In this document: piece after piece, positions 1 through 64,000 of the stretch
Numbering within the stretch: the stretch's first letter is position 1
How the letters are laid out: each line of letters opens with the position of its first letter
From: Chloroflexota bacterium
GTDB lineage: Bacteria; Chloroflexota; Anaerolineae; Anaerolineales; Villigracilaceae
Direction of reading: 5' to 3'
NCBI GenBank assembly: GCA_016235425.1
Contig: JACRLC010000092.1
Location: 1 to 64,000, forward strand
Length of the DNA stretch: 64,000 bases
Notes under the pieces: model-generated
What the model saw: only the letters and a program-made list of their open reading frames with translations
Database searches by the model: none
What the model was told of the DNA's origin: nothing
Made by a program: the position numbers and the translations under genes

Positions 1-32
1 TGCTATTTGACTGTCGCCCGTCACCCAAACCT

Positions 33-101
33 CAGCCGCGAATTCCGCTAATTCACGCGAATTGACCTAAAAAATCAGCGAAAATCCGCGAAATCCGCGG
101 C
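33..101. repeat. GCGAATT-rich intergenic repeat
   Basis: The first 213 bases hold no convincing gene. This part is a dense patch of CCGCGAATT, CACGCGAATT and CCGCGAAATCCGCGG words. Similar words recur at 15251-15340, so it is probably a dispersed intergenic repeat. No function is visible. Confidence 0.4.
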
Positions 102-213
102 AAAGGGCTTTGTTCATAGCAAGTTATGCGGTATTGCGTTTTTTCATTTGCTTTGATGTCTATCCCTGTGGGGCAGAGTGTTAATGAGCGGTACGACATG
201 ATCGTGGGCTGTC

Positions 214-639
214 TTATCTCATTGCCTCCCGTAACATTTCCACAAGCGCGACGGCATCCTTTTCTTCGCAGGAGTCATCGCGTGCAAGAAATTTCAGTCC
301 GCGCTCGGAAACGTCTTTCCCGCGCGGCACCAGCCAGGAATGATAGTGCGGCTGACCTTCCATTGTCACAAGTTGGTAAATCCGTTCTGCGTGGGTGTGT
401 TCCCGAAGCGCGTGGAAGACTTTTTTCAACACGACCCCCAGCGAAGCCGACTCTTCCTTCGTCATTTCTGCATAATCGAGAAAATGCCGCTTTGACTCGA
501 TGAACAGCGTCCCTAACGGCCCCAATTTCCCCGGCGCGTGACAGACCATCCAGTAGCCATCTTTGTAGAAGTAACCGCCGGGCGGGGCGGCTTCCTGTCC
601 CTTGTGTTTGCGGCAGATGAAGCAGGTTTCCATTTGCAT
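214..639 (-). CDS. HIT-family (histidine triad) protein
   Basis: The 141-residue protein starts with a CFIC pair and carries GQPHYHSWLVPR near residue 95, a histidine-triad-like loop typical of the HIT superfamily of small nucleotide hydrolases and transferases. A GGGAG ribosome site lies about 9 bases before the ATG at 639. The middle part (FIESKRHFLDYAEMT) matches the usual HIT layout before the triad. The substrate cannot be read from the sequence. It is divergent from folC with an 80-base gap. The family call is fairly safe; the exact reaction is unknown. Confidence 0.7.
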   Translation of the reverse strand: MQMETCFICRKHKGQEAAPPGGYFYKDGYWMVCHAPGKLGPLGTLFIESKRHFLDYAEMTKEESASLGVVLKKVFHALREHTHAERIYQLVTMEGQPHYHSWLVPRGKDVSERGLKFLARDDSCEEKDAVALVEMLREAMR

Positions 640-719
640 GGCTCAACTCCCAATTACCAATGTTTCGACAGGCTCAACACGAGTTTACGAATTACCAATT
701 ACGTTATACAATCCCTCAC

Positions 720-2078
720 ATGGACATCGAAAAATCCTACAACCTCGCGCTCGATTACCTTTATAGTTTCGTGGATTATAGCCTGAAACATTCCTCCGAG
801 CTTGCCAAGGCCGATTTCAACCTCGACCGCATGTACGCGCTGATGGAATTGCTTGGCAACCCGCACACCAAATATCCCATCATCCACGTCGCTGGGACGA
901 AAGGGAAGGGGTCAGTGTCCGCACTGTGCGCGTCCGCTCTGCAGGCCGCGGGCTACAAGGTGGGGCTGTACACCTCGCCGCACCTCGAAGATTACTGCGA
1001 GCGGATTCAAATCAACGGTGAGCCGGTTTCGCACGCCCAACTCGTTCAGTTGGTTGAACAGGTCAAAGACGCGGTTGCGCGCGTCCCCAAATTGACGACC
1101 TTTGAAATTACCACCGCCATCGGCTTTTTATTCTTTGCCGGGCAAATCGTGGATGTGGCGGTCATCGAAGTCGGCCTCGGCGGGCGGCTCGATGCAACCA
1201 ACGTCGTCACGCCGAAAGTCTCCGTCATCACCTCGCTGTCCTATGACCACATGGCCGTGCTGGGCGATACCCTCGCCAAAATCGCGGGCGAAAAAGCGGG
1301 CATCATCAAACCCGGTGTGCCGGTTGTTTCCTCCCCTCAAAAGGATGAAGCCCTCGAAACTATCTTGCGTATAGCCAGAGAAAGAAGCGCGCCCCTCACT
1401 TTGGTTGGCCGCGATGTGACTTTCATGCGGACATATCATTCCCTCGATGGACAAGCGCTTCAAATCCAGACTTTCAGCTGGGCCGCGTTAAACAGAAGCA
1501 TCAGCCCTGACACAGAACGCCGGTCGAAGCGCCGCATGATCAATTTGCAAATTCCTCTCATCGGTGTTCACCAGGTTGAAAATGCGGTGACAGCCTACGC
1601 GGCGCTCAAGTTAAGCGGGCTAAAAATATCGGACGAATTCATCGCCCGCGGCTTTGCGCGCGTCAAATGGCCGGCGCGCTTTGAAGTCGTCCGACGCAAT
1701 CCGCCTATCATTTTGGATTCAGCGCACAACCAGGACTCATTTGCGAGATTGCGCGAGACCCTCGAAGAACAATTCCCCGATAAACAGGTCTATCTCATCT
1801 TCGGCGCGTCGGAGGATAAGAACATCCCCGGCATGTTCGCGGAGATGAATTCAAAGATCAAGCGACTCATCGTCACGCGCGCCGACCATCCGCGCGCGCT
1901 GGAGGCGGGGGTGATTCAACAGTTGGCTGATCAGGCCGGGATCCCGAATGAAGCGGTGACTCCCGTCGAAGCCGCATTTGCCCGCGCGCTGGAATTATCC
2001 TCAAAAGATGGCAGCATTGTTTTATCCGCAGGTTCGATGTTCGTCACTGCGGAAGTGATGTCTGCCTGGAAAAAATAA
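720..2078 (+). CDS. folC: Folylpolyglutamate synthase / dihydrofolate synthase
   Basis: This Mur-ligase family enzyme adds glutamate to folates, and in many bacteria also makes dihydrofolate. The P-loop HVAGTKGKGSVSAL lies near residue 57, followed by LYTSPHLEDYCERI and the VGLGGRLDATNV motif typical of FolC, and a C-terminal ligase domain with LDSAHNQDSF. The product is 452 residues, slightly longer than the usual 420-430. The ATG at 720 is preferred over an upstream in-frame ATG at 660 because MDIEKSYNLALDYL matches the family N-terminus; no clear ribosome site is seen. It converges on the lipoprotein gene that ends at 2082. Confidence 0.93.
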   Translation: MDIEKSYNLALDYLYSFVDYSLKHSSELAKADFNLDRMYALMELLGNPHTKYPIIHVAGTKGKGSVSALCASALQAAGYKVGLYTSPHLEDYCERIQINGEPVSHAQLVQLVEQVKDAVARVPKLTTFEITTAIGFLFFAGQIVDVAVIEVGLGGRLDATNVVTPKVSVITSLSYDHMAVLGDTLAKIAGEKAGIIKPGVPVVSSPQKDEALETILRIARERSAPLTLVGRDVTFMRTYHSLDGQALQIQTFSWAALNRSISPDTERRSKRRMINLQIPLIGVHQVENAVTAYAALKLSGLKISDEFIARGFARVKWPARFEVVRRNPPIILDSAHNQDSFARLRETLEEQFPDKQVYLIFGASEDKNIPGMFAEMNSKIKRLIVTRADHPRALEAGVIQQLADQAGIPNEAVTPVEAAFARALELSSKDGSIVLSAGSMFVTAEVMSAWKK

Positions 2079-2081
2079 GTT

Positions 2082-3152
2082 TTAGCGCGCCATCGGGAGG
2101 GTATTGATATAGTCGAGCAGTTCACCTTTCCCATTCACCTCAACTTGAATATAGAAGTAAGTGCCATCCTCAAACTGCTTGGTTAGGTCATCCCAGTGAA
2201 AGAAGTAGGTTCCTGTTTTTGAACCATGGTTGGGAGTGAGCGCATCCAGGTTGAGATCGGGAGCAGCCAGCGCAATCAAGTCGCGCACCATTTTCTCCAA
2301 TTCTGGAATGGGAAGATCCACAACTCCAGTTGGCATGGTTTTAGAATTGATCGCAATAATTTGGTGTGTTATATAGTCCAACGCGTAATACCTGCTGTCG
2401 GTTTCATACCTGGATAAAAAACTGTCTGATGAAAAGAAAGGTGGGAGTGTGAATCCTGAATCCCCACCAACTTTGACCTGGGTGTTTATGCCTTCTACTC
2501 TTTGAATGGCTAGAATGTCCAGTTCATCAGGTGTGACAGTGTCTGTAGGATCGTTTGCCAGCGGAATAAGGTTGATGTAGTTGAGCAGTTCGCCTTTCCC
2601 AGTCACCCCAACCTGAATGTAGGGGTGACTGCCATCCTCAAACTGCTTGGTTGGGTCATCCCAGTGAAAGAAGTAGGCTCCTATTTTCGAACCGTGATTG
2701 GGAGTGAGCGCATCCAGGTTGAGATCGGGCGCGGCCACCGCAATCAATTCGCGGACCATTTTCTCTAACTCCTGTATGGAAAGATCCACAACTCCAGTTG
2801 GCATGATTTTAGGATTAATTGCAACAATTTGGTGTGTTCGGTCATCCAACGTATAATATCTGTTGTCGGTTTCATACGTGGATGCAGTGACACCTGTAGC
2901 CTGGGGGGCCATAAATCCCGAATTTCCGCCAACTTTGACCTGGACATTTTTGCCTTCTACTCTTTGGATGGCTCGAATGTCTGGGTTCGAATCAGTGGGG
3001 GCGGGGATCACGGTGACTGTGGGATTGCTCCCTTGTGGGTAAGCCGCGGGTGGGTAGGCGGCAGGCAGATTTGCACTTACTCCACTATTGCAGGCGGATA
3101 CGGAAAACACGATGAGCAGCGCCAAACCGAATGAAGCGATTTTTTTCAGCAT
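2082..3152 (-). CDS. Lipoprotein with two tandem copies of an unknown domain
   Basis: The 356-residue protein begins with a lipoprotein signal peptide (lipobox VSAC, Cys21) and a short Pro/Ala/Tyr linker, so it should be an anchored extracytoplasmic protein. Residues about 58-200 and 213-356 are two copies of one domain: each starts with AIQRVEG and KVGG, continues through YETD.RYY, the P.GVVDL..ELEKMVR helix and PDLNLDALTPNHGSK, and ends in GKGELL.YIN. I do not recognise the domain; a PepSY-like or other small binding fold is possible but unproven. The copies are similar at DNA level too, which points to a recent internal duplication. The next gene upstream is a paralogue with one copy. Confidence 0.75.
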   Translation of the reverse strand: MLKKIASFGLALLIVFSVSACNSGVSANLPAAYPPAAYPQGSNPTVTVIPAPTDSNPDIRAIQRVEGKNVQVKVGGNSGFMAPQATGVTASTYETDNRYYTLDDRTHQIVAINPKIMPTGVVDLSIQELEKMVRELIAVAAPDLNLDALTPNHGSKIGAYFFHWDDPTKQFEDGSHPYIQVGVTGKGELLNYINLIPLANDPTDTVTPDELDILAIQRVEGINTQVKVGGDSGFTLPPFFSSDSFLSRYETDSRYYALDYITHQIIAINSKTMPTGVVDLPIPELEKMVRDLIALAAPDLNLDALTPNHGSKTGTYFFHWDDLTKQFEDGTYFYIQVEVNGKGELLDYINTLPMAR

Positions 3153-3179
3153 TTGTCCTTTATCTCCTGTTTTGATTTT

Positions 3180-4220
3180 TTATCTCGCCATCGGGAGGGT
3201 GTTGATGTAATTGAGCAGTTCGCCTTTCCCGTTTAGCCCGACCTGCACGAAAGGATAACTTCGCCCATCGTCTAAAACGGGTTTGGTAAGATCTTCCCAG
3301 CGAAAGAAGTAGTTTGTTTTCTGACCTGAACTGTCGGTTATAGTTTTCTGGCCAAGACTATAGGTAAGCGAATCCAGGTTGATTTCCGGGGATACCAGGG
3401 CGATCATCTGGCGCGCCATTTTCTCGAGTTCCGGGACGGAAAGTCCTGTTGCCACCTGTGGCTCGGCAATGGGCGACATCGAAACCACCAAGCGTTGTCT
3501 TGAATCTATCATATAGCGCATGGTATCCGTTTCATAGTCTGTATAGGGTGTATCTGTGCGATAGGGGGAGTTCGAGACCTCCTTAAAAGTGATCCGAACA
3601 TCGGCGCCCTCTATCCTGCGGATGATCTGGTAGTCGGGTTCCGGGTTGATGAAATTCAGGTATTCCTGGTTTGCCTTTTCTTCGGCAATGTCGAGTTTTT
3701 GCTCCCATTCCTTTTCGGCGACATAAGAATCGCCTATAAGAATGGGGTGTTTATCCCCACTTTCTGTAATAATAATTATCGTTGAGCCGTTTTTTAGTTC
3801 GTTTTCCAGCCAGGCTTTATATTCGCTGATAAGTTTTCCATATTCATTGGACTGGATGGTGGAATATGGGTAGGCTACAGGAGGGTGTTCCTGCATCGAA
3901 AGTTTGAAATACTTTTCATTAAGTTCGACAATTAATCCAACGACTCTCTCCATTTCAGCCGAGACTTTCCCTATAGATTCATTTGTGAATTGCACGCCTT
4001 CACTTCCATCTTCCAATCGGACAATCGTGTAGTTCCCGGTGGATTTTTCCTTCTCCAGGAAGGCGTTGTATTGCTCGACGGTCTGATGGATTTGCTCGAT
4101 GATGGCCTCCTTTTCGCTTTGAACGGACGTTGGGGTGGCGGGGGCTGTTCCGCTTTGGCAGGCGGAGATTGATAGCGCGATAAGTAGTATCAAACCTGCT
4201 ATGTTGTTTCTTTTCTGCAT
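3180..4220 (-). CDS. Lipoprotein with one copy of the same unknown domain
   Basis: The 346-residue protein has a lipoprotein signal (SISAC, Cys21). A helical, charged segment (about residues 35-200, with EKEAIIEQIHQTVEQYN near the start) probably forms a coiled coil. Residues about 205-346 match the domain duplicated in the neighbour: RRIEG, YETD, LSVPELEKMARQMIALVSPEINLDSL cut into the same helix pattern, F.RWEDLTK, and GKGELLNYINTLPMAR, nearly identical to the neighbour's C-terminus. It lies 27 bases upstream of the two-copy gene, so the pair is probably one transcript. Function unknown. Confidence 0.75.
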   Translation of the reverse strand: MQKRNNIAGLILLIALSISACQSGTAPATPTSVQSEKEAIIEQIHQTVEQYNAFLEKEKSTGNYTIVRLEDGSEGVQFTNESIGKVSAEMERVVGLIVELNEKYFKLSMQEHPPVAYPYSTIQSNEYGKLISEYKAWLENELKNGSTIIIITESGDKHPILIGDSYVAEKEWEQKLDIAEEKANQEYLNFINPEPDYQIIRRIEGADVRITFKEVSNSPYRTDTPYTDYETDTMRYMIDSRQRLVVSMSPIAEPQVATGLSVPELEKMARQMIALVSPEINLDSLTYSLGQKTITDSSGQKTNYFFRWEDLTKPVLDDGRSYPFVQVGLNGKGELLNYINTLPMAR

Positions 4221-4429
4221 TTGTTATTGCCTCATGTTTTTAGTTATGGGTCACTTATTGTTTGCTCCCGGTCTTGATTGCCTGGAATTATAGCCAGTTT
4301 TCATAATCGCCGTGGAACCAATGGGCGATTTCCGGGGGTGAAAATCGAAAACAGGATTTCGGACGCCAAATGGACAATATCAGGATAAAATATCGGCAAG
4401 GATACTTTCATGAGATTGATGAGTCTTGT

Positions 4430-6910
4430 ATGAACCAAAATGATTGGAACGAAGAAGAAGATAATTTCGACCTGACCCTCTCGCAGCGCACGGAGGAACT
4501 TTATCGCATCCCAAACCGCGAGCCGGGGCCGGATGGGCTGATCGAAGCCGCGGTGTTGCCGTTGCGCGACCTGGTCATTTTCCCGCGCATGGTCTCGCCG
4601 ATTTTCGTGGGACGCGAGTCGTCGTTGTTGGCCGTGCAGGAAGCCCAGCGCAAAGACCTGACCGTGATCGGGCTGACGCAAAAGGACCCCGAACTCGATA
4701 ACCCCGGCGTATCGGACTTTTTGCCCGTGGGCGTGGAGATGGCGGTGGGACGTTTGCTCTCGATGCCGGATGGTTCGCACTCCGCGCTCGTGCAGGGACG
4801 GCGGCGCGTGGAGATCGTTGAGTTCGTTCGCACCACGCCGTACATCAAAGTGCGGGCGCGCGTGATCAACGAGCCGCAAACCGCGGACCGGCAGACGCAG
4901 GCGCTCATGCGCTCTGCGTTGGATTTATTCGAACGCTGTGTGCAGCTCGACAGGTCGATCCCCGAAGAAGCGCATTTGTTCGCGTTGAACATTTCCGAGC
5001 CGGGCTGGCTGGCGGATATGATCGCCACGTCGCTTTCATTGACTTATGAAGCGAAGCAGACTTTATTGCTTATGCTCGATCCGCGCGCGCGTTTGGGAAA
5101 TTTGAACAACCTGCTGGCGCAGGAAGTGGACGTGCTCGAACTCGAAGACGAGATCCATTCGCGCGTGCAAAATGAGGTGGATAAAAGCCAGCGCGAATAT
5201 TACCTGCGCGAGCAGATGAAACAGATCCAAAATGAATTGGGCGAAGGCGATATCTTCACGCGCGATGTCAGCGAGTTGAAGCAAAAAGTGGAAGCCGCGA
5301 ATTTGCCGGAAGAGCCGAAGAAAGTGGCGATGAAGGAAATCGAACGGCTGAACCAAATGCCGCCGATGGCTCCCGAAGTGGGGATCATCCGCACCTACAT
5401 TGACTGGATCGTTGACCTGCCGTGGGTGCACATCACGCCGGATAATCTCGACGTGAAGAATGCCGCGAAGATTTTGGAGCGCGACCATTACGGACTCAAG
5501 AAAGCCAAGGAACGCATTCTTGAATACATCGCGGTGCGAAGCCTGAAACCGAAGAAGGAGCGCCAGCCGATCCTTTGTTTTGTGGGCCCCCCCGGAACCG
5601 GCAAAACGTCGCTGGGCCGTTCGATTGCTGAGGCGCTTGGGCGCAAGTTCGTGCGCGTGTCGCTGGGCGGGGTGCGGGACGAAGCCGAAATCCGCGGGCA
5701 TCGCCGCACGTACATCGGCGCGCTCCCGGGCCGCATCATCCAGACGATGAAGCGCGCGGGCACGGCCAATCCGCTTTTTATGCTCGATGAAATTGACAAG
5801 CTGTATTCCGACTTTCGCGGCGACCCGGCCTCAGCCATGCTCGAAGTGTTGGACCCCGAACAGAATTACGCGTTCAGCGATCACTATCTCGAACTGCCAT
5901 TTGACCTGTCGAAGGTGATGTTCGTGACGACGGCCAATTCACTGGGGACGATCCCGCCTCCGCTCCTGGACCGAATGGAGGTCATCGAATTTCCCGGCTA
6001 TATCGAAGAAGAGAAGCTGGAGATCGCCAACCGCTATCTGATCCCTCGTCAGCTTGAGGAAAATGGAATTGACGGAATCAGCCTCTCGTTCGAGCCGGAT
6101 GCGATCCGTCGAATCATTCGCGAATACACTTATGAAGCGGGCGTCCGCAATTTGGAGCGCGAAATCGGACGCGTCTCGCGCAAGGTGGCGCGCATGAAAG
6201 CGGAGGGGAAGAAATTCCCGACCACCATCGCGCCCGATCTCATCGAAAAATTCCTTGGCCCGCAGCAGGTGTTCCCATCCGAGGCCGAACGCACAGACGA
6301 AGTGGGCGTGGTCACCAGCCTGGCATGGACGGAGACCGGCGGCGAGATCATGCCGGTTGAGGTTGCGATTCTCGAAGGCAAGGGCGGATTGCAAATGACC
6401 GGGCAGATGGGTGATGTGATGCAGGAATCCGGACAGGCCGCGCTGACTTACATCAAGTCGCGTGCCGCCGAGCTTAAGATTGATGCCGATGTTTTCGAGC
6501 GCATGGACATTCACGTCCACATGCCGGAGGGCGCCATCCCCAAAGACGGCCCATCGGCCGGTATTACGATGGCGACGGCGATCATCTCCGCGTTGACGGG
6601 GCGTCCCGTTTTCAGGCACGTTGGCATGACCGGCGAGATCACCCTGCGCGGACGCATCCTGCCGATTGGAGGCGTGCGCGAAAAAGTCCTTGCCGCGCAC
6701 CGCGCCGGACTCAAGACCGTCATCCTGCCGGAGAAGAATATAAAAGATTTGGTCGAACTGCCGAAGACCGCGAGGGCGGAGTTGAAGATCATCCCGGTCA
6801 AACACATGGACGATGTGCTTGAAATTGCGCTCGCGGCAAAATCGGTCATTGAGCCGCCGAGGCCAAGGAAGCAAAATAATAATAGGGAGGAAGCGCAGGA
6901 AGAAGAGTGA
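4430..6910 (+). CDS. lon: ATP-dependent Lon protease
   Basis: Lon is a cytoplasmic AAA+ serine protease that degrades misfolded and regulatory proteins. The N-terminal substrate domain starts at [13 protein letters not shown]. Walker [12 protein letters not shown] is near residue 386, Walker [11 protein letters not shown] follows, and the protease domain has the catalytic Ser in [10 protein letters not shown] (near 709) and Lys in [10 protein letters not shown] (near 752). The length of 826 residues fits the family. The start is uncertain: an in-frame ATG at 4370 would add 20 residues that look non-conserved. The C-terminal tail is basic then acidic, as in many Lon proteins. Confidence 0.96.
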
Positions 6911-6976
6911 TGCGTGATGCGTGTTGCGTGATGCGTAAAATGTCGCCTGTTGCATTTTTATTGGTCGGAGGTTCTC

Positions 6977-7825
6977 ATGCCATCACTTAAAAACAAGGTT
7001 GCAATCATCACGGGCGCATCGTCCGGTTTTGGGGCGGAGGCCGCGAAACTCTTTGCCAAAGAGGGATGCAAGGTTGTGCTCTCCGCCCGCCGCCTCGACA
7101 GGCTCGAAGGATTAGCAAGTGAAATCCGTTCCGCGGGCGGCGAAGCCCTGCCGGTCACAATGGATGTGAGCCAGCCCGAACAAATCGAGAACATGGTTCA
7201 GTCCGCGCTCAAAAATTATGGCCGCATCGATATTTTATTCAACAATGCGGGCTTTGGCCGTCTCGATTGGCTCGAAGTTCTTGACCCGGTGAAAGACATC
7301 CAGGCGCAAATCACCGTTGACCTGCTCGGTGTGATCTGGACCGCGCGCGCCGTCCTGCCGCACATGTACAGCCAGCACAGCGGCCACATCATCAACATGT
7401 GTTCGATGGGTGGTTGGGCCGCGCCGCCGCTTTACACGATCTACTCTGCCGCGAAATTCGGCGTGCGCGGTTTCAGCGAAGCCCTGCGGCGCGAGTCCAC
7501 TCCATTTGGGGTGAAAGTTTCAGTGATTTATCCCGGCGGCGCATCGACGGAATTCCAAAAACACATGGGCGATAACGAAGCCAAGAAGCGTTTCAAGACT
7601 CCCGATTGGTTGAAACTCTCCGCGCAGGATGTGGCGCGCTCGGTGGTTGGCCTCGCCAAATGGCCGCGGCGTAACCTGATCACGCCGTGGTGGATGGTCT
7701 TTTCAGGTTTTGTCAATTCGCACTTTGGCGGCCTGTCCGATGCGGTGCAGGCGAAGGCGTTCGCGCCGTATCACAAGTTTGACCTGCACCCTGAACGGAG
7801 TGGAGCGCGGTCGAAGGGCGATTAA
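6977..7825 (+). CDS. SDR-family NAD(P)-dependent oxidoreductase
   Basis: This is a classical short-chain dehydrogenase of 282 residues with the nucleotide motif TGASSGFG near the N-terminus, NNAGFG at mid-length, and the catalytic YSAAK. The ATG at 6977 is chosen because GGAGG lies 7 bases before it; an upstream ATG at 6950 has no ribosome site. A second SDR at 9149 is a clear paralogue (same KVVLITGASSGFG and RRLDRL segments) with a GT87-type protein between them. The substrate cannot be predicted. Confidence 0.9.
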   Translation: MPSLKNKVAIITGASSGFGAEAAKLFAKEGCKVVLSARRLDRLEGLASEIRSAGGEALPVTMDVSQPEQIENMVQSALKNYGRIDILFNNAGFGRLDWLEVLDPVKDIQAQITVDLLGVIWTARAVLPHMYSQHSGHIINMCSMGGWAAPPLYTIYSAAKFGVRGFSEALRRESTPFGVKVSVIYPGGASTEFQKHMGDNEAKKRFKTPDWLKLSAQDVARSVVGLAKWPRRNLITPWWMVFSGFVNSHFGGLSDAVQAKAFAPYHKFDLHPERSGARSKGD

Positions 7826-7884
7826 AAAATATATTTCTTCAAAATTTGCCCAATGTTCGATGTCTGGAAAAACGCTTCGCTAAA

Positions 7885-9165
7885 ATGGTGAAAATGAACA
7901 ACATCAGGGACTCCTTCCAGCCGCCATGGTCTGTTCCCAGGGGAAGCATCGGAAAAATAATCTACTTTTTCATCATTGTATCCATCGTTATTTTGTTCTC
8001 CATCATCCTGAAAAATGACCTGGGTTATTTCGGGTGGGACGCAAAGGTGTTTTGCCGCGCCGGGCGCGCGCTGGGCGAAGGCCATAATCCATACCTTATT
8101 GATGAGTTGGGCGGGGAATTCTCCTGGAATTATTTGCCGATCTACGCGCGCGGCTTCCTTTTCGCCTGCTCCCGTTTTGCGTTCGCTGATAATTACATTT
8201 TTTTATATGCCATTCTCTTCCTGTTCGGCATGGCTCCCTGGCTGGAGAAAGACTCCTGGTTGTATGGAATTGTCCTGTGCGCCACCGGTTTATACGGCCT
8301 CGGCTGGGTTCTCAGGTCGGGAAACGTGGGCATCATCGAGCTGTTCTTGATTTCAATGGCCGCGCTGCTTTTGCTGAAGGGAAGATACAACCTGTCGCTG
8401 TTCATCCTTGGGCTGGCGGCAAGTGTGAAGCTTTTTCCGATCTTATATTTTCCCGTATTTATCGCCATAATTCCGGGCTGGAAGCCTAAAGTACGCGCCG
8501 CCATTTTTGGGGGAATGGGTTTCCTCCTTCCTTTTCTCGCCTCCGCTCTTATTTATCCCGAACTGACTCCCTGGTATTTCAAACAGATTTTAGGACTGAT
8601 CCCAAATCAGCACTTAGCCATCAATGAGAGCGGCGGATTGGTCAACCCCTCATTGGCCTATCTGCTGGCCGGATTGCTCTCCATCGAGATTCAGCCAACC
8701 GCGGAACTTGTCGTTGCTTTTTTACTTTACCTGCTGATGCTCATCTTTTTATTCCGCGTTTGGAAAACAAGCCTCTCGAACCCAGAAAAGGCAGGGATGG
8801 AATTTGCCCTGGGTTTTGGCATCGCGGCGGCCACGATTTTTATGCCGCGCATCAAACCGTATAGTTTCATGCCCGCTTTACTGTCCTTTTACCTGATGAC
8901 CCGCGAATATAATGAATGGGGGCGCGGTTTATTTTTACTGGCTCTGTCGCTATTTCCATTGACGGCATATTATGGGATACAGCATGAGATCACATTTTCT
9001 GCACTGACGTGGATGCCTGGAACAATGAAGAATATTGCGGTTATACTTTATCAATATCATCAAACTTTTTTTCTGCTTGTCTCGCTTGGAATTCTTATGG
9101 CGCTGCAATCCTCCAGCAAATTGCTGAAACAGAATCGTAAAACATCAAATGTCCAAGCTCACTAA
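7885..9165 (+). CDS. GT87/DUF2029-like polytopic membrane glycosyltransferase
   Basis: The protein has about 9-11 hydrophobic segments after a short cytoplasmic N-terminus, and carries SGNVGIIELFLISMAALLL and AASVKLFPILY, patterns typical of GT87 (DUF2029) polyprenyl-phosphate-dependent glycosyltransferases. These enzymes extend cell-envelope glycans or glycolipids on the outer face of the membrane. The start is uncertain (7846, 7885 or 7894 are in frame). Its end overlaps the next SDR start by 17 bases, which indicates co-transcription. Confidence 0.7.
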   Translation: MVKMNNIRDSFQPPWSVPRGSIGKIIYFFIIVSIVILFSIILKNDLGYFGWDAKVFCRAGRALGEGHNPYLIDELGGEFSWNYLPIYARGFLFACSRFAFADNYIFLYAILFLFGMAPWLEKDSWLYGIVLCATGLYGLGWVLRSGNVGIIELFLISMAALLLLKGRYNLSLFILGLAASVKLFPILYFPVFIAIIPGWKPKVRAAIFGGMGFLLPFLASALIYPELTPWYFKQILGLIPNQHLAINESGGLVNPSLAYLLAGLLSIEIQPTAELVVAFLLYLLMLIFLFRVWKTSLSNPEKAGMEFALGFGIAAATIFMPRIKPYSFMPALLSFYLMTREYNEWGRGLFLLALSLFPLTAYYGIQHEITFSALTWMPGTMKNIAVILYQYHQTFFLLVSLGILMALQSSSKLLKQNRKTSNVQAH

Positions 9166-9958
9166 CAAAGTCGTCCTCATCACCGGTGCATCCTCCGGTT
9201 TCGGAGAGGATGCCGCTCGTTTGTTTGCAAAGGAGGGCTGTCGCGTCGTTCTGGCTGCGCGCCGCCTCGACCGTTTGCAGGCCATTGTCGATTCAATCCA
9301 GCAGGCGGGAGGGGAGGCGCTTGCCATCCCCGTGGACATCGTCAACCACACCGACATCGAGATCATGGTCCAGTCCGCGCTGGATTTATACGGCCAGATC
9401 GACATTCTTTTCAATAATGCGGGCATTGGCCGCGTGGATTGGTTTGAGAATCATACGCCTGAACGCGATATTGGATTGCTTGCGCAGGTTAATTTGATCG
9501 GGCTGATGCAGGTCACGCGTGCAGTGCTTCCTCACATGATCGAACGCCGCAGTGGGCATATTATCAACATGATATCCATTGCGGGCCTCATTGCTTCACC
9601 GTTGATTTCATCATATTCCGCAAGCAAGTTTGGAGCGCGCGCTTTCACCGATGCGCTTCGGCGCGAGATAACCCCGTTGGGAATCAAGGTCAGCGGTATT
9701 TATCCCGGCCCGGCGGCCACGGAGTTTGGCAGGCATACCGGCGGCAACGCCGCATATCGCGCCTTGAAATCACGCCTCAATATCAATATGACATCCGAGT
9801 ATGTTGCGCGCCGCGTGGTGGGTGTCGCCAAACGCCCGTGCCGCAGTCTCGTCATTCCCTGGTGGTTCCGCATCATCACAACTTTCGATATGCTCTTCCC
9901 CGTCGTTGTGGATTGGATTTTATATTTCTTCGCGAAGACGAATCACAAAATCAAATAG
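9149..9958 (+). CDS. SDR-family oxidoreductase (paralogue of the gene at 6977)
   Basis: The 269-residue SDR has TGASSGFG, NNAGIG and the catalytic YSASK. It is closely similar to the SDR at 6977 over its whole length, including RLFAKEGCRVVLAARRLD and the C-terminal R.L..PWW pattern. It overlaps the end of the GT87-like gene by 17 bases. The substrate is unknown. Confidence 0.9.
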   Translation: MSKLTNKVVLITGASSGFGEDAARLFAKEGCRVVLAARRLDRLQAIVDSIQQAGGEALAIPVDIVNHTDIEIMVQSALDLYGQIDILFNNAGIGRVDWFENHTPERDIGLLAQVNLIGLMQVTRAVLPHMIERRSGHIINMISIAGLIASPLISSYSASKFGARAFTDALRREITPLGIKVSGIYPGPAATEFGRHTGGNAAYRALKSRLNINMTSEYVARRVVGVAKRPCRSLVIPWWFRIITTFDMLFPVVVDWILYFFAKTNHKIK

Positions 9959-9968
9959 GACGACTCAA

Positions 9969-11075
9969 ATGACTCAATCACGCCTCGACAAACTTACCGC
10001 CTCACTTCGGACCTCGAGCCTGGATGCCGTTGTATTGAATCCCGGCCCCACTTTGAAATATCTCACCAACCTGAACTTCCATCTCATGGAGCGGCCCGTG
10101 GTCCTTTTCATCGCGCCGGGCCGCGATCCGGTCATTGTTCTGCCTGAATTGGAGATGCCGAAAGTTGACTTGTTCCCGTACAAAGTGCAAGCCTTCGCGT
10201 ATGGCGAGATTCCGTCAGAGTGGGATAATGCTTTTCGGAGCGCCGCGCAGGCCCTCGGTCTGGATGGGAAGCGGATCGGCGTCGAGCCGCGTCAAATGCG
10301 TTTGCTGGAATTCCGTCACGTCAAAGCGGGCGCGCCCGAAGCGGATTATCCCGACGCGGCAGATATATTGGCTGGCCTGCGTTTGAGGAAGGACAAAGCC
10401 GAAGTGGATGCGATGCGCCACGCGGTGAAGATCGCACAGGACGCGCTCACAGCCACCATTCCATTGATCAAAATTGGGATGACGGAAAAGGAATTGTCCG
10501 GGGAACTGGTGATGCAATTGCTAAGGCATGGTTCCGAGCCTGAGATGCCTTTTGCACCGATTGTTTCCGGCGGGCCGAACTCCGCTAACCCTCACGCTTC
10601 ACCGACCGAACGAAAATTGCAGGCCGGTGATTTGTTGGTGGTGGATTGGGGCGCGGCGTATGACAGCTACATCTCGGATTTGACGCGCACCTTCGCAGTG
10701 GGTGAGGTGGATGCTGAGTACGCGAAGATCCACAAGATCGTGCAGGAAGCCAATGCCGCAGGACGCGCCGCCGCGCAACCCGGCGTCCCTTGCGCGAACG
10801 TGGACAAGGCCGCGCGTGAAGTGATTGAGAAATCCGGTTATGGCGCGTACTTCACACATCGCACCGGACACGGCATCGGCATGGAAGGCCACGAAGACCC
10901 GTACATGCGCGGCGACAACATGCAAATCCTTGAGCCGGGCATGGCGTTTACCGTGGAGCCGGGAATCTATCTGCCGAATCGCAACGGCGTGCGAATTGAG
11001 GATAATGTGGTCATCACAGAAGACGGCGCGGATTGTTTGAGCGATATGCCGCGTGAGATCAAAGTTGTGGGGTAA
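9969..11075 (+). CDS. M24-family Xaa-Pro aminopeptidase (creatinase fold)
   Basis: The 368-residue protein has an N-terminal creatinase-like domain and a pita-bread metallopeptidase domain. The metal-ligand segments are visible in order: VVDWGAAYDSYISDLTRTF (two Asp), HRTGHGIGMEGHEDP (His), EPGMAFTVEPGIY (Glu) and VRIEDNVVITEDG (Glu). It is predicted to remove N-terminal residues before proline. The ATG at 9969 is used because the N-terminus TQSRLDKLTASLR matches family members. The next gene starts directly after its stop codon. Confidence 0.9.
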   Translation: MTQSRLDKLTASLRTSSLDAVVLNPGPTLKYLTNLNFHLMERPVVLFIAPGRDPVIVLPELEMPKVDLFPYKVQAFAYGEIPSEWDNAFRSAAQALGLDGKRIGVEPRQMRLLEFRHVKAGAPEADYPDAADILAGLRLRKDKAEVDAMRHAVKIAQDALTATIPLIKIGMTEKELSGELVMQLLRHGSEPEMPFAPIVSGGPNSANPHASPTERKLQAGDLLVVDWGAAYDSYISDLTRTFAVGEVDAEYAKIHKIVQEANAAGRAAAQPGVPCANVDKAAREVIEKSGYGAYFTHRTGHGIGMEGHEDPYMRGDNMQILEPGMAFTVEPGIYLPNRNGVRIEDNVVITEDGADCLSDMPREIKVVG

Positions 11076-12341
11076 ATGAAAATTCAGGTTTTCAACGAAA
11101 AATATGGAAGGCAATTTCTGATCGGCGGGAGTCTCGCCATCTGGCTGGTCATTATTTTGCTCTTCATTTTTTACGGTTATGAAAAGACCTGGTGGCTTTG
11201 GAGAGTGCCGGTTGATGAGCCGGCATTTTTGGACCTGCGGCTTATCCCTGGCGGGGCGGAGTCGTTCCGCGCGGGATATGATCCGGCAGTCGAGAATCCG
11301 TACGATCCGCGTGAAAGGGTTTTCAACTATCCAAAGATTTGGTATTTGCTGTTTTATACCGGCATTTCACAGGATGACACCATTTGGTTGGGGATATTGC
11401 TGATATGCCTGTTTTTTCTGGGGATATTTGCTTTTCCAGGAAAAATTACCGTTTCGGATGCCCTGCTGATGTTGTTCGTTATGTTTTCATCCTCTTCCAT
11501 TATGCTCTATGAGAGGGTGAACGTAGATATATTCATGTTCTTTATCTGTGCGCTGGCCGTGCTTGTGTTGGATTCATCGCCGGGGTGGGCGGCGGCCCTG
11601 CTTGCCTTCGGGGCGGTCATCAAGATGTTTCCTCTTTTTGGGGTCGGTATTCTTTTGAAAGAGCGGAGAGAAAAATTCCTTCAATACCTTTTGGGGATAC
11701 TCCTGGTATTTGGGGCCTACATATATTTGACTTTTGACAGCGTAAAGACGGCCTGGTCGCAAACGGAACGCGGCGCGGCTTTGTCTTACGGCCTCAATGT
11801 GTTCGTCATGCACTATGAAGCCAAATTGCAGGTGTATCTCTCGAAAATGGTATCTGAAACACAGGCCGGTTTGATCCTTTCCTATGGGCCTTATGTTTTA
11901 GGGGCGGTCTTGCTGTTGGTGAGTTTGTTCCTGGCTTCGCGCAACAGGCAGATTCCAGAAGCGATCCCGGATCGAAATTTGACTGCCTTTCGGATGGGCG
12001 CGTGCATTTACATTGGCACTTTTTTTCTCGGAAATAATTGGGATTATCGCCTGTCGTTTCTTATTTTCGTAATCCCACAACTTGCCCAGTGGCTTCGTTC
12101 GAAACCCAAAATATATCGGGTTGTGTCGGCTGTTTCACTTATCGCCATTTTACTGTCCTGCTGGGGCATGTGGATTTCTTTCTTCGACTACATTCATTTT
12201 CATGGCGCCTTTGGAAGTTTTCTCTTTAGATTGGATGAAGCCATGAATTGGCTGCTGGTCCCGGCGTTTGCCTATCTTCTGTTTGCCTCCGCGCCGGAGT
12301 GGGCAAGGATGTTATTACCGTTTGCGAGAGTAGCGAGATGA
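11076..12341 (+). CDS. Polytopic membrane protein, GT87-like
   Basis: The protein of 421 residues has about ten hydrophobic segments, a loop with Asp/Pro-rich AGYDPAVENPYDPRERVF, and RVNVDIFMFFICALAVLVL followed by FGAVIKMFPLFGVG, resembling the core of GT87 glycosyltransferases and of the neighbour at 7885. It begins immediately after the peptidase stop and overlaps the next start by four bases (ATGA). A role in envelope glycan synthesis is inferred only from the fold pattern. Confidence 0.55.
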   Translation: MKIQVFNEKYGRQFLIGGSLAIWLVIILLFIFYGYEKTWWLWRVPVDEPAFLDLRLIPGGAESFRAGYDPAVENPYDPRERVFNYPKIWYLLFYTGISQDDTIWLGILLICLFFLGIFAFPGKITVSDALLMLFVMFSSSSIMLYERVNVDIFMFFICALAVLVLDSSPGWAAALLAFGAVIKMFPLFGVGILLKERREKFLQYLLGILLVFGAYIYLTFDSVKTAWSQTERGAALSYGLNVFVMHYEAKLQVYLSKMVSETQAGLILSYGPYVLGAVLLLVSLFLASRNRQIPEAIPDRNLTAFRMGACIYIGTFFLGNNWDYRLSFLIFVIPQLAQWLRSKPKIYRVVSAVSLIAILLSCWGMWISFFDYIHFHGAFGSFLFRLDEAMNWLLVPAFAYLLFASAPEWARMLLPFARVAR

Positions 12342-12804
12342 TAAGAATAGTCCGCGCACGAGTGGAGCAGTCCGAAGAGCTGTCGAAAATTGCCATCGCC
12401 GCGAAACGTCATTGGAATTATCCCGAAAGCTGGATCAAAGCCTGGATGCCGGCGCTCACCATTACGCCTGAGTTCATCACCAGCGCGGAGGTTTGGGCGG
12501 CGGAAGTGAACGGCGAAGCGGCCGGTTTCCATGCCTTGATTATCGAGAAAGAGCGAACGATCCTGGAACATCTATGGGTCCTGCCATCTCACATTGGCCG
12601 GGGAGTTGGACGCGCTTTGTTTGAACATGCTCTGGCGCGTTGCCGCGAAAAAGGAATCAGGTAATGGAAATCGTGTCCGACCCAAACGCCGAGGGATTAT
12701 ATCAACGCATGGGAGCAAAGAAAGTGGGACTTAGTTTCGGCGAAGTGGAGGGCAAACTTCGCTCGCTTCCGTTGATGGAGATGCGTCTCGAGGAGGAAGA
12801 GTAA
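12338..12804 (+). pseudogene. GNAT acetyltransferase split by a frameshift
   Basis: The first part (12338-12664) encodes residues 1-108 of a GNAT N-acetyltransferase, including the acetyl-CoA loop SHIGRGVGRALFEHAL. It stops at TAA just after CREKGIR. A second frame starts with an ATG at 12664 that shares its A with that stop (TAATG) and continues for 46 residues as MEIVSDPNAEGLYQRMGAKK, the normal GNAT C-terminus. Adding one base near 12662 would restore one reading frame. This is either a true frameshift, a sequencing error, or two coupled fragments. It overlaps the upstream gene by ATGA. Confidence 0.75.
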
Positions 12805-12805
12805 C

Positions 12806-13354
12806 GTGACATCCTATTGCGAATACTGTAATTCCCATCCCGAAGACACATATAATCAGGTCTATCACGATACTCAATATGGTTTTCCCCTAAATGATGA
12901 CAACCTGCTCTTTGAACGTCTCATCCTTGAGATCAACCAGGCGGGACTCTCGTGGATCACGATCTTGAAGAAGGCCGATAATTTCCGCCGCGCTTACGAT
13001 GGATTCCAGATTGACGTGGTGGCAAATTACGGCGAAAAGGATCGCGCCCGTTTGCTCACGGACGCGGGCGTCATCCGTAACAAACTAAAAGTCAACGCGG
13101 CGATTGTCAATGCTCAGAAGATTCTGGAATTGCGAAAAGACCATAGCTCCTTCAAAAGCTGGCTGGATTTACACCATCCGCTCACGAAAGATGACTGGAC
13201 GAAGTTATTCCGAAAGACGTTTGTTTTCACGGGCGGGGAGATTGTGAACGAGTTCCTCATGTCCACGGGGTATTTGGCGGGAGCGCACGAGGAGGGCTGT
13301 CCGATCTATGAAACGGTGACAGCTCAAAGTCCCGCGTGGATGCGTGCCAGGTAA
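12806..13354 (+). CDS. tag: DNA-3-methyladenine glycosylase I
   Basis: Tag excises 3-methyladenine from alkylated DNA. The 182-residue length, the N-terminal Cys plus YHDTQYGF, the EINQAGLSWITILKK active-site segment, and the C-terminal HEEGC zinc-ligand pair (His and Cys four apart) all fit the family. The start codon is GTG at 12806, directly after the stop of the broken GNAT gene. The product ends TAQSPAWMRAR. Confidence 0.93.
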   Translation: MTSYCEYCNSHPEDTYNQVYHDTQYGFPLNDDNLLFERLILEINQAGLSWITILKKADNFRRAYDGFQIDVVANYGEKDRARLLTDAGVIRNKLKVNAAIVNAQKILELRKDHSSFKSWLDLHHPLTKDDWTKLFRKTFVFTGGEIVNEFLMSTGYLAGAHEEGCPIYETVTAQSPAWMRAR

Positions 13355-13387
13355 CGGGGACATGCTCGTGCGGGATTCACGTCCCGC

Positions 13388-13407
13388 CCCGTCCTGGCCC
13401 GGACGGG
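13388..13407. repeat. CCCGTCC...GGACGGG hairpin between convergent genes
   Basis: A 7-bp inverted repeat lies between the convergent tag and rpe genes. The same hairpin recurs at 19723-19742. It could serve as a terminator for either strand but no T-run follows, so it may be a dispersed repeat. Confidence 0.45.
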
Positions 13408-13433
13408 ACAGGGAAGGTTTGAACTTTCAAAGA

Positions 13434-13480
13434 AACCCTTCGACAAGGTTTCGACAAGCTCAACCCGACGGCTCAGGACG
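13434..13480 (+). repeat. Dispersed repeat CCCTTCGACAAGG...ACGGCTCAGG
   Basis: This stretch shares CCCTTCGACAAGGTTT, GCTCAACCC and ACGGCTCAGG with the reverse strand of 48025-48098. Such elements are common intergenic repeats in environmental genomes. No coding function. Confidence 0.5.
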
Positions 13481-13497
13481 TCGCCTTCGGGATGTTT

Positions 13498-14181
13498 TTA
13501 AATTCGTTGCGATGCGCCGTTGATCGCAGACTGGATGGCGGCTACATTTTCTGCAACGGTTCGCGTCCCGCCGAAGACCGCGCTTCCGGCGACGAGAACG
13601 TTTGCCCCGGCCCGGACTATCTCCGCGGCGTTGCCTGCCTTGACTCCGCCGTCCACTTCAAGCCATGCTTTTGAATGGATGGAATCCAGCATGGCGCGCA
13701 GGCGTTGTATTTTGGCGGTGCTGGATGGGATGTAGCTTTGACCGCCATATCCCGGATTGACGGACATGATGAGGACGAGATCAACCTCCGGCAGGATGTC
13801 TTCGAGCGCGGCGAGTGACGTGGCCGGGTTGAGCGTGACGCCGGCCTTGACTCCCAGTTCTTTGATACGTTGAATGGTGCGGTGCAGGTGGGGACAGGTT
13901 TCAACGTGGACGGTGATGATGTCGGCTCCGGCGCGGGCGAAATCTTCGAGATAGCGATCCGGGTTTTCGATCATGAGATGCGCGTCGAGGGTCGCGCCGG
14001 CTCCATCGCGCAATGGCCGCAGGGACTCGACGACGAGCGGGCCGATGGTGATGTTGGGGACGAAGTGTCCGTCCATTACGTCAATGTGAAGCCAATCGGT
14101 TCCGGCGGCGAGAGCTTCGCGGGCGTGCGCTTCGAGGCGGGCAAAGTTTGCGGCGAGGATGGACGGCGCGAGTTTAACCAT
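13498..14181 (-). CDS. rpe: Ribulose-phosphate 3-epimerase
   Basis: Rpe interconverts ribulose 5-phosphate and xylulose 5-phosphate, regenerating the RuBisCO substrate. The TIM-barrel motifs LAPSILAANF, HIDVMDGHFVPN, DLVLIMSVNPGYGGQ and VDGGV are all present. The start at 14181 (MVKLAPS) is preferred; the longer reading from 14220 adds an odd N-terminus. The gene overlaps the upstream glpX-like stop by 8 bases and is the last gene of the Calvin block. Confidence 0.95.
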   Translation of the reverse strand: MVKLAPSILAANFARLEAHAREALAAGTDWLHIDVMDGHFVPNITIGPLVVESLRPLRDGAGATLDAHLMIENPDRYLEDFARAGADIITVHVETCPHLHRTIQRIKELGVKAGVTLNPATSLAALEDILPEVDLVLIMSVNPGYGGQSYIPSSTAKIQRLRAMLDSIHSKAWLEVDGGVKAGNAAEIVRAGANVLVAGSAVFGGTRTVAENVAAIQSAINGASQRI

Positions 14182-15196
14182 GCTGCGCGGCCTCATCCAT
14201 TTTGCCGTCGGTGTAATCAATCTGGCTGAATTGCATCAATTTATCGAGACGGTGAATGGCGCGGACGTATCGCAGTGTGCCGGAGCGCGCCCGCATGACG
14301 AGGCTCTCGGTGGTCACACCGTCGCGGCGGAATTCGACGCCGTGCAGGAGACGTCCATCCGTGATGCCAGTGGCGGCAAGAAAGACATCCTCCGATTTGC
14401 AGACATCCGATTCGGTCATGATTTGACTGGCGCGTTTTCCCAGCGCGGCCTGGACGCGCGCTTCCTCTTCCGCGCTTTGCGGCGCGCGCCGAATTTGCAG
14501 GCCGCCATCCAGCGCTTTGACCGCGCAGGCGGCCAGCACGGATTCGGAGGCGCGCCCGGTGCTCATCATCATGTCTATGCCTGTGCCGGGCATGGCCGCA
14601 AGGATCGCGCCCACGATGAAGCCGCCGGAGTTGAGTTCCACGCGTGCGCCCGTGGCGCGCAGGTCGTTGAGCAGTTGTTCGTGACGGGGTTTATCCAAAA
14701 CGAATACGGTCAGGTCGCTGACGCGGCATCGCAGGGCTTCGGCAACGCGTTCGAGATTTTCCGCCGGGCTGAGGGACAGGTCAATGGCTTCGCGGGCCTG
14801 CGCGCCGACGACGATCTCTTCCACGTAAACGCTTGGGCCGGGGTCCCACAGACTCCAGCGTTCGGCCAGCGCGGCAAGCGAAAGTGTGTTGGGACGATCC
14901 AGCGCGCGCGCCGGTGTGCCTTCGATGGAATCAATCGCCACGTCCACCGCGGGGGGATGGCTGGTCCCGACCATTTCACCGTGGAACAACAGCGGGGTGG
15001 TCTTCTTTTCACCTTCGCCAACGACGATGACGCCGTCCATGTCAATCGTTTGCAGGACTGCGCGCATGGCTTTCGCGGCCGCGGCGTTGGCCGTGTCCCA
15101 TTCCCGGCGGTCGCGATAACGCGCCGCAACCAGCGCCGCCGCTTCCGTGGCGCGCACAAGTTCCAGTGAAAGATTGCGTTGTGGTCGTTCTGACAT
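14174..15196 (-). CDS. Divergent GlpX-type phosphatase paralogue, probably altered activity
   Basis: The 340-residue protein is homologous throughout to class II fructose-1,6-bisphosphatase (GlpX) and to the canonical copy at 19765. Several active-site residues differ. With a constant offset of four from E. coli GlpX numbering, the equivalents of Lys29, Asp33 and Asp61 are Trp33, Asn37 and Lys65, whereas Glu61, Asp89, Glu92 and Thr94 (equivalents of 57, 85, 88, 90) remain. The usual GEG..DEAPML motif has become GEGEKKTTPLL. A strong AAGGAG site precedes the ATG. It sits between the reductase gene and rpe. It may be inactive, regulatory, or act on another sugar phosphate. Confidence 0.85.
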   Translation of the reverse strand: MSERPQRNLSLELVRATEAAALVAARYRDRREWDTANAAAAKAMRAVLQTIDMDGVIVVGEGEKKTTPLLFHGEMVGTSHPPAVDVAIDSIEGTPARALDRPNTLSLAALAERWSLWDPGPSVYVEEIVVGAQAREAIDLSLSPAENLERVAEALRCRVSDLTVFVLDKPRHEQLLNDLRATGARVELNSGGFIVGAILAAMPGTGIDMMMSTGRASESVLAACAVKALDGGLQIRRAPQSAEEEARVQAALGKRASQIMTESDVCKSEDVFLAATGITDGRLLHGVEFRRDGVTTESLVMRARSGTLRYVRAIHRLDKLMQFSQIDYTDGKMDEAAQHG

Positions 15197-15250
15197 GCGA
15201 TTCTCCTTCGTTCTCCGTTGGATTAATGAATCACGAAGAGCAAGTTCTTT

Positions 15251-15340
15251 GCCGCGAATTACGCGAATTTTTACGAATTGGTTTTAATATCCGTGTGAAT
15301 TAGCCTGTCCTGGCGGATAGGCCAGGGTGGAATTCGCGGC
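15251..15340. repeat. Inverted repeat GCCGCGAATT...AATTCGCGGC
   Basis: Perfect 10-bp arms (15251-15260 and 15331-15340) enclose GCGAATT-rich sequence and a GTCCTGGCGGATAGGCCAGG hairpin. It lies in the 170-base gap between the reductase gene and the divergent glpX-like gene and resembles the patch at 33-101. Confidence 0.5.
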
Positions 15341-15366
15341 TGAAGTTTTAGGTTTTTCCACCAATA

Positions 15367-16398
15367 TTACTCCTCCGCCTGTTTGGCATCAGGCGTGGGC
15401 GAGTACTTCATCCCTTTGCGCTGACTGCTGTGTCCGTGCGAGACGCGTTCCCTGGGATGGATGAAATGGTTGGCGAAGCCCACCGCCAGTGTGGCCTGGC
15501 CGAATCCGTAGGCGATCAGGTTCATGCTCGCGCTGTCTTCGGGGTAGGCGATGTCGCCCACGGCAAACACGCCGGGGATGGATGTTTTGGTCTCGCGGTC
15601 CACAATAATCTTTCGGCCATCCAATTTGATTCCCCAGTGGTTGATCGGCCCCAGGTCCGCTCGGAAACCGATGCAGACCAGAACGTCATCCACTTCGAGG
15701 GGGCGTTCATTGCCGGTCACGTTGTCGCGGATCACGGCTTGCTCGACCACATCCTTGCCGGAGACACCCACCAGTTCATGCTGGGTGAGAACGTTCACCT
15801 GCGAATCATATAACGCCAGCACACTGCGCTGGTGCGCTTCGAAATAATCCAGGCGGTGGATGAGCGTGACTTCGCTGGCCCAGTTCCGCAATTCCAGCGA
15901 CCAGTCCACGGCGGTATCGCCGCCGCCGATTACCAGCAGTTTGCGCCCCAAAAACTTCTCGCGTTCGCGCACCACGTACGAAACGCCGCGTCCCTCAAAC
16001 TCTGCCATGCCGGGCGCGTTGAGTCGGTTGGGTTGGAACGCACCGATCCCTGCGGCCACGATGGCAGTCTTGCTGAAATATTCGCATTCGCTCGTGACGA
16101 GCCGCAACTGCTCCGGCTCGATCACTTCCAATTTTTCCACGCGCTCGTTGAAACGAAAGTCCGCGCCGAACTGACTGCTTTGTTTGTAAAGCTCCGAGAC
16201 AAGGTCGCGTCCCAAAATGGCCGGGAAGCCGCCCACGTCATAAATATATTTCTCAGGGTACAGCGCGGTGATCTGCCCGCCCGGTTTGGGAAGCGCCTCC
16301 AGCACAAGCGTCCTGAGGTTCCTCATCCCGGCATAGAACGCGGCGAACAGGCCCACCGGCCCCGCGCCAATTACAGTTAAATCATATTCGTCGCTCAT
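15367..16398 (-). CDS. Ferredoxin/flavodoxin-NADP+ reductase, thioredoxin-reductase-like type
   Basis: The 343-residue flavoprotein has FAD motif GAGPVGLFAAFYAG, the GGQITALYPEKYIYDVGGFP segment typical of YumC-type ferredoxin-NADP reductases, NADP motif GGGDTAVDWSLEL, and the C-terminal FAVGDIA. The redox CxxC of thioredoxin reductases is absent, so it should pass electrons between NADP(H) and ferredoxin or flavodoxin. Its place between prk and the glpX-like gene suggests it supplies NADPH for carbon fixation, or links the reduced ferredoxin pool to it; that is inference. Confidence 0.85.
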   Translation of the reverse strand: MSDEYDLTVIGAGPVGLFAAFYAGMRNLRTLVLEALPKPGGQITALYPEKYIYDVGGFPAILGRDLVSELYKQSSQFGADFRFNERVEKLEVIEPEQLRLVTSECEYFSKTAIVAAGIGAFQPNRLNAPGMAEFEGRGVSYVVREREKFLGRKLLVIGGGDTAVDWSLELRNWASEVTLIHRLDYFEAHQRSVLALYDSQVNVLTQHELVGVSGKDVVEQAVIRDNVTGNERPLEVDDVLVCIGFRADLGPINHWGIKLDGRKIIVDRETKTSIPGVFAVGDIAYPEDSASMNLIAYGFGQATLAVGFANHFIHPRERVSHGHSSQRKGMKYSPTPDAKQAEE

Positions 16399-16599
16399 GG
16401 ATAAACTCCCGGACCGGGATTCCTCCGTGCAAAAACCGACTCGCCGCTGATAATGTTTCTCATCAACCAGATTTCACGCATCCAACCGGACCCGGAAACT
16501 GATTCCGTTAAATTCAGTTGATCACCAATTTGATATCATTGCCCCGCCTAAGAACAGCGGAATTCCGATGAATCAATGGAAAGTTGCATGTAAATGGGG

Positions 16600-16626
16600 A
16601 GATTGCTTCGCTTCGCTCGCAATGAC
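16600..16626. repeat. Half copy of the ATTGCGAG palindromic repeat
   Basis: GATTGCTTCGCTTCGCTCG and CAATGAC match the right half of the full elements at 32576, 34077, 36348 and 43239. It lies 6 bases past the prk stop in the 233-base prk-reductase gap; nothing else is seen in that gap. Confidence 0.6.
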
Positions 16627-16631
16627 ATTGG

Positions 16632-17618
16632 CTACTCCGCTGTGGATTGCAGTCTGCTCAATGCGGCAACCGGCGGGGCAAATGGGATTTGCGAGATGTC
16701 GTTGTATTTCCGCAGGAGGTGATAGGTGATGAGCAATTGACTCAATGCCAGCGGGTGGCTGTGACGCGTTTCCGTTCGATCCTGATAATCGCCAAATTGA
16801 TCGCCGCGCACGGGACGCAGGTCAGGCAGGTGTTGCCAGATGGCATCCTCCAGTTGCTGTGCGTGCTCCGCGCTGACGTTTCCCTCGATATCCAGAAAAT
16901 CCACCGGGCGGCCCCCGTCGCGTCCCAATTCCAGGCGGATGCCGGAGGAGGTGTGGTTGTCACCGTCGAGCAGGTAGCTCAGGTCTGGGTGCGGGATGGT
17001 GGGGCGGAGGACCAGCCGAACGTTGAGATTCGGCCCGGCTTTTTCCGGAGCAGTTCCCAGGTCCGGGTTGAAGCGGACGACGATATCGGCGTGTTCGCGT
17101 TGCGGGCGGATGAAGTCCTGCGTGTCCTTCTCGCGTTTCTTCATCTCCGCCAGCACTTGTTCAGCCGTGTAGCCGCGCTTGGACGTGTCGCGCTTTATCT
17201 TCCACGCTTTTCGCAAATCTTCCGGCGGGTCGAGAAAAACCTTCACGTCGTAAAACTGCCGCATGACCGGCGAATGAAAACCGAGCAGTCCCTCCACGAT
17301 GACAAACTCACGCGGGCGCACGTACTCCGGGCGGATGAGCGAGCCGGTGGAATGATCGTAAACCGGCTTGAGGAAGGGCTGTCCGTAGTGCAGCCGCTCG
17401 AGGTGCAGTTCGAGCACGTCCAAATAATTGCAATCGGGATGAAGCGGCGTGATGCCCAACTGTGCGCGTTCGCTCCGGTCGTATTTGTGATAATCATCCG
17501 TGCAGACAACCGTTACGCGATCCACACCGAGGATGTTTACCAATCCGTTCGTGAGGGTACTTTTTCCGGCAGCGCTATCGCCAACGATAGCCAGGATGAT
17601 GGGGCGTTGTTTTCTCAT
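16632..17618 (-). CDS. prk: Phosphoribulokinase
   Basis: PRK makes ribulose 1,5-bisphosphate, the RuBisCO substrate. The P-loop GDSAAGKSTLTNG lies near residue 14, followed by the TDDYHKYDR segment, PLHPDCNYLDVLELH and the Walker-B-like FVIVEGLLGFH. The 328 residues fit the longer PRK type. The start at 17618 is chosen for its GAAGG site; the reading from 17696 adds an unrelated leader. It follows rbcS in the operon, and presence of both PRK and RuBisCO indicates a working Calvin cycle. Confidence 0.95.
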   Translation of the reverse strand: MRKQRPIILAIVGDSAAGKSTLTNGLVNILGVDRVTVVCTDDYHKYDRSERAQLGITPLHPDCNYLDVLELHLERLHYGQPFLKPVYDHSTGSLIRPEYVRPREFVIVEGLLGFHSPVMRQFYDVKVFLDPPEDLRKAWKIKRDTSKRGYTAEQVLAEMKKREKDTQDFIRPQREHADIVVRFNPDLGTAPEKAGPNLNVRLVLRPTIPHPDLSYLLDGDNHTSSGIRLELGRDGGRPVDFLDIEGNVSAEHAQQLEDAIWQHLPDLRPVRGDQFGDYQDRTETRHSHPLALSQLLITYHLLRKYNDISQIPFAPPVAALSRLQSTAE

Positions 17619-17801
17619 AAGATTACCTTCTTTAGACCCTGATGGTCTTGGTTTCAAAAAGGACGCGCTCTTTTCAATAAAAGAACTTGAGTACATTACG
17701 AATGAAATTCTTGTTTTTGTGCAAGAATTTTTGAGGCACGCTAAGAAAAAAACTTTGCGCTCTTTGCGAGCTTTGCGGTGAAACTTTTCGGCTCGTCCAA
17801 G

Positions 17802-18101
17802 CTAGGGCTTATGAACCACGAAACTCATTACCTGTCCCTGCCGCACGCTGTCGTAGGCAGTGATACGAATGTAGTTTCCAGGGTTGGCTTTTTTGCAGGC
17901 TTCAATCTCGGCCAGTGTTTCTTCCGCCGTGTGTTGACCGAACATGGGCAATTTCCACCAATTCCAGAAGGCGAGCGCGGGATCCGGCTGGGGCGAATAT
18001 TCAATACCTACGATCCAATTCTTCTTTAGGAAATATTCGATTTGTTTGGCCGTCTGTTCGTCCGTGAAAGGAGGAATGTACGAGAAGGTTTCGGTTTTCA
18101 T
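17802..18101 (-). CDS. rbcS: RuBisCO small subunit, form I
   Basis: The 99-residue protein matches RbcS from end to end: ETFSYIPPFTDEQ, WNWWKLPMFG, ANPGNYIRITAYDS and the terminal MSFVVHKP. It is short for RbcS; it has no C-terminal beta-hairpin extension of the red-type (IC/ID) subunits. AAGGAG lies 6 bases before the ATG at 18101, while longer in-frame readings run into the intergenic stem. It follows rbcL by 100 bases, as expected for form I enzymes that assemble as L8S8. Confidence 0.95.
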   Translation of the reverse strand: MKTETFSYIPPFTDEQTAKQIEYFLKKNWIVGIEYSPQPDPALAFWNWWKLPMFGQHTAEETLAEIEACKKANPGNYIRITAYDSVRQGQVMSFVVHKP

Positions 18102-18117
18102 GTTTACTCCTTGAGAT

Positions 18118-18206
18118 CCTAAAGGTTTGTTCTGGTAAACCAGATGAAGATATTGCCGGAAGATTCTGCTTGAAGCCCGCGTTTGATTGCAAGAAAAACC
18201 TTTAGG
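18118..18206 (-). promoter_or_regulatory. rbcL-rbcS intercistronic stem-loop
   Basis: Arms CCTAAAGGTTT (18118-18128) and AAACCTTTAGG (18196-18206) form a perfect 11-bp stem spanning the whole rbcL-rbcS gap and including the rbcL stop codon. Inside lies TCTGGT-aa-ACCAGA (18131-18144). No T-run follows, so a processing or stability element is more likely than a terminator. Its role is inferred. Confidence 0.55.
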
Positions 18207-19677
18207 GTCTTTGTTCAAGCGCGTCCACGGATTCGTAATCAAAGGTGATGCCCTTCCAGGTTTCCATTGCGGCGCGCAGTTCAGGGCTGTGACGCGCGGC
18301 GGACTTGAGAATGTCATTTCCTTCGGCCAGCAGGCCGCGGCCTTCATTGCGGGCCTGCACCACCGCTTCCAGCGCGACGCGGTTGGCTGTCGCGCCTGCC
18401 GCGCTTCCCCACGGATGACCGACCGTCCCGCCGCCGAATTGCAGGATCACGTCATCCCCAAAAATGGACACAAGCTCCGGCATGTGCCAGACGTGAATGC
18501 CGCCGGACGCCACCGGGAACATGGCGGGCATGGAGAGCCACGGCTGGTCGAAGTGATGGCCGGGACAGTTTTCCACTTTTGCGACGTTGGTCTCGCGCAT
18601 CATGGCGTTGATGCCCAGTGTGGATGTGCGGTCGCCTTCGAGTTTGCCCACGACTGTGCCGTTGTGAAGATGATCCGCGCCGACGATGCGGCACCACTTT
18701 GCAAGCACGCGCCAGTGAACGCCGTGATTCTGCTGGCGATCCATGACCGAGTGCATGGCGCGATGGGCGTGGAGCAGCATACCATTGGCGCGGCACCATT
18801 TTGAAAGCGATGCGAAAGCGGTGAAACCGGCTACGAGATAATCCACCATGATGATGCGGGAACCAAGTTCCTTGGCGAGTTCGGCGCGGCGGTACATTTC
18901 TTCCATGTCGCCCGCGGTGACGTTGAGATAATGCCCCTTGCGTTCGCCGGTTTCGGCTTCGGCCTGTTTGACGGCGTGCATCACGAACTCGAAGCGGTCA
19001 CGCCAGCGCATGAAGGGTTGTGACGTGATATTCTCGTCGTCCTTGGTGAAGTCCAATCCGCCGCGCAGGGCTTCGTAAACGAGTCGCCCGTAATTCTTTG
19101 CGGAGAGTCCCAGCTTGGGTTTCATTGTCGCGCCAAGCAAGGGGCGGCCATACTTGTCCATGCGGTCGCGTTCCACCTGAATGCCGTGAGGCGGGCCCTG
19201 GAATGTGCTGAGCAGAGCAGGCGGGAAATAAAGATCCTCCAGCCGCAAGGCGCGGATCGGCTTGAAACCGAAAACATTGCCAACGATGGAAGACATCAGG
19301 TTTGGAAGCGAGCCTTCCTCGAACAAATCCAGCGGGTAGGCGAGGTAGGCCATCATCTGATCAGGATGGCCTGGCACGGCTTTCATCTCGTATGTGCGCG
19401 CGGAGTAGCGCGCGGCGTCCACGAGATAATCAGACCAGACGGTCGTCCACGTGGAGAAGGATGATTCCGCCGCCACAGCCGCCGCGGCCTCCTCGAACGA
19501 GACTCCCTCCTGCGGTGTGATGCGGAACGCGGCCAGCACCTGCGTTTCAGTGGGCTTGTAGCCGATGTCGTAATAATAGCGCCCCGCCGCGCTGTATTCC
19601 TTTACGCCTGCATCGAAGAGAGCCTTTTCGTTGACGTTATCTGTGGGCGCTTGTGAATCGTTGGTTGGTTTGGTCAT
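18202..19677 (-). CDS. rbcL: RuBisCO large subunit, form I
   Basis: RuBisCO carboxylates ribulose 1,5-bisphosphate. The catalytic set is complete: GATMKPKLG (Lys186, Lys188), the carbamylated Lys212 with Asp214 and Glu215 in [29 protein letters not shown] with loop-6 Lys345, and [11 protein letters not shown]. The length is 491 residues. Several positions are unlike both green and red form I enzymes by eye ([19 protein letters not shown]), so the subgroup is unresolved. AAAGGAG precedes the ATG. No CbbX, CbbQ or RbcX gene is next to it. Confidence 0.97.
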
Positions 19678-19722
19678 GAGTTCTCCTTTTGGATTTCCTG
19701 GCTGATGTTATGCACCGTCCCC

Positions 19723-19742
19723 CCCGTCCTGACCCGGACGGG
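19723..19742. repeat. CCCGTCC...GGACGGG hairpin
   Basis: A 7-bp inverted repeat in the 87-base glpX-rbcL gap, the same as at 13388-13407. It sits about 45-65 bases upstream of rbcL, within the probable transcript leader. Confidence 0.5.
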
Positions 19743-19764
19743 ACGTTCTGTGCAAGGTGAGTTC

Positions 19765-20757
19765 CTAATACTGTATCTGGCTGACAGCCATCAACTTGTC
19801 CCAGCGATGCGCGGCCTGAATGGTGCGGACTGTGCCTGTCCTGCCGCGCATCACGAGTGAGACGGTGGTCGCGCCGTTGCCTGAATAATGAACGCCCGGC
19901 ATGAGCACGCCATCGGTGATGCCGGTCGCGGCGAAGAATACATCGTCGCTTTTCACCAGGTCGCATTCGGTCAGCACACAATCGAGGTCGAGACCAGCCG
20001 CCTGCACGGCTTCGCGTTCATCCGCTTTTTGCGGCGCGAGCTGGCCGAGCATCACGCCGCCCAGGGCGCGCACGGCGCACGCGGCGATCACACCTTCGGG
20101 CGTGCCGCCGATGCCCATCAAAACGTCCACGCCGGATTTGGGCATGACGGCCATCAGCGCACCGGCTACGTCGCCGTCGGTGCGAAGCAGGACGCGTGCA
20201 CCCGTCTCGCGAATCTCCTGAATGAGTCCCTGATGACGGGGCTTATCGAGAACGAATACAGTCAAATCATTCACTGCCTTGCCGAGTGCCTCGGCAATAA
20301 CTGCCAGTTTTTTTGAAGTGGGGGAGTTCAATAATTCGGAAGAGAAAACCTCGCGCGCGGCATTTCCAGCGACGAGTTTGTCCATGTAAAAAGCGGGGCC
20401 GGGCGACCACATCGTCCCGCGCGGCGCAACGCCCACGACCGAAATCGCATCCGGTCTCCCGTGCGCGAGCAGTGACGTTCCCTCCACCGGGTCAACCGCC
20501 ACATCCACCGCGGGGCCGAGTCCGTTGCCAACGATCTCGCCGTCGAACAGCATCGGCGCCTCGTCCTTTGCGCCTTCGCCGATCACCACCAGCCCCTTCA
20601 TGTCAATCGTCGAAAGCATCAGCCGCATGGCTTCCACTGCCGCGCCATCCCCGGCTTCCTTTTGACCGCGTCCCATCCAACGGCCGGCGGCAAGCGCGGC
20701 GGATTCAGTCACGCGGACCAAATCGAGGGCAAGGTTTCGATTGGGTGCTTCGCTCAT
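19765..20757 (-). CDS. glpX: Class II fructose-1,6-bisphosphatase
   Basis: The enzyme removes the C1 phosphate of fructose 1,6-bisphosphate (and in some Calvin organisms sedoheptulose 1,7-bisphosphate). All catalytic positions expected for GlpX are present: Lys33, Asp37, Glu61, Asp65, Asp89, Glu92 and Thr94, in GDGAAVEAMR, GEGAKDEAPML and VDPVEGTSL. The length of 330 fits. Its start overlaps the fba stop by 4 bases (ATGA), showing tight coupling. This is the active copy, in contrast to the divergent copy at 14174. Confidence 0.95.
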   Translation of the reverse strand: MSEAPNRNLALDLVRVTESAALAAGRWMGRGQKEAGDGAAVEAMRLMLSTIDMKGLVVIGEGAKDEAPMLFDGEIVGNGLGPAVDVAVDPVEGTSLLAHGRPDAISVVGVAPRGTMWSPGPAFYMDKLVAGNAAREVFSSELLNSPTSKKLAVIAEALGKAVNDLTVFVLDKPRHQGLIQEIRETGARVLLRTDGDVAGALMAVMPKSGVDVLMGIGGTPEGVIAACAVRALGGVMLGQLAPQKADEREAVQAAGLDLDCVLTECDLVKSDDVFFAATGITDGVLMPGVHYSGNGATTVSLVMRGRTGTVRTIQAAHRWDKLMAVSQIQY

Positions 20758-21719
20758 GCCGCGCTCGCCAAAGTCAATGCGGATTGCACCTGCGGCAGTG
20801 TGCCAGCCGAAAGCAGTGCCTTCGATTTTTCGACGATGAAATCGGCATAAGCTTTGATGTATCCTTCCCCCGGTTTGCGGAAATCGAAGTTGGCCGGGTA
20901 GTTTTGGAAATGCTCACGATGGACACGCGTCCAGACCAGACGCCCATCCGTATCAATGTTGACCTTTGTGACGCCCAACGGGACGGCCTTCGCGAACTCG
21001 GACGCATCCACGCCTCTCGCGGACGGGTCGAGCTGGCCGCCGCACAAGTTGATTCGCGCCACTTCATCTTTTGGCACCGAACTCGAACCGTGCATCACCA
21101 GCGGGAAACCCGGCAGTCGTTTCTGTATTTCGGCGATGCGGTCGAAGTGCAGGCTTTGATTGCCGCTGAATTTATACGCGCCGTGACTCGTCCCGATGGC
21201 GACGGCCAGGCTGTCACATCCGCTTTGCTCGACGAAGGCTTTGGCTTCATCGGGGTCGGTGAGCATGGCATGTTTTTCATCCACCGAAACATGTTCCTCC
21301 ACGCCGCCCAACATGCCCATCTCGGATTCGACGCTCAATCCTTTGGCGTGTGCGCGTTCCACGACGCGGCGTGTAATTGCAACGTTTTCATCGAACGGTT
21401 CATGTGAGGCATCTATCATTACGGAGGAATAAAAGCCTGAGTCAATGCACTCATAACAGGTCTTCTCGTCGCCATGATCGAGATGGACGGCGTAAATGGC
21501 TTCGGGGAATTCCTCGTCACACGCGCGGATGATGGCTTCGAGCATTTTCACCCCTGCATATTTGCGCGCGCCCTTTGAAATCTGGATAATGAACGGCGCC
21601 TGCGCTTCGATGTGTCCCTTGAACAAACCCAGCGCCTGTTCCATGTTGTTGATGTTGTACGCGCCGACGGCGAACTTTCCGTAGGCGCTCTTGAACAAGT
21701 CGGCAGTTGTAACGATCAT
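20754..21719 (-). CDS. fba: Class II fructose-bisphosphate aldolase
   Basis: The zinc-dependent aldolase (321 residues) joins triose phosphates in the Calvin cycle. Zinc and substrate motifs are YAVHLDHGDE, VESEMGMLGG, AVAIGTSHGAYK, PLVMHGSSSV and VTKVNIDTDGR. AAGGAGAG precedes the ATG. It is the first gene of the cbb block and overlaps glpX by four bases. No transcription regulator of the CbbR type is adjacent. Confidence 0.95.
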   Translation of the reverse strand: MIVTTADLFKSAYGKFAVGAYNINNMEQALGLFKGHIEAQAPFIIQISKGARKYAGVKMLEAIIRACDEEFPEAIYAVHLDHGDEKTCYECIDSGFYSSVMIDASHEPFDENVAITRRVVERAHAKGLSVESEMGMLGGVEEHVSVDEKHAMLTDPDEAKAFVEQSGCDSLAVAIGTSHGAYKFSGNQSLHFDRIAEIQKRLPGFPLVMHGSSSVPKDEVARINLCGGQLDPSARGVDASEFAKAVPLGVTKVNIDTDGRLVWTRVHREHFQNYPANFDFRKPGEGYIKAYADFIVEKSKALLSAGTLPQVQSALTLASAA

Positions 21720-21755
21720 CGCGGCTCTCCTTGTTGTTGTGTGCAGAGGCTCAAT

Positions 21756-21770
21756 TCTGGAGTTTCCAGA
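21756..21770. promoter_or_regulatory. TCTGGA-gtt-TCCAGA palindrome upstream of fba
   Basis: A perfect 6-3-6 inverted repeat lies 37-51 bases upstream of the fba start codon. It could be an operator or a small leader hairpin. No consensus promoter is visible nearby. Confidence 0.4.
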
Positions 21771-21805
21771 GCAATAATCAGTACTTCACGAAAGTTGAAA
21801 GAATA

Positions 21806-21851
21806 CCCGAAAACAGGGAGGCGGGCGTATGCCCGCACCCCTGTTTTCGGG
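21806..21851 (-). terminator. Strong double hairpin between response regulator gene and fba
   Basis: Perfect 13-bp arms CCCGAAAACAGGG (21806-21818) and CCCTGTTTTCGGG (21839-21851) enclose a second stem GCGGGC-gtat-GCCCGC. On the minus strand it is followed by TATTCTTTCAACTTT, only moderately T-rich. It may end the two-component transcript or act as an attenuator in the fba leader. In the rest of the 313-base gap only this, the 21756 palindrome and the 21994 hairpin are seen. Confidence 0.55.
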
Positions 21852-21993
21852 CTTTTCCCAGTTTTTTCGTGATCTACTAATTAAGCATAGGATAGCCGCG
21901 ATGCGCGCCGAACAGAACGTCCACGCGGGTGGATTGTGAGAATCGGTATGGGTGGGTGAACTACCTAAATGGGTGGGGAATCTTGTAATAAGG

Positions 21994-22020
21994 TGACGAT
22001 CACTTCACAAGTGACCGTCA
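21994..22020 (-). terminator. Hairpin just past the response regulator stop
   Basis: Arms TGACGATCACTT and AAGTGACCGTCA (one mismatch) with a 3-base loop lie 13 bases past the stop codon on the minus strand. There is no clear T-run after it, so terminator function is tentative. Confidence 0.45.
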
Positions 22021-22032
22021 TCTGCGCTCTTT

Positions 22033-22656
22033 TTATGACCTTCGATGATACTTCGCCGCGGCTTCGGTGCGGTTTGTGACCCCCAATTTTGCGAACAGAT
22101 TTCGAAGATGGAACTTGATGGTGTTTTCGCTCAGGTTCAATGTGGCCCCGATTTGCGGATTGCTTTTCCCTTCCGCGACCAGCGCCAGCACCTCCTCTTC
22201 GCGTTCGGAGAGGGCATTCGGATCATCGGCGGATGGGTGAGTCATCCAGCGGCGGACGACATCGGGAAAGACCATGCGCCCCGCGGCAATCTGGCGGATG
22301 GCGGCGAGCGTCATTTCGGGGGGATCAGTCTTGAGCGCGAAACCATCCGCGCCGCCATCCAGCGCCGCGCGCATGGATTGGGCGTCTCCAAAAGCGCTGA
22401 TCACTAAAATTCGCACGGGCAGGTTTTCGGTCCGAATGAGGCGCAGGCAGGTGAGTCCATCCATGTAGGGCATTTGAATGTCCATCGCCACCACATCCGG
22501 TTTGAAGCGGTGAATGGCCTCGATCAATCTTTCCCCATCCGTGGCCGTTGCCACCACGCGCAAATCGGGTTCGGCGTTCAACAGCGCGCGCAGACCTTCC
22601 AGCACGAGGGCATGATCGTCTGCCAGCACAATGCGGATGATTTTCGCATCATTCAT
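22033..22656 (-). CDS. NarL/FixJ-family response regulator
   Basis: The 207-residue protein has a receiver domain with the acidic pair in VLADDHA, phospho-acceptor Asp59 in VVAMDIQMPYMDG, and a C-terminal LuxR-type helix-turn-helix (LSEREEEVLALVAEGKSNPQ through LSENTIKFHLRNLFAKLGV). The start at 22656 overlaps the kinase stop by 8 bases. The position between the sulfur and Calvin blocks makes these genes plausible targets; no target is shown by the sequence. Confidence 0.93.
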   Translation of the reverse strand: MNDAKIIRIVLADDHALVLEGLRALLNAEPDLRVVATATDGERLIEAIHRFKPDVVAMDIQMPYMDGLTCLRLIRTENLPVRILVISAFGDAQSMRAALDGGADGFALKTDPPEMTLAAIRQIAAGRMVFPDVVRRWMTHPSADDPNALSEREEEVLALVAEGKSNPQIGATLNLSENTIKFHLRNLFAKLGVTNRTEAAAKYHRRS

Positions 22657-23332
22657 GGATTGGCATCTCCATTCGTACGCGCGTCCCCGCACCGGGATGG
22701 CTCTCGACGAAGAGTTTGCCGCCCGCCAGTTCAGCCCGCTCGCGCATCCCGCGCAGACCGATGTGCTCCTGCCGTTCGGTGGCTTGCGGCCCGTCGAGTG
22801 GAGGCGGCTCGAACCCACGGCCTTGATCGGCGATCTCCAAAATAAGACGGCCATTTTCCACCCGCATTTTTACCGTCGCAGTTTCCACGCCGGAATGACG
22901 GCGGACATTTGAAAGCGATTCCTGCAAGATGCGGCAGAGCGCAATCTTGGCGGGGAGCGAGACATCCACTGGGAGAGGTTCGGTTATTTCCAACGAGACG
23001 GTGCCGGAAGTAAAAGACTCGTGCTGGACAACGATGTTTTCGACTATCTCGGCCAGTCCGCTTTTGGCGAACTCCGGTGTGCGGAACGCGCCGAGCAGGT
23101 CGCGGATTTCACTGAGGGAAAATTCGAGAAGCCCGATGGCGCGCTGGACGGTATCGAGACAATCGGCTGGCAGGTATGTCGCGGCGGATAATCTTCCCCG
23201 TAACAAGGTCAATTGGCTGAGAGCCGCGAAAAGATTTTGAACCGGCCCATCGTGAATATCCAGCACGATGCGCTGAAGTTCCTCTTCGGTGACAGCTAAT
23301 AATCGCCGCGCGGCAAGATCACGATCTGGCAT
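22649..23332 (-). CDS. Soluble HisKA_3-type sensor kinase
   Basis: The 227-residue kinase has the dimerisation/phospho-acceptor segment RIVLDIHDGPVQNLFAAL with His27 close to the N-terminus and a C-terminal HATPase domain (ADQGRGFEPP, IGLRGMRERAELAGG). It has no membrane segment or sensing domain, so the signal must come from a partner protein or an internal cofactor not visible here. It overlaps the response regulator gene by 8 bases. Confidence 0.9.
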   Translation of the reverse strand: MPDRDLAARRLLAVTEEELQRIVLDIHDGPVQNLFAALSQLTLLRGRLSAATYLPADCLDTVQRAIGLLEFSLSEIRDLLGAFRTPEFAKSGLAEIVENIVVQHESFTSGTVSLEITEPLPVDVSLPAKIALCRILQESLSNVRRHSGVETATVKMRVENGRLILEIADQGRGFEPPPLDGPQATERQEHIGLRGMRERAELAGGKLFVESHPGAGTRVRMEMPIHE

Positions 23333-23499
23333 GACCGAATTTCCTTTGTCAAACTTGCATCAAATCATCCGGCTGTAAGTTCACCGATTATACTGCCTGC
23401 TTTTATAACTGGCTGACATTCGCGATGCTGGGAAATAGCAACACTCTAACCTTGCGGCTTTGTGTCTTTGCGTTAAACATTTTTATCCCCGCTTCTCCA

Positions 23500-24576
23500 T
23501 TATTTATGTTCCTGGTGGAGAGGCATGAACCCGCGGCCAAACACGTTTTGCGCGCTGGTGATCACGACGAATGCCTTCGGGTCGGCTGTTTCGGTCACCA
23601 TTCTCAAATTGTTGATCTCGGTCACCGTCAACGCGCACATCAAAACGGAGCGTTCCTGCCCCGTGTACATTCCTTTGCCTGCCATTGCCGTGACGCCGCG
23701 TCCGAGTTCCTTGATGATCTGCCTGGAAACCTCTTCGGCTTTATCGGTAATGATGATCGCAAGGTATTGGCGGCGGCGATGACTTGGGGCAAGCCAGGCG
23801 CGAAGCCCCTGGGTACCGGCTTGTTCTTCGTGATGTTCGTGCCCGTTTTCCCCTCCAAAGCGGGGGAGGATTTCACCGGTTGCGCGTGTCATCCCAATTG
23901 TTCCAATTGCGATTAATAACAGGAACAAATAGTAGATCCCGCCAAAAATTAACATAAGCTGGCCGGGGATCGTGCCAACCGCTCCTCTCGCAACGAATTC
24001 TGAAAAATTGGTGACGGGAGTGGGAAAAAGATAGCTTTTCCCGAGCCAGGCTACACCGAGAATAATGTAGATCGAGAAATAGTTGCGCCGCAAACGACGG
24101 CCAAATGCCTCCCACATGGAAATTGGAAACCGCGGCGAGAGCAGGTTTTCGGCCAGGCTCTCGGCCCAATCCGGCGACGGATGAAACGGCGGAACCAGCA
24201 TGGCGGCATAGAAATCCGTTTCCATAAGGCGGATACGGTAACTCCATAACTCGTAGTAACGGTAGCGGCGCGCCTCGATAAAAAGGAAAAGCGTCACCAG
24301 CAGGGTGTTGAGAATGATGACACCGTGATGAACATCCGGCTGGCTGAACGCAATCGAAAGCGTGGCGCCTGTGGAAACGACCGCCCAGTTGGTGGTGGTA
24401 TCGAGTCGTTGACGCCACACGTTGGCGCGCTGGACTTCGGCGCGGAAGAGATGCACCATTGCAGTGACGAATTCACTGGTTTTGAGGCGATAACCGCGAT
24501 AAGTCCAGACCGGCTCTTCGGGAGTTTCCGGTTTGTTGGCGGATGTTCTTTTTTTTGCGGTTGATTTTTTATCCAT
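23500..24576 (-). CDS. DUF2270-like membrane protein with C-terminal DUF2179-like domain
   Basis: The 358-residue protein resembles DUF2270 in its first 230 residues (YRGYRLKTSEFVTAMVHLFR, four hydrophobic segments near 65-105 and 165-235). After a His/Glu-rich linker comes a soluble domain (about 270-355: AIIITDKAEEVSRQIIKELG, TAMAGKGMYTGQERSVLMCA, ITSAQNVFGRGF) that resembles the PII-like DUF2179 ligand-binding fold found at the end of YitT proteins. It lies 4 bases after the SLC13 permease gene, so the two are probably made together; it may gate or sense the permease. Function unknown. Confidence 0.65.
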   Translation of the reverse strand: MDKKSTAKKRTSANKPETPEEPVWTYRGYRLKTSEFVTAMVHLFRAEVQRANVWRQRLDTTTNWAVVSTGATLSIAFSQPDVHHGVIILNTLLVTLFLFIEARRYRYYELWSYRIRLMETDFYAAMLVPPFHPSPDWAESLAENLLSPRFPISMWEAFGRRLRRNYFSIYIILGVAWLGKSYLFPTPVTNFSEFVARGAVGTIPGQLMLIFGGIYYLFLLLIAIGTIGMTRATGEILPRFGGENGHEHHEEQAGTQGLRAWLAPSHRRRQYLAIIITDKAEEVSRQIIKELGRGVTAMAGKGMYTGQERSVLMCALTVTEINNLRMVTETADPKAFVVITSAQNVFGRGFMPLHQEHK

Positions 24577-24580
24577 TGCT

Positions 24581-26380
24581 TTATCCGATCGGCATTACAA
24601 GCGGCAGAATGACCAGAAGAATAATTACGAGGAGAATGGTCAACGGGATGCCAACGCGGGCATAATCGCGGAATGCATATCCGCCTGCACCCATGACCAT
24701 GACATTTACTGAATGGCCGAGCGGCGACATAAACGCCATGGACGAAGCCAGTGCCACAGCCATCGCGACGCTCCTCGGTTCCATCCCGACCTGTTGGGCG
24801 GCTGTGATGGCGATGGGAGCAACGACCGTTACCGCGGCAGCCCCGTTGATGATCTGTGTTAGTGCAACCGTCAACAAAACAAACCCCGCCAGCAACACAA
24901 GATGATTGGAACCGCCGAGGACGGAGAGAATTGTATTAGCAAACATTTGCGATGCGCCTGTCTTGTTCAACGCCACACCAACAGGAAGCATTCCCGCCAC
25001 GAGGAAGAGACTTCGCCAGTCAATCGCGCGGTAAGCCTGGTCCATATTCATCGTGCGGATCAAAACCATTGTTACCGCGCCGCTCAACATGATTTCTGCA
25101 ATCAAGTTGGGGAAAATCACGGCAAGAGCCAGCGTTGCGGTCATGACCAGTGTAGTCAGCCAGCCGCGCAGGGTCATACTCGTGGATGGAGCGGACTCAA
25201 CCAACAGGATCAGACCCGGCTCGGTCTGCAACAGGTTCAAGCTTTTTTCCGTGCCTTGAAGCAAAAGACCATCGCCGAATTCAAGCGGCAGATCTGCGAG
25301 GCGTGTGCGGATGGAACGTCCGCGCCGCCAGACGGCTAATACCATTGCACTGTACTTTTGTTCAAAGCGAATCTCTTGTAGTGTCTGCCCGGCAAGGTGG
25401 GAACGGGGCGCAATTGCCGCCTCGATCAACGCCAAATTCGGAGTGGACAGGTAATCCTCCTGCCACTCGCCGGAGGGAAGAATTTCCAACATCCCCGTCA
25501 AAGATTCCGGTACACTGTCTTCGGGGCGCGCCATGATCAAAAGAATATCATCGCCTTTGAGAATGGTTTTGGCTTCGATGGGCAAAGTTGATCTTCCGCG
25601 TTGGACGGCAATCACGTTGAGATGATACTTTTCACGCAGTCCGCTTTTTCCCAACGTAATGCCATCCAAACTTCCACCTTTGCACACTTCAGCTCTGACC
25701 AATCTTTCAGATAATTGATAGGCGGTGATTAAATCGTCCGAGTCTTCACTTTCTTTGATCCGTTGCGCGGGGGATTGGCTGGGGAGTAATTTGCGTCCCC
25801 ATAGCACCATAAAAATGATTCCTGTCAACGCCAAAAGAAGGCCGACAGGAGCAAAGTCCGTCAGTGTGAATCCCGGCAAATTGACGTCGCGCAAGAGTCC
25901 GCTGACAACGATATTGGTTGTGGTCAGCAGGGTTGCCATGCCGCCGAGGATTGTCCCAAACGCCAAAGGCATGAGTAATTTTGACGGAGATACCTTGGAA
26001 CGACGCGCTACCCCTGACAACGAAGGAAACAACAACGATGCGGCGGCGATATTGTTCATGAAAAGCGAGAGAACTGCGGATGCAGTCATCACACCGAATA
26101 TCAGGCGTCCTTCCCCCTTGCCAAATAACCTGATGATGAACGAACCCATGCGTTCAGTCATGCCTGAGCGGCGCACTCCTTCTGCAAGGACAAAGGCTGA
26201 AAGCATGATGATGACTGCTGAACGGCTAAATCCTGAAAATGCTTCCTGTGGAGTCAGGATGCCGCTCAATCCCAACGCCAGCATTAACATCAACGCGACG
26301 ATGTCGGCTCGAAGGATGTTCCTCAAAAGCAAAAGCGCGGCAATGAAGAGGAACAATAACGTTATACTAATTTGTGACAT
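24581..26380 (-). CDS. SLC13/DASS-type anion permease with two RCK_C domains
   Basis: The 599-residue protein has about 11 hydrophobic segments in two halves separated by two TrkA-C (RCK_C)-like domains (about residues 205-290 and 300-385). The MNNIAAASLLFPSLSG and LLTTTNIVVSGLLRD segments match the SLC13 sulfate/dicarboxylate family. Known homologues with this layout carry sulfate. Just downstream of a sulfite-oxidising gene set it is a candidate sulfate or sulfite exporter, but direction and substrate are inferred. Confidence 0.8.
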   Translation of the reverse strand: MSQISITLLFLFIAALLLLRNILRADIVALMLMLALGLSGILTPQEAFSGFSRSAVIIMLSAFVLAEGVRRSGMTERMGSFIIRLFGKGEGRLIFGVMTASAVLSLFMNNIAAASLLFPSLSGVARRSKVSPSKLLMPLAFGTILGGMATLLTTTNIVVSGLLRDVNLPGFTLTDFAPVGLLLALTGIIFMVLWGRKLLPSQSPAQRIKESEDSDDLITAYQLSERLVRAEVCKGGSLDGITLGKSGLREKYHLNVIAVQRGRSTLPIEAKTILKGDDILLIMARPEDSVPESLTGMLEILPSGEWQEDYLSTPNLALIEAAIAPRSHLAGQTLQEIRFEQKYSAMVLAVWRRGRSIRTRLADLPLEFGDGLLLQGTEKSLNLLQTEPGLILLVESAPSTSMTLRGWLTTLVMTATLALAVIFPNLIAEIMLSGAVTMVLIRTMNMDQAYRAIDWRSLFLVAGMLPVGVALNKTGASQMFANTILSVLGGSNHLVLLAGFVLLTVALTQIINGAAAVTVVAPIAITAAQQVGMEPRSVAMAVALASSMAFMSPLGHSVNVMVMGAGGYAFRDYARVGIPLTILLVIILLVILPLVMPIG

Positions 26381-26460
26381 TTAATGGCCAGACTGTTTTT
26401 CTTTCTTTGGATGTAAACCACGCTTCAGACACGCCCGAAGCTGATTCCGTTTCGAGGGCA

Positions 26461-26553
26461 TTCCCTCACCCTAACCCTCTCCGAATCCCCGAAAGGGGAC
26501 GAAGGGAGAGGGGACTCCCTTCCCCCGAAGGGGGAAGGGCTGGGGATGAGGGA
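26461..26553. repeat. CCCTCACCC...GGGATGAGGG intergenic palindrome
   Basis: The element between the SLC13 permease and SoeA-like genes starts CCCTCACCCTAACCCTCTCC and ends GGGCTGGGGATGAGGG, with smaller hairpins inside (CCCCGAAAGGGG, CCCCCGAAGGGGG). A short relative lies at 33751-33782. It may also act as a terminator on the minus strand. Confidence 0.55.
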
Positions 26554-26556
26554 AAG

Positions 26557-29517
26557 TTACTTCGGTAATTTATACGCCTCTTTGGTTGGCTTGAGAGGGC
26601 GCGCCAGCCAATAGGGACGGCGATTGCCATCGGGGCTGACTATGTCCGCGGGGCGGGTTAACTTCAACCACTCGCGGTATTTTTCCATGGATTTGTTCGT
26701 ATCCACGAAGAGGTCGCCAGCGCGTTCGTTCGGCTCCGCCTTGCGGATGCTCAGCACCTTTTGCAGCCAGCAGTGGACTCCGCTGACGGGGTCGGGGTGG
26801 ACGGCGTGGGTGAGATTCTGCGAGACGCCGACTTCGCTCCACCAGATGCGGCTCGTGTCGGGGTCGGAGGATTTCCACGCTTGCGCGCCGTGAATGACTC
26901 GCAAAAGGAATCCACCTTTGCCGTCTTCGTTGAGTTCCACAAGATTCGATGCGCCGCGATTGACGCCTGAATCTTCCTGGAAGCGGAATCGTCCAAGATG
27001 ATGACTGATGGCAATCACGCCAGGTTTGATTCCTTCCGTGACCCAAACGCTATCCACGAAGTAGCCGATTTCAGTTTCCACGCGGGCGAGGTCGCCTGTC
27101 TCGACTCCGATACGCTTTGCATCGTCGGGGTTTATCCAAATCGGATTCTTGTGACTGATTTCGTACAACCACTTTGCGTTTGCACTGCGCGTGTGAATCA
27201 ACGTTGGCAGGCGGAAGTTGGGAAGCAAAATCATCTCGCCTTTTTCGCGGTTGATAAAGTCGGGATGGACGTGACTCTTCACCGACCACGGGATGATGTT
27301 TTCTTTTTCGGACCAGCCCCAATTGGCTAACGTGTCGCTGAAGAACTCCAATTTCTTGCTGGGCGTATCAAACCCGGCTTTGGGCTGTCCATCCACCATC
27401 AAGCCAAGGACCGCGCCAGAAGAGTTGAGGACGCGGTCATGTTCATCGAAGGCAAAGCCAGCCTCGGGTCCAGAATGCGGCGTCCCCACAGGGGAAAGCG
27501 TTTTATCGAAGGGGGAGTAATTCTCCTTCTTGACTTCAAACACTCCATACTTTCGCATGTAGTCCAGCGGAGTCAATCCTTCTTTTGCTGCGGCTTCGGG
27601 GAGTCCTGGAACGGAGTTCTCGAAAATCCAACGATAGTATTCTTCGACGGTGATAATCTCGCCCTTGCGGTAGGGACTCTCGAACCACTGGCGGACGCCG
27701 AGCGAACCGTCGGGATCCATGTGCGCCGAGAGTTGTATCCAGAACTCGTTTTCCTCCCAGACCTCGCCAGGGTTGGCCTGATGTGTGAAATCCACCTTGA
27801 TGCCCGCGCGTTCCATCGCCACGCGTCGGACAGGCTGACGGAAGGCAATCCACTGACCCGAATGCGTTTCCTGACTCATGAGATCGTGACGTTCGGGGCC
27901 GAGGCCCATCGGCAAAACATAATCGGCGAACCAGGCGGATTCATTCCACGTAGGCGTGAGTGCGACGAAACATTTGATTTTGGATTCGTCCTTGAACGCC
28001 TTGAGCCACATAAAGCCGTCGGGGTTGACCCAGAGCGGGTTGTAGACGCGGGTGAAGTATACGTCAATGTCGCCGCGGCCTTCTTCGAGCATGTGCGGCA
28101 GGAGGATGGACATTTCGTAATGCGCGAGGGGATACTCGATGGGGTAGTGAAGTTCGTTCCACGTTTCAGGGGCGGGCGCGCCTTTGAACGGCTTTGGCAC
28201 AAACTTGTTCCAGTTGATCATGGATGTTCCGCCAAAATTTCCGATGCTTCCCGTGAGGACGTTGAGGAAAAAGAGACAGCGCGAGACCTGCCATCCGCCG
28301 AGGTTGCCGACGCTGGCGCTTCGCCAAACGTGTGTGGCAAGTTTGCCTTCGCAGTTGGCAACGTATTTCGCGGCTTGCTGAATGCGCTCGATGGGAACGT
28401 CGGATTCCTGGGCGGCGCGCTCGAAGGTGTATTCGCTGTAGAGAGTCTTCAAGACCTTGTCAAACGTGTCGAAGGTAAGTGGTGACACCTGCACTTGCGT
28501 GCGGTGCAAGTGTTGGGGATCGGTAATTAGTGGGCGGACTGAGTCCCATTCGTTTGAGGTGGATGATTGGACGAATTGAAGGAATTCCTTCCAGTTAACC
28601 CACTTGCGGACGAAGTCTTTGTCGTAGAGGTCGTTTTGGATGAGGTGATTGGCAATGGCGAGGAGAATTGTATTTTCGCTTCCAGGCCAGGTGGGAAGCC
28701 ACGCGTCGCTCATCGAGGCGGTGTTCGAGAGGCGCGGGTCGAAGGTGATGAGTTTCGCGCCATCGGTCTTGGCTTCGATGATGCGCTGGGCGTGCGGGTT
28801 GAAGTAATGTCCCGTTTCGAGGTGGCTTGAGATGAGCAGGATGACGCGCGCGTTGGCATAATCGGGACTCGGCCTGTCCTGTCCAATCCAGAAGTTGTAA
28901 CCTGCGCGAGAACTTGATGAACAAATATTGGTGTGGCTGTTGTGACCATCCATGCCCCAGGTTTGGACGATGCGGTTGGTGTATCCATCTTCGCCAGGGC
29001 GGCCAACATGGTAGACGATTCCGTTGGGGCGGCGTTTCTTGCTCGCGCGCATTTTCTCCGAGATTTCAGATAAGGCTTGCTCCCATGAGATGCGCTCCCA
29101 TTTGCCTTCGCCGCGTTTGCCGACTCGTTTCAATGGATACAAAATCCGCTCAGGGTCATAGACCTGATTATGGGTGGCTGGGCCTTTGGCGCAGTTACGT
29201 CCGCGGCTGCCAGGGTGGACAGGATTGCCTTCAAACTTGCGTACTTCGTAAGTGTCCTTGTCCACATAGGCGAGAAGCCCACAGGCGGATTCACAGTTGA
29301 AGCAGACGGTCGGGACGAGGGTGTATCGGCGTGCAACGCGCTTGGGCCATTCCTTGCCGTCCCATTCGACCCAGTCGTCCCACACATCGGGAGGCGGATA
29401 CTGGCTGATGCGCCCATCGGGGTGGACGACTTCGGTCAATTTGATGGGTTTGCGGTCGGAGGCGGCGAATTGAGGGACAGCAGTGCCTGCGGAGGTTTTA
29501 GGAGGGGTTTGGGTCAT
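26557..29517 (-). CDS. soeA: SoeA-like molybdopterin oxidoreductase catalytic subunit
   Basis: The 986-residue protein belongs to the DMSO reductase/complex iron-sulfur molybdoenzyme family. A [4Fe-4S] motif C72-x2-C75-x3-C79-x29-C109 is followed by HTNICSSSSRAG with probable Mo-ligand Cys199 and a C-terminal molydopterin-binding domain. There is no Tat signal, so it should work in the cytoplasm. This, its length, the partner FeS/NrfD subunit, and the neighbouring sHdr genes fit SoeA, which oxidises sulfite to sulfate. Polysulfide reductase or formate dehydrogenase relatives cannot be ruled out by eye. It is preceded by a 214-base gap carrying a repeat. Confidence 0.7.
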   Translation of the reverse strand: MTQTPPKTSAGTAVPQFAASDRKPIKLTEVVHPDGRISQYPPPDVWDDWVEWDGKEWPKRVARRYTLVPTVCFNCESACGLLAYVDKDTYEVRKFEGNPVHPGSRGRNCAKGPATHNQVYDPERILYPLKRVGKRGEGKWERISWEQALSEISEKMRASKKRRPNGIVYHVGRPGEDGYTNRIVQTWGMDGHNSHTNICSSSSRAGYNFWIGQDRPSPDYANARVILLISSHLETGHYFNPHAQRIIEAKTDGAKLITFDPRLSNTASMSDAWLPTWPGSENTILLAIANHLIQNDLYDKDFVRKWVNWKEFLQFVQSSTSNEWDSVRPLITDPQHLHRTQVQVSPLTFDTFDKVLKTLYSEYTFERAAQESDVPIERIQQAAKYVANCEGKLATHVWRSASVGNLGGWQVSRCLFFLNVLTGSIGNFGGTSMINWNKFVPKPFKGAPAPETWNELHYPIEYPLAHYEMSILLPHMLEEGRGDIDVYFTRVYNPLWVNPDGFMWLKAFKDESKIKCFVALTPTWNESAWFADYVLPMGLGPERHDLMSQETHSGQWIAFRQPVRRVAMERAGIKVDFTHQANPGEVWEENEFWIQLSAHMDPDGSLGVRQWFESPYRKGEIITVEEYYRWIFENSVPGLPEAAAKEGLTPLDYMRKYGVFEVKKENYSPFDKTLSPVGTPHSGPEAGFAFDEHDRVLNSSGAVLGLMVDGQPKAGFDTPSKKLEFFSDTLANWGWSEKENIIPWSVKSHVHPDFINREKGEMILLPNFRLPTLIHTRSANAKWLYEISHKNPIWINPDDAKRIGVETGDLARVETEIGYFVDSVWVTEGIKPGVIAISHHLGRFRFQEDSGVNRGASNLVELNEDGKGGFLLRVIHGAQAWKSSDPDTSRIWWSEVGVSQNLTHAVHPDPVSGVHCWLQKVLSIRKAEPNERAGDLFVDTNKSMEKYREWLKLTRPADIVSPDGNRRPYWLARPLKPTKEAYKLPK

Positions 29518-29619
29518 GGATTTCTCATGTTTCGTGGTGCGTGATACGTAATTCGTAATTGATGATTGGTAATTGGCAGAACGTGATGCTTGAAATCAGA
29601 TTTTGATTTTGGTAGGCGG

Positions 29620-29735
29620 TGATTCGGCGGAATGAATTCCTGCCTCAGTACCTGAAAGTCCGTTGAAACGGGCTTGCCCGTCAACCCGAAGGGTTTTCAC
29701 GAACTGAGCAGGTGGCTTCAGCCCCGCTCGTTCAC
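29620..29735. repeat. REP-like palindromic repeat between soeA and soeBC
   Basis: GGCGGAATGAATTCCTGCC, then TTGAAACGGGCTTGCCCGT, and a terminal GGCTTCAGCCCCGC form several small stems, a pattern seen in REP/RAYT-like intergenic repeats. It nearly fills the 214-base gap; the rest (29530-29575) is TAATTGG-type low-complexity sequence. Confidence 0.5.
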
Positions 29736-31381
29736 GAATTCGGAATATGCTGCGGCGCCATTACGAAGGCGTATTCGTAGAAGAACAAGCCGACGAGGGT
29801 ACATGCAACAGCAACGGGCAGGGCAAATGTGCTGAATGCGAAGAACAACGCCAGCGGGACAACGTGTCCCAGCGTGATACCGCCCCACCAGTAGTGATTG
29901 CGGAAGCGTCCGTGGGTCATTTCGCGGTGGGCAAGCAAGGCAACTTCGGAGGCGAAGGAGTTGAATTTGCCAGCAAGTGTCAGGAGCAGGTTGATTGCGA
30001 TGCCGGCAGGGAAGAGGACGGCGAGAAGCCTATGCAAGTCAGCGGGGAAGGTGACAAATGCGCTCAAGGCGAGGAAGACGCCGCTTGCGGCCATCATGGA
30101 TTGCGCGAACAGTTGGAATGGAAGAAGCGGGTTTTGCCACATGTCGCGTCCCTCGGCCTGGCCGAGGAGGAAGGCGGTGTAGATGACAACACCTAACGCG
30201 AACGGGAAGACAATCCACGCCGCAAACGGGCGGACAGTTGCTGCTGTTTCGATGGGCAGGATTCCAACTTGAGCCGCGCCTTCGAGTAACCACCACAAAC
30301 CTGCTACCGCTGTAAATGTGACCATGATGTACGCGCCGCGCGCGACCCATGATTTCCACTGCGGGCGGAGCAGGATGTTCAGGAATCGTTTGGGTTGTGA
30401 CAGGTCTTTGATGAGCAGGATGGTCGTGAGAAGCATGAAGACCATCGCGGTGAAACCTGCGGCGAGGAAGGTCAGCGAGTCGAAGGCGAATGCGCCAAGT
30501 CCCGCGCCGAGGCTGAGGAGCATGAAGAGTCCGCCCGCGATGTTTTTGGTGACGAGGTAGGATGGCAATTCCCAGTGCCAGTTGATTTTGTGTTGGGCGT
30601 TGTAGGCGACTTGAACCATGTGCTCGGCGACTCGTCCACCGATTTGAACGGGGCCGTTTAGCGGACGTCCCTGTTCCTGCGGGGTGCGGATGGGAGTCCC
30701 AGATTTGGATTTTGATTTATCACCCGACCCGCCGCTAATTACAGGCAGTTCATACGCTGACACATTCTGTTCGGTGATTTTGTCGGCCCACATGAATGAG
30801 CCAGATGCGGACGCGGCAGAGGGGTGAAGCGACCAGTCGTTGCCGTTGATGTAGAAGAGTTTCGGCCCCGTCCCCTGCTCGGGCTTGCGAACTGTCGCTT
30901 GCGCGGAAGCAAGCGTTCGGGCGATTTCCGAAGCGGGGTCGTTTAAGTCCCCAGCCAAAATCGCATGTTCTGGGCAGACGACAACACAGGCGGGTTCGAG
31001 TCCCACATCAATGCGGTGAGCACAGAAAGTGCATTTGGCGGCGGTGTTGGTTTCGGGGTCGAGATAAATCGAGTCGTAGGGGCAAGCCTGCATGCAGGAT
31101 TTGCAGCCAATGCAAATGCTCGGGTCAAACTCGACAATGCCGTCGTCGCGCTGGTACATCGCGGTGACGGGACAGATGCGCACGCACGGCGGGTTGGCGC
31201 AGTGATTGCAACGAGTCACCTGAAAGCGGCGGCGCACGTCGGGGTACTCGCCCGTTTCAACATACTTGACCCACGTGCGATACACGCCCAGCGGCACCTG
31301 GTTCTCGGATTTGCACGCGGTGGAGCAGGCGTGACATCCGATGCACTTGCTTTGGTCAATCAAGAATCCGTAATTTGTCAT
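29732..31381 (-). CDS. Fused SoeB/SoeC-like FeS and NrfD-type membrane subunit
   Basis: Residues 1-200 are a four-cluster ferredoxin subunit (CIGCHACSTAC, CNHCANPPCVRICP, CIGCKSCMQACP, CTFCAHR...CVVVCP). After a low-complexity linker, residues about 255-549 hold eight or so hydrophobic segments of the NrfD/PsrC type, which bind quinone. In most organisms these are two genes. The fusion would carry electrons from the molybdoenzyme to the quinone pool. The start at 31381 (MTNYGFLIDQSKCIGC) is preferred over 31411. It lies 84 bases after the lipoate ligase. Confidence 0.85.
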   Translation of the reverse strand: MTNYGFLIDQSKCIGCHACSTACKSENQVPLGVYRTWVKYVETGEYPDVRRRFQVTRCNHCANPPCVRICPVTAMYQRDDGIVEFDPSICIGCKSCMQACPYDSIYLDPETNTAAKCTFCAHRIDVGLEPACVVVCPEHAILAGDLNDPASEIARTLASAQATVRKPEQGTGPKLFYINGNDWSLHPSAASASGSFMWADKITEQNVSAYELPVISGGSGDKSKSKSGTPIRTPQEQGRPLNGPVQIGGRVAEHMVQVAYNAQHKINWHWELPSYLVTKNIAGGLFMLLSLGAGLGAFAFDSLTFLAAGFTAMVFMLLTTILLIKDLSQPKRFLNILLRPQWKSWVARGAYIMVTFTAVAGLWWLLEGAAQVGILPIETAATVRPFAAWIVFPFALGVVIYTAFLLGQAEGRDMWQNPLLPFQLFAQSMMAASGVFLALSAFVTFPADLHRLLAVLFPAGIAINLLLTLAGKFNSFASEVALLAHREMTHGRFRNHYWWGGITLGHVVPLALFFAFSTFALPVAVACTLVGLFFYEYAFVMAPQHIPNS

Positions 31382-31465
31382 TGAGTGAAAACCTTTTGAA
31401 CCGCCAAGCACGCGAAGATCGCCCAGAAAACCTTTGTGTACTTCGTGTCCTTTGTGTTTGAATCT

Positions 31466-32551
31466 TTACGCAGCTTGCGGAGGAGTGACCGCGTTCATGA
31501 TGGCAGTTGTGAAATCGGCAGGCGTGACGCCGGGCGATTGAATGCTCAGGCGGTAATATGCTTCTTCGATTTTTGCTTTTAGCGTTTCGGGGGTGGCTTT
31601 CATGCCGCGCAGAGACTGTTCCAACGCACCCAACGCAAATGACGGAAGCAGCGTGAAGTCGCCCGAAATGGAGACGTCATCAATGCGGCCTTCGCGCAGA
31701 CGGGCAATAACCCGAATCAAACCGCCCTGTGCCTTGAACGCCGCTTCGACGATGTGCACATCCTGATGGATTTTCACGCCCTGCTGTTGCAGTCGCCCCT
31801 TTTGATACAGCCACTCATCGGACGTGAAGCGCGCGTCAATCTCCTGCGCCATCGCTTCCTCTTCAGCTGTCCATTCGCCTTCGTAGACTTCCATGCCCAA
31901 CGCTTCGGAAACCTTCTTCATGTAAAGGTCTTTGACCATCGCGCGGTCGGGCGTGGAACCGAGTTGCTCGGTCATCGTGGTCATATACGCTTCCAGCGAC
32001 TCGAAAATCTTGTCGCGCATTTTCTCCGAAGGGACCTTGAGCACCTTCGACATGGTCTTCTTGTCGAAGGTGTACATCAAACTGCCGACAACGACTTCCG
32101 CGATTCCCATCTGCGCCGCGCCTGTGCCGCCGATTTTCTTTCCGCTGACATGCACATCGTTGATGGGACGATGGTTGGCATTGATCCCAAGCGCCTGATA
32201 CGTCCCCACGAGCGGGTCAATGTAGAGCTTGAAGCGTTCTTCCAGCGAAGACGGCAAATCGTTCTTGTGGAAAATCCACTGCGTGAACAATTGACCGTTA
32301 TCCAAATACACCGCGCCGCCGCCCACTTCGCGGCGGTACACGGACAGTCCATTTGCCGCGCAGTAATCCAGGTCAACTTCCTTTTGCATATCCTGGTGAT
32401 AGCCAATGCACACATAAGGCGCATTGGGTGAGACCATGATGATTGTATTGGGGGTGTCTTCCTTCATTGCGTATCCAACTGCGTGATAGACAGTCTGCGA
32501 GCGGAGTGGGGATACGCCTTCCATGTACAGCAAGCGGATTTTCTTGGACAT
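31466..32551 (-). CDS. Dedicated lipoate-protein ligase of the sHdr type
   Basis: The 361-residue protein has the LplA catalytic segments (RREVGGGAVYLDNGQL, NDVHVSGKKIGGTGAAQ) and a C-terminal accessory (LplB-like) domain with GGLIRVIARLREGRIDDV. Fused LplA/LplB ligases are known next to sHdr genes and lipoylate or octanoylate the lipoate-binding proteins. The two predicted acceptors lie directly upstream in the operon. No lipoyl synthase (LipA or LipS1/S2) gene is in the window, so lipoate is either scavenged or made by a gene elsewhere. Confidence 0.85.
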   Translation of the reverse strand: MSKKIRLLYMEGVSPLRSQTVYHAVGYAMKEDTPNTIIMVSPNAPYVCIGYHQDMQKEVDLDYCAANGLSVYRREVGGGAVYLDNGQLFTQWIFHKNDLPSSLEERFKLYIDPLVGTYQALGINANHRPINDVHVSGKKIGGTGAAQMGIAEVVVGSLMYTFDKKTMSKVLKVPSEKMRDKIFESLEAYMTTMTEQLGSTPDRAMVKDLYMKKVSEALGMEVYEGEWTAEEEAMAQEIDARFTSDEWLYQKGRLQQQGVKIHQDVHIVEAAFKAQGGLIRVIARLREGRIDDVSISGDFTLLPSFALGALEQSLRGMKATPETLKAKIEEAYYRLSIQSPGVTPADFTTAIMNAVTPPQAA

Positions 32552-32575
32552 GAGTCACCTCTGTATAAAAATATT

Positions 32576-32662
32576 CGTCATTGCGAGCGAGCGTTCTTCG
32601 CGAGCGAAGCAATCTCTTGGTTGTGTTGGAGATTGCTTCGGGCTGCCGCCCTCGCAGTGACG
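32576..32662. repeat. ATTGCGAG palindromic repeat, copy 1
   Basis: Imperfect palindrome with ends CGTCATTGCGAG and CTCGCAGTGACG and inner GAAGCAATCTC / GAGATTGCTTCG. It fills the gap between the second lipoate-binding protein gene and the ligase gene. Transcribed, it folds into a long stem. Confidence 0.75.
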
Positions 32663-32665
32663 GGG

Positions 32666-33112
32666 TCAATCAATACATCTCAGGCAATTGATCTTCAATT
32701 CCTGTATTCTCGCCTTATACTTCTCAGCCGCTTCCTGACCTGTCACCAGATGGCCGCGTTCATTTTCCAAATCTGTCGGTCGCACCTTGACAATCCAGCC
32801 AGTGGTGTATGGCTCTTTATTTGCCAGCAGAATATCGCGTGCGAATCCTGCTTCATTTATTTCCACGATCTCGCACGAAAACGGAGCGGGGAACGGTCCC
32901 ACCCACTTGGCGGACTCAATCGTCGCCAGCGCCTTGCCTTGCGCAACCTTCTTCCCAACATCCCGAAAACTGATGGCGGCGATTTTTCCACAACGCGTCT
33001 GCGCGACATCGGTCATGCCGAGAGTCGCGACGTCGCCATCGAAGCGAATCCACACATCGCGTTCGACGTCGTAATACAAGTCTTCGGGGATGTCACAGGC
33101 GTAGAAAATCAT
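32666..33112 (-). CDS. lbpA: Lipoate-binding protein, second copy
   Basis: The 148-residue protein resembles glycine cleavage H protein, with the lipoyl-lysine Lys69 in ATIESAKWVGP. The Trp and Gly-Pro after the lysine fit LbpA rather than GcvH. LbpA carries sulfur intermediates on lipoate to and from the sHdr complex. Its N-terminus has CDIPEDLYYD and its C-terminus ends NCLRCID with a CxxC that the other copy lacks. No gcvP or gcvT is nearby, which argues against glycine cleavage. No clear ribosome site close to the ATG. Confidence 0.88.
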   Translation of the reverse strand: MIFYACDIPEDLYYDVERDVWIRFDGDVATLGMTDVAQTRCGKIAAISFRDVGKKVAQGKALATIESAKWVGPFPAPFSCEIVEINEAGFARDILLANKEPYTTGWIVKVRPTDLENERGHLVTGQEAAEKYKARIQELKINCLRCID

Positions 33113-33131
33113 TCGTTTCTAAAATACTCCG

Positions 33132-33288
33132 CTGGTTGAGTAGGCGGCGTGCTTTTCGCCGCCGTATCGCCCTGCCTTGGCGGGCTGGGCCAGGGAAACC
33201 AGCACTGACAAATAAACCTAAAATGAAAAGTAAATCATTCACTGGCGGTTTCGATACGCTCGCAAAGAGCGCTCGCTACTCAACCACC
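33132..33288. repeat. Composite GTTGAGTAG inverted-repeat element, copy 1
   Basis: Two palindromic halves (33132-33202 and 33245-33288) carry GGTTGAGTAG at the left and CTACTCAACC at the right, with a short AT-rich core between. It lies between the two lipoate-binding protein genes. It has the shape of a MITE, with no coding capacity. Confidence 0.6.
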
Positions 33289-33293
33289 GAGGT

Positions 33294-33731
33294 TTACTCA
33301 AAATTCAAATTCTGCTCTTCCATAAACTTCTGATACGCTGCCACTGCCGCGTCGCCTGTCACCAGCGACGCGCTTTCGCCAGCCCAATCTGTCGGCTTGA
33401 CGCGCACGAACCAGCCCTCGCCATACGGGTCGCTGTTGATCAACGACGGCTTGGCTTTCATCGCCTCATTCACTGCAACAATCTCACCCGTCACAGGCGA
33501 TGTGACAGGTCCCACCCATTTGCCGCTTTCGAGCGTCCCCGCCGATTTTCCTTTTTGCACGGTGCGTCCCGCCTCTTTTGGAGTCGCATTCACGATCCCC
33601 TTGGCCAGATGTTGCGCCACATCGGTAATGCCAATCGTCACCGAGCCGTCCGCTTCGAGCCGCGCCCAGGCATGTTTTTCCACCCAGTAGCAGCGGTCTT
33701 CTGGAATGCTGCACCCTCGCACAGTTGCCAT
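33294..33731 (-). CDS. lbpA: Lipoate-binding protein, first copy
   Basis: The 145-residue protein is the closer match to sHdr-linked LbpA: lipoyl-lysine Lys71 in GTLESGKWVGPV, IGITDVAQHLAKG upstream, and INSDPYGEGWFVRVKP downstream. An AAAGGAG site precedes the ATG. It starts 15 bases after the zinc-finger gene, so the two are probably coupled. Together with the copy at 32666 it offers two distinct carriers, which could serve different steps or partners; that is inference. Confidence 0.9.
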   Translation of the reverse strand: MATVRGCSIPEDRCYWVEKHAWARLEADGSVTIGITDVAQHLAKGIVNATPKEAGRTVQKGKSAGTLESGKWVGPVTSPVTGEIVAVNEAMKAKPSLINSDPYGEGWFVRVKPTDWAGESASLVTGDAAVAAYQKFMEEQNLNFE

Positions 33732-33746
33732 GTTATTCTCCTTTAT

Positions 33747-34055
33747 TCACCCTCTCCCCTCGGGAGAGGGAAGGGGTGAGGGTATTCCATGTTCACCTTG
33801 CAGGTGATACAGGAGCAAATCAAAAATGACCAACCGAATCTCGTACTCATATTCTCGCGCAAAATTCGGATCGCGGCGCGCCTTCTTTGTAACTTGCTCA
33901 TAGCTATCGCCGCATACGGGACACGTTACAATGAAAAAGGTGTGACCCGTAAACTCATCCACTCGCGTGCCCAACGTATCGCCGTGACTCTCTGCCAGGT
34001 GATTGTGGACTTCGGATCGCTTACCGCTAAACTCACAATAAGGACATTTCCACAT
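33747..34055 (-). CDS. Small two-zinc-finger protein in the sHdr operon
   Basis: The 102-residue protein has a first finger C4-x2-C7...H19-x4-H24 (CPYCEFSGKRSEVHNHLAESH without gap) and a second C45-x2-C48...H84-x4-H89 (CPVCGDSY ... YHLQGEH). The segment between has a basic helix. I do not recognise the family. The position between the membrane FeS protein and the lipoate carriers suggests a regulatory, metal or assembly role in the pathway. The C-terminus ends inside a repeat. Confidence 0.65.
   Translation of the reverse strand: MWKCPYCEFSGKRSEVHNHLAESHGDTLGTRVDEFTGHTFFIVTCPVCGDSYEQVTKKARRDPNFAREYEYEIRLVIFDLLLYHLQGEHGIPSPLPSPEGRG
33751..33782. repeat. CCCTCTCCCC-GGGAGAGGG palindrome
   Basis: A short perfect-like palindrome CACCCTCTCCC...GGGAGAGGGAAGGGGTG overlaps the 3' end of the zinc-finger gene. 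It encodes the non-conserved tail IPSPLPSPEGRG of that protein, so the true C-terminus may have been replaced by repeat insertion. Confidence 0.55.
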
Positions 34056-34076
34056 TCTATCTATTACTCATTGTTC

Positions 34077-34158
34077 CGTCATTGCGAGCGAAGCGAAGCA
34101 ATCTCCTCCACGGCGCGGGGATTGCTTCGTCGGGAAGAACGCCCTCCTCGCAATGACG
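34077..34158. repeat. ATTGCGAG palindromic repeat, copy 2
   Basis: Ends CGTCATTGCGAG and CTCGCAATGACG with inner GAAGCAATCTC / GGGATTGCTTCG. It lies just upstream of the zinc-finger gene start. Confidence 0.75.
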
Positions 34159-34175
34159 GAAACCTATGGGTTGGA

Positions 34176-34221
34176 AAACTATCAAACTATCAAACTATCG
34201 AACTATCCAACTACCGAACTA
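34176..34221. repeat. Short tandem repeat of an AAACTATC-type octamer
   Basis: About five imperfect 8-base units (AACTATCA, AACTATCG, AACTATCC and so on) lie just past the stop codon of the membrane FeS protein gene. Slippage-type low-complexity DNA. Confidence 0.6.
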
Positions 34222-34228
34222 ACTCGCC

Positions 34229-36325
34229 TCACGCGGGACTTGGAGCGGGTTCGGCTTCGATGGGCATTTCCACGCCGACGGCTTCCGCCACCAACTGAAT
34301 AATGTCGCGGACCTCGATCTTGCCTTCGTTGCCCGTCGTTTTGACCGCGTCCGAATACATGACCATGTCTTTCGGGCAGGTGACGATGAACAGTTGCTTC
34401 TTGTCGCTTGAGTTCTTCTCAAACGTGGTCAGCGCTTCCCTGATTCGATTCTCTGCAGGACGTTCACCAGGAGCGACCTTGCCCATCCAAATCTGACCGC
34501 CGCCCGCACCACAGCAGAATGAATTCTCGCAGTTACGCGGCATTTCATGGAAGTCCACGCCCAGCAGTTCGAGCAATTTGCGCGGCGCAGTGAATCCGCC
34601 GTTGTAGCGACCGAGGTAGCATGGGTCGTGGAATGTGACCTTGTAATGAGACAGTTTGTTCTTGACGGTCAACTTGCCTTCTTCAAACAACTTGAGCAAG
34701 GTCACAGTGTAATGCTTGACTTCAAACTTCCCGCCAAATTGCGGGTACTCGTTCTTCAACGTGTTGAACGAGTGCGGGTCAGTGGTGACGATTTGCTTGA
34801 ACTGCGCTTTGCCGAAGGCTTGCATATTCTGCTCGACCAACTGCTCGAACAGACCTTCTTCGCCCACGCGTCTAACATCATTGCCCGCATTGGACTCGTT
34901 CTGATACATAATGCCGAAATCCAAACCTGCCTGATTGAAGATACGCGCGACCATCTTCGTGTTCGGGATGACGCGCTCATCGAATGAAGCTGTGTCACCC
35001 ACAAACCAGAGATTCTCCACCGGCTCTTCGGTCGCGTTCTTGACGGGGAATTCCATCTCCTTTGCCCAGCGTCCGCGCAGACGTTTGCCTTTGCTCATCC
35101 AGTTGCCGTTCGTGGCAAGGGACTGCAAGGCGTTCTGTACGCCGCTGTCAATTTCCGCGCCGTCTATCAACATGCGGCGGCGGATGTCAATGATGTCTGC
35201 CATCGGTTCGTTGCCGACAGGACACACGCGGACGCAGGCATAACAGGTTGTGCAAGACCAGATTGCCTCAGGGGAGATGACTGTCTCAGTCAACGGAAGC
35301 AGGAGTCGGTCGGGGTGTGAGCCGAAGGTCGCCTCTTTAATGAGATAACGCTTGTTGACCTCCAATGCCGAAGGTGAGAGCGGGCGTCCATAGAAATTCG
35401 CAGGGCAGACATCCTGACAGCGATTGCATTGCACGCAGGCGTAGGAATCCAAAACGCGCTTCCAGGAGAGGTCATGCAAAAATTTCGCGCCAGGGTCGTA
35501 GTGATTGCCGTTGACCACCTTGAGCGGAACAGCGGGGTCGAGCTGCCCGTGCGGATTTTGTTTGGCGAGGCCGAGATTGACGGGACCGACTGTGAAGTGC
35601 GTGTGCTTGCTGCGCGTGATGTAGGGCAGAATGTAAAGCACCCAGGCGATACTGACCCACCACGCGATGTGAAGACCCGTTTGCGAAGCGCCGAAGATGC
35701 TGTTGAGAAAACTTGCAATCGGCATGAACGGATCTGCACCAGTATCAAGACGATACGCCTGACCAAGCAAACGCGCCGCAACGTGCATGACCACGAAGAG
35801 ACCAACAGTAGCGGAATCTTTTTGATGCGCGCCCGCCTTGACCTTTGGATTCAGCAAAACGTTTTCGCGATAGTTGAGGCGCTTGTCCTTGACAACAAAA
35901 CGCCGCATCATCATGACCGCGATACTGAAGAGAAGCGCGCCACTCATCAGGTCGGCGATGAGGTTGAAGGCGTTTATGATTCCCGCGGGCAGAAATGTGA
36001 ACGCGAAATTCCTGCCGCCGTAGATCAACTCGAAGCCAGGGATGAATCCTTCCAGCACGTCCACGAGATTGACGAAGGCATAGGTGATGAGACCGAAGAA
36101 CAGCCCAAGATGAATTGTGCTCAAGACCTTGCGAGCCTTGAAGATGGTGCGTTGAAAGAGGACCGCAACCCCCGCCTTGAGCAAGCTCGAAGGAACGTTC
36201 TTCAACTCAGGTGTGGGTCGTCCCTTGCGGACTGAGTCAACAATAGTTTTTATTCCATGAATTGTGAACCCCGCCGATACAAGTGCCAACAAGATGAAGA
36301 TTACTTTTTCAATCGTAGTGAGCAA
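34229..36325 (-). CDS. Membrane ETF:quinone oxidoreductase-like FeS protein (EtfD/EMO type)
   Basis: Residues 1-240 carry about five hydrophobic segments like the heme-binding NarI/DsrM gamma domain. Then come two [4Fe-4S] motifs (C297-C307, C358-C368) and a C-terminal HdrB-like CCG region (DPCYLGRYNGG, SFCCGAGGG, TCPKD). This layout matches membrane FeS proteins that pass electrons between electron transfer flavoprotein and menaquinone. It directly follows etfB-etfA, so it is the obvious exit for electrons from the sHdr system to the respiratory chain. A reversed, energy-using role is possible. Length 698 residues. Confidence 0.85.
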   Translation of the reverse strand: MLTTIEKVIFILLALVSAGFTIHGIKTIVDSVRKGRPTPELKNVPSSLLKAGVAVLFQRTIFKARKVLSTIHLGLFFGLITYAFVNLVDVLEGFIPGFELIYGGRNFAFTFLPAGIINAFNLIADLMSGALLFSIAVMMMRRFVVKDKRLNYRENVLLNPKVKAGAHQKDSATVGLFVVMHVAARLLGQAYRLDTGADPFMPIASFLNSIFGASQTGLHIAWWVSIAWVLYILPYITRSKHTHFTVGPVNLGLAKQNPHGQLDPAVPLKVVNGNHYDPGAKFLHDLSWKRVLDSYACVQCNRCQDVCPANFYGRPLSPSALEVNKRYLIKEATFGSHPDRLLLPLTETVISPEAIWSCTTCYACVRVCPVGNEPMADIIDIRRRMLIDGAEIDSGVQNALQSLATNGNWMSKGKRLRGRWAKEMEFPVKNATEEPVENLWFVGDTASFDERVIPNTKMVARIFNQAGLDFGIMYQNESNAGNDVRRVGEEGLFEQLVEQNMQAFGKAQFKQIVTTDPHSFNTLKNEYPQFGGKFEVKHYTVTLLKLFEEGKLTVKNKLSHYKVTFHDPCYLGRYNGGFTAPRKLLELLGVDFHEMPRNCENSFCCGAGGGQIWMGKVAPGERPAENRIREALTTFEKNSSDKKQLFIVTCPKDMVMYSDAVKTTGNEGKIEVRDIIQLVAEAVGVEMPIEAEPAPSPA

Positions 36326-36347
36326 GGTGCCCTCCCGAAAAAATTAT

Positions 36348-36445
36348 GTCATTGCGAGCCGCGCTCTTGCTCTTAGCGGCGAAGCAATCCCCAACATTGT
36401 GACGGAGATTGCTTCGGGCGGAAGAGCGCCGCCCTCGCAATGACG
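36348..36445. repeat. ATTGCGAG palindromic repeat, copy 3
   Basis: The longest copy, with GTCATTGCGAG and CTCGCAATGAC ends and extra inserted bases in the stem arms. It lies in the etfA to membrane-protein gap. Confidence 0.75.
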
Positions 36446-36448
36446 GAA

Positions 36449-37396
36449 TTAAAGTAATTCCAACATCGCCTCCGCGACTTCAAACAAATCCGCGGTCGCG
36501 CCGTAGTGTGCCACGTTGAAAATGGGCGCCTTCTTATCGGTGTTGACCGCGATAATCAACTCGGCGGACTTCATGCCCTCCAGATGTTCAGGCGCGCCAG
36601 AGATACCGAGCATGAGATATAGCTTTGGCTTGACCTTGAGTCCCGACTTGCCAACCTGACGCGTGCGCGGCAGCCAGCCCGCATCCACAACGGGACGTGA
36701 AGCGGATACCGTTGCCCCAAGTTTTTCCGCCAACTCTTCGGCAAGTTCGACGTTTTCCTTGCCGCCGATGCCGCGTCCAATCGAAACGAGTTTTGTTTGA
36801 GCGGTAATATCCACGTCACCGCCCGCGGGTTTGATGGCTTCAACGAACTTTATTTTCAATCCATCCAGTGCAACAGGCGAAGCGGCTTGCGTTGCGGTAG
36901 TAGAGCCTTGTCCCGCTTCCGCAGGGAACGAACCAGCCAGCACCGCGACAATCGCCATGTCCCCTTCGGGCGCGACTTCCGCGATCATCTTGCCGCCGTA
37001 GACCTGACTGTTCACGATGAGCGTGTTGTTCTCGATACACAAATCTTTGGCATACGCGACGCAGGGTTTGCCAGTTCTCGCCGATAGCCAGGCAGCCAAG
37101 TCCATGCCTGTGGCTGTCCAGCCGAACATGACCAGTCGCGGGGATTTCTCTTTGACCAGTGCTTCAATCACTTTGCCATACGCTTCAGGATTGAACTGTG
37201 CGAGATTTGCGTCATCTACATAGATTGTCGAATCGGACGCGAAGACATTCGCCGACAGTCCGCTTCCCAACACGACTGCAACTGTCTGCCCACCCAAAGC
37301 AGGCGCCAACTCTTTTGCTTTTCCGACCATTTCAAACGACACATCGGAAAATTTTCCGTCCATGTGTTCTGTGATAACAAATACATCGTTGCCCAT
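36449..37396 (-). CDS. etfA: Electron transfer flavoprotein alpha subunit
   Basis: The 315-residue protein has the ETF alpha N-terminal domain and the FAD domain with SRPVVDAGWLPRTRQVGKSG, LYLMLGISGAPEHLEGMKSA and IIAVNTDKKAPIFNVAHYG. It accepts electrons with EtfB. AGGAG precedes the ATG. It is encoded 66 bases after etfB and before the membrane FeS protein, so its electron source is probably the sHdr complex rather than an acyl-CoA dehydrogenase, none of which is nearby. Confidence 0.93.
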   Translation of the reverse strand: MGNDVFVITEHMDGKFSDVSFEMVGKAKELAPALGGQTVAVVLGSGLSANVFASDSTIYVDDANLAQFNPEAYGKVIEALVKEKSPRLVMFGWTATGMDLAAWLSARTGKPCVAYAKDLCIENNTLIVNSQVYGGKMIAEVAPEGDMAIVAVLAGSFPAEAGQGSTTATQAASPVALDGLKIKFVEAIKPAGGDVDITAQTKLVSIGRGIGGKENVELAEELAEKLGATVSASRPVVDAGWLPRTRQVGKSGLKVKPKLYLMLGISGAPEHLEGMKSAELIIAVNTDKKAPIFNVAHYGATADLFEVAEAMLELL

Positions 37397-37417
37397 AAAT
37401 TCTCCTGTTTTTGTACC

Positions 37418-37461
37418 GCGACATTTATGTCGCCTTTGCGCCGTTGCGACATGAATGTCGC
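37418..37461. repeat. GCGACAT.ATGTCGC repeat pair, copy 1
   Basis: Two near-identical palindromes, GCGACATTTATGTCGC (37418-37433) and GCGACATGAATGTCGC (37446-37461), lie between the etfB stop and etfA. The same pair appears at 61623-61667. Confidence 0.7.
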
Positions 37462-37462
37462 G

Positions 37463-38221
37463 TTACGCGAGTCCCTTGCTCTTCAACAACTCCACAATCT
37501 TCGCCGCGACTTCTTTCGACGAACCCGTGAACATCTCCGCATGACCTGTCACAACGGGCGGAGCCATCTTCTTCATGGACAGTCCCGCGCCCGCACCATC
37601 AGCAGATGGACTAATCTTTTCAATCGTCGCAGTCTGCGCGACTTGTCTCACTTTGCTGACAGGTGCATAGCGCGGCGGCTTGGGCGCGGCTTGCACGCCA
37701 ACCACTATCGGCAAACTGACGGAATATTTGCCTGCATTGCCGCCCGCGAATTCCTTGGTCACGATGGCAGTCCCCTCTGCGGCTTCGACGGAACTGACTC
37801 CACCGATATATGGCATATCGAGATAGGCGGCAATCATCGGCCCGATTTGACCGTCGAGGTCATTGGAGGCCTGCACACCCGCGAAGACTATGTCGGGCGA
37901 CATCCCTTTTATCGCCTCCGCCAGCCATTTGGCCTGTTGATGCGAATCCGCGCCTGGCTCATCAGCAGTGACCTTGACCGCCTTGTCCGCGCCTTTTGCC
38001 AGCGCGAGATGGAGAACGTTATCAAGTTCCCCAATCAAATCCACACCGACGACGGTCACCGTCCCACCGACGGCTTCCTTCACCAGCACCGCCTGCTCGA
38101 TGGATTGCTCGTCGAATTCGTTGAGCACGAAATCCACCGAGTCAAAGTCCACATTATTGCCTTTGACGGGCAGGTCATCGGCAATGCTGGGGATGTGTTT
38201 GATAGCGACGACTATGTTCAT
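37463..38221 (-). CDS. etfB: Electron transfer flavoprotein beta subunit
   Basis: The 252-residue protein shows the ETF beta pattern: NIVVAIKHIPSIADDLPVKG at the N-terminus, VLNEFDEQSIEQAV, the DIVFAGVQASNDLDGQIGPM adenine-nucleotide region, and the C-terminal recognition-loop area. AGGAGAG precedes the ATG. It is upstream of etfA, as usual, and downstream of the HdrCB-type FeS protein, fitting the ETF-containing sHdr gene layout. Confidence 0.93.
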   Translation of the reverse strand: MNIVVAIKHIPSIADDLPVKGNNVDFDSVDFVLNEFDEQSIEQAVLVKEAVGGTVTVVGVDLIGELDNVLHLALAKGADKAVKVTADEPGADSHQQAKWLAEAIKGMSPDIVFAGVQASNDLDGQIGPMIAAYLDMPYIGGVSSVEAAEGTAIVTKEFAGGNAGKYSVSLPIVVGVQAAPKPPRYAPVSKVRQVAQTATIEKISPSADGAGAGLSMKKMAPPVVTGHAEMFTGSSKEVAAKIVELLKSKGLA

Positions 38222-38252
38222 GAAAATCTCTCTCCTATTACTTTTTTACGCC

Positions 38253-38382
38253 GGTGGTTGAGTAGCCCTGAGCGATAGCGAAGGGCGTATCGAAACCACC
38301 ACTTTCCAAGAAATATTTTATTTACAGGTTACATAATGGTCTCGATACAGACTGGGAAGAGCACCCAATCCTACTCGACCAT
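38253..38382. repeat. Composite GTTGAGTAG inverted-repeat element, copy 2
   Basis: Halves 38253-38300 (GGTGGTTGAGTAG ... CGAAACCACC) and 38336-38382 (ATGGTCTCGATAC ... CTACTCGACCAT) flank an AT-rich core with CCAAGAAATATTTTATTTAC. The core closely matches that of copy 3 at 41724. It fills the etfB to HdrCB-type gene gap. Confidence 0.7.
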
Positions 38383-38403
38383 CGGAGTGGCTCTTGAAAC
38401 TGA

Positions 38404-39687
38404 TCACTGCTCTCCGCGCATTGACCTATCCAACAACTCCAAGATATCGTTCACGGTCACATGCTCATTACCCGTTGACTTGACCGCGTCTTCAAAGCGC
38501 GAGACTTCAAATGGGCAAGCCACGGCCAGCACGTTCGCACCCGTGGAAGCGGCTTCCATGGCGCGCTTTTCCGATAGGCGCATTTTGGTGTGCTTGGCAG
38601 TGAATGAGTCCATCCACATACCGCCGCCACCGCCGCCGCAACAATAGCCGTTTTCGCGGTTGCGGGACATTTCAACCAATTCCACGCCAGGGATGGCTTC
38701 CAGCAGTTTACGCGGCGCTTCGTATTCGCCGTTGTGGCGGCCGAGATAACACGGGTCGTGGTACGTCACTTTTACGTTGACTTCGTGCTTGAGCAACGGC
38801 TTGAGTTGGTCAAGGTAGCGGGCGAGGAAGGTAGTGTAGTGAAGCACAGGCCGCTCAAATCCGTATTTTGGATAAACGTTTTTGAAAGCGTTGAGTTCAT
38901 GCGGCCCAGTGACGACCAATTCTTTCCATTCGTAACTATTGAATGTGGCGATGTTGTGTTCCGCCATCATTTCAAACAAACCTTTTTCACCAGCCAGGCG
39001 CTGGGAGTCGGCGTCGTCTTTTTCTTCCTTGCCGAGGACGGCGAAGTCAATGCCGAGGGCGGTGAAGATTCGTGCCGCCGCGGACGCCGCGTCAATGCCG
39101 CGCGGGTGATAGGACGGATACGAACCAACATACCAAAGCACATCCACAGGGCGACCCAAATCTTTGATGATCGGTATGGGCACCCCCGCGTTCTGAATCC
39201 ACGCATCGCGTTTGCGCTGCGGCTGTCCAAGTGGATTGCCTGACTTGGCGGTGTTCTCGAAAGCCTGCTGTAATTCAGGTGGGACAAACTTGCCGTCAAG
39301 GATTGCCTGCTCACGCGCGGCAGGCATGATCTTGACCATGTTGACTTCTTTGGGACAGACCCGCAGGCAGTTGGCGCAGGTGGTGCAGAGCCAGAGCTCG
39401 GGCGCTTCGGTCAAGTCCGTGCCTGTTTGGGCGTAACGATAAAGTTTGCGCGGGCCATAATTGCCGACCACATCCACGGGGCAGACCGCGACACATTTGG
39501 CGCACTGATAACAATTCGCAAATGATTCCGCATTCGGAATGGACGCGACCTTTTCAATCAGTTCGGGCGTGTACTCGAAGATGACACGCTGTTCGAACAT
39601 GCGGTTCCAATGACCAGAAACATCCACGCCGTCTACCACGGCATGTTCTTTTTCCACTGCTTTGACTTTTTCATACTTGACGGCCAT
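38404..39687 (-). CDS. HdrCB-type FeS oxidoreductase of the sHdr operon (sHdrB3-like)
   Basis: The 427-residue soluble protein has two [4Fe-4S] motifs (C59-C69 and C101-C111) and one usable CCG region (DPCYLGRHNGE, YCCGGGGGGMW, ACPFE), while the first CCG half has no cysteines. The layout is the same as the soluble part of the membrane protein at 34229, which it resembles closely. In place of the separate hdrC2 and hdrB2 of the better-known sHdr clusters this single gene is found next to etfBA, as in the ETF-containing variant. It probably passes electrons from sHdrA/C1/B1 to ETF. Confidence 0.8.
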   Translation of the reverse strand: MAVKYEKVKAVEKEHAVVDGVDVSGHWNRMFEQRVIFEYTPELIEKVASIPNAESFANCYQCAKCVAVCPVDVVGNYGPRKLYRYAQTGTDLTEAPELWLCTTCANCLRVCPKEVNMVKIMPAAREQAILDGKFVPPELQQAFENTAKSGNPLGQPQRKRDAWIQNAGVPIPIIKDLGRPVDVLWYVGSYPSYHPRGIDAASAAARIFTALGIDFAVLGKEEKDDADSQRLAGEKGLFEMMAEHNIATFNSYEWKELVVTGPHELNAFKNVYPKYGFERPVLHYTTFLARYLDQLKPLLKHEVNVKVTYHDPCYLGRHNGEYEAPRKLLEAIPGVELVEMSRNRENGYCCGGGGGGMWMDSFTAKHTKMRLSEKRAMEAASTGANVLAVACPFEVSRFEDAVKSTGNEHVTVNDILELLDRSMRGEQ

Positions 39688-39712
39688 AGATTATGGTCTC
39701 CTTTACACCGAG

Positions 39713-39801
39713 GGTGCGTCGCACCATGTTTAGTGGACGAATCTCCTCGATTGGTCTATCTTGTTAAACGGGATTCTGCTCATCTGTCAGGTGCGACGCA
39801 C
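39713..39801. repeat. GGTGCGTCGCACC inverted repeat pair
   Basis: GGTGCGTCGCACC (39713-39725) and AGGTGCGACGCAC (39789-39801) flank the gap before the HdrCB-type gene. The right copy lies inside the last codons of the DUF1641-like gene, so the protein's tail may derive from a repeat. Confidence 0.5.
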
Positions 39802-40573
39802 TTCCTGTCTTTGGCAATCCCAACAACTTCCTCGCCATGTTCGGCAGAGTGGGCAACAACCCATTGAATTCGCGGCTCAATCTCCAACTTGTTGTGCCAT
39901 ACAAATACACACTATAAGCACAAGCTAAAAATGAACTGTTTGCAAACGGCGCTCGTTTCTTATCATTCATCAACTCGTCAACCAACAAGCCTGTGCCTTC
40001 CGCGAATTTCATGCTCATGGCTGTGACCGAACCGACGCGGGCATATCCATCCGCGAGATTTTCCGAGACAAGATTGTGAATGCTCCCGGCAAGCAATGGC
40101 AGAATACCTGTGCCTGTCGTTGGATCCCAAAGCCAGCGAGTCCACAGCCAGTTGTCGGTGGGGGAGGTGTTGTGTAAAAGTCCAGTGGCTAGTTCGAGTG
40201 CCAATCTTGTATCGAGTGCATTCAACTTTTCAACGAAGACTGCAGCTCGAACGGGTGTCGGCGCTTCGCCATTTAGTAATTCATCGAAGAGTTCGGTTTC
40301 ACCTTGAGCGAAGTAATTGGTGATTGTTCTCGCGTTCGCTCGCGTGTGTGTGACAGCGGAAGCGATGTCAGCGAAGGAGGATGTTAATTTAGCGGAGTCA
40401 GTTTCAAGTCCAGAAAAGAGGCGTGCCTGTCGTGTGGAGAGTTCGTCAGCGATGGAAATTAAATCATCTGGTGAGACTTGTCCCAACGCGTTCTGCAAAT
40501 TGGCTTGCAGTTCGGGGTCGTCGGGGCCCGTCTTTTGCTTGATGATGTGACTCTGTCGCTGCGGAAGTGTCAT
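39764..40573 (-). CDS. DUF1641-like accessory protein of sHdr operon
   Basis: The 269-residue protein has no cofactor-binding cysteines and is mostly helical. Its position directly after shdrA, overlapping by ATGA, matches the conserved hypothetical (DUF1641-type) gene of sHdr clusters. The segment LATGLLHNTSPTDNWLWTRW and GSIHNLVSENLADGYARVGS are recognisable as conserved-looking blocks. It is thought to be a structural part of the complex. The last residues overlap a repeat. Confidence 0.7.
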   Translation of the reverse strand: MTLPQRQSHIIKQKTGPDDPELQANLQNALGQVSPDDLISIADELSTRQARLFSGLETDSAKLTSSFADIASAVTHTRANARTITNYFAQGETELFDELLNGEAPTPVRAAVFVEKLNALDTRLALELATGLLHNTSPTDNWLWTRWLWDPTTGTGILPLLAGSIHNLVSENLADGYARVGSVTAMSMKFAEGTGLLVDELMNDKKRAPFANSSFLACAYSVYLYGTTSWRLSREFNGLLPTLPNMARKLLGLPKTGSASHLTDEQNPV

Positions 40574-41625
40574 GCCATCACTTTGCGAACGGATGCGACT
40601 GCGCGCGCGGCGGCGAGGCCTGCTTCTGAAATCGAGTCGTCGAGGTCGGAAGGCCCTGAGGCCGCGCCCGCGACGAAGATGCCTGGCACCGATGTGGCGA
40701 CGGGGTCAAGACCCGATGTGCCGCCCGCTTCGATGAAGCCATATTTATTTTGCTGGATGCCGAGCAGTTGCGCGACGGCACGTGTGCCCGCGCTTGGCTC
40801 CATGCCAACGGATAACACGACCATGTCCATCGTCACTTCCATCGGGCGCGACATTGTGGTGTCTTCGCCGCGGATCAAAAGTTGGTCACCCTTCCTCAGC
40901 ACTTCGCTGATGACGCCCTTGATGTAATTGACTTTATATTTTTCCTGCGCGGGCCAATAGATTTCATTTTCCCAATAACCATACATACGCATGTCAATGT
41001 AGAAGATGAAAACTTTCGAGTCGGGGAGCTGCTCGCGTAGCTCAATGGCTTGTTTGCTGGCGATGCCGCAACAAACTTTCGAGCAATACTCGTTGCCGAT
41101 TTGTCTGTCGCGCGACCCCACGCATTGAATGAATGCAATCTTCTTCGGCGCTTCGCCATTCGACGGACGCACGACATTATGTTCCTTCAACATCTTTTCC
41201 AAATCGGTGAGCGTGATGACATCGGGAAAAGAATAGTAGTTGTAATATTGCGTCGCGCGGCCTGGGTCGAAATGTTGAAAACCCGTAGCGACGATGACTG
41301 CGCCTACGTTGAGGGACTCGGCTGCGCCGCCCGCTTCGATCTGGACCTCGAAGTTGCCGGCGCTCCCAGACATTCTCTTCACTTCGGCTTGATACTTCAC
41401 TTGCACGTTGGCGTTGCTCGTGACCGCGGAGGCGAGTTCCGCCATCGCTTCAGACGCGTCGCGCCAATGATGGGTCAACTTGGCGTAATTCTCGCGGTCG
41501 GGTGTGCCGCCGAGGCGTTCGCGCTTTTCGATGAGGATGGCTTCCCCGCCGAGTTCAGCCACGGAGCGCGCGGCTTCCAGTCCCGCAGGCCCGCCGCCGA
41601 TGACTAACACTTTGTTGGATGTCAT
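40570..41625 (-). CDS. shdrA: sHdrA flavoprotein subunit
   Basis: The 351-residue protein has FAD motif VIGGGPAGLEAA, a second nucleotide region, and the HdrA-like cysteine cluster in IQCVGSRDRQIGNEYCSKVCC. It lacks the ferredoxin domains of methanogen HdrA and its size fits the sulfur-oxidation type. It is the central flavoprotein that splits or passes electrons released when lipoate-bound sulfur is oxidised. A 348-base gap with repeats separates it from shdrB1 upstream. Confidence 0.9.
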   Translation of the reverse strand: MTSNKVLVIGGGPAGLEAARSVAELGGEAILIEKRERLGGTPDRENYAKLTHHWRDASEAMAELASAVTSNANVQVKYQAEVKRMSGSAGNFEVQIEAGGAAESLNVGAVIVATGFQHFDPGRATQYYNYYSFPDVITLTDLEKMLKEHNVVRPSNGEAPKKIAFIQCVGSRDRQIGNEYCSKVCCGIASKQAIELREQLPDSKVFIFYIDMRMYGYWENEIYWPAQEKYKVNYIKGVISEVLRKGDQLLIRGEDTTMSRPMEVTMDMVVLSVGMEPSAGTRAVAQLLGIQQNKYGFIEAGGTSGLDPVATSVPGIFVAGAASGPSDLDDSISEAGLAAARAVASVRKVMA

Positions 41626-41650
41626 TTATGTTCCTCCGAATTTCGTGAGT

Positions 41651-41720
41651 GGTAATTGGTAATTAGAGAATTAGAGAATTGGAGAATTGGAGAATTAGAG
41701 ACTAGAGATTAGAGATTGGT
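41651..41720. repeat. Tandem AGAGAATTG-type repeat
   Basis: Seven or so imperfect 9-10 base units (TTAGAGAATT, TTGGAGAATT and so on) lie upstream of shdrA. Together with the composite element at 41724-41896 they account for most of the 348-base gap. Confidence 0.6.
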
Positions 41721-41723
41721 GTT

Positions 41724-41896
41724 GGTGGTCGAGTAGTTCCGCCTGCACCGTGCCGCAGGCACAGGCGAGCGACAGCGATGAACGTATCGAGACCACCAGT
41801 TTCAAGAAATATTTTGTTTACTCGTTACTGTTGGTCTCGATGTGCCCCGACCCCGTAAAAGCATCGGGGCAGGCGAACACGGGGCTACTCGACCAA
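41724..41896. repeat. Composite GTTGAGTAG inverted-repeat element, copy 3
   Basis: Halves 41724-41797 (GGTGGTCGAGTAG ... TATCGAGACCACC) and 41831-41896 (TTGGTCTCGATG ... CTACTCGACCAA) flank a core containing TCAAGAAATATTTTGTTTAC. It sits between shdrB1 and shdrA. Same design as 38253-38382. Confidence 0.7.
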
Positions 41897-41973
41897 CAAA
41901 TTACTTTTTACAAATTACCAATTACTTCTCTTGTTTACTTGTTTACCTGTCTATCTATTTACCTGTGTACTTC

Positions 41974-43191
41974 TTACGCGTACACCACAGGCTTATCCGC
42001 GTCTTCCCAGGTGATGCCAGATTTCGTGCCCGCGCGGATGGCGTCGAGGTCAGACTGGAATTCGTCCCAGTATTTCTGCCAGTTGATTCCGAGCTTGTCG
42101 AGGAACGGACGCCAATCCGTGGAGTGCCAGTGGAACTGCACCACGCGGAAGGGATGCGCGCCCATTGCCAGCGCGGCGACTTGCGCGTCGGACAACACGG
42201 GGATGCCCACTTTGCGGTCGTGCGCCTTTGCCGCGAATTGACTCTTGTCCAGCGTGGTCACGCAGCCTGTGTCGTGAGTCACGGTCAAGTCGGGATTGGC
42301 TTCGTTCTTCATCGTTTCGATTTTGCGAAGCACGGCAAACGAACGAGTGAAGTCGCGTTGCACCAACACGTGACGGAAGCCAAATCCACAGCAATCGAAC
42401 CACGTCGAGTAATCTGCGACGTTGATGCCGAGCGCTTCAAGCACGGCGGTGACGACTGCGGTGCGTTGCCCACCGTAGATGTCGGGGTCGTAAATCGCGT
42501 CTTCAGCGACGATTTTGTAGTAATGGCAGGCGGGATGCACCGTCGCGGTAATGGGACTCATATCCACCACTTGTTTCTCCGCGAACTTGTTTCGCATGAC
42601 GTGAACCCACTCGCTGTAATGGACAATCTCTTCGGGGATAACCAATGGCTTGCCCATCTTGTCCAGGATGCGGCGGACGTCATCGCGCAATTCCTTGTGA
42701 TGGACAAGTTGCTCGCGGATTTCCTTGTAATGTCCATAGGATGTGCCGCAGTGAATCATCGGGAAGTATCCCGTTTGATATGCGGCGGAGAAGTTACGGC
42801 TCATCACCGCGGCTTGCGCGGATGCGTTCGATGTGGCGGAAGCATAGTAGTTCCAGCCTGTGCAGGAGGTCTGGTCAGTGGGGTCGAGGTAGTCGAGTCC
42901 GAACTGGCGATGAAGCCAGAAAATGGACGATGAATAGCCGGGAATGTGTCCACACTGTCCGCAGGATTTGTGGTGCCAGGTATGCTCGATGGGAATCTTT
43001 TTCGTGCGGCCATACTTGGTGACCATTTCGACATATGGCTCAGGGACTCTTTGAACGATAATCTCGCCCTTCGCTTCGAGTTCAAATAAAGTCTCGCGGA
43101 TGTCATGCGTTGGCGCGACGTTTGGATCGCGCGTCACGGCATGGGATTTTCTCTCGAGGATTTGTTCGACGGTGGTCAGGTTTTCGGTCAT
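41974..43191 (-). CDS. shdrB1: sHdrB1-type subunit with two CCG-like domains
   Basis: The 405-residue protein is HdrB-like. Its first CCG half has C77, C80, C110 and C148; its second has C222, C267, C268 and C310. In each half the last cysteine of the canonical Cx31-39CCx35-36CxxC pattern is missing (Ser151 and Thr313), so non-cubane clusters may be altered. This subunit is thought to handle the sulfur substrate. The start at 43191 is chosen because GGAGAG lies 8 bases before it; the ATG at 43206 has no ribosome site. Confidence 0.85.
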   Translation of the reverse strand: MTENLTTVEQILERKSHAVTRDPNVAPTHDIRETLFELEAKGEIIVQRVPEPYVEMVTKYGRTKKIPIEHTWHHKSCGQCGHIPGYSSSIFWLHRQFGLDYLDPTDQTSCTGWNYYASATSNASAQAAVMSRNFSAAYQTGYFPMIHCGTSYGHYKEIREQLVHHKELRDDVRRILDKMGKPLVIPEEIVHYSEWVHVMRNKFAEKQVVDMSPITATVHPACHYYKIVAEDAIYDPDIYGGQRTAVVTAVLEALGINVADYSTWFDCCGFGFRHVLVQRDFTRSFAVLRKIETMKNEANPDLTVTHDTGCVTTLDKSQFAAKAHDRKVGIPVLSDAQVAALAMGAHPFRVVQFHWHSTDWRPFLDKLGINWQKYWDEFQSDLDAIRAGTKSGITWEDADKPVVYA

Positions 43192-43238
43192 GGTGTCTCT
43201 CTCCATTTCTCAGGGTAGATAAAACCAATAATTTGTTA

Positions 43239-43325
43239 CGTCATTGCGAGCGTCCGTTGCGAAGCAATCCCCCTCACCGAATTGGAGATTGCTTCGTCGG
43301 GAAGAATGCCCTCCTCGCAATGACA
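43239..43325. repeat. ATTGCGAG palindromic repeat, copy 4
   Basis: Ends CGTCATTGCGAG and CTCGCAATGAC; occupies the gap between shdrC1 and shdrB1, just past the shdrC1 stop. Confidence 0.75.
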
Positions 43326-43327
43326 GG

Positions 43328-44035
43328 TTATCCTTCCTCAAGTTCCTCCTGCATGACATCTGCCAGCAGGTCGTACAAACCTTCGTCAATTTCCTTGATG
43401 ATGTCCATATTGCCTGTCTCGAACCAAATCGTGTAGAGTTCAAGCAGGGTCTTGCGATCGGTGCGCCAGGCCGCGTCGGTGACGCCGCGCAGGGTGTCCA
43501 CGGGAATCGCCTTGCGCCAGACGGGCATGTTGGCGGAGAATTCCTTCACCCACGGGCCCCAATCGGGAAAGAAATCGGGTTGGAGCATATCGGGCGAGAC
43601 CTGGTTACCTTTGAGCATGACTTTGTAAATCACGCGGCTGTAACCTTGCAGAACATCCTTGGTTTCCTGCAATCCATTCTTGACCGCGACTTCGCGCAGG
43701 AGGGTGACAAGTCCGCCAGGGTTATTTCCACGCGGACAGCGCAGGCACGAGAAGCATTGCGCGCAATTCCAGATGTCTTCCGAGATGATGTCGTAGACGC
43801 GTTCGATGTCTTCGCGTGCCATCGCCTGTGCAATGACGCGCGGACTGTAATCATAGAATCGCGCCGAGGGACAAGTGGAGACGCAAATGCCGCACTCGTA
43901 ACAGCCGTAGAGAAAATCGCTGTAGCGCGGGTCATTTTTGACTTCGAGGAAGAGGCGTTCCTTCTCGTCGTAAGTCACATCGGGGTGACGGTTTTCCGCT
44001 TTGCCTGGATTCCAGCTTTCGATTGTGGTAGGCAT
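43328..44035 (-). CDS. shdrC1: sHdrC1 ferredoxin-like subunit
   Basis: The 235-residue protein has two [4Fe-4S] motifs, C45-C48-C51-C55 (CYECGICVSTCP) and C91-C94-C97-C100 (CAQCFSCLRCPRGNNP), of the HdrC type, and a helical C-terminus. AGGAGG precedes the ATG. It is the first hdr gene of the operon, followed by shdrB1 and shdrA, the same order as in known sHdr clusters. Confidence 0.9.
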   Translation of the reverse strand: MPTTIESWNPGKAENRHPDVTYDEKERLFLEVKNDPRYSDFLYGCYECGICVSTCPSARFYDYSPRVIAQAMAREDIERVYDIISEDIWNCAQCFSCLRCPRGNNPGGLVTLLREVAVKNGLQETKDVLQGYSRVIYKVMLKGNQVSPDMLQPDFFPDWGPWVKEFSANMPVWRKAIPVDTLRGVTDAAWRTDRKTLLELYTIWFETGNMDIIKEIDEGLYDLLADVMQEELEEG

Positions 44036-44051
44036 AACGCCTCCTGAGAAA

Positions 44052-44131
44052 TTAACCGCAAAGCACGCTAAGAGCGCAAAGATTCTTTTTTGTTTATCTT
44101 CGCGTGCTTCGCGTTCTTAGCGGTTCAAAGG
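44052..44131. repeat. AACCGCAAAGCACGC...GCGTTCTTAGCGGTT inverted repeat
   Basis: AACCGCAAAGCACGCTAAGA and GCGTGCTTCGCGTTCTTAGC with GGTT form an imperfect palindrome between the DsrE3-like gene and shdrC1. Related words occur at 17745-17785 and 31390-31450. Confidence 0.5.
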
Positions 44132-44133
44132 TT

Positions 44134-44529
44134 CTAAAACGCAATCACCGCGTCTGCATTGCAAGCCATGTCGTTGAAGGCCGCTCCGCCGATCATCTCG
44201 ACGCCTTCGATCATGTCGTCCATGGTGTAGCCGTGCAGGTCGAGCGAAGGCTGGCAGACGAGGAGCCGCACGCCGATCTCCTGCGCCTGATCAATGAAAA
44301 ATTTCAATTCCTTTCCATTGCCGCCCTTGCGAGGGATGATGATTTTGTCACCGTTGTCCTTTGCCACACATTGCGGACCGTTCATGGTGAAATAAATGCA
44401 CACTTCGTTGTCCATGGCCGCGCCCGCCGTCGCGAGGAAGAACGGAGTCGCGGTGCGCTCCGGGTCTTTTTCCCCATGCGTTTGGACGTAAAGAATTTTT
44501 TTGACATCAGGGTCATTGGTTTTCCACAT
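44134..44529 (-). CDS. DsrE3-like sulfurtransferase
   Basis: The 131-residue protein is a DsrE-fold protein with the conserved Cys92 in RLLVCQPSLDLHGY, matching DsrE3-type carriers linked to sHdr genes. It should pass persulfide sulfur from TusA toward the sHdr complex. The start at 44529 has AGAGG before it and begins MWKTNDPDVKKILYVQTHG; the reading from 44562 adds an unlikely leader. Other cysteines (44, 54, 123) could be accessory. Confidence 0.85.
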   Translation of the reverse strand: MWKTNDPDVKKILYVQTHGEKDPERTATPFFLATAGAAMDNEVCIYFTMNGPQCVAKDNGDKIIIPRKGGNGKELKFFIDQAQEIGVRLLVCQPSLDLHGYTMDDMIEGVEMIGGAAFNDMACNADAVIAF

Positions 44530-44620
44530 TGTTTTGAAACCTCTTGGTAGGCAGGCACACAAGTAAACAAGTACACAGGTCTTCCGTGTTTACCTATGTA
44601 CTTGTCTCCGTGTCTACTTG

Positions 44621-45145
44621 CTAGACAAACAACTGCACATCCGCATCCGCGGCATACTCAAGGAAGGTTGCCGCGCCGCCAATCTCGCACTCCTTGATGA
44701 AGTCCTCGCGCTTGAAGCCAAAGACATCCATCGTCATCTGGCAGCCGATCAGGCGCACATCCATTTCCACGCATACCTGGCGCATTTCCTCGATGGATGC
44801 AACGCCTTTGTTCTCGAAGGTCTGCTTCATCAAGGTGGTTGCCAGCGCATTGAAACCGGGCACGTTTGACATGATCAACTGCGGGATCGGCCAGTTGATG
44901 TTTTGGAAACTTTCGGGGCCGAAAGGCATCTTCATCGGCATGGCGGGGTTGCCTACGGGCGTGACCGCCGCCGTGAGTTGAGGCTTGAGCAGGGTCAGAC
45001 CGTAGAAGGTAAAGAAAATGCCCACCTCCCAGCCCATCGCGCCAGCCGCGCTGGCGAGAATGAATGGGGGATAGGCCCAGTCGAGTGTACCTTTGCTTGC
45101 AATGAGTGCGAGCCGCTTCGGGGCGTTTGGGTCGGATTTTGACAT
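44621..45145 (-). CDS. DsrE2-like sulfurtransferase
   Basis: The 174-residue protein belongs to the DsrE/F family in its DsrE2-like branch, with Cys135 in RLIGCQMTMDVFGF and a further Cys125. A hydrophobic part near residues 25-60 (YPPFILASAAGAMGWEVGIF) might touch the membrane. GGAG precedes the ATG. It is 32 bases after tusA, so it is probably the direct partner of TusA in sulfur relay. Confidence 0.85.
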   Translation of the reverse strand: MSKSDPNAPKRLALIASKGTLDWAYPPFILASAAGAMGWEVGIFFTFYGLTLLKPQLTAAVTPVGNPAMPMKMPFGPESFQNINWPIPQLIMSNVPGFNALATTLMKQTFENKGVASIEEMRQVCVEMDVRLIGCQMTMDVFGFKREDFIKECEIGGAATFLEYAADADVQLFV

Positions 45146-45176
45146 GATGTTTCTCCGTATTAAATTTTTGGCCTAA

Positions 45177-45416
45177 TTACTTGGTACGACGAATAAAGAA
45201 GACGAACTTGCCATCCTCCTGCATGGAGCGGAGCAGTTCGTTCCCTGTTTGCCGGCTCCAGGCTTCCATATCGGGCGGCGCGCCGGGGTCAGTGGCAACC
45301 ATCTTCAAGACTTGTCCAACTTCAAGTGTCTTGATTGCCTTCGATGCCTTGACCACCGGCATGGGACACAGCATCCCTGAACAATCGAGAACCTGGTCTT
45401 CCTTGATTACATCCAT
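45177..45416 (-). CDS. tusA: TusA sulfurtransferase
   Basis: The 79-residue carrier has the signature Cys17-Pro-Met-Pro (MLCPMPVVKASKAI) that carries a persulfide. Cys12 is an extra cysteine. A near-perfect AAAGGAGG site is before the ATG. It is the first gene of the sulfur operon and the donor for the downstream DsrE-like proteins. The strong promoter at 45482 lies upstream. Confidence 0.93.
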   Translation of the reverse strand: MDVIKEDQVLDCSGMLCPMPVVKASKAIKTLEVGQVLKMVATDPGAPPDMEAWSRQTGNELLRSMQEDGKFVFFIRRTK

Positions 45417-45481
45417 CGAAACCTCCTTTGGCTGAGTGAGATGTTTGAAACAATACTAATACAATAGACTTTATAGACAAA

Positions 45482-45510
45482 ATTATAATTCAGCGGCTGA
45501 ATTATGTCAA
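45482..45510 (-). promoter_or_regulatory. Consensus promoter of the sulfur operon with operator palindrome in the spacer
   Basis: On the minus strand TTGACA (45505-45510) and TATAAT (45482-45487) are separated by exactly 17 bases. The spacer lies within a perfect palindrome, arms ATAATTCAGC and GCTGAATTAT around one centre base (45485-45505). A repressor bound there would block the polymerase. The predicted start of transcription is near 45475, about 60 bases before the tusA ATG. Confidence 0.8.
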
Positions 45511-45571
45511 AGAAATATTCCATGCTGCCACGGGACAATCATACCCAGCGCGCCTTTAAAACACTATCCCA

Positions 45572-45598
45572 CGCGGAGGGGAATTTTTCTCCCCCGCG
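45572..45598. repeat. GC-rich hairpin upstream of sensor kinase
   Basis: CGCGG-a-GGGG pairs with CCCCCGCG around a T-rich loop. It lies just before TATAAT (45612-45617), a possible -10 box for the kinase gene with no good -35 box. Confidence 0.4.
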
Positions 45599-45631
45599 CG
45601 GGTGATTCGGATATAATCATTGTATAACTTT

Positions 45632-47350
45632 ATGTTTCAAAAAATTCCACCGTTTTTTCATCCGAGCCGCACATTTACCTTTCTATTGATCTTTCGCTGG
45701 GCATCCCTGCTCCCCGCGTTTGTAATGCTGTTTTTGGGCGGTCAGCGATATTTATTATCCCCCGCGCTCGTTTTTGGGATAGCCGTACTGGTCAATGTGA
45801 GCATATCCCTTTTCCATCACGCGCTCAATCAATGGGTGAATGAACATCCTGCCGTGATGGGGATTGACCTGCTCTTTTCCGCAGGCCTGCTCACCGTCAG
45901 CGGCGGTTCCCAAAGCCCTTATTATCTTTATGCTCTCAGTCCATTGCTGGCGGGGGCATTTTTCTTTCAATTGCGCGGCGCGCTTTTTATTTCGCTTTCC
46001 TTCACGCCGCTTTATCTGTTGGGCAATTACTTCCAGGCTCTTGCATCTTTCGATGGCGTTGAGCTGATGACACAGCTCGCGGGCATCTGGCTCATCCCGA
46101 TTCTCTTTGCATATCCATCCACCCTGCTCAAAGGCATCAACAGGGCGCGCGAGGAGTTGTCCAATGCCAGGGATGAACTCGCGCAAAAACACGAAAACCT
46201 CGCGACCGCTCACCGCCAATTGGAGATCATCCACGATCTCACCGTATTATTGCAGGCCGCACCCGATCTCATCTCCGTGCAGGAACGCGTGCTCGGCGCG
46301 GTCACAACCGACCTCGGTTTTTCAAGAGCCGTCGTCGCGCTCGTTGATCCCTCCCGTGAAGAACTTGGCGGCTGGCTCGTCTATCCAGCCGAGAAATCTT
46401 TTCCGTCTGTACAGCCGCTTCAACTGAAAGTGGAAAATGGGGCAGTGTTCAAGGCGCTCCTTGATCGGGATGCATTTACAACCAACGACGAAACCCTCGT
46501 TCAAAACGCGGACCTCAACAACTGGCTCCGTCAAACCAGGTGGTTCGTCATTCCGCTTTATTTGCGGGAACACCCCGTTGGGCTTTTACTCGTCGAAGAA
46601 TCGGGACTCACCAAAGAGCGTGAATCCACGCTGATGACGGTTGCGAATCAAGCCGCCCTCGCGCTTGGTACCACTATATTGTGCATTGACCGCGCCCGGA
46701 GACTCGCCGTCGAGACCGAGCGCAACCGCATCGCCCGCGACATTCACGACACGGTCGCACAGTCGTTGTTTGGCATTGTCTACAGTCTCGATGCCTGCAT
46801 CAACATGTTACCGCTCCAGGCAAATGAAGTGAAAAACGAACTCATCGAACTGCGCTCCCTCGCCAGCGGCGCACACGACGAAGTCCGCCGCTCCATCTTT
46901 GACCTCTGGCCTTCCACGCTTACACTTGAAGTTTTCATATCCGACCTGAAAAGCTATGTCAATCAGTGTTGCCGTCCGCGCACATTCAAAATTGACTTCA
47001 AGACAACAGGCGATTTTAACAGCCTGTCGCCCGGGTTGCGCCGGACGATCTATCGCATGGCGCAGGAGACGCTTGCTAATTCCGCGCGTCACTCCGGCGC
47101 GGATACTGCCCAGGTGTGCATGCACATCGCCAAAGATCAGGTCTACATTAATATCGAAGACGAAGGCCGCGGCTTCGACGTATCCGCCGCCCTCGAAAGA
47201 AGCCACAGCCGCGAACATTTTGGTTTACGCGGAATCAATGAGCGGGTCCGCGCGATGGGAGGCGAGTGCGAGATCCTCAGCCGGCCCAACGCCGGGACGC
47301 GCGTCATCATCACCCTGCCGGTCAACCCACACAGGAGTCCCGTTGTCTGA
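45632..47350 (+). CDS. Membrane sensor histidine kinase with GAF domain
   Basis: The 572-residue kinase has about six hydrophobic segments (residues 15-165), a coiled coil (RAREELSNARDELAQKHENL), a GAF domain (about 205-350), the HisKA_3 segment ETERNRIARDIHDTVAQSLF with His372, and a HATPase domain (IEDEGRGFDVS, FGLRGINERVRAMGG). This layout resembles NarX/LiaS-like or DevS-like kinases. A TTG at 45620 is an alternative start. It is divergent from the sulfur operon promoter by 122 bases and could regulate it. Confidence 0.9.
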   Translation: MFQKIPPFFHPSRTFTFLLIFRWASLLPAFVMLFLGGQRYLLSPALVFGIAVLVNVSISLFHHALNQWVNEHPAVMGIDLLFSAGLLTVSGGSQSPYYLYALSPLLAGAFFFQLRGALFISLSFTPLYLLGNYFQALASFDGVELMTQLAGIWLIPILFAYPSTLLKGINRAREELSNARDELAQKHENLATAHRQLEIIHDLTVLLQAAPDLISVQERVLGAVTTDLGFSRAVVALVDPSREELGGWLVYPAEKSFPSVQPLQLKVENGAVFKALLDRDAFTTNDETLVQNADLNNWLRQTRWFVIPLYLREHPVGLLLVEESGLTKERESTLMTVANQAALALGTTILCIDRARRLAVETERNRIARDIHDTVAQSLFGIVYSLDACINMLPLQANEVKNELIELRSLASGAHDEVRRSIFDLWPSTLTLEVFISDLKSYVNQCCRPRTFKIDFKTTGDFNSLSPGLRRTIYRMAQETLANSARHSGADTAQVCMHIAKDQVYINIEDEGRGFDVSAALERSHSREHFGLRGINERVRAMGGECEILSRPNAGTRVIITLPVNPHRSPVV

Positions 47351-47996
47351 TCCCATCCGCATCCTCATCATTGACGATCATGCCGTTGTCCGCAAGGGAT
47401 TGGCGATGGTCCTGCGCCTCGAACCGGACCTTGAAATTGTCGCCGAGGCGGGGGATGGCCGCACCGGACTCGAGTTGGCGCGCGCCTTCAACCCGGATAT
47501 TGCCCTGCTTGACCTGATCATGCCTGGCATGGATGGACAGGAAGTGGCGCTCACCTTGCGCCAATTTTTGCCGCACATCAAGATCATGATCCTCACCGGC
47601 ACCGAAGTGGATGACCGCGTCTTTGACCTGATCGCCGCGGGTGTGGAAGGTTATGTGTTGAAGAACATCGAGCCCGGGGAATTAATTGGAGCGATCCGAT
47701 CGGTTGTGCGCGGAGAGGCATATCTGCACCCTGATGTTTTAAAGAAAGTGCTTGGCCGAATGCAGGGACAACCACAACAAGCGCAGCCCGTCTCGCTGAC
47801 CCGGCGCGAACTCGAAGTGCTTGAATGGATGGCAACGCCAAACACCTATCGCCAGATTGCCAGGCAATTGAGCGTCAGTGAAGAGACGATTCGCAGTCAC
47901 GCCAAAAACATACTTGAAAAATTGGGACAGCCCAACCGCGCCCAGGCCGTTCTCTTCGCCATGCGCGCGGGCTTGATCCAATTCCAGGAATCCTAG
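47343..47996 (+). CDS. NarL-family response regulator
   Basis: The receiver domain has LIIDDHAVVRKG, Asp57 in IALLDLIMPGMDG, and the C-terminal LuxR-type helix-turn-helix LTRRELEVLEWMATPNTYRQ and VSEETIRSHAKNILEKLGQ. The start is a TTG at 47343 with AGGAG 5 bases before it, overlapping the kinase stop by 8 bases. It is the cognate regulator of the adjacent kinase. Confidence 0.92.
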   Translation: MSDPIRILIIDDHAVVRKGLAMVLRLEPDLEIVAEAGDGRTGLELARAFNPDIALLDLIMPGMDGQEVALTLRQFLPHIKIMILTGTEVDDRVFDLIAAGVEGYVLKNIEPGELIGAIRSVVRGEAYLHPDVLKKVLGRMQGQPQQAQPVSLTRRELEVLEWMATPNTYRQIARQLSVSEETIRSHAKNILEKLGQPNRAQAVLFAMRAGLIQFQES

Positions 47997-48024
47997 GACT
48001 TTCGCTTTCATGGAGTCCGAAGCG

Positions 48025-48098
48025 TTGCCCTGAGCCGTTGGGTTGAGCCTGTCGCCCGTCTTGGTGTTCGGGCCAGGGAAACCTTGTCGAAGGGTCTC
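48025..48098 (-). repeat. Dispersed repeat, reverse copy of 13434-13480
   Basis: Reading the minus strand gives CCCTTCGACAAGGTTTCCC ... GGCTCAACCCAACGGCTCAGG, matching 13434-13480. It lies in the 311-base gap between the regulator and the stress protein. Confidence 0.5.
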
Positions 48099-48124
48099 CC
48101 AACTTTGGACAAACTCTGGAGTCA

Positions 48125-48163
48125 GACGGCTAGCCGTCCGAATATCCATCAGCAAGCTGATGG
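48125..48163. repeat. Two adjacent hairpins in the regulator to stress protein gap
   Basis: GACGGCTAGCCGTC (48125-48138) is a perfect palindrome and CCATCAGC-aa-GCTGATGG (48146-48163) is a second stem. They may help end the two-component transcript, but no T-run follows. Confidence 0.45.
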
Positions 48164-48307
48164 TCTCCAGAATACCCCAAATCTCAAGGCCTTGACGAAG
48201 TCAGGAAATGCTGTATAAATATTCACAGGTCGGGGGAAATGGATTGCTTTTGTCCATCGTTCAACCCTGCCTGCATCGCGCTCATCCGTGTCTTTCTGGA
48301 GGACGCA

Positions 48308-49273
48308 ATGATCAACCATATCCTCATCCCCTTGGATGGATCTGCACTGGCGGAATGTGTTTTACCTCACGTGCTGGCGATTGCCCAGGCAGTGGAAGCG
48401 CGCGTCACCCTCCTTCACGTTCTCGAACTCCCGCACGCAAAAGCAGACAAACAGGCGGTTGACCCGCTTGAATGGCACCTCAGAAAACAGGAAGCCGAGG
48501 AATATCTGGCCCGCCTTGCCGCGCAATTAAGCGGGAACGGGCTGACGGTCAGTGATGTGATCATGGAAGGCCCGCCCGCGGAATGTGTCATAGACTTTGC
48601 AAACACTCACGATGTCGATCTGATCGCCCTCAGTTCGCACGGGCGGAGCGGCTTGAGCGGATGGAATGTCAGCAGTGTTGTGCAAAAGATCGTATTGCGC
48701 TCGTTCAAATCCACTTTATTGGTTCGAGCGTATAAATGCTCCAACACGCAGCTGACTGAAGTCCATTACAACCGCCTCTTTGTCGGGCTGGATTCCTCCA
48801 CCCGCGCCGAATACATCCTGCCGGTGGCAATTGGATTGGCGCAATTCCACAACGCTGAACTCATCCTGGGGACGGTCATTCGCAGGCCGGAGATCCTCCA
48901 CCGCTTTCCGCTTTCTGACGATGAGGAAAGCCTTGTCACGCGCATCGCAGACCACAACTACCGTGCCGCCTCACACTACTTTGACCAGCTTCATTCACGT
49001 TTATCCATGCAGGGCATTGACTTGCAAACCCGCCTCATCGTCAGCGACCATGTCAGCGTATCGTTGCATGACATGGTGGAGCAGGAGAATGCCGACCTCG
49101 TCCTGCTCGTGGCCCACGGCCATTCCGGTGAAAGCCGCTGGCCCTATGGAAGCGTCGCCACCAGCTTCATAGCTTATGGCACGACCTCCCTGATGATCAT
49201 GCAGGATCTTTCCCCCGCTGAAATCAAACGAACACAGGCTGAAATAGCCGCACGAGAAATCAAAGGACATTGA
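48308..49273 (+). CDS. Two-domain universal stress protein
   Basis: The 321-residue protein has two UspA domains. The first begins INHILIPLDGSALAECVLPH and ends SSHGRSGLSGWNVSSVV, lacking the last Gly of the usual G2xG9xG(S/T) ATP loop; the second has VAHGHSGESRWPYGSVATSF, closer to the ATP-binding pattern. GGAGG lies before the ATG at 48308. It is followed after one base by the glucan synthase-like gene, so they are co-transcribed. Confidence 0.9.
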   Translation: MINHILIPLDGSALAECVLPHVLAIAQAVEARVTLLHVLELPHAKADKQAVDPLEWHLRKQEAEEYLARLAAQLSGNGLTVSDVIMEGPPAECVIDFANTHDVDLIALSSHGRSGLSGWNVSSVVQKIVLRSFKSTLLVRAYKCSNTQLTEVHYNRLFVGLDSSTRAEYILPVAIGLAQFHNAELILGTVIRRPEILHRFPLSDDEESLVTRIADHNYRAASHYFDQLHSRLSMQGIDLQTRLIVSDHVSVSLHDMVEQENADLVLLVAHGHSGESRWPYGSVATSFIAYGTTSLMIMQDLSPAEIKRTQAEIAAREIKGH

Positions 49274-49274
49274 C

Positions 49275-52200
49275 ATGCCCAACACGATTCCGCTCCAGGG
49301 AGCAGAGGCAGGCACAGTTTCGCAGCAGGTGGTGCCTTCTCCAGACTGGGTGGAAGAGCTTGCCGTAAATCTTGCTCAAAATCTGGAACTTCTCGGCCAT
49401 CCTGATAACGCCGATCCACTGCCTGCACGCGTCAAAATGCTGGGGACATTTCTGCAATCTGCCTATCGTTATTTCGATAAAATCAGCGGGGTGGAGGGGG
49501 CCGAATCTCAAGCCGCCGAATGGGTGCTGGATAATTTCTACATCGTCGAACAGGCGCTCCGCCAGATCAACCAGAATCTCCCGCAAGGTTTTTATCAGCG
49601 CCTGCCAAAAACGAAGGTCAATGATGCTGATCTGCCGCGCATCCAGGCGCTGGCCTTCACACTCACCAAAGCCAGTGACAGCCGCCTCAGCCCGGATCAA
49701 CTCAAAAGTTTCATCCAGTCATTTCAGAACATCACCGTGCTCAAAATTGGCGAACTTTGGACTCTCGCCCCGATGCTGAGACTCGCCGTTATTGAGACCC
49801 TCGCGGACGCCCTTGCCCGCGTCACCCGCCTCAACTTTTCCCCCGCTTCTTTTCCTGACTTTTGGCCTGCCTCGAAAAACAACCATCCTGATCTCCCCCC
49901 TGCCACAGACGAGACCATCGTTGTCAACAGCATCCTCAGCCTGCGGATGCTCGCCACGCAGGATTGGCAGGATTTCTTTGAAAGCACCTCCGTTGTGGAA
50001 AGCATCCTGCGTAACGACCCCGCGGATGTTTACACCGGCATGGACTTTGAAACGCGCAACCGCTACCGTAATGCTGTCGAAGAACTGGCGCGCGGTTCGC
50101 AAGCGGAGGAAATTGATGTAGTCCGCGAAGCCATTCGCATCTCCCAGAATGGGGGAAATCTGCGAGCCCGGCATGTTGGCTATTCCTTGATCGGCCCCGG
50201 GCGATCCCTGCTTGAAGAGCGGCTGGGCTACAGGCCCATCCCCGAGAACCTCCTGCGGCACTGGTTGACTTACCATCCAACCCCCATCTATTTATCCGGT
50301 ATTTTCGTCCTGGCGATTTCATTGTCCATGCTTGCCGTCCTGTACGCGATTTTTGCAGGCGGCACTCTCTTGCAAATCTGCCTCACACTCGCACTGACCA
50401 TCCTGCCTGCCTTTGCCGCCGCCGTGGACCTGGTCAACTGGCTGGTGATTCAAATCGTGCCGCCGCGTATTTTGCCCCGCCTCGAATTCAAGGACGGCAT
50501 TCCGACAAAATTCAGGACTATGGTGGTCGTCCCATCCCTGCTGAAAAATATGACCGAGTTGGAATCGCTCCTGCGCCAGCTCGAAAACCACTTCCTCGGC
50601 AATGCCGATCCCGGCATACATTTTGCCTTGTTGACCGATTTCGTGGATGCCCCCGAAAAGGAATTGCCCGGCGATGCTCAATTGATTGAGCAGGCAAGGA
50701 TGGGTATTGAGCAACTCAATGCCCGCTATGGTAACGAGGAATATTTGCCTTTCCATCTTTTTCACCGCGAGCGCGTCTGGAATCCCGCAGAAAACTCGTG
50801 GATGGGATGGGAGCGCAAACGCGGAAAACTGAGTGAATTCAACAAATTGCTCACCGGGAAACAATCGGACGCCTTCACCGTTCAGGTGGGGGATCTGGGC
50901 ATTCTGCCAAAGATTCGCTACGTGCTCACGTTGGACGCAGACACAACCCTGCCGCGCGATAGCGTCCGCCGTTTGGCAGGCACCCTCGCCCATCCGCTGA
51001 ACCAGGCTGAATTCGATCCAAAAACCGGCGCGCTCGTGGATGGATATACAGTGCTGCAGCCGCGTGTCCAGGTGCAGCCTACGGTTGCGAATCGTTCCAT
51101 CTTCACCCGCGTCTATTCCGGCGATACGACGCTCGATCTCTACACCCGTGCAGTCTCGGACGTTTACCAGGATTTGTTCGGCGAAGCCAGTTACGTTGGC
51201 AAGGGACTTTACGATGTGGCGGCCTTTGAGCGCAGTCTGGAAGGACGCGTCCCCGATAACATGCTGCTCAGTCACGATCTCTTCGAGGGGATTCATGGCC
51301 GCTGTGGCCTCGTGACCAACGTCGTATTGTTTGAAGATTACCCGCCGCATTACGTCTCGCTCACGCACCGCCTTCATCGCTGGATCAGAGGCGACTGGCA
51401 GTTATTACCCTGGTTGATGCCGCATGTGCCGCATCGCATGAACGGCAGGATTCGCAGCGATCTTTCCGTTCTCGACCGATGGAAAATATTTGATAATTTG
51501 CGCCGCAGTCTCACAAACCCGGCGATCCTGGTATTGATGATTGGCGGCTGGTTCCTACTGCCGGGTTTCAGTTTTGTCTGGATGACTCTGGCGCTGTCCA
51601 TTTTTATTTTGGCGATTCTCTTCGGCCTGATCGCCGCCCTGCGCGCCCGCCGAACGGATCAATACCCTGAAACGACTTCGCGTCCCATCCAGCAGGCGGC
51701 GCTTCGCACGTTGTTCCAGGTCATCTTTCTGCCTCACGAAGCGCTCATCGCTGTGGATGCCGTCGCGACCACGCTCGTGCGGATGATGATCACGCGCAAA
51801 CGACGGCTCCAGTGGGTGACTTCCGCGCATACGGTCAATGTCTTTGGCAGGGAATTAAAGGTGAACGTGGCCTGGCACGAAATGTTCTTTGCCCCGTTTC
51901 TCTCCGTTTTTCTGATCATCATGTTGTTACTAACTGCCCCGGTCAACTTCTGGCTGGCACTGCCGTTTCTTGCCGCCTGGATGTTTTCACCTTACGCGGC
52001 TGTTCAGATCAGCCGCCGCATTTCTTTCAAGCGGGAAAAACTGACACCGGCTCATGAAAAACAACTTCGTCTCCTGGCGCGCGCCACCTGGCTGTACTTC
52101 GAGCATTTCGTCGGCCCGGACGATCACTGGCTCCCGCCCGATCATTTTCAGGAAGAACCGCGCGGACTGGTTGCCCATCGCACCTCACCCACGAACATTG

Positions 52201-55200
52201 GCCTGCTCCTGCTCTCCACCCTCTCCGCCTTTGACCTGGGTTACATCAGCCCGCGTGAACTGTCCCTGCGTCTCCGCAACACCTTCGATGGCATGGACAA
52301 GCTCGAAAGGCAACGCGACCACTTCCTCAACTGGTACGACACGCGCACGCTGAATCCTCTTCCGCCGCGCTACATCTCCACTGTGGACAGCGGCAATCTG
52401 GTTGCCAGTCTCGTTGCACTGCGCCAGGGATGCAGGGACGCGGCGGGCAGGCCAATCATCCGCTGGGACGGGTTGATTGACACGCTCGACATGCTGGATG
52501 CCACCCTGCATGAAGCGAAATTGGGCAGTGTGGCGAATGAACTTCACGAGGTGATCTCCCATTTACGGAAGCAGGTCGAAGGTCTGCGCGAGACGCGGGA
52601 GGATGATCCGCAATATTTGACCAGCCTGTTCCACGAGGGCCGTGCAGAAGTGGAAGAGCTTCTTGCAAAAGTCGTCGAGGCCTCCACCGAAAGGCTCGAC
52701 TCGAACACCATCCGCCGCATCTCCACGTGGATCGAGCGCACGCGCCATCACCTGACCCAAACCCAGCGCGAGATGGAAAGCCTTTATCCCTGGCCGCTTC
52801 TGCTGGCGAAGCCGCCGCCATTATTCGGGCAGGAAAATCTGCGAAGCGATCTCATCTCAACCTGGACCGAACTTCGCTCCACCCTGTCGTTCCGCCCCCC
52901 GCTGGAGATAATTCCTGCCATCTGCGATCATGCCCTCGAAATACTGCAACGTCTGCGCGCCCTGCTTCACGATGATGAACAGGATGCAACCAAATGGTGC
53001 GAGACTCTCGCGGCGCGGCTCGATACCGCGCATTCATCGGCGGGCGTACTTTTGGATGAATTCGAATCGATCAGCGCCCGTGCCGAGGCTTACATTCAAG
53101 CCATGAATTTTCGCTTCCTGTACGACTCACAGCGCAAGGTTTTTCACATCGGCTACAACGTTGATTCGGGGGGACTCGATTCGAGCTATTACGACCTGCT
53201 GGCTTCCGAAGCGCGGCTGACCAGTCTGCTCGCCATCGCGAAGGACGATGTTCCACAAAACCACTGGTTGTACCTGGCGCGGCCGATCACCCAAATAAAT
53301 GGAATGCGCGCCCTGCTCTCGTGGAGCGGCACGATGTTCGAATATTTGATGCCCGCCCTGTTGACCAGGCGTTATCAAAACACCCTGCTCGATCAAAGCT
53401 GCCGCGCGGCGGTGGAACACCAAATCGCATACGCACAGAGCAAACACGTTCCCTGGGGAATGTCTGAATCGAGTTTCTATTATTTCGACGCGCACCAGGT
53501 CTATCAATACCGCGCCTTCGGCACTCCAGGGCTGGGCTACAAACGCGGACTTGGCGAAGACCTTGTGATCTCTCCGTACGCGTCGCTCCTTGCCCTGCCG
53601 TTCATGCCGCTGTCTGTGATCCATAACCTTGAGCGTTTCCAAAAACTGAAAATGTTTGGGTTGTACGGCCTCTACGAAGCCGTGGACTTTACCGCCGAAC
53701 GCATGGGCACAGGACAGGATTGCGCCGTCGTTCGTTCGTACATGGCGCATCATCAGGGCATGATTCTGCTCTCGCTCTGCAATCACATCCGCAACGGGAT
53801 CATGATCCAGCGCTTCCATAACGATCCGCGCGTCGAAACGGTGCGGCTCCTGCTTCAGGAGCAAATCCCTGTGCGCGCGCCCATAGAGCATCCGCACCCC
53901 AAGGAGATTGGGATCATTCATCCCATCCATCCGCCTGTCTCCCTCGACGCGTGGCCGGTCAGGCCGGATGCGCCTTATCCGCAAGTCCATTTCCTCTCCA
54001 ATGGAAGTTACAGCCTGCTCATCACCGCCGCCGGGGGCGGCTACAGCCATTGGCGCGAAACCGATCTTACCCGCTGGCGCGCCGACACCACCCTCGATCA
54101 TTATGGCGCGTGGATTTACGTTCAGGATCGCGAGACTGGAAAGTTATGGTCTGCCGCGCACCAGCCGACCGCCGCGCAGCCCGATAGCCAGGAAGTGCGC
54201 TTCTTCCCGCACACCGCCGAGTTTATGCGCCGCGATGGTGACATCTCGACTCACACGCGCATTGTCATTGCCCCCGATGCAGACGTGGAAATCCGCCGCG
54301 TGATCCTGACCAATCACGGCGAATCTCCGCGTGACCTGATCCTGACCAGCTTCGCCGAAGTGATTCTCTCCCCCCAGGCAGTTGACCGGCGTCACCCTGC
54401 CTACAATAAACTCTTCATCGAAAGCGAATATCTGCCCGAACAAGATATCCTTTTGTTCCGCCGCCGGCCGCGCTCCGCGCAGGAAAAGCCGGTCTACCTC
54501 GCGCACTTCATCGTGGATGAACACAATGAAGTGAGGCCGAATGGTTTTGAAACCGACCGCGGCCGCTTCCTCGGCCGCGGCCATACACCGCGCGGCCCAG
54601 TTGCTCTCGAAAATCACTCCGGCCTCTCGAACCAAACAGCCACGCTCGACCCGATCTTCGCATTGCAGGCGCAGGTCGTTGTGGAAGGATACGATTCGCA
54701 CCAGCTTGCCTTCATCACGTTGGCCGCCTCCTCCCGCGCCGAAGCCCTGAACATCGCGCATCGTTACCGCCAATGGTATTACGTCAGCAAGGCGTTTGGC
54801 GATGCGCGCGCGCAGGCCGAAGACGAACTGATACAGATCAAGCTTTCCTCGGGGCAGTTGGAACAGATCCAAAAACTTCTATCTGCCTTGTTGTATCCCT
54901 CCGCGTCCCTGCGCTCCGAACCTTCCATTTTGGCAGGCAATAGACTTGGCCAGGCCGGGTTGTGGTCTTTTGCCATCTCCGGCGATTATCCGATCCTGTT
55001 GGTGCGCCTGCGTGAGGAACAAGACCTTGAACTCATCCTCGACGAACTCCTGCGCGCCCACACTTATTGGCGCAGGCGCGGACTGATGATTGACCTCGCC
55101 ATCCTTAACGAGCGCGAGACCAGCTACGACCAGAATTTTCAGGGAAAAATTTATCGTATGCTCAACCGTACCAACAGCGACGACTGGCTCGGTAAACGCG

Positions 55201-57818
55201 GCGGCATCTTCGTCCTGCGCGAAGACCAAATGTCTGAGGCGGAGAGAATTCTCCTCGCAACGGTAGCCCGCGTCGTGTTGGACAGTGAAGCGGGGTCGTT
55301 GGAGAGTCAGCTTGGGAAACTGGATCGAATCCCCGTTCGCCTCCCGCGCTTTGTCCCCATCCTCCCCCTTCAAGCAGACGCGGCCCCCGCGCCTCCGCTC
55401 CAACCGCCCCCGAACCTGCTCTTCGACAATGGGCTGGGCGGCTTCACCCGAGACGGGCGCGAATACGTTATCCACCTTGAGCCGGGCCAATGGACTCCCG
55501 CGCCGTGGATCAATGTGATTGCCAACCCGCAATTTGGATTTGTGGTTTCCGAGGGAGGCATGGGATGTACGTGGGCTGTAAACAGCGGCGAAAACCGGCT
55601 CACTCCGTGGAACAACGACCCGGTCAGTGACACGCCGGGCGAGGCCATTTATTTGCGCGACGAGGACACTGGCGAGATCTGGTCGCCCACACCATTGCCC
55701 GCCCGCGCCGACGCGCCGTATCTCATTCGCCACGGAATGGGCTACTCCATTTTTGAGCATCGCAGCCATCAGCTTGAACAAAACCTGAAAGTCTTTGCCG
55801 CGTCCGACGCGCCGGTGAAGATCGCCCAGTTGAAGTTGAAGAATACCTCTACGCGGACGCGCCGCATCAGCATTACATATTATGCCGAGTGGGTGCTGGG
55901 AACTACACACGAGAATACCGCGCAATACATCGTGCCGGAATTTGCGTCAAATAATTTTGCACTACTGGCGCACAACTCATACAACCAGACTTTCAAAAAA
56001 CGGGTGGCTTTCCTCGCGGCTACGCGCGAACTGCAAGGCCTTACCACTGACCGCACGGAATTCCTCGGCTCGCTCGGCAGTTACGCACATCCCGACGCGC
56101 TCAAACGCGTCGGCCTCACTGCCAGCGCACAGGCAGGGGCAGACCCGTGCGCGGCCATCCAGCTTTTGCTCTGGCTGGCTCCCGGTGAGTCGAAAGAAGT
56201 AACCTTCCTGTTTGGTCAGGGCGCAGACCGCGCCGATGCGCTCAAGCTGATCAACCAGTATCAAAATATGTCTCACGTCCGCTCGGCCTGGAAATCCCTC
56301 GAACGTTTTTGGGAGGAACACATCGGCGGCATCCAAATCAAAACGCCCGACCCCGCCATGGATTTGCTCATCAATCGCTGGCTTCCGTATCAGGCGCTGG
56401 CGTGCCGCATCTGGGGACGCACGGCCTTTTATCAATCCGGCGGCGCGTATGGTTTTCGCGACCAGCTTCAGGACGTGATGGCCTTCGTCCACACCCAGCC
56501 AGGGATCGCCCGCGCGCACATTTTGGAAGCCGCCTGCCACCAGTTCGAGGAAGGCGACGTTTTGCATTGGTGGCATCCGCCTGGAAATCAGGGCATCCGC
56601 ACGCGCATCACCGATAACCTGCTCTGGCTTCCGTACGTCACCGCGCAGTACGTCCATATCACCGGCGACCGGGCGATTTTGGATGAGCTGGTTCCGTTCC
56701 TTTCAGCGGAGCCGCTCAAAAAAGGCGAGCACGAACGCTACGGAGAATTCCCGCTCTCAGTGCCGGAGAGTCTCTTTGAACATTGCCGCCGCGCCATCGC
56801 CAAAGGATCAACCAAAGGCCCGCATGGACTTCCCTTGATGGGTGAGGGCGATTGGAACGACGGCATGAACAACATTGGAAGCGGCGGGACTGGGGAAAGC
56901 GTCTGGCTGGGCTGGTTCCTGTTCGCCACGCTCATGGACTTTGCGCGCCTCTGTGACCTGATCTCGTCTGCCGACGACGCCCAAGCATATCGCCAGCAAG
57001 CGGATGTATTGCGCGCCGCCCTCGAAGCTCACGCCTGGGATGGACAGTGGTATCGCCGCGCCTATTACGACAACGGCAAACCGCTTGGCTCTTCTGAAAA
57101 CCGCGATTGCCAGATCGATTCGATCAGCCAATCGTGGGCGGTCATTTCGCGCGCTGCCGATCCAGAACGCGCCCGCATCGCGATGGAATCGCTTTACGAA
57201 CGCCTCGTCCGCAAAGACGATGGCCTGATCCTGCTCCTCACTCCGCCCTTCGACCGTACCATCCGTGACCCCGGCTACATCAAAGGTTATCTGCCCGGCA
57301 TCCGCGAAAACGGCGGGCAGTACACCCACGCCGCGTTGTGGGCTATCTGGGCATTTGCCGAACTCGGCCAGGCCGAACGCGCCTACGAATTGTTCCGTCT
57401 CATCAACCCCATTTACGATACCGATACACCGGAAAAGGTCAAGCGCTATCTCGTCGAACCCTACGTTATCGCCGCGGACGTGTACAGCGTCCCACCCTAT
57501 GTCGGTCACGGCGGCTGGACGTGGTACACCGGCTCCGCCAGTTGGATGATGCGCCTGGGTTTGGAAAAAATCCTCGGCTTGCATCGCGAAGGAAACCAAC
57601 TGGGCATTAAGCCCTGTATCCCGGCAGGTTGGCGCGAATACGAAATCCATTATCGTTTTGGAAGATCTATGTATCACCTGCGCGTCGAAAATCCAAACGG
57701 TGTTCACGGCAGTGTCGTTTATTTAACCGTGGATGGAAAACCTCTCAAAACTGAAAAATTTTTGCTGGTTGACGATGGCCGCGAACACCATGTTACTGTG
57801 ACGCTGGGAAGCGAATAA
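49275..57818 (+). CDS. Cyclic beta-1,2-glucan synthase-like protein (GT84 / GH94)
   Basis: The 2847-residue membrane protein has the layout of cyclic beta-1,2-glucan synthases (NdvB/Cgs type): hydrophobic segments near 345-390 and 750-785, a GT84 domain with DADTT near residue 553, HDLFEG and RWIRGDWQ, a GMRALLSWSGTMFEYLM glycoamylase-like domain, and a C-terminal GH94 phosphorylase-like domain with the catalytic GEGDWNDGMNNIG near residue 2525. Such enzymes make cyclic glucans for osmotic or host adaptation in Proteobacteria; its product here is unproven. It follows the stress protein gene by one base. Confidence 0.88.
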   Translation: MPNTIPLQGAEAGTVSQQVVPSPDWVEELAVNLAQNLELLGHPDNADPLPARVKMLGTFLQSAYRYFDKISGVEGAESQAAEWVLDNFYIVEQALRQINQNLPQGFYQRLPKTKVNDADLPRIQALAFTLTKASDSRLSPDQLKSFIQSFQNITVLKIGELWTLAPMLRLAVIETLADALARVTRLNFSPASFPDFWPASKNNHPDLPPATDETIVVNSILSLRMLATQDWQDFFESTSVVESILRNDPADVYTGMDFETRNRYRNAVEELARGSQAEEIDVVREAIRISQNGGNLRARHVGYSLIGPGRSLLEERLGYRPIPENLLRHWLTYHPTPIYLSGIFVLAISLSMLAVLYAIFAGGTLLQICLTLALTILPAFAAAVDLVNWLVIQIVPPRILPRLEFKDGIPTKFRTMVVVPSLLKNMTELESLLRQLENHFLGNADPGIHFALLTDFVDAPEKELPGDAQLIEQARMGIEQLNARYGNEEYLPFHLFHRERVWNPAENSWMGWERKRGKLSEFNKLLTGKQSDAFTVQVGDLGILPKIRYVLTLDADTTLPRDSVRRLAGTLAHPLNQAEFDPKTGALVDGYTVLQPRVQVQPTVANRSIFTRVYSGDTTLDLYTRAVSDVYQDLFGEASYVGKGLYDVAAFERSLEGRVPDNMLLSHDLFEGIHGRCGLVTNVVLFEDYPPHYVSLTHRLHRWIRGDWQLLPWLMPHVPHRMNGRIRSDLSVLDRWKIFDNLRRSLTNPAILVLMIGGWFLLPGFSFVWMTLALSIFILAILFGLIAALRARRTDQYPETTSRPIQQAALRTLFQVIFLPHEALIAVDAVATTLVRMMITRKRRLQWVTSAHTVNVFGRELKVNVAWHEMFFAPFLSVFLIIMLLLTAPVNFWLALPFLAAWMFSPYAAVQISRRISFKREKLTPAHEKQLRLLARATWLYFEHFVGPDDHWLPPDHFQEEPRGLVAHRTSPTNIGLLLLSTLSAFDLGYISPRELSLRLRNTFDGMDKLERQRDHFLNWYDTRTLNPLPPRYISTVDSGNLVASLVALRQGCRDAAGRPIIRWDGLIDTLDMLDATLHEAKLGSVANELHEVISHLRKQVEGLRETREDDPQYLTSLFHEGRAEVEELLAKVVEASTERLDSNTIRRISTWIERTRHHLTQTQREMESLYPWPLLLAKPPPLFGQENLRSDLISTWTELRSTLSFRPPLEIIPAICDHALEILQRLRALLHDDEQDATKWCETLAARLDTAHSSAGVLLDEFESISARAEAYIQAMNFRFLYDSQRKVFHIGYNVDSGGLDSSYYDLLASEARLTSLLAIAKDDVPQNHWLYLARPITQINGMRALLSWSGTMFEYLMPALLTRRYQNTLLDQSCRAAVEHQIAYAQSKHVPWGMSESSFYYFDAHQVYQYRAFGTPGLGYKRGLGEDLVISPYASLLALPFMPLSVIHNLERFQKLKMFGLYGLYEAVDFTAERMGTGQDCAVVRSYMAHHQGMILLSLCNHIRNGIMIQRFHNDPRVETVRLLLQEQIPVRAPIEHPHPKEIGIIHPIHPPVSLDAWPVRPDAPYPQVHFLSNGSYSLLITAAGGGYSHWRETDLTRWRADTTLDHYGAWIYVQDRETGKLWSAAHQPTAAQPDSQEVRFFPHTAEFMRRDGDISTHTRIVIAPDADVEIRRVILTNHGESPRDLILTSFAEVILSPQAVDRRHPAYNKLFIESEYLPEQDILLFRRRPRSAQEKPVYLAHFIVDEHNEVRPNGFETDRGRFLGRGHTPRGPVALENHSGLSNQTATLDPIFALQAQVVVEGYDSHQLAFITLAASSRAEALNIAHRYRQWYYVSKAFGDARAQAEDELIQIKLSSGQLEQIQKLLSALLYPSASLRSEPSILAGNRLGQAGLWSFAISGDYPILLVRLREEQDLELILDELLRAHTYWRRRGLMIDLAILNERETSYDQNFQGKIYRMLNRTNSDDWLGKRGGIFVLREDQMSEAERILLATVARVVLDSEAGSLESQLGKLDRIPVRLPRFVPILPLQADAAPAPPLQPPPNLLFDNGLGGFTRDGREYVIHLEPGQWTPAPWINVIANPQFGFVVSEGGMGCTWAVNSGENRLTPWNNDPVSDTPGEAIYLRDEDTGEIWSPTPLPARADAPYLIRHGMGYSIFEHRSHQLEQNLKVFAASDAPVKIAQLKLKNTSTRTRRISITYYAEWVLGTTHENTAQYIVPEFASNNFALLAHNSYNQTFKKRVAFLAATRELQGLTTDRTEFLGSLGSYAHPDALKRVGLTASAQAGADPCAAIQLLLWLAPGESKEVTFLFGQGADRADALKLINQYQNMSHVRSAWKSLERFWEEHIGGIQIKTPDPAMDLLINRWLPYQALACRIWGRTAFYQSGGAYGFRDQLQDVMAFVHTQPGIARAHILEAACHQFEEGDVLHWWHPPGNQGIRTRITDNLLWLPYVTAQYVHITGDRAILDELVPFLSAEPLKKGEHERYGEFPLSVPESLFEHCRRAIAKGSTKGPHGLPLMGEGDWNDGMNNIGSGGTGESVWLGWFLFATLMDFARLCDLISSADDAQAYRQQADVLRAALEAHAWDGQWYRRAYYDNGKPLGSSENRDCQIDSISQSWAVISRAADPERARIAMESLYERLVRKDDGLILLLTPPFDRTIRDPGYIKGYLPGIRENGGQYTHAALWAIWAFAELGQAERAYELFRLINPIYDTDTPEKVKRYLVEPYVIAADVYSVPPYVGHGGWTWYTGSASWMMRLGLEKILGLHREGNQLGIKPCIPAGWREYEIHYRFGRSMYHLRVENPNGVHGSVVYLTVDGKPLKTEKFLLVDDGREHHVTVTLGSE

Positions 57819-57902
57819 TCGGACGCCGATTCACGCTGACAATCGGCAAACCTGCTCCCCGAAATTCCCGGTTTCGACATAAAATAGGGTGGAAGTGCCG
57901 CG

Positions 57903-60900
57903 ATGCAGCCGTATCCTTCCATATTGCGTACCAAGATCATTCCGCCTCCGCGCAATGCGCGCATCCTGACGCGCCCGCGCGTCAGCCAGATTCTAAAGCA
58001 GGCGCTGGATTACCGCCTTACGATCCTGCAGGCCGAGGCAGGCTATGGCAAAAGCACGGCGCTGGCTGAGCTGGCGGGCGAAGCCAAACCCCTGATCTGG
58101 TACCAGGTCAATGAAGAGGACAACGATCCGCTGGTCTTTCTTCTCCATGTATGCCATGCCATTCAGTATGCTTTACCCGAAATCATGGATTTGCCGATTG
58201 CATACTTGAATGACTGGGATGGCGCGCAAGGCCCGCTTCCATGGCGCGGCGTGGTTGACCAGATCATCAACGTCTTGTCAAATTCCCTCTCTGGCCCAAT
58301 GCTTTTGATTTTGGACGACGCGCATGTCGTCACAGATGTGGGTGAGGTGGCGCACATCCTTGATCGTCTCATTGGACTCGCTCCCGCCCACCTGCACGTG
58401 CTTCTCTCCGGCAGGCCTACCATTACATTACCCGCCCTGCCGCGTTGGCGTTCCCAGGGCGAATATCTTCCGCTCGATCAATCCATCCTTACTTTTACAA
58501 AAACTGAAATCTCCTCCCTGTTTGCTGTGCATTATGGACTTGAGCTTACATCCGAGGAAGCCGAGTCTTTATTAACTTACACCGAAGGCTGGGCGATTGC
58601 TTTGCAGTTGATCTGGCAGAGTCTGCGAAGCCAATCTGCATCGCCGTTGGAATTTCCTCCGCGCTGGCAGGCCGGTTCGCTGGAAGTTTTATTTGACGTG
58701 CTGGCACGCGAAGTATTCGACCGGCAGCCTCAGGATGTGCGCGCTTTCCTTCTCATTACCGCCACCCTGCGCGACCTGGTTCCAGACGCCTGTGACGCAC
58801 TGCGAAAAGCAGTGGGCGATTCGGCCAACGACTCCGCCTCGATGCTTGCGTATCTTCGACGCCAGGATCTCTTTGTGGTCGAAACGGCGGAAGGCGCGCT
58901 TCGTTATCATCACATCTTCCACAACTTCCTGCGCCAGCAATCCACCCGGGAACAGCGCGGTCTTTGGAACCGTATCGCCGCGGAGTATTTCGCCTCCCGT
59001 AAACTGCACGAATCCGCCATCTATCATTTGCTCGAAGCGCATTCGTGGGATGACGTTGCCGGCCTGTTGGACATCTATGCCCCCGCGCTTCTTTCCGTTG
59101 GACGGCTTGATACGCTTGCGGCTTACATCGATTCATTACCGCCCTCGAACCTGCATCAACATCCCATGCTGATCTTTACGCTGGGAGAGTTGGCCCGCCT
59201 GCACAGCCGCTTCGACGAGGCGCAGGGCTGGTACAAACAGGCTGAGACTCTCTGGCGTTCGCGCGGACAGCAGGATGGCGTGGCGCGCGCCCTGCGCGGA
59301 CAGGCGCGTGTCTATCTCGATACAGTCAATCCCAGCCAGGCTGAACGCCTGCTTGAAGAAGCCATTCGCCTGAGCGATGGCTTTGAAGACCGCGAAGCCC
59401 AGGTACGTCTGTATGAACTGTTGGCAGAAAACAAATTGAATTCCGGGCGTGTCGAGGAAGCCGAGCGCCTGCGAAAGCGAGCTGAAGATTTGCGTGCCGA
59501 AGGCCCATCCAATGACCAATTGTGGTTCCGCGTCCTGCTTCGCACAGGAAGGCTTGAGGAAGCCCGCCGAGGATTGGAAGCTTTGGCCGAGGCCGAAAAG
59601 CGCGAACCTGTCCAAACGCCGCGCGCGCATCGCGAAACCCTGTTATTGCTCTCGTTGATCTATTCGCTGATGGGCATGAGCAAACATGCCTATCAGGCCG
59701 CGCTGGAAGGGACTCGCCGTGGCGATGAGCTGAAGTCGCCATTCGTGACGGCTGTTGGGCACATGAGGCAGGGACATTCACTGAACGTCTCTGCCAATCT
59801 TCACAATGAAAACTTTGCCCGCGCGCTCGCCGAATTCGAGAAGAGCGTCCAGATCAGCCGCACGCTGGATGTCCCTCGTCTCCTGGTCGAAGCGGACTGG
59901 GGCATGTGCCGCGCGTACGGTTATCAGGGAGACCTGCAACACGCCCAGTTGCGCGCGCAGGAAGCAATTGAGATTGCAACCCAGGCCGGCGATGAATGGA
60001 TCGCGTCGCTTACCCGCCTGACGATGGGCGCCAGTCTCATGCTTGCCGCGCGTTATGAAGCGGCGGAAGACTGGCTCAATCGCGCTGTGGCGGGTTTTCA
60101 GGAATGCAGTGATCCCTTCGGGCGCAGTGCGGCGCGCCTGTGGCTTGCCTTCGGTTATTTCAAACAAAAGCAACTCGAACGCCTCGCGCAGGTTTTGCCT
60201 GAGGCGCTCGCCGCCTGCCAGCAGAATGGATATTATTTTTTCTTCACGCGGCCGTCTCTGCTTGGCGCTCCCGATGAACGGATTTTTGTCCCCATGTTGT
60301 TGTATGCCCGCGCACAGCACTGGGAGAGCGCATACATCGATCGTTTGTTGGAGAACATGCGTTTGGCGGGGGTGACGATCCACCCCGGGTTTCAGTTACG
60401 CGTCCAAACGCTGGGCAGTTTTCAGGTCCAGAGGGGAAGCGAGGGAATTTCATCAAACGGGTGGCGGCGCGAGTCGGCGCGTCAGCTTTTTCAGTTGTTG
60501 ATCACCTATCGTCATGCTCCGCTCGACCGCGACCAGATTTGTGAATACCTGTGGCCCGAAGCCGACTCGGCCACCGCACAGCGTAATTTCAAGATCGCGC
60601 TGAACGCGTTGTATCAGGTATTGGAACCGGAGCGCGGCCCGGGGAGTGAATCCGCTTTTGTTTTGCGTGAGGGCAGTACCTATTCCCTGCGCCCAAACGC
60701 GGACCTGTGGCTGGATGCCGACCAATTCATGAATGCCGCCCGCGGCGCGGGAAACTCTGACGTGCATTTGCTTCAACAGGCGATTGATTCTTATCGCGGC
60801 GAATACCTTCCTGAAACGTTGTACGAAACATGGGCGGCTGAAGAACGCGAGCGGCTGGCTTCACTCTTCCTTGAGTCGGCGGATCGCCTGGCCGAGCTTT

Positions 60901-61136
60901 TGCTCCAACAGAACAAATATGCCGAAGTGATCGATCTTTGCCAGCGTGTGCTACAGCAGGATAACTGCTGGGAACGGGCCTACCGTCACCTGATGACGGC
61001 TTATGATCGTCTCGGTGACCGCGGCCAGGTGGGACGCACCTATCAACGCTGTGTGCAAGTCTTGCGCGAAGAGTTGGATCTCTCTCCCGCCCCCGAAACG
61101 CAGGAGTTGTACGAGAAGCTGGTGGGTGGTGGGTAA
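57903..61136 (+). CDS. MalT-like ATPase transcriptional regulator with C-terminal BTAD
   Basis: The 1077-residue protein starts with a MalT/LuxR-type STAND ATPase (LQAEAGYGKSTALAEL P-loop near residue 45, LLILDDAHVV, LLSGRPTITLP), then TPR-like repeats (about 370-800), then an OmpR-like winged helix and BTAD as in SARP regulators (RVQTLGSFQVQRG, LDRDQICEYLWPEADSATAQ, DLDLS-like end). The order (ATPase first, DNA-binding last) is typical of Chloroflexota SARP-like proteins. It lies 84 bases after the glucan synthase gene and may regulate it. The inducer is unknown. Confidence 0.88.
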   Translation: MQPYPSILRTKIIPPPRNARILTRPRVSQILKQALDYRLTILQAEAGYGKSTALAELAGEAKPLIWYQVNEEDNDPLVFLLHVCHAIQYALPEIMDLPIAYLNDWDGAQGPLPWRGVVDQIINVLSNSLSGPMLLILDDAHVVTDVGEVAHILDRLIGLAPAHLHVLLSGRPTITLPALPRWRSQGEYLPLDQSILTFTKTEISSLFAVHYGLELTSEEAESLLTYTEGWAIALQLIWQSLRSQSASPLEFPPRWQAGSLEVLFDVLAREVFDRQPQDVRAFLLITATLRDLVPDACDALRKAVGDSANDSASMLAYLRRQDLFVVETAEGALRYHHIFHNFLRQQSTREQRGLWNRIAAEYFASRKLHESAIYHLLEAHSWDDVAGLLDIYAPALLSVGRLDTLAAYIDSLPPSNLHQHPMLIFTLGELARLHSRFDEAQGWYKQAETLWRSRGQQDGVARALRGQARVYLDTVNPSQAERLLEEAIRLSDGFEDREAQVRLYELLAENKLNSGRVEEAERLRKRAEDLRAEGPSNDQLWFRVLLRTGRLEEARRGLEALAEAEKREPVQTPRAHRETLLLLSLIYSLMGMSKHAYQAALEGTRRGDELKSPFVTAVGHMRQGHSLNVSANLHNENFARALAEFEKSVQISRTLDVPRLLVEADWGMCRAYGYQGDLQHAQLRAQEAIEIATQAGDEWIASLTRLTMGASLMLAARYEAAEDWLNRAVAGFQECSDPFGRSAARLWLAFGYFKQKQLERLAQVLPEALAACQQNGYYFFFTRPSLLGAPDERIFVPMLLYARAQHWESAYIDRLLENMRLAGVTIHPGFQLRVQTLGSFQVQRGSEGISSNGWRRESARQLFQLLITYRHAPLDRDQICEYLWPEADSATAQRNFKIALNALYQVLEPERGPGSESAFVLREGSTYSLRPNADLWLDADQFMNAARGAGNSDVHLLQQAIDSYRGEYLPETLYETWAAEERERLASLFLESADRLAELLLQQNKYAEVIDLCQRVLQQDNCWERAYRHLMTAYDRLGDRGQVGRTYQRCVQVLREELDLSPAPETQELYEKLVGGG

Positions 61137-61138
61137 TT

Positions 61139-61190
61139 CGTCCTGAGCGGAGCGAGGAGCGCTATTTGCGACGAGTGAAGTCGAAGGACA
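61139..61190. repeat. GTCCTGAGCGGAGCGA-type intergenic palindrome
   Basis: CGTCCTGAGCGGAGCGAGG and GTGAAGTCGAAGGAC form the arms of a loose palindrome after the regulator stop. It belongs to a common type of intergenic repeat. Confidence 0.45.
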
Positions 61191-61280
61191 ATTGTACATG
61201 AAACATTAGTGTTTCGACTGCGCTCGACGCGAAAACAATTTCAATGGAACGGCCTTACTGGCCGTTTTTCTATTTAATTG

Positions 61281-61335
61281 CGGAGCGCGGACTTCAGTCC
61301 GCTTTTGAAATCTGCGGACTGAAGTCCGCGCTCCG
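61281..61335. repeat. Perfect 22-bp inverted repeat
   Basis: Arms 61281-61302 and 61314-61335 are exact reverse complements over 22 bases (start CGGAGCGCGG, containing ACTTCAGTCC) with an 11-base loop. No T-run follows. It lies upstream of the small unknown gene and may be a repeat or a transcription stop for the regulator gene. Confidence 0.65.
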
Positions 61336-61387
61336 AGATTTGAGCTTTGTAACCGGCCTGTTACTCCTCCCTGTTAGACTGGCTTTG

Positions 61388-61600
61388 ATGAACACCCGCG
61401 CCGCTCCCACCATCTCCTCCTTTGTCATCCGTTTCGTGGTGGAAGACGCGTCTAGCGGCGATGAAACTCAGTCTGTCTATCGCGGTTCCATCCGCCACAT
61501 TCAAAGCGCGGAGGATATCAATTTCAACGCGTGGGAAGATGCTGTTGCGTTCGTGCGCCGCTTCGTGCCGTTGGAAGAGACGGATTCCGATAAACCATAG
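61388..61600 (+). CDS. Small protein of unknown function
   Basis: The 70-residue protein (MNTRAAPTISSFVIRFVVED ... VAFVRRFVPLEETDSDKP) starts at 61388 because the longer in-frame reading from 61244 passes through the 22-bp inverted repeat. It has alternating hydrophobic residues and an acidic tail. I recognise no family. It may be a real small gene preceding the FabH-like gene; confidence is limited by its size. Confidence 0.5.
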   Translation: MNTRAAPTISSFVIRFVVEDASSGDETQSVYRGSIRHIQSAEDINFNAWEDAVAFVRRFVPLEETDSDKP

Positions 61601-61622
61601 CGCGGCCTCTGGAGCCTGTGCC

Positions 61623-61667
61623 GCGACATTCATGTCGCTAAGAGCAGGCTGGCGACATGAATGTCGC
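61623..61667. repeat. GCGACAT.ATGTCGC repeat pair, copy 2
   Basis: GCGACATTCATGTCGC (61623-61638) and GCGACATGAATGTCGC (61652-61667), the same pair as at 37418-37461. It contains an in-frame ATG (61657) that would wrongly extend the next gene. Confidence 0.7.
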
Positions 61668-61692
61668 ACTACATTCTGTCACAGAAGGAATC

Positions 61693-62694
61693 ATGACCCG
61701 AAACGTACAAATCCTCAGCACGGGAAGTTATGTCCCGGAACGAATAGTGACCAATGCCGAAGTGGACGCGCTCATGGGCGAATCCACCAGCGAGTGGCTG
61801 CTTGCCAACGTCGGCATCCGCGAACGCCGCTGGATGGCCCCGGATCAGGTCACATCTGATTTGATTGTGGAAGCCTCGAAAAAGGCCCTCGAGCGCGCAG
61901 GCGTCTCCGCCTCCGATCTGGACCTGATTATTGTCTCCACCGATACGCCGGATTATCTTTCGCCAAGCACATCCGTCGTCGTGCAAAACAAGCTCGGCGC
62001 GGACAAGGCGGGCTGTTACGACGTCAACTCGGCGTGTGCGGGCTGGGTCACTGCGCTGGATCAGGGCGCGCGTTACTTGATGACCGAGCCGAAGATGAAA
62101 TACATCCTCGTCGCGGGTGGATATGGCATGAGCCGCTTCCTTGATTTCAAGGATAAGAAGACTGCCAATCTTTTTGCGGATGGCGCGGGCGCGGTGGTTC
62201 TTGGCGTTGGTGACGAACAGGGTTTCCTTGGGAGTAATCTGTTGGCGGTCGGTTCGTTCCACGATGCGTTGGGAATTTATACGGGCGGCACGTATCGGCC
62301 ATGCACGCCGGAGAACATGGCACAGTTTGGCGCTCCCAAAGTGGAGTTCGTCAAAAAATTCCCGAAGACCTTCAACACCGAATACTGGCCCAAGCTCATG
62401 CAGGGCGCGCTCGATAAAGCAGGCCTCAAATTCGATGACGTCAATCATTACTTCTTCACCCAATTAAATCTCCGCACCATCGAATTCATGATGGACCTGC
62501 TCAAGCAACCCATCGAAAAGACTCACTGGGTCATGGACAAATGGGGCTACACCGGTTCGCCGTGCGTGGTCATGGCGCTGGATGACGCGATCGCGCAAGG
62601 CAAAGGTCCCAAGCCTGGCGAAGTGATCCTCTTCTGCGCCAGTGGTGGAGGGATCACGATGGCATCGTCGGTCTGGAAGTGGACGGCGAAATAA
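61693..62694 (+). CDS. FabH-like beta-ketoacyl synthase III family protein with altered triad
   Basis: The 333-residue thiolase-fold protein keeps the nucleophile Cys115 (VNSACAGWVTAL) of KAS III. The partner residues are changed: the HQAN histidine is Thr256 (FFTQLN) and the asparagine of the GNTS segment is Tyr286 (GYTGSP). It may therefore do acyl transfer or another thioester reaction rather than decarboxylating condensation. AGAAGGA is 5 bases before the ATG at 61693. The acyl-CoA synthetase gene follows by 68 bases, suggesting a shared acyl-thioester pathway. Confidence 0.8.
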   Translation: MTRNVQILSTGSYVPERIVTNAEVDALMGESTSEWLLANVGIRERRWMAPDQVTSDLIVEASKKALERAGVSASDLDLIIVSTDTPDYLSPSTSVVVQNKLGADKAGCYDVNSACAGWVTALDQGARYLMTEPKMKYILVAGGYGMSRFLDFKDKKTANLFADGAGAVVLGVGDEQGFLGSNLLAVGSFHDALGIYTGGTYRPCTPENMAQFGAPKVEFVKKFPKTFNTEYWPKLMQGALDKAGLKFDDVNHYFFTQLNLRTIEFMMDLLKQPIEKTHWVMDKWGYTGSPCVVMALDDAIAQGKGPKPGEVILFCASGGGITMASSVWKWTAK

Positions 62695-62762
62695 TGAAGA
62701 AAGAAGAAAGAAGAAAGAGGAAAGACGGAGAAGAATGTTCTTTCTTGCATAAAGGAGAAGCG

Positions 62763-64000
62763 ATGTATATAGGTGACTATCTTGCGCGGCGCGAATTGTA
62801 TTCACCCGATAAACTCGCCTTCATCGACGCGGGTAAATCTCCCGAATGGCGATTGACCTTTCGTGACGCAAATCGCCGCGCCAACAAGCTGGCGAACTGG
62901 CTGAGATCACAAGGCGTTGAAAAAGGCGACCGCGTTGCCATTCTCGCCCGCGATGGATACGAGCATCTCGATGTGTTCTTTGCCTGCTCGAAACTCGGCG
63001 CGATCCACACTGCGCTCAACTGGCGTTTGCACTGGCAGGAACTGCTCGAAATCTTCCAATACACCACGCCCAAAATCCTGATCTACTCCGACGACTTCAA
63101 AGACAGCGTCGCAAACCTAATCACCAATTACCAATTATCGACTTTGCATCTCGACGGCAATGGACTTCCCGATTCCCTCCACTTTGAATCGACCCTCCAA
63201 TCCGCTTCGGGCTCCGCCGTTACCTGCCCCAGCCTCGAGACAGAGGATACCGCCGCCTTGATATTCACCGGCGGCACGACAGGCCTGCCCAAAGCCGCGG
63301 AAGTATCCCATCGCATGATCGCGTGGAACACGCTCAACACCGTTATTCATGATGTGACTCATAACGATGTTTATCTCAACGTCTTCCCGATGTTCCATAC
63401 GGGCGGGCTTTTCGTTTACACACTGCCACAGGTCATTTTCGGCGGAACGACAATTCTCATTCGTCAATTCGACCCCGCGCAAGTATTGACCTTGCTCGAA
63501 CGCGAACACGTCACTATCTTTGCCGCAGTGCCGACGATGTATCAAATGCTGACCACCGCGCCGAATTGGGCTTCCGCAGATTTGTCATCGTTGCGCTTTT
63601 GCACATCTGGCGGTGCACCGTTACCGGTGCCGCTGGTTGAAAAATATACGGCTGAGAAAAACATCCGCTTCAAACAGGGTTTCGGCATGACCGAGTTTGG
63701 CCCCGGCATCTTTGCTCTCGCGCCTGAAGACGCCATTCGCAAGGCAGGCTCGATTGGCAGACCAAACTTTTTCGTGGACGCGCAAATCGTCGATGACGGA
63801 AACAGCTTCCTCGGTCCGAATGAAGCGGGGGAGTTGATCCTCAAGGGGCCATCATATTGCTCCGGCTATTTCAACAATCCAGAAGCAACAAAAGCCGCAG
63901 TCGATGAACGTGGTTATTTCCACACGGGCGATGTCGCTTATTTCGATGACGAAGGTTATTTCTACATCGTTGACCGCAAGAAGGATATGTTCATCAGCGG
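62763..64000 (+). CDS. Acyl-CoA synthetase (AMP-binding family), cut by window end
   Basis: The first 412 residues are present; the gene runs off the window. They show the ANL-superfamily motifs: IFTGGTTGLPKAAEVSH (P-loop), GFGMTEFGP, YFHTGDVAYFDDEGYF and VDRKKDMFIS. It should activate a carboxylic acid as an adenylate and transfer it to CoA. AAAGGAG precedes the ATG. It probably works with the FabH-like protein upstream. The substrate is unknown. Confidence 0.92.
   Translation, partial: MYIGDYLARRELYSPDKLAFIDAGKSPEWRLTFRDANRRANKLANWLRSQGVEKGDRVAILARDGYEHLDVFFACSKLGAIHTALNWRLHWQELLEIFQYTTPKILIYSDDFKDSVANLITNYQLSTLHLDGNGLPDSLHFESTLQSASGSAVTCPSLETEDTAALIFTGGTTGLPKAAEVSHRMIAWNTLNTVIHDVTHNDVYLNVFPMFHTGGLFVYTLPQVIFGGTTILIRQFDPAQVLTLLEREHVTIFAAVPTMYQMLTTAPNWASADLSSLRFCTSGGAPLPVPLVEKYTAEKNIRFKQGFGMTEFGPGIFALAPEDAIRKAGSIGRPNFFVDAQIVDDGNSFLGPNEAGELILKGPSYCSGYFNNPEATKAAVDERGYFHTGDVAYFDDEGYFYIVDRKKDMFIS

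Follow-up and report, generated by a model that had tools for sequence, protein, structure and literature searches.

Type II sHdr-LbpA systems (Group III, 2018 eLife) are defined, in the portion of PMC11582611 available to us, by shdrC1B1AHB3 and etfAB lying in one syntenic cluster. A cluster of this kind has been described in Thermomicrobium roseum (trd_0160-0142), where, going by the accessible parts of PMC11582611, PMC6067878 and PMC6776052, tusA, dsrE and three lbpA genes are present as well. The SoeABC complexes of Allochromatium and Aquifex, and by homology of Sulfobacillus, are cytoplasmic with a predicted inverted anchor (PMC8076601 and PMC4378227, in the sections at hand). PsrABC/PhsABC and the Azoarcus pAZKH complex, the latter with an NrfD-type anchor, carry a Cys ligand and face the periplasm, as indicated by a Tat signal. 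In the sLpl(AB)-LipS1/LipS2 assembly, finally, the lipoate ligase adjoins lbpA.

The window, by which we mean the whole 64,000-nucleotide stretch analysed, comes from a Chloroflexota bacterium (GCA_016235425.1, contig JACRLC010000092.1). Its minus strand carries, between 26557 and 45416, a block of 17 genes of about 19 kb (ORF calls and coordinates), and every gene named in the original prediction was located on this one strand (Table 1). The 5′ to 3′ order is tusA, dsrE2, dsrE3, shdrC1, shdrB1, shdrA, the H gene, shdrB3, etfB, etfA, emo, the zinc-finger gene, lbpA1, lbpA2, lplAB, the fused B-C gene and the molybdopterin subunit gene. Pfam or NCBIfam matches back 15 of the 17, the exceptions being the H gene and the zinc-finger gene. 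Close relatives keep the same order with protein identities mostly of 70-97% (lowest for the H gene, 61%, and for emo, about 50% in two relatives), which argues against a chance assembly. The block had been called unbroken, and this is true of the window, where intergenic gaps range from -4 to 348 bases; in the relatives L092 and L033, however, gaps reach about 3 kb, such that the block should not be taken as a single transcript. The proposed Chloroflexota host agrees with the named relatives, since the best 21 loci by B3 (85-96% identity) are all labelled Chloroflexota/Anaerolineae.

Table 1. Genes of the block and the adjoining regulators, with coordinates in the window
Feature	Position	Strand	Basis
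tusA, sulfur carrier, 79 aa	45177..45416	-	PF01206 79.8 bits; genome's sole TusA match
dsrE2-type sulfurtransferase	44621..45145	-	PF13686 161.9 bits
dsrE3-type sulfurtransferase	44134..44529	-	PF02635 61.4 bits; ATG start at 44529
shdrC1, Fe-S electron carrier subunit	43328..44035	-	Fer4_8; HdrC models below cut-off
shdrB1, proposed catalytic subunit	41974..43206	-	CCG domain PF02754; HdrB model 123 bits vs cut-off 450
shdrA, short flavoprotein, 351 aa	40570..41625	-	closest solved relative 6tjr, 312 bits
shdrH-position gene	39764..40573	-	between shdrA and shdrB3; no Pfam match; conserved in place
shdrB3, fused C2-B2 type subunit	38404..39687	-	Fer4 + CCG; alignment
etfB	37463..38221	-	PF01012
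etfA	36449..37396	-	PF00766 and PF01012
emo, membrane HdrD-type, proposed EtfAB quinone reductase	34229..36325	-	Fer4 + CCG; hydrophobic N-terminal part
small two-site zinc-finger-like protein	33747..34055	-	Pfam/NCBIfam match 25.3 bits, below 27.5 cut-off
lbpA1, lipoate-binding protein	33294..33731	-	PF01597 125.6 bits; Lys71 in ESGKWVGP
lbpA2, lipoate-binding protein	32666..33112	-	PF01597 110.2 bits; Lys69 in ESAKWVGP
lplAB, fused lipoate:protein ligase	31466..32551	-	PF21948 129.3 bits, PF10437 25.3 bits
fused B-C subunit, Fe-S domain + NrfD anchor	29732..31381	-	Fer4_11, PF03916; likely start 31381
molybdopterin catalytic subunit, Soe-like in role	26557..29517	-	PF00384, PF01568, PF04879; trees
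divergent sensor histidine kinase, candidate regulator	45620..47350	+	GAF, HisKA_3
LuxR-type response regulator, candidate regulator	47337..47996	+	Response_reg + GerE; GTG start

Judged by its genes, the sHdr part fits the published type II (EtfAB) definition: as in T. roseum, shdrC1B1AHB3 and etfAB form one syntenic cluster, in which H is assigned by position only. The expectation of an ETF-type sHdr with a single B3-type subunit is thus supported, and the sulfur carriers, two LbpA proteins, fused ligase and electron exit foreseen beside it are all present and Pfam-backed. One gene had been described as DUF1641-like, but it matches no Pfam family and sits where published clusters have sHdrH. 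For HdrA, placement with methanogen-type proteins would have spoken against the assignment; among solved structures, sHdrA is closest to 6tjr from Hyphomicrobium denitrificans (312 bits), whereas methanogen HdrA reaches at most 226 bits, and the NCBIfam HdrA models score far below their cut-off. A separate, canonical HdrABC-FlpD set is encoded elsewhere in the same genome. The sHdr half is therefore already known in type from T. roseum; what the window block has in addition is the molybdenum enzyme with its fused subunits, together with two-component regulators that are conserved beside it.

This histidine kinase/response regulator pair, missing from the original prediction, adjoins the block in seven of eight relatives fetched; in the remaining one it is located 4 kb upstream. 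Within the window, a perfect -35/-10 match stops 65 bases short of tusA, but only 7-10 of the 12 bases match at the same site in 20 relatives, so that we reject it as a conserved promoter. Terminator-like sites in the window were no commoner than in shuffled sequence (24 versus 23.1).

Both LbpA proteins are GcvH-like, with the conserved lysine in ES[GA]KWVGP, and are predicted to be lipoylated. The neighbouring ligase recalls the sLpl(AB)-LipS1/LipS2 assembly, from which the locus differs in that neither LipS protein was matched in this genome, an absence that the first description had overlooked. A LipS2 query gave no match at E<=1e-60 (of 61 family genomes, 2 have it), and a LipS1 query none at E<=0.001 in a search that had no positive genome; with respect to their identity, the queries reach 208 of 270 bits with NF053743 and 228 of 230 bits with NF053742. 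In another family member (G080), LipS1, LipS2 and two ligases occupy the same slot. Since LipA is encoded in the genome and the LipS proteins gave no match, loading probably proceeds via the single ligase LplAB together with LipA. The small zinc-finger-like protein next to lbpA1 has 12 invariant columns, including C4, C7, H17, H19, H24, C45, C48 and H84, across 20-21 homologues; its AlphaFold model (pLDDT 85.7) matched no solved structure at E<=0.001.

We consider it probable that the block specifies a cytoplasmic pathway by which sulfane sulfur is oxidized to sulfate, with the last step carried out by a non-canonical, Soe-like enzyme. TusA, DsrE2 and DsrE3 would hand sulfane sulfur to lipoate-bound LbpA, whose lipoyl group would be made by LipA and loaded by LplAB, and sHdrC1B1A-H-B3 would convert the LbpA-bound sulfur to sulfite. 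Electrons would leave through EtfAB and the membrane protein Emo to the quinone pool. The molybdenum enzyme would then oxidize sulfite on the cytoplasmic side of the membrane; in this enzyme, the Fe-S subunit is fused to an NrfD anchor turned round relative to that of periplasmic reductases. Gene content, gene order, homology, the lack of a Tat-like signal, charge orientation and recurrent linkage are observed, and from these we infer substrates, direction, electron path and lipoylation route. No AprA match was found in the genome.

A role of the block in the oxidation of thiols or organic sulfur, or in sulfide/persulfide detoxification during starvation, rather than in lithotrophic growth, is a tentative alternative. 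The homologous 19-gene cluster of T. roseum increases about 45-fold during persistence, and thiol oxidation was suggested as its role (PMC6776052, in the part available). With respect to sulfur sources, the genome encodes two SQR-like proteins, both under the model's cut-off, and gave no match to SoxY in a search in which the control sequences gave none either. This alternative is not exclusive, however, because sulfite and sulfate would be formed by these enzymes in either case.

The fused enzyme itself is predicted to face the cytoplasm without a signal peptide. None of the 68 rows of the family that were scanned, some of which share a genome, shows a Tat-like signal; an RR pair in eight of them stands directly before the Fe-S motif without a hydrophobic stretch, and the Tat motif is present in all three outgroups. 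In 29 of 29 homologues (33 rows less 4 near-duplicates), positive charges of the anchor loops lie on the side of the Fe-S domain, with means of about 12.4 versus 1.8 K/R; seven helices, not eight, were taken from the family alignment, single-sequence calls varying from 4 to 8. Eight-helix anchors of the periplasmic type show the reverse bias (2:10, 4:8, 5:15), the Azoarcus complex being opposite to the fused family, and an NrfD with 10 helices came out at 20:6, which its two additional helices would lead one to expect. Two canonical SoeC controls with eight helices called share the family's bias (20:0 and 24:3), and the unclear or reversed sums of the other two (14:10 and 3:24) are attributed to fewer helices having been called (6 and 7).

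These features bear on whether the complex could instead be a reductase, or act on another substrate (polysulfide, sulfur, thiosulfate, tetrathionate or formate), and be linked to sHdr for electron balance, which we regard as unlikely. It is true that the closest NCBIfam model for the catalytic subunit is PhsA (208 bits, far below the cut-off of 694), that the closest solved structure is Thermus 2vpw, an entry titled thiosulfate reductase, that the nearest outside relative among those compared is the Tat-exported Azoarcus protein, and that 40 sampled genomes carry the enzyme without type II sHdr. But the periplasm-facing, Tat-exported catalytic subunit of Psr/Phs is, by prediction, absent here, and the enzyme is linked to sulfite-making modules. 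Formate dehydrogenases have a (Se)Cys-His active-site pair. In all 12 family rows shown, the motif HTN[IV]CS instead has the ligand cysteine followed by Ser. A cysteine is also the molybdenum ligand to be expected according to a table in PMC10100899, as far as that source is accessible.

That the complex is a bona fide SoeABC of the A. vinosum/Aquifex family is improbable, for although it shares with SoeABC the (predicted) cytoplasmic location, Cys ligand, composition of molybdenum, Fe-S and anchor parts without signal peptide and sulfur context, and although an AU test did not formally reject a clade shared with canonical SoeA (p 0.066, Sulfobacillus SoeA as stand-in), its anchor is NrfD-type (PF03916) rather than DmsC-type, B and C are fused in complete homologues, and the best trees place its catalytic subunit elsewhere. 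Specifically, the catalytic subunit shows 26-30% identity over 246-262 residues (109-125 bits) with four Sulfobacillus/Bacillota SoeA-type proteins, which stood in for A. vinosum and Aquifex and did no better than PhsA or DmsA (142-143 bits), against 32% over 933 residues (430 bits) with the Azoarcus protein. The family and Azoarcus group at 98/97 support, with long-branch warnings. The first enzyme tree left out 14 partial or duplicate rows and had one row trimmed; the trees that followed, that of the 98/97 grouping among them, were built from selected sets of 45, 25 and 24 rows, in which N-termini of excessive length had been shortened. The original claim of a complete set made up of ETF-type sHdr plus Soe hence stands for the sHdr part, carriers, ligase and electron exit, and is not supported as regards membership in the Soe family. 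Most likely, the molybdenum enzyme is a separate lineage that is Soe-like in its working and faces the cytoplasm. We found no biochemical work on any fused-family member in the literature.

The combination of sHdr and fused enzyme had been considered unusual in Chloroflexota, which did not hold. Among 400 Chloroflexota genomes, the fused enzyme occurs in 23 of 26 B3-positive genomes (three lack it) versus 40 of the 374 others (Fisher p 1e-17, uncorrected for kinship), and in 16 of the 23 it lies within 20 kb of sHdr. Among named carriers (80 loci, of which 50 genomes were searched), 39 have the fused enzyme and 11 do not; 21 of the 39 are linked within 20 kb, as worked out by hand, and in one further carrier the B-C gene is cut off by the end of the contig. 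Linked cases also occur in other phyla, and sHdr plus fused enzyme is thus a recurring partnership across several bacterial phyla. Of the Bacillota carriers without the fused enzyme, four of four examined have SoeABC-like operons instead.

The enzyme also has other neighbours. In Rhodococcus jostii RHA1 it lies beside dsrE, tusA and two MBL-rhodanese genes, on a stretch of pRHL3 in which no sHdr genes were seen, and on haloarchaeal plasmids beside an MBL-rhodanese gene and TauE/SafE. Seventeen neighbourhoods were examined from the 40 genomes with the enzyme but without type II sHdr: six have MBL-rhodanese, tusA or dsrE matches, ten have no match to the sulfur queries and one more has lipoate genes only. 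A single ancestral unit of sHdr and enzyme, inherited intact, was rejected for two linked cases by conflicting trees, the groups in this test having been picked after the trees were seen, and the sHdr tree having been built without the canonical C5 locus and another locus that was incomplete. The conflict suggests that sHdr and the enzyme came together on more than one occasion.

We see an even chance that the following holds as a whole. The fused complex would be a second cytoplasmic sulfite:quinone oxidoreductase with an evolutionary origin of its own, derived from a periplasmic NrfD-type molybdoenzyme whose Tat signal disappeared, whose Fe-S subunit merged with the anchor and whose anchor was inverted. 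It would have become the partner on which type II sHdr, and also persulfide-oxidizing MBL-rhodanese proteins, usually depend for the removal of sulfite in Chloroflexota, Actinomycetota, Gemmatimonadota, Myxococcota and haloarchaea, and its union with sHdr would have taken place several separate times.

In the parts of the literature at hand, a sulfite oxidase for type II sHdr was proposed for Sulfobacillus only (PMC4378227), and none for Chloroflexota and most other carriers. The fused enzyme is a concrete candidate for this role, T. roseum included, where it is encoded on the 918-kb plasmid and annotated by domain only. If this is true, it would be a membrane molybdoenzyme that switched its working side of the membrane, and a wider set of Chloroflexota may make sulfate.

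The window comes from contig C96 of a 5.0 Mb genome (99.6% complete); among named genomes, its best relatives belong to Chloroflexota/Anaerolineae. The original prediction of a sulfur oxidation gene set on a single strand was borne out: the block carries tusA, dsrE2, dsrE3, shdrC1, B1, A, H, B3, etfB, etfA and emo, followed by a zinc-finger gene, lbpA1, lbpA2, lplAB, a fused Fe-S/NrfD gene (B-C) and a molybdopterin oxidoreductase gene (A, the catalytic subunit). Family assignment was checked with Pfam for all 17 proteins and with NCBIfam for ten of them; among these ten, the Hdr, ligase and molybdoenzyme proteins all stayed under the model cut-offs, and one LbpA scored above the cut-off of the GcvH subfamily model. 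Outside the block, the domain set of the 2847-aa ORF is presumably that of cyclic glucan synthases.

Location of the sulfur block and of features discussed in the text
Feature	Location	Orientation	Content
Sulfur block	window, 45416 to 26557	minus strand	17 genes
CitMHS/TrkA_C transporter and DUF2270 gene	window, 23500-26380		after the molybdenum subunit
Zinc-finger gene	window, 33747-34055		small protein, two Cys/His sites
GAF histidine kinase and LuxR-type response regulator	window, 45620-47996	divergent from tusA	
Large ORF	window, 49275-57818		2847 aa; GT2, glucoamylase-like and GH94 domains
L055, same genome as the window	G000:C5:60001-80000		canonical HdrA-HdrB-HdrC-FlpD set; histidine kinases; second EtfAB-Emo-HdrD-like set
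L039, genome G080	L039:13277-18287		LipS1, LipS2, two ligases, third lbpA

The sHdr half of the block is of an already known kind. The available text of PMC11582611 defines type II sHdr as shdrC1B1AHB3 and etfAB within one syntenic cluster, which is the arrangement found here, in keeping with the predicted ETF-type system; Etf-bearing sHdr clusters appear as 'Group III' in the accessible part of PMC6067878, and that of PMC6776052 describes, for the chloroflexote Thermomicrobium roseum, a 19-gene cluster of this kind that is induced about 45-fold in persistence. The sHdrA protein (351 residues) has its nearest match in 6tjr with 312 bits, and methanogen HdrA reaches at most 226 bits. We take 6tjr to be the sHdrA of H. 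denitrificans, though the entry itself bears a fumarate-reductase-type title. The separate canonical Hdr set of the same genome lies on another contig (C5). The zinc-finger gene is kept between emo and lbpA across many type II clusters of Chloroflexota, Actinomycetota, Gemmatimonadota and Myxococcota; its predicted model (pLDDT 85.7) gave no fold match among solved structures.

With respect to lipoylation, LipA is present in the window's genome, and queries with LipS2 and LipS1 of a family member found no match there at E<=1e-60 and E<=0.001, respectively. LipS1/S2 occur in 74.3% of sHdr bacteria according to the accessible text of PMC10332631, which therefore places the window in the minority; LipS2 was matched in 2 of 61 genomes searched and in 25 of 50 named carriers. 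In G080, a genome of the same family, the lipoylation module is swapped, with the genes of L039 standing where the window, like the relatives of G080, has one LplAB. As to the sulfur source, two proteins matched the SQR type III model under its cut-off of 525 (228.7 and 64.4 bits), AprA had no match in the genome, and neither had SoxY, in a search whose controls were also silent.

A candidate regulator of the block is the histidine kinase/LuxR pair, which lies at the same place in seven of eight relatives fetched and, in the eighth (G318), roughly 4 kb upstream with the orientation reversed. Both genes were present at 13 named loci of the closer group (some from the same genomes), the exceptions being L107, which misses both in the 2.5 kb available, and L111, where 2.4 kb show only the kinase. 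In more distant Anaerolineae (L112, L114, L117, L118, L119, L136), both lie upstream in the other orientation. Within about 4 kb before tusA, L115 gave a weak regulator match, and the Thermomicrobium-type loci L123, L127 and L130 and the Chloroflexales locus L116 gave none. In H. denitrificans, by contrast, the repressors are of the ArsR type (PMC11582611, available text).

The sequence comparisons disfavour an assignment of the molybdenum enzyme to canonical Soe. The accessible part of PMC4378227 reports three-subunit operons of the SoeA/SreA branch, lacking signal peptides, in Sulfobacillus species including AMDSBA1; the S. benefaciens AMDSBA1 genome holds one such A-B-C operon (L281), which we infer to be that of the paper as far as its available text goes, and similar operons were present in three of three further Bacillota genomes. 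Against four SoeA-type proteins of this Sulfobacillus/Bacillota set, the window's catalytic subunit has 26-30% identity across 246-262 residues (109-125 bits), which is no closer than to PhsA or DmsA; its identity to the Tat-exported protein of Azoarcus pAZKH is 32% across 933 residues (430 bits). In the tree, the fused-enzyme family and Azoarcus were joined at 98/97, with long-branch warnings raised, and forcing the family together with canonical SoeA cost 21 log units, short of a formal rejection (p-AU 0.066). Furthermore, the anchor in the window is NrfD (PF03916), whereas that of the Sulfobacillus type is DmsC (PF04976) in two of two scanned. Judged by sequence, the enzyme is thus probably not a canonical SoeABC. 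In every complete ORF of its family (33 kept, 475-620 aa), the B and C parts are fused into one protein; four outgroup B subunits account for the short complete ORFs of that set.

The fused enzyme seems to face the cytoplasm. None of 68 family rows scanned had a Tat-like signal (in eight, an RR pair immediately precedes the Fe-S motif, with no hydrophobic stretch), and three of three outgroups had a Tat motif. In all 29 aligned anchors, the lysines and arginines are found on the side that carries the fused Fe-S domain; this bias is reversed in three periplasmic-type 8-helix anchors and shared by two of four canonical SoeC, those with 8 helices called. An inverted anchor has been predicted for SoeC (PMC8076601, accessible text), and the fused B-C family would offer a second case.

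The enzyme also occurs in other settings. On R. jostii RHA1 pRHL3, dsrE, tusA, fused B-C and A adjoin two MBL-fold/rhodanese genes that appear persulfide-dioxygenase-like; such fusions are mentioned as uncharacterised in the available text of PMC13047784. On two haloarchaeal plasmids, the neighbours of the fused pair are TauE/SafE and a rhodanese-domain gene, which on the one plasmid scanned is an MBL-rhodanese fusion. Among 17 Chloroflexota neighbourhoods without type II sHdr, six had MBL-rhodanese, tusA or dsrE matches, one had a LipS module, and ten matched none of the queries. In Alicyclobacillus tolerans (L197, G466:C96), the frame that holds the catalytic subunit runs to 1648 codons, begins within the Fe-S gene and has one internal TAA. 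The CitMHS/TrkA_C transporter or the DUF2270 gene comes after the molybdenum subunit in the relatives checked, perhaps for sulfate or sulfite handling.

How closely, then, is the fused enzyme tied to type II sHdr? In a sample of 400 Chloroflexota genomes, 26 were B3-positive (B3 match of at least 59% identity), and the catalytic subunit was found in 23 of these versus 40 of the 374 others. Sixteen of the 23, spread over five family groups, have the two genes no more than 20 kb apart; in the other seven, three of which belong to one genus (g108), they are on different contigs. Of 80 named loci, 24 have genes of the pair inside the available flank; among 50 genomes drawn from them and searched, 39 have the catalytic subunit, by hand count at most 20 kb from sHdr on one contig in 21, and at L111, additional to these, the contig end falls inside the B-C gene. 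In T. roseum the pair sits on a plasmid of 918 kb, where its annotations go no further than '4Fe-4S dicluster domain-containing protein' and 'molybdopterin-dependent oxidoreductase'. Linked cases come from Chloroflexota, Thermomicrobiaceae, Actinomycetota, Gemmatimonadota, Myxococcota, Neomarinimicrobiota, one further bacterium and one MAG labelled Euryarchaeota, and may include binning errors. We did not find the fused enzyme or this linkage described in the literature accessible to us, and the linkage may be in print in subscription papers on type II sHdr, which lay outside the search. Mapped onto the sHdr tree (51 coded rows), linkage changes state at least seven times, and the sHdr groupings were rejected for the enzyme copies of Thermomicrobiaceae (p 0.00014) and Myxococcales (p 0.00037), groups picked post hoc from the trees. 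We read this as sHdr and the fused enzyme having been joined repeatedly, and hence take it as a sign of functional coupling between the two.
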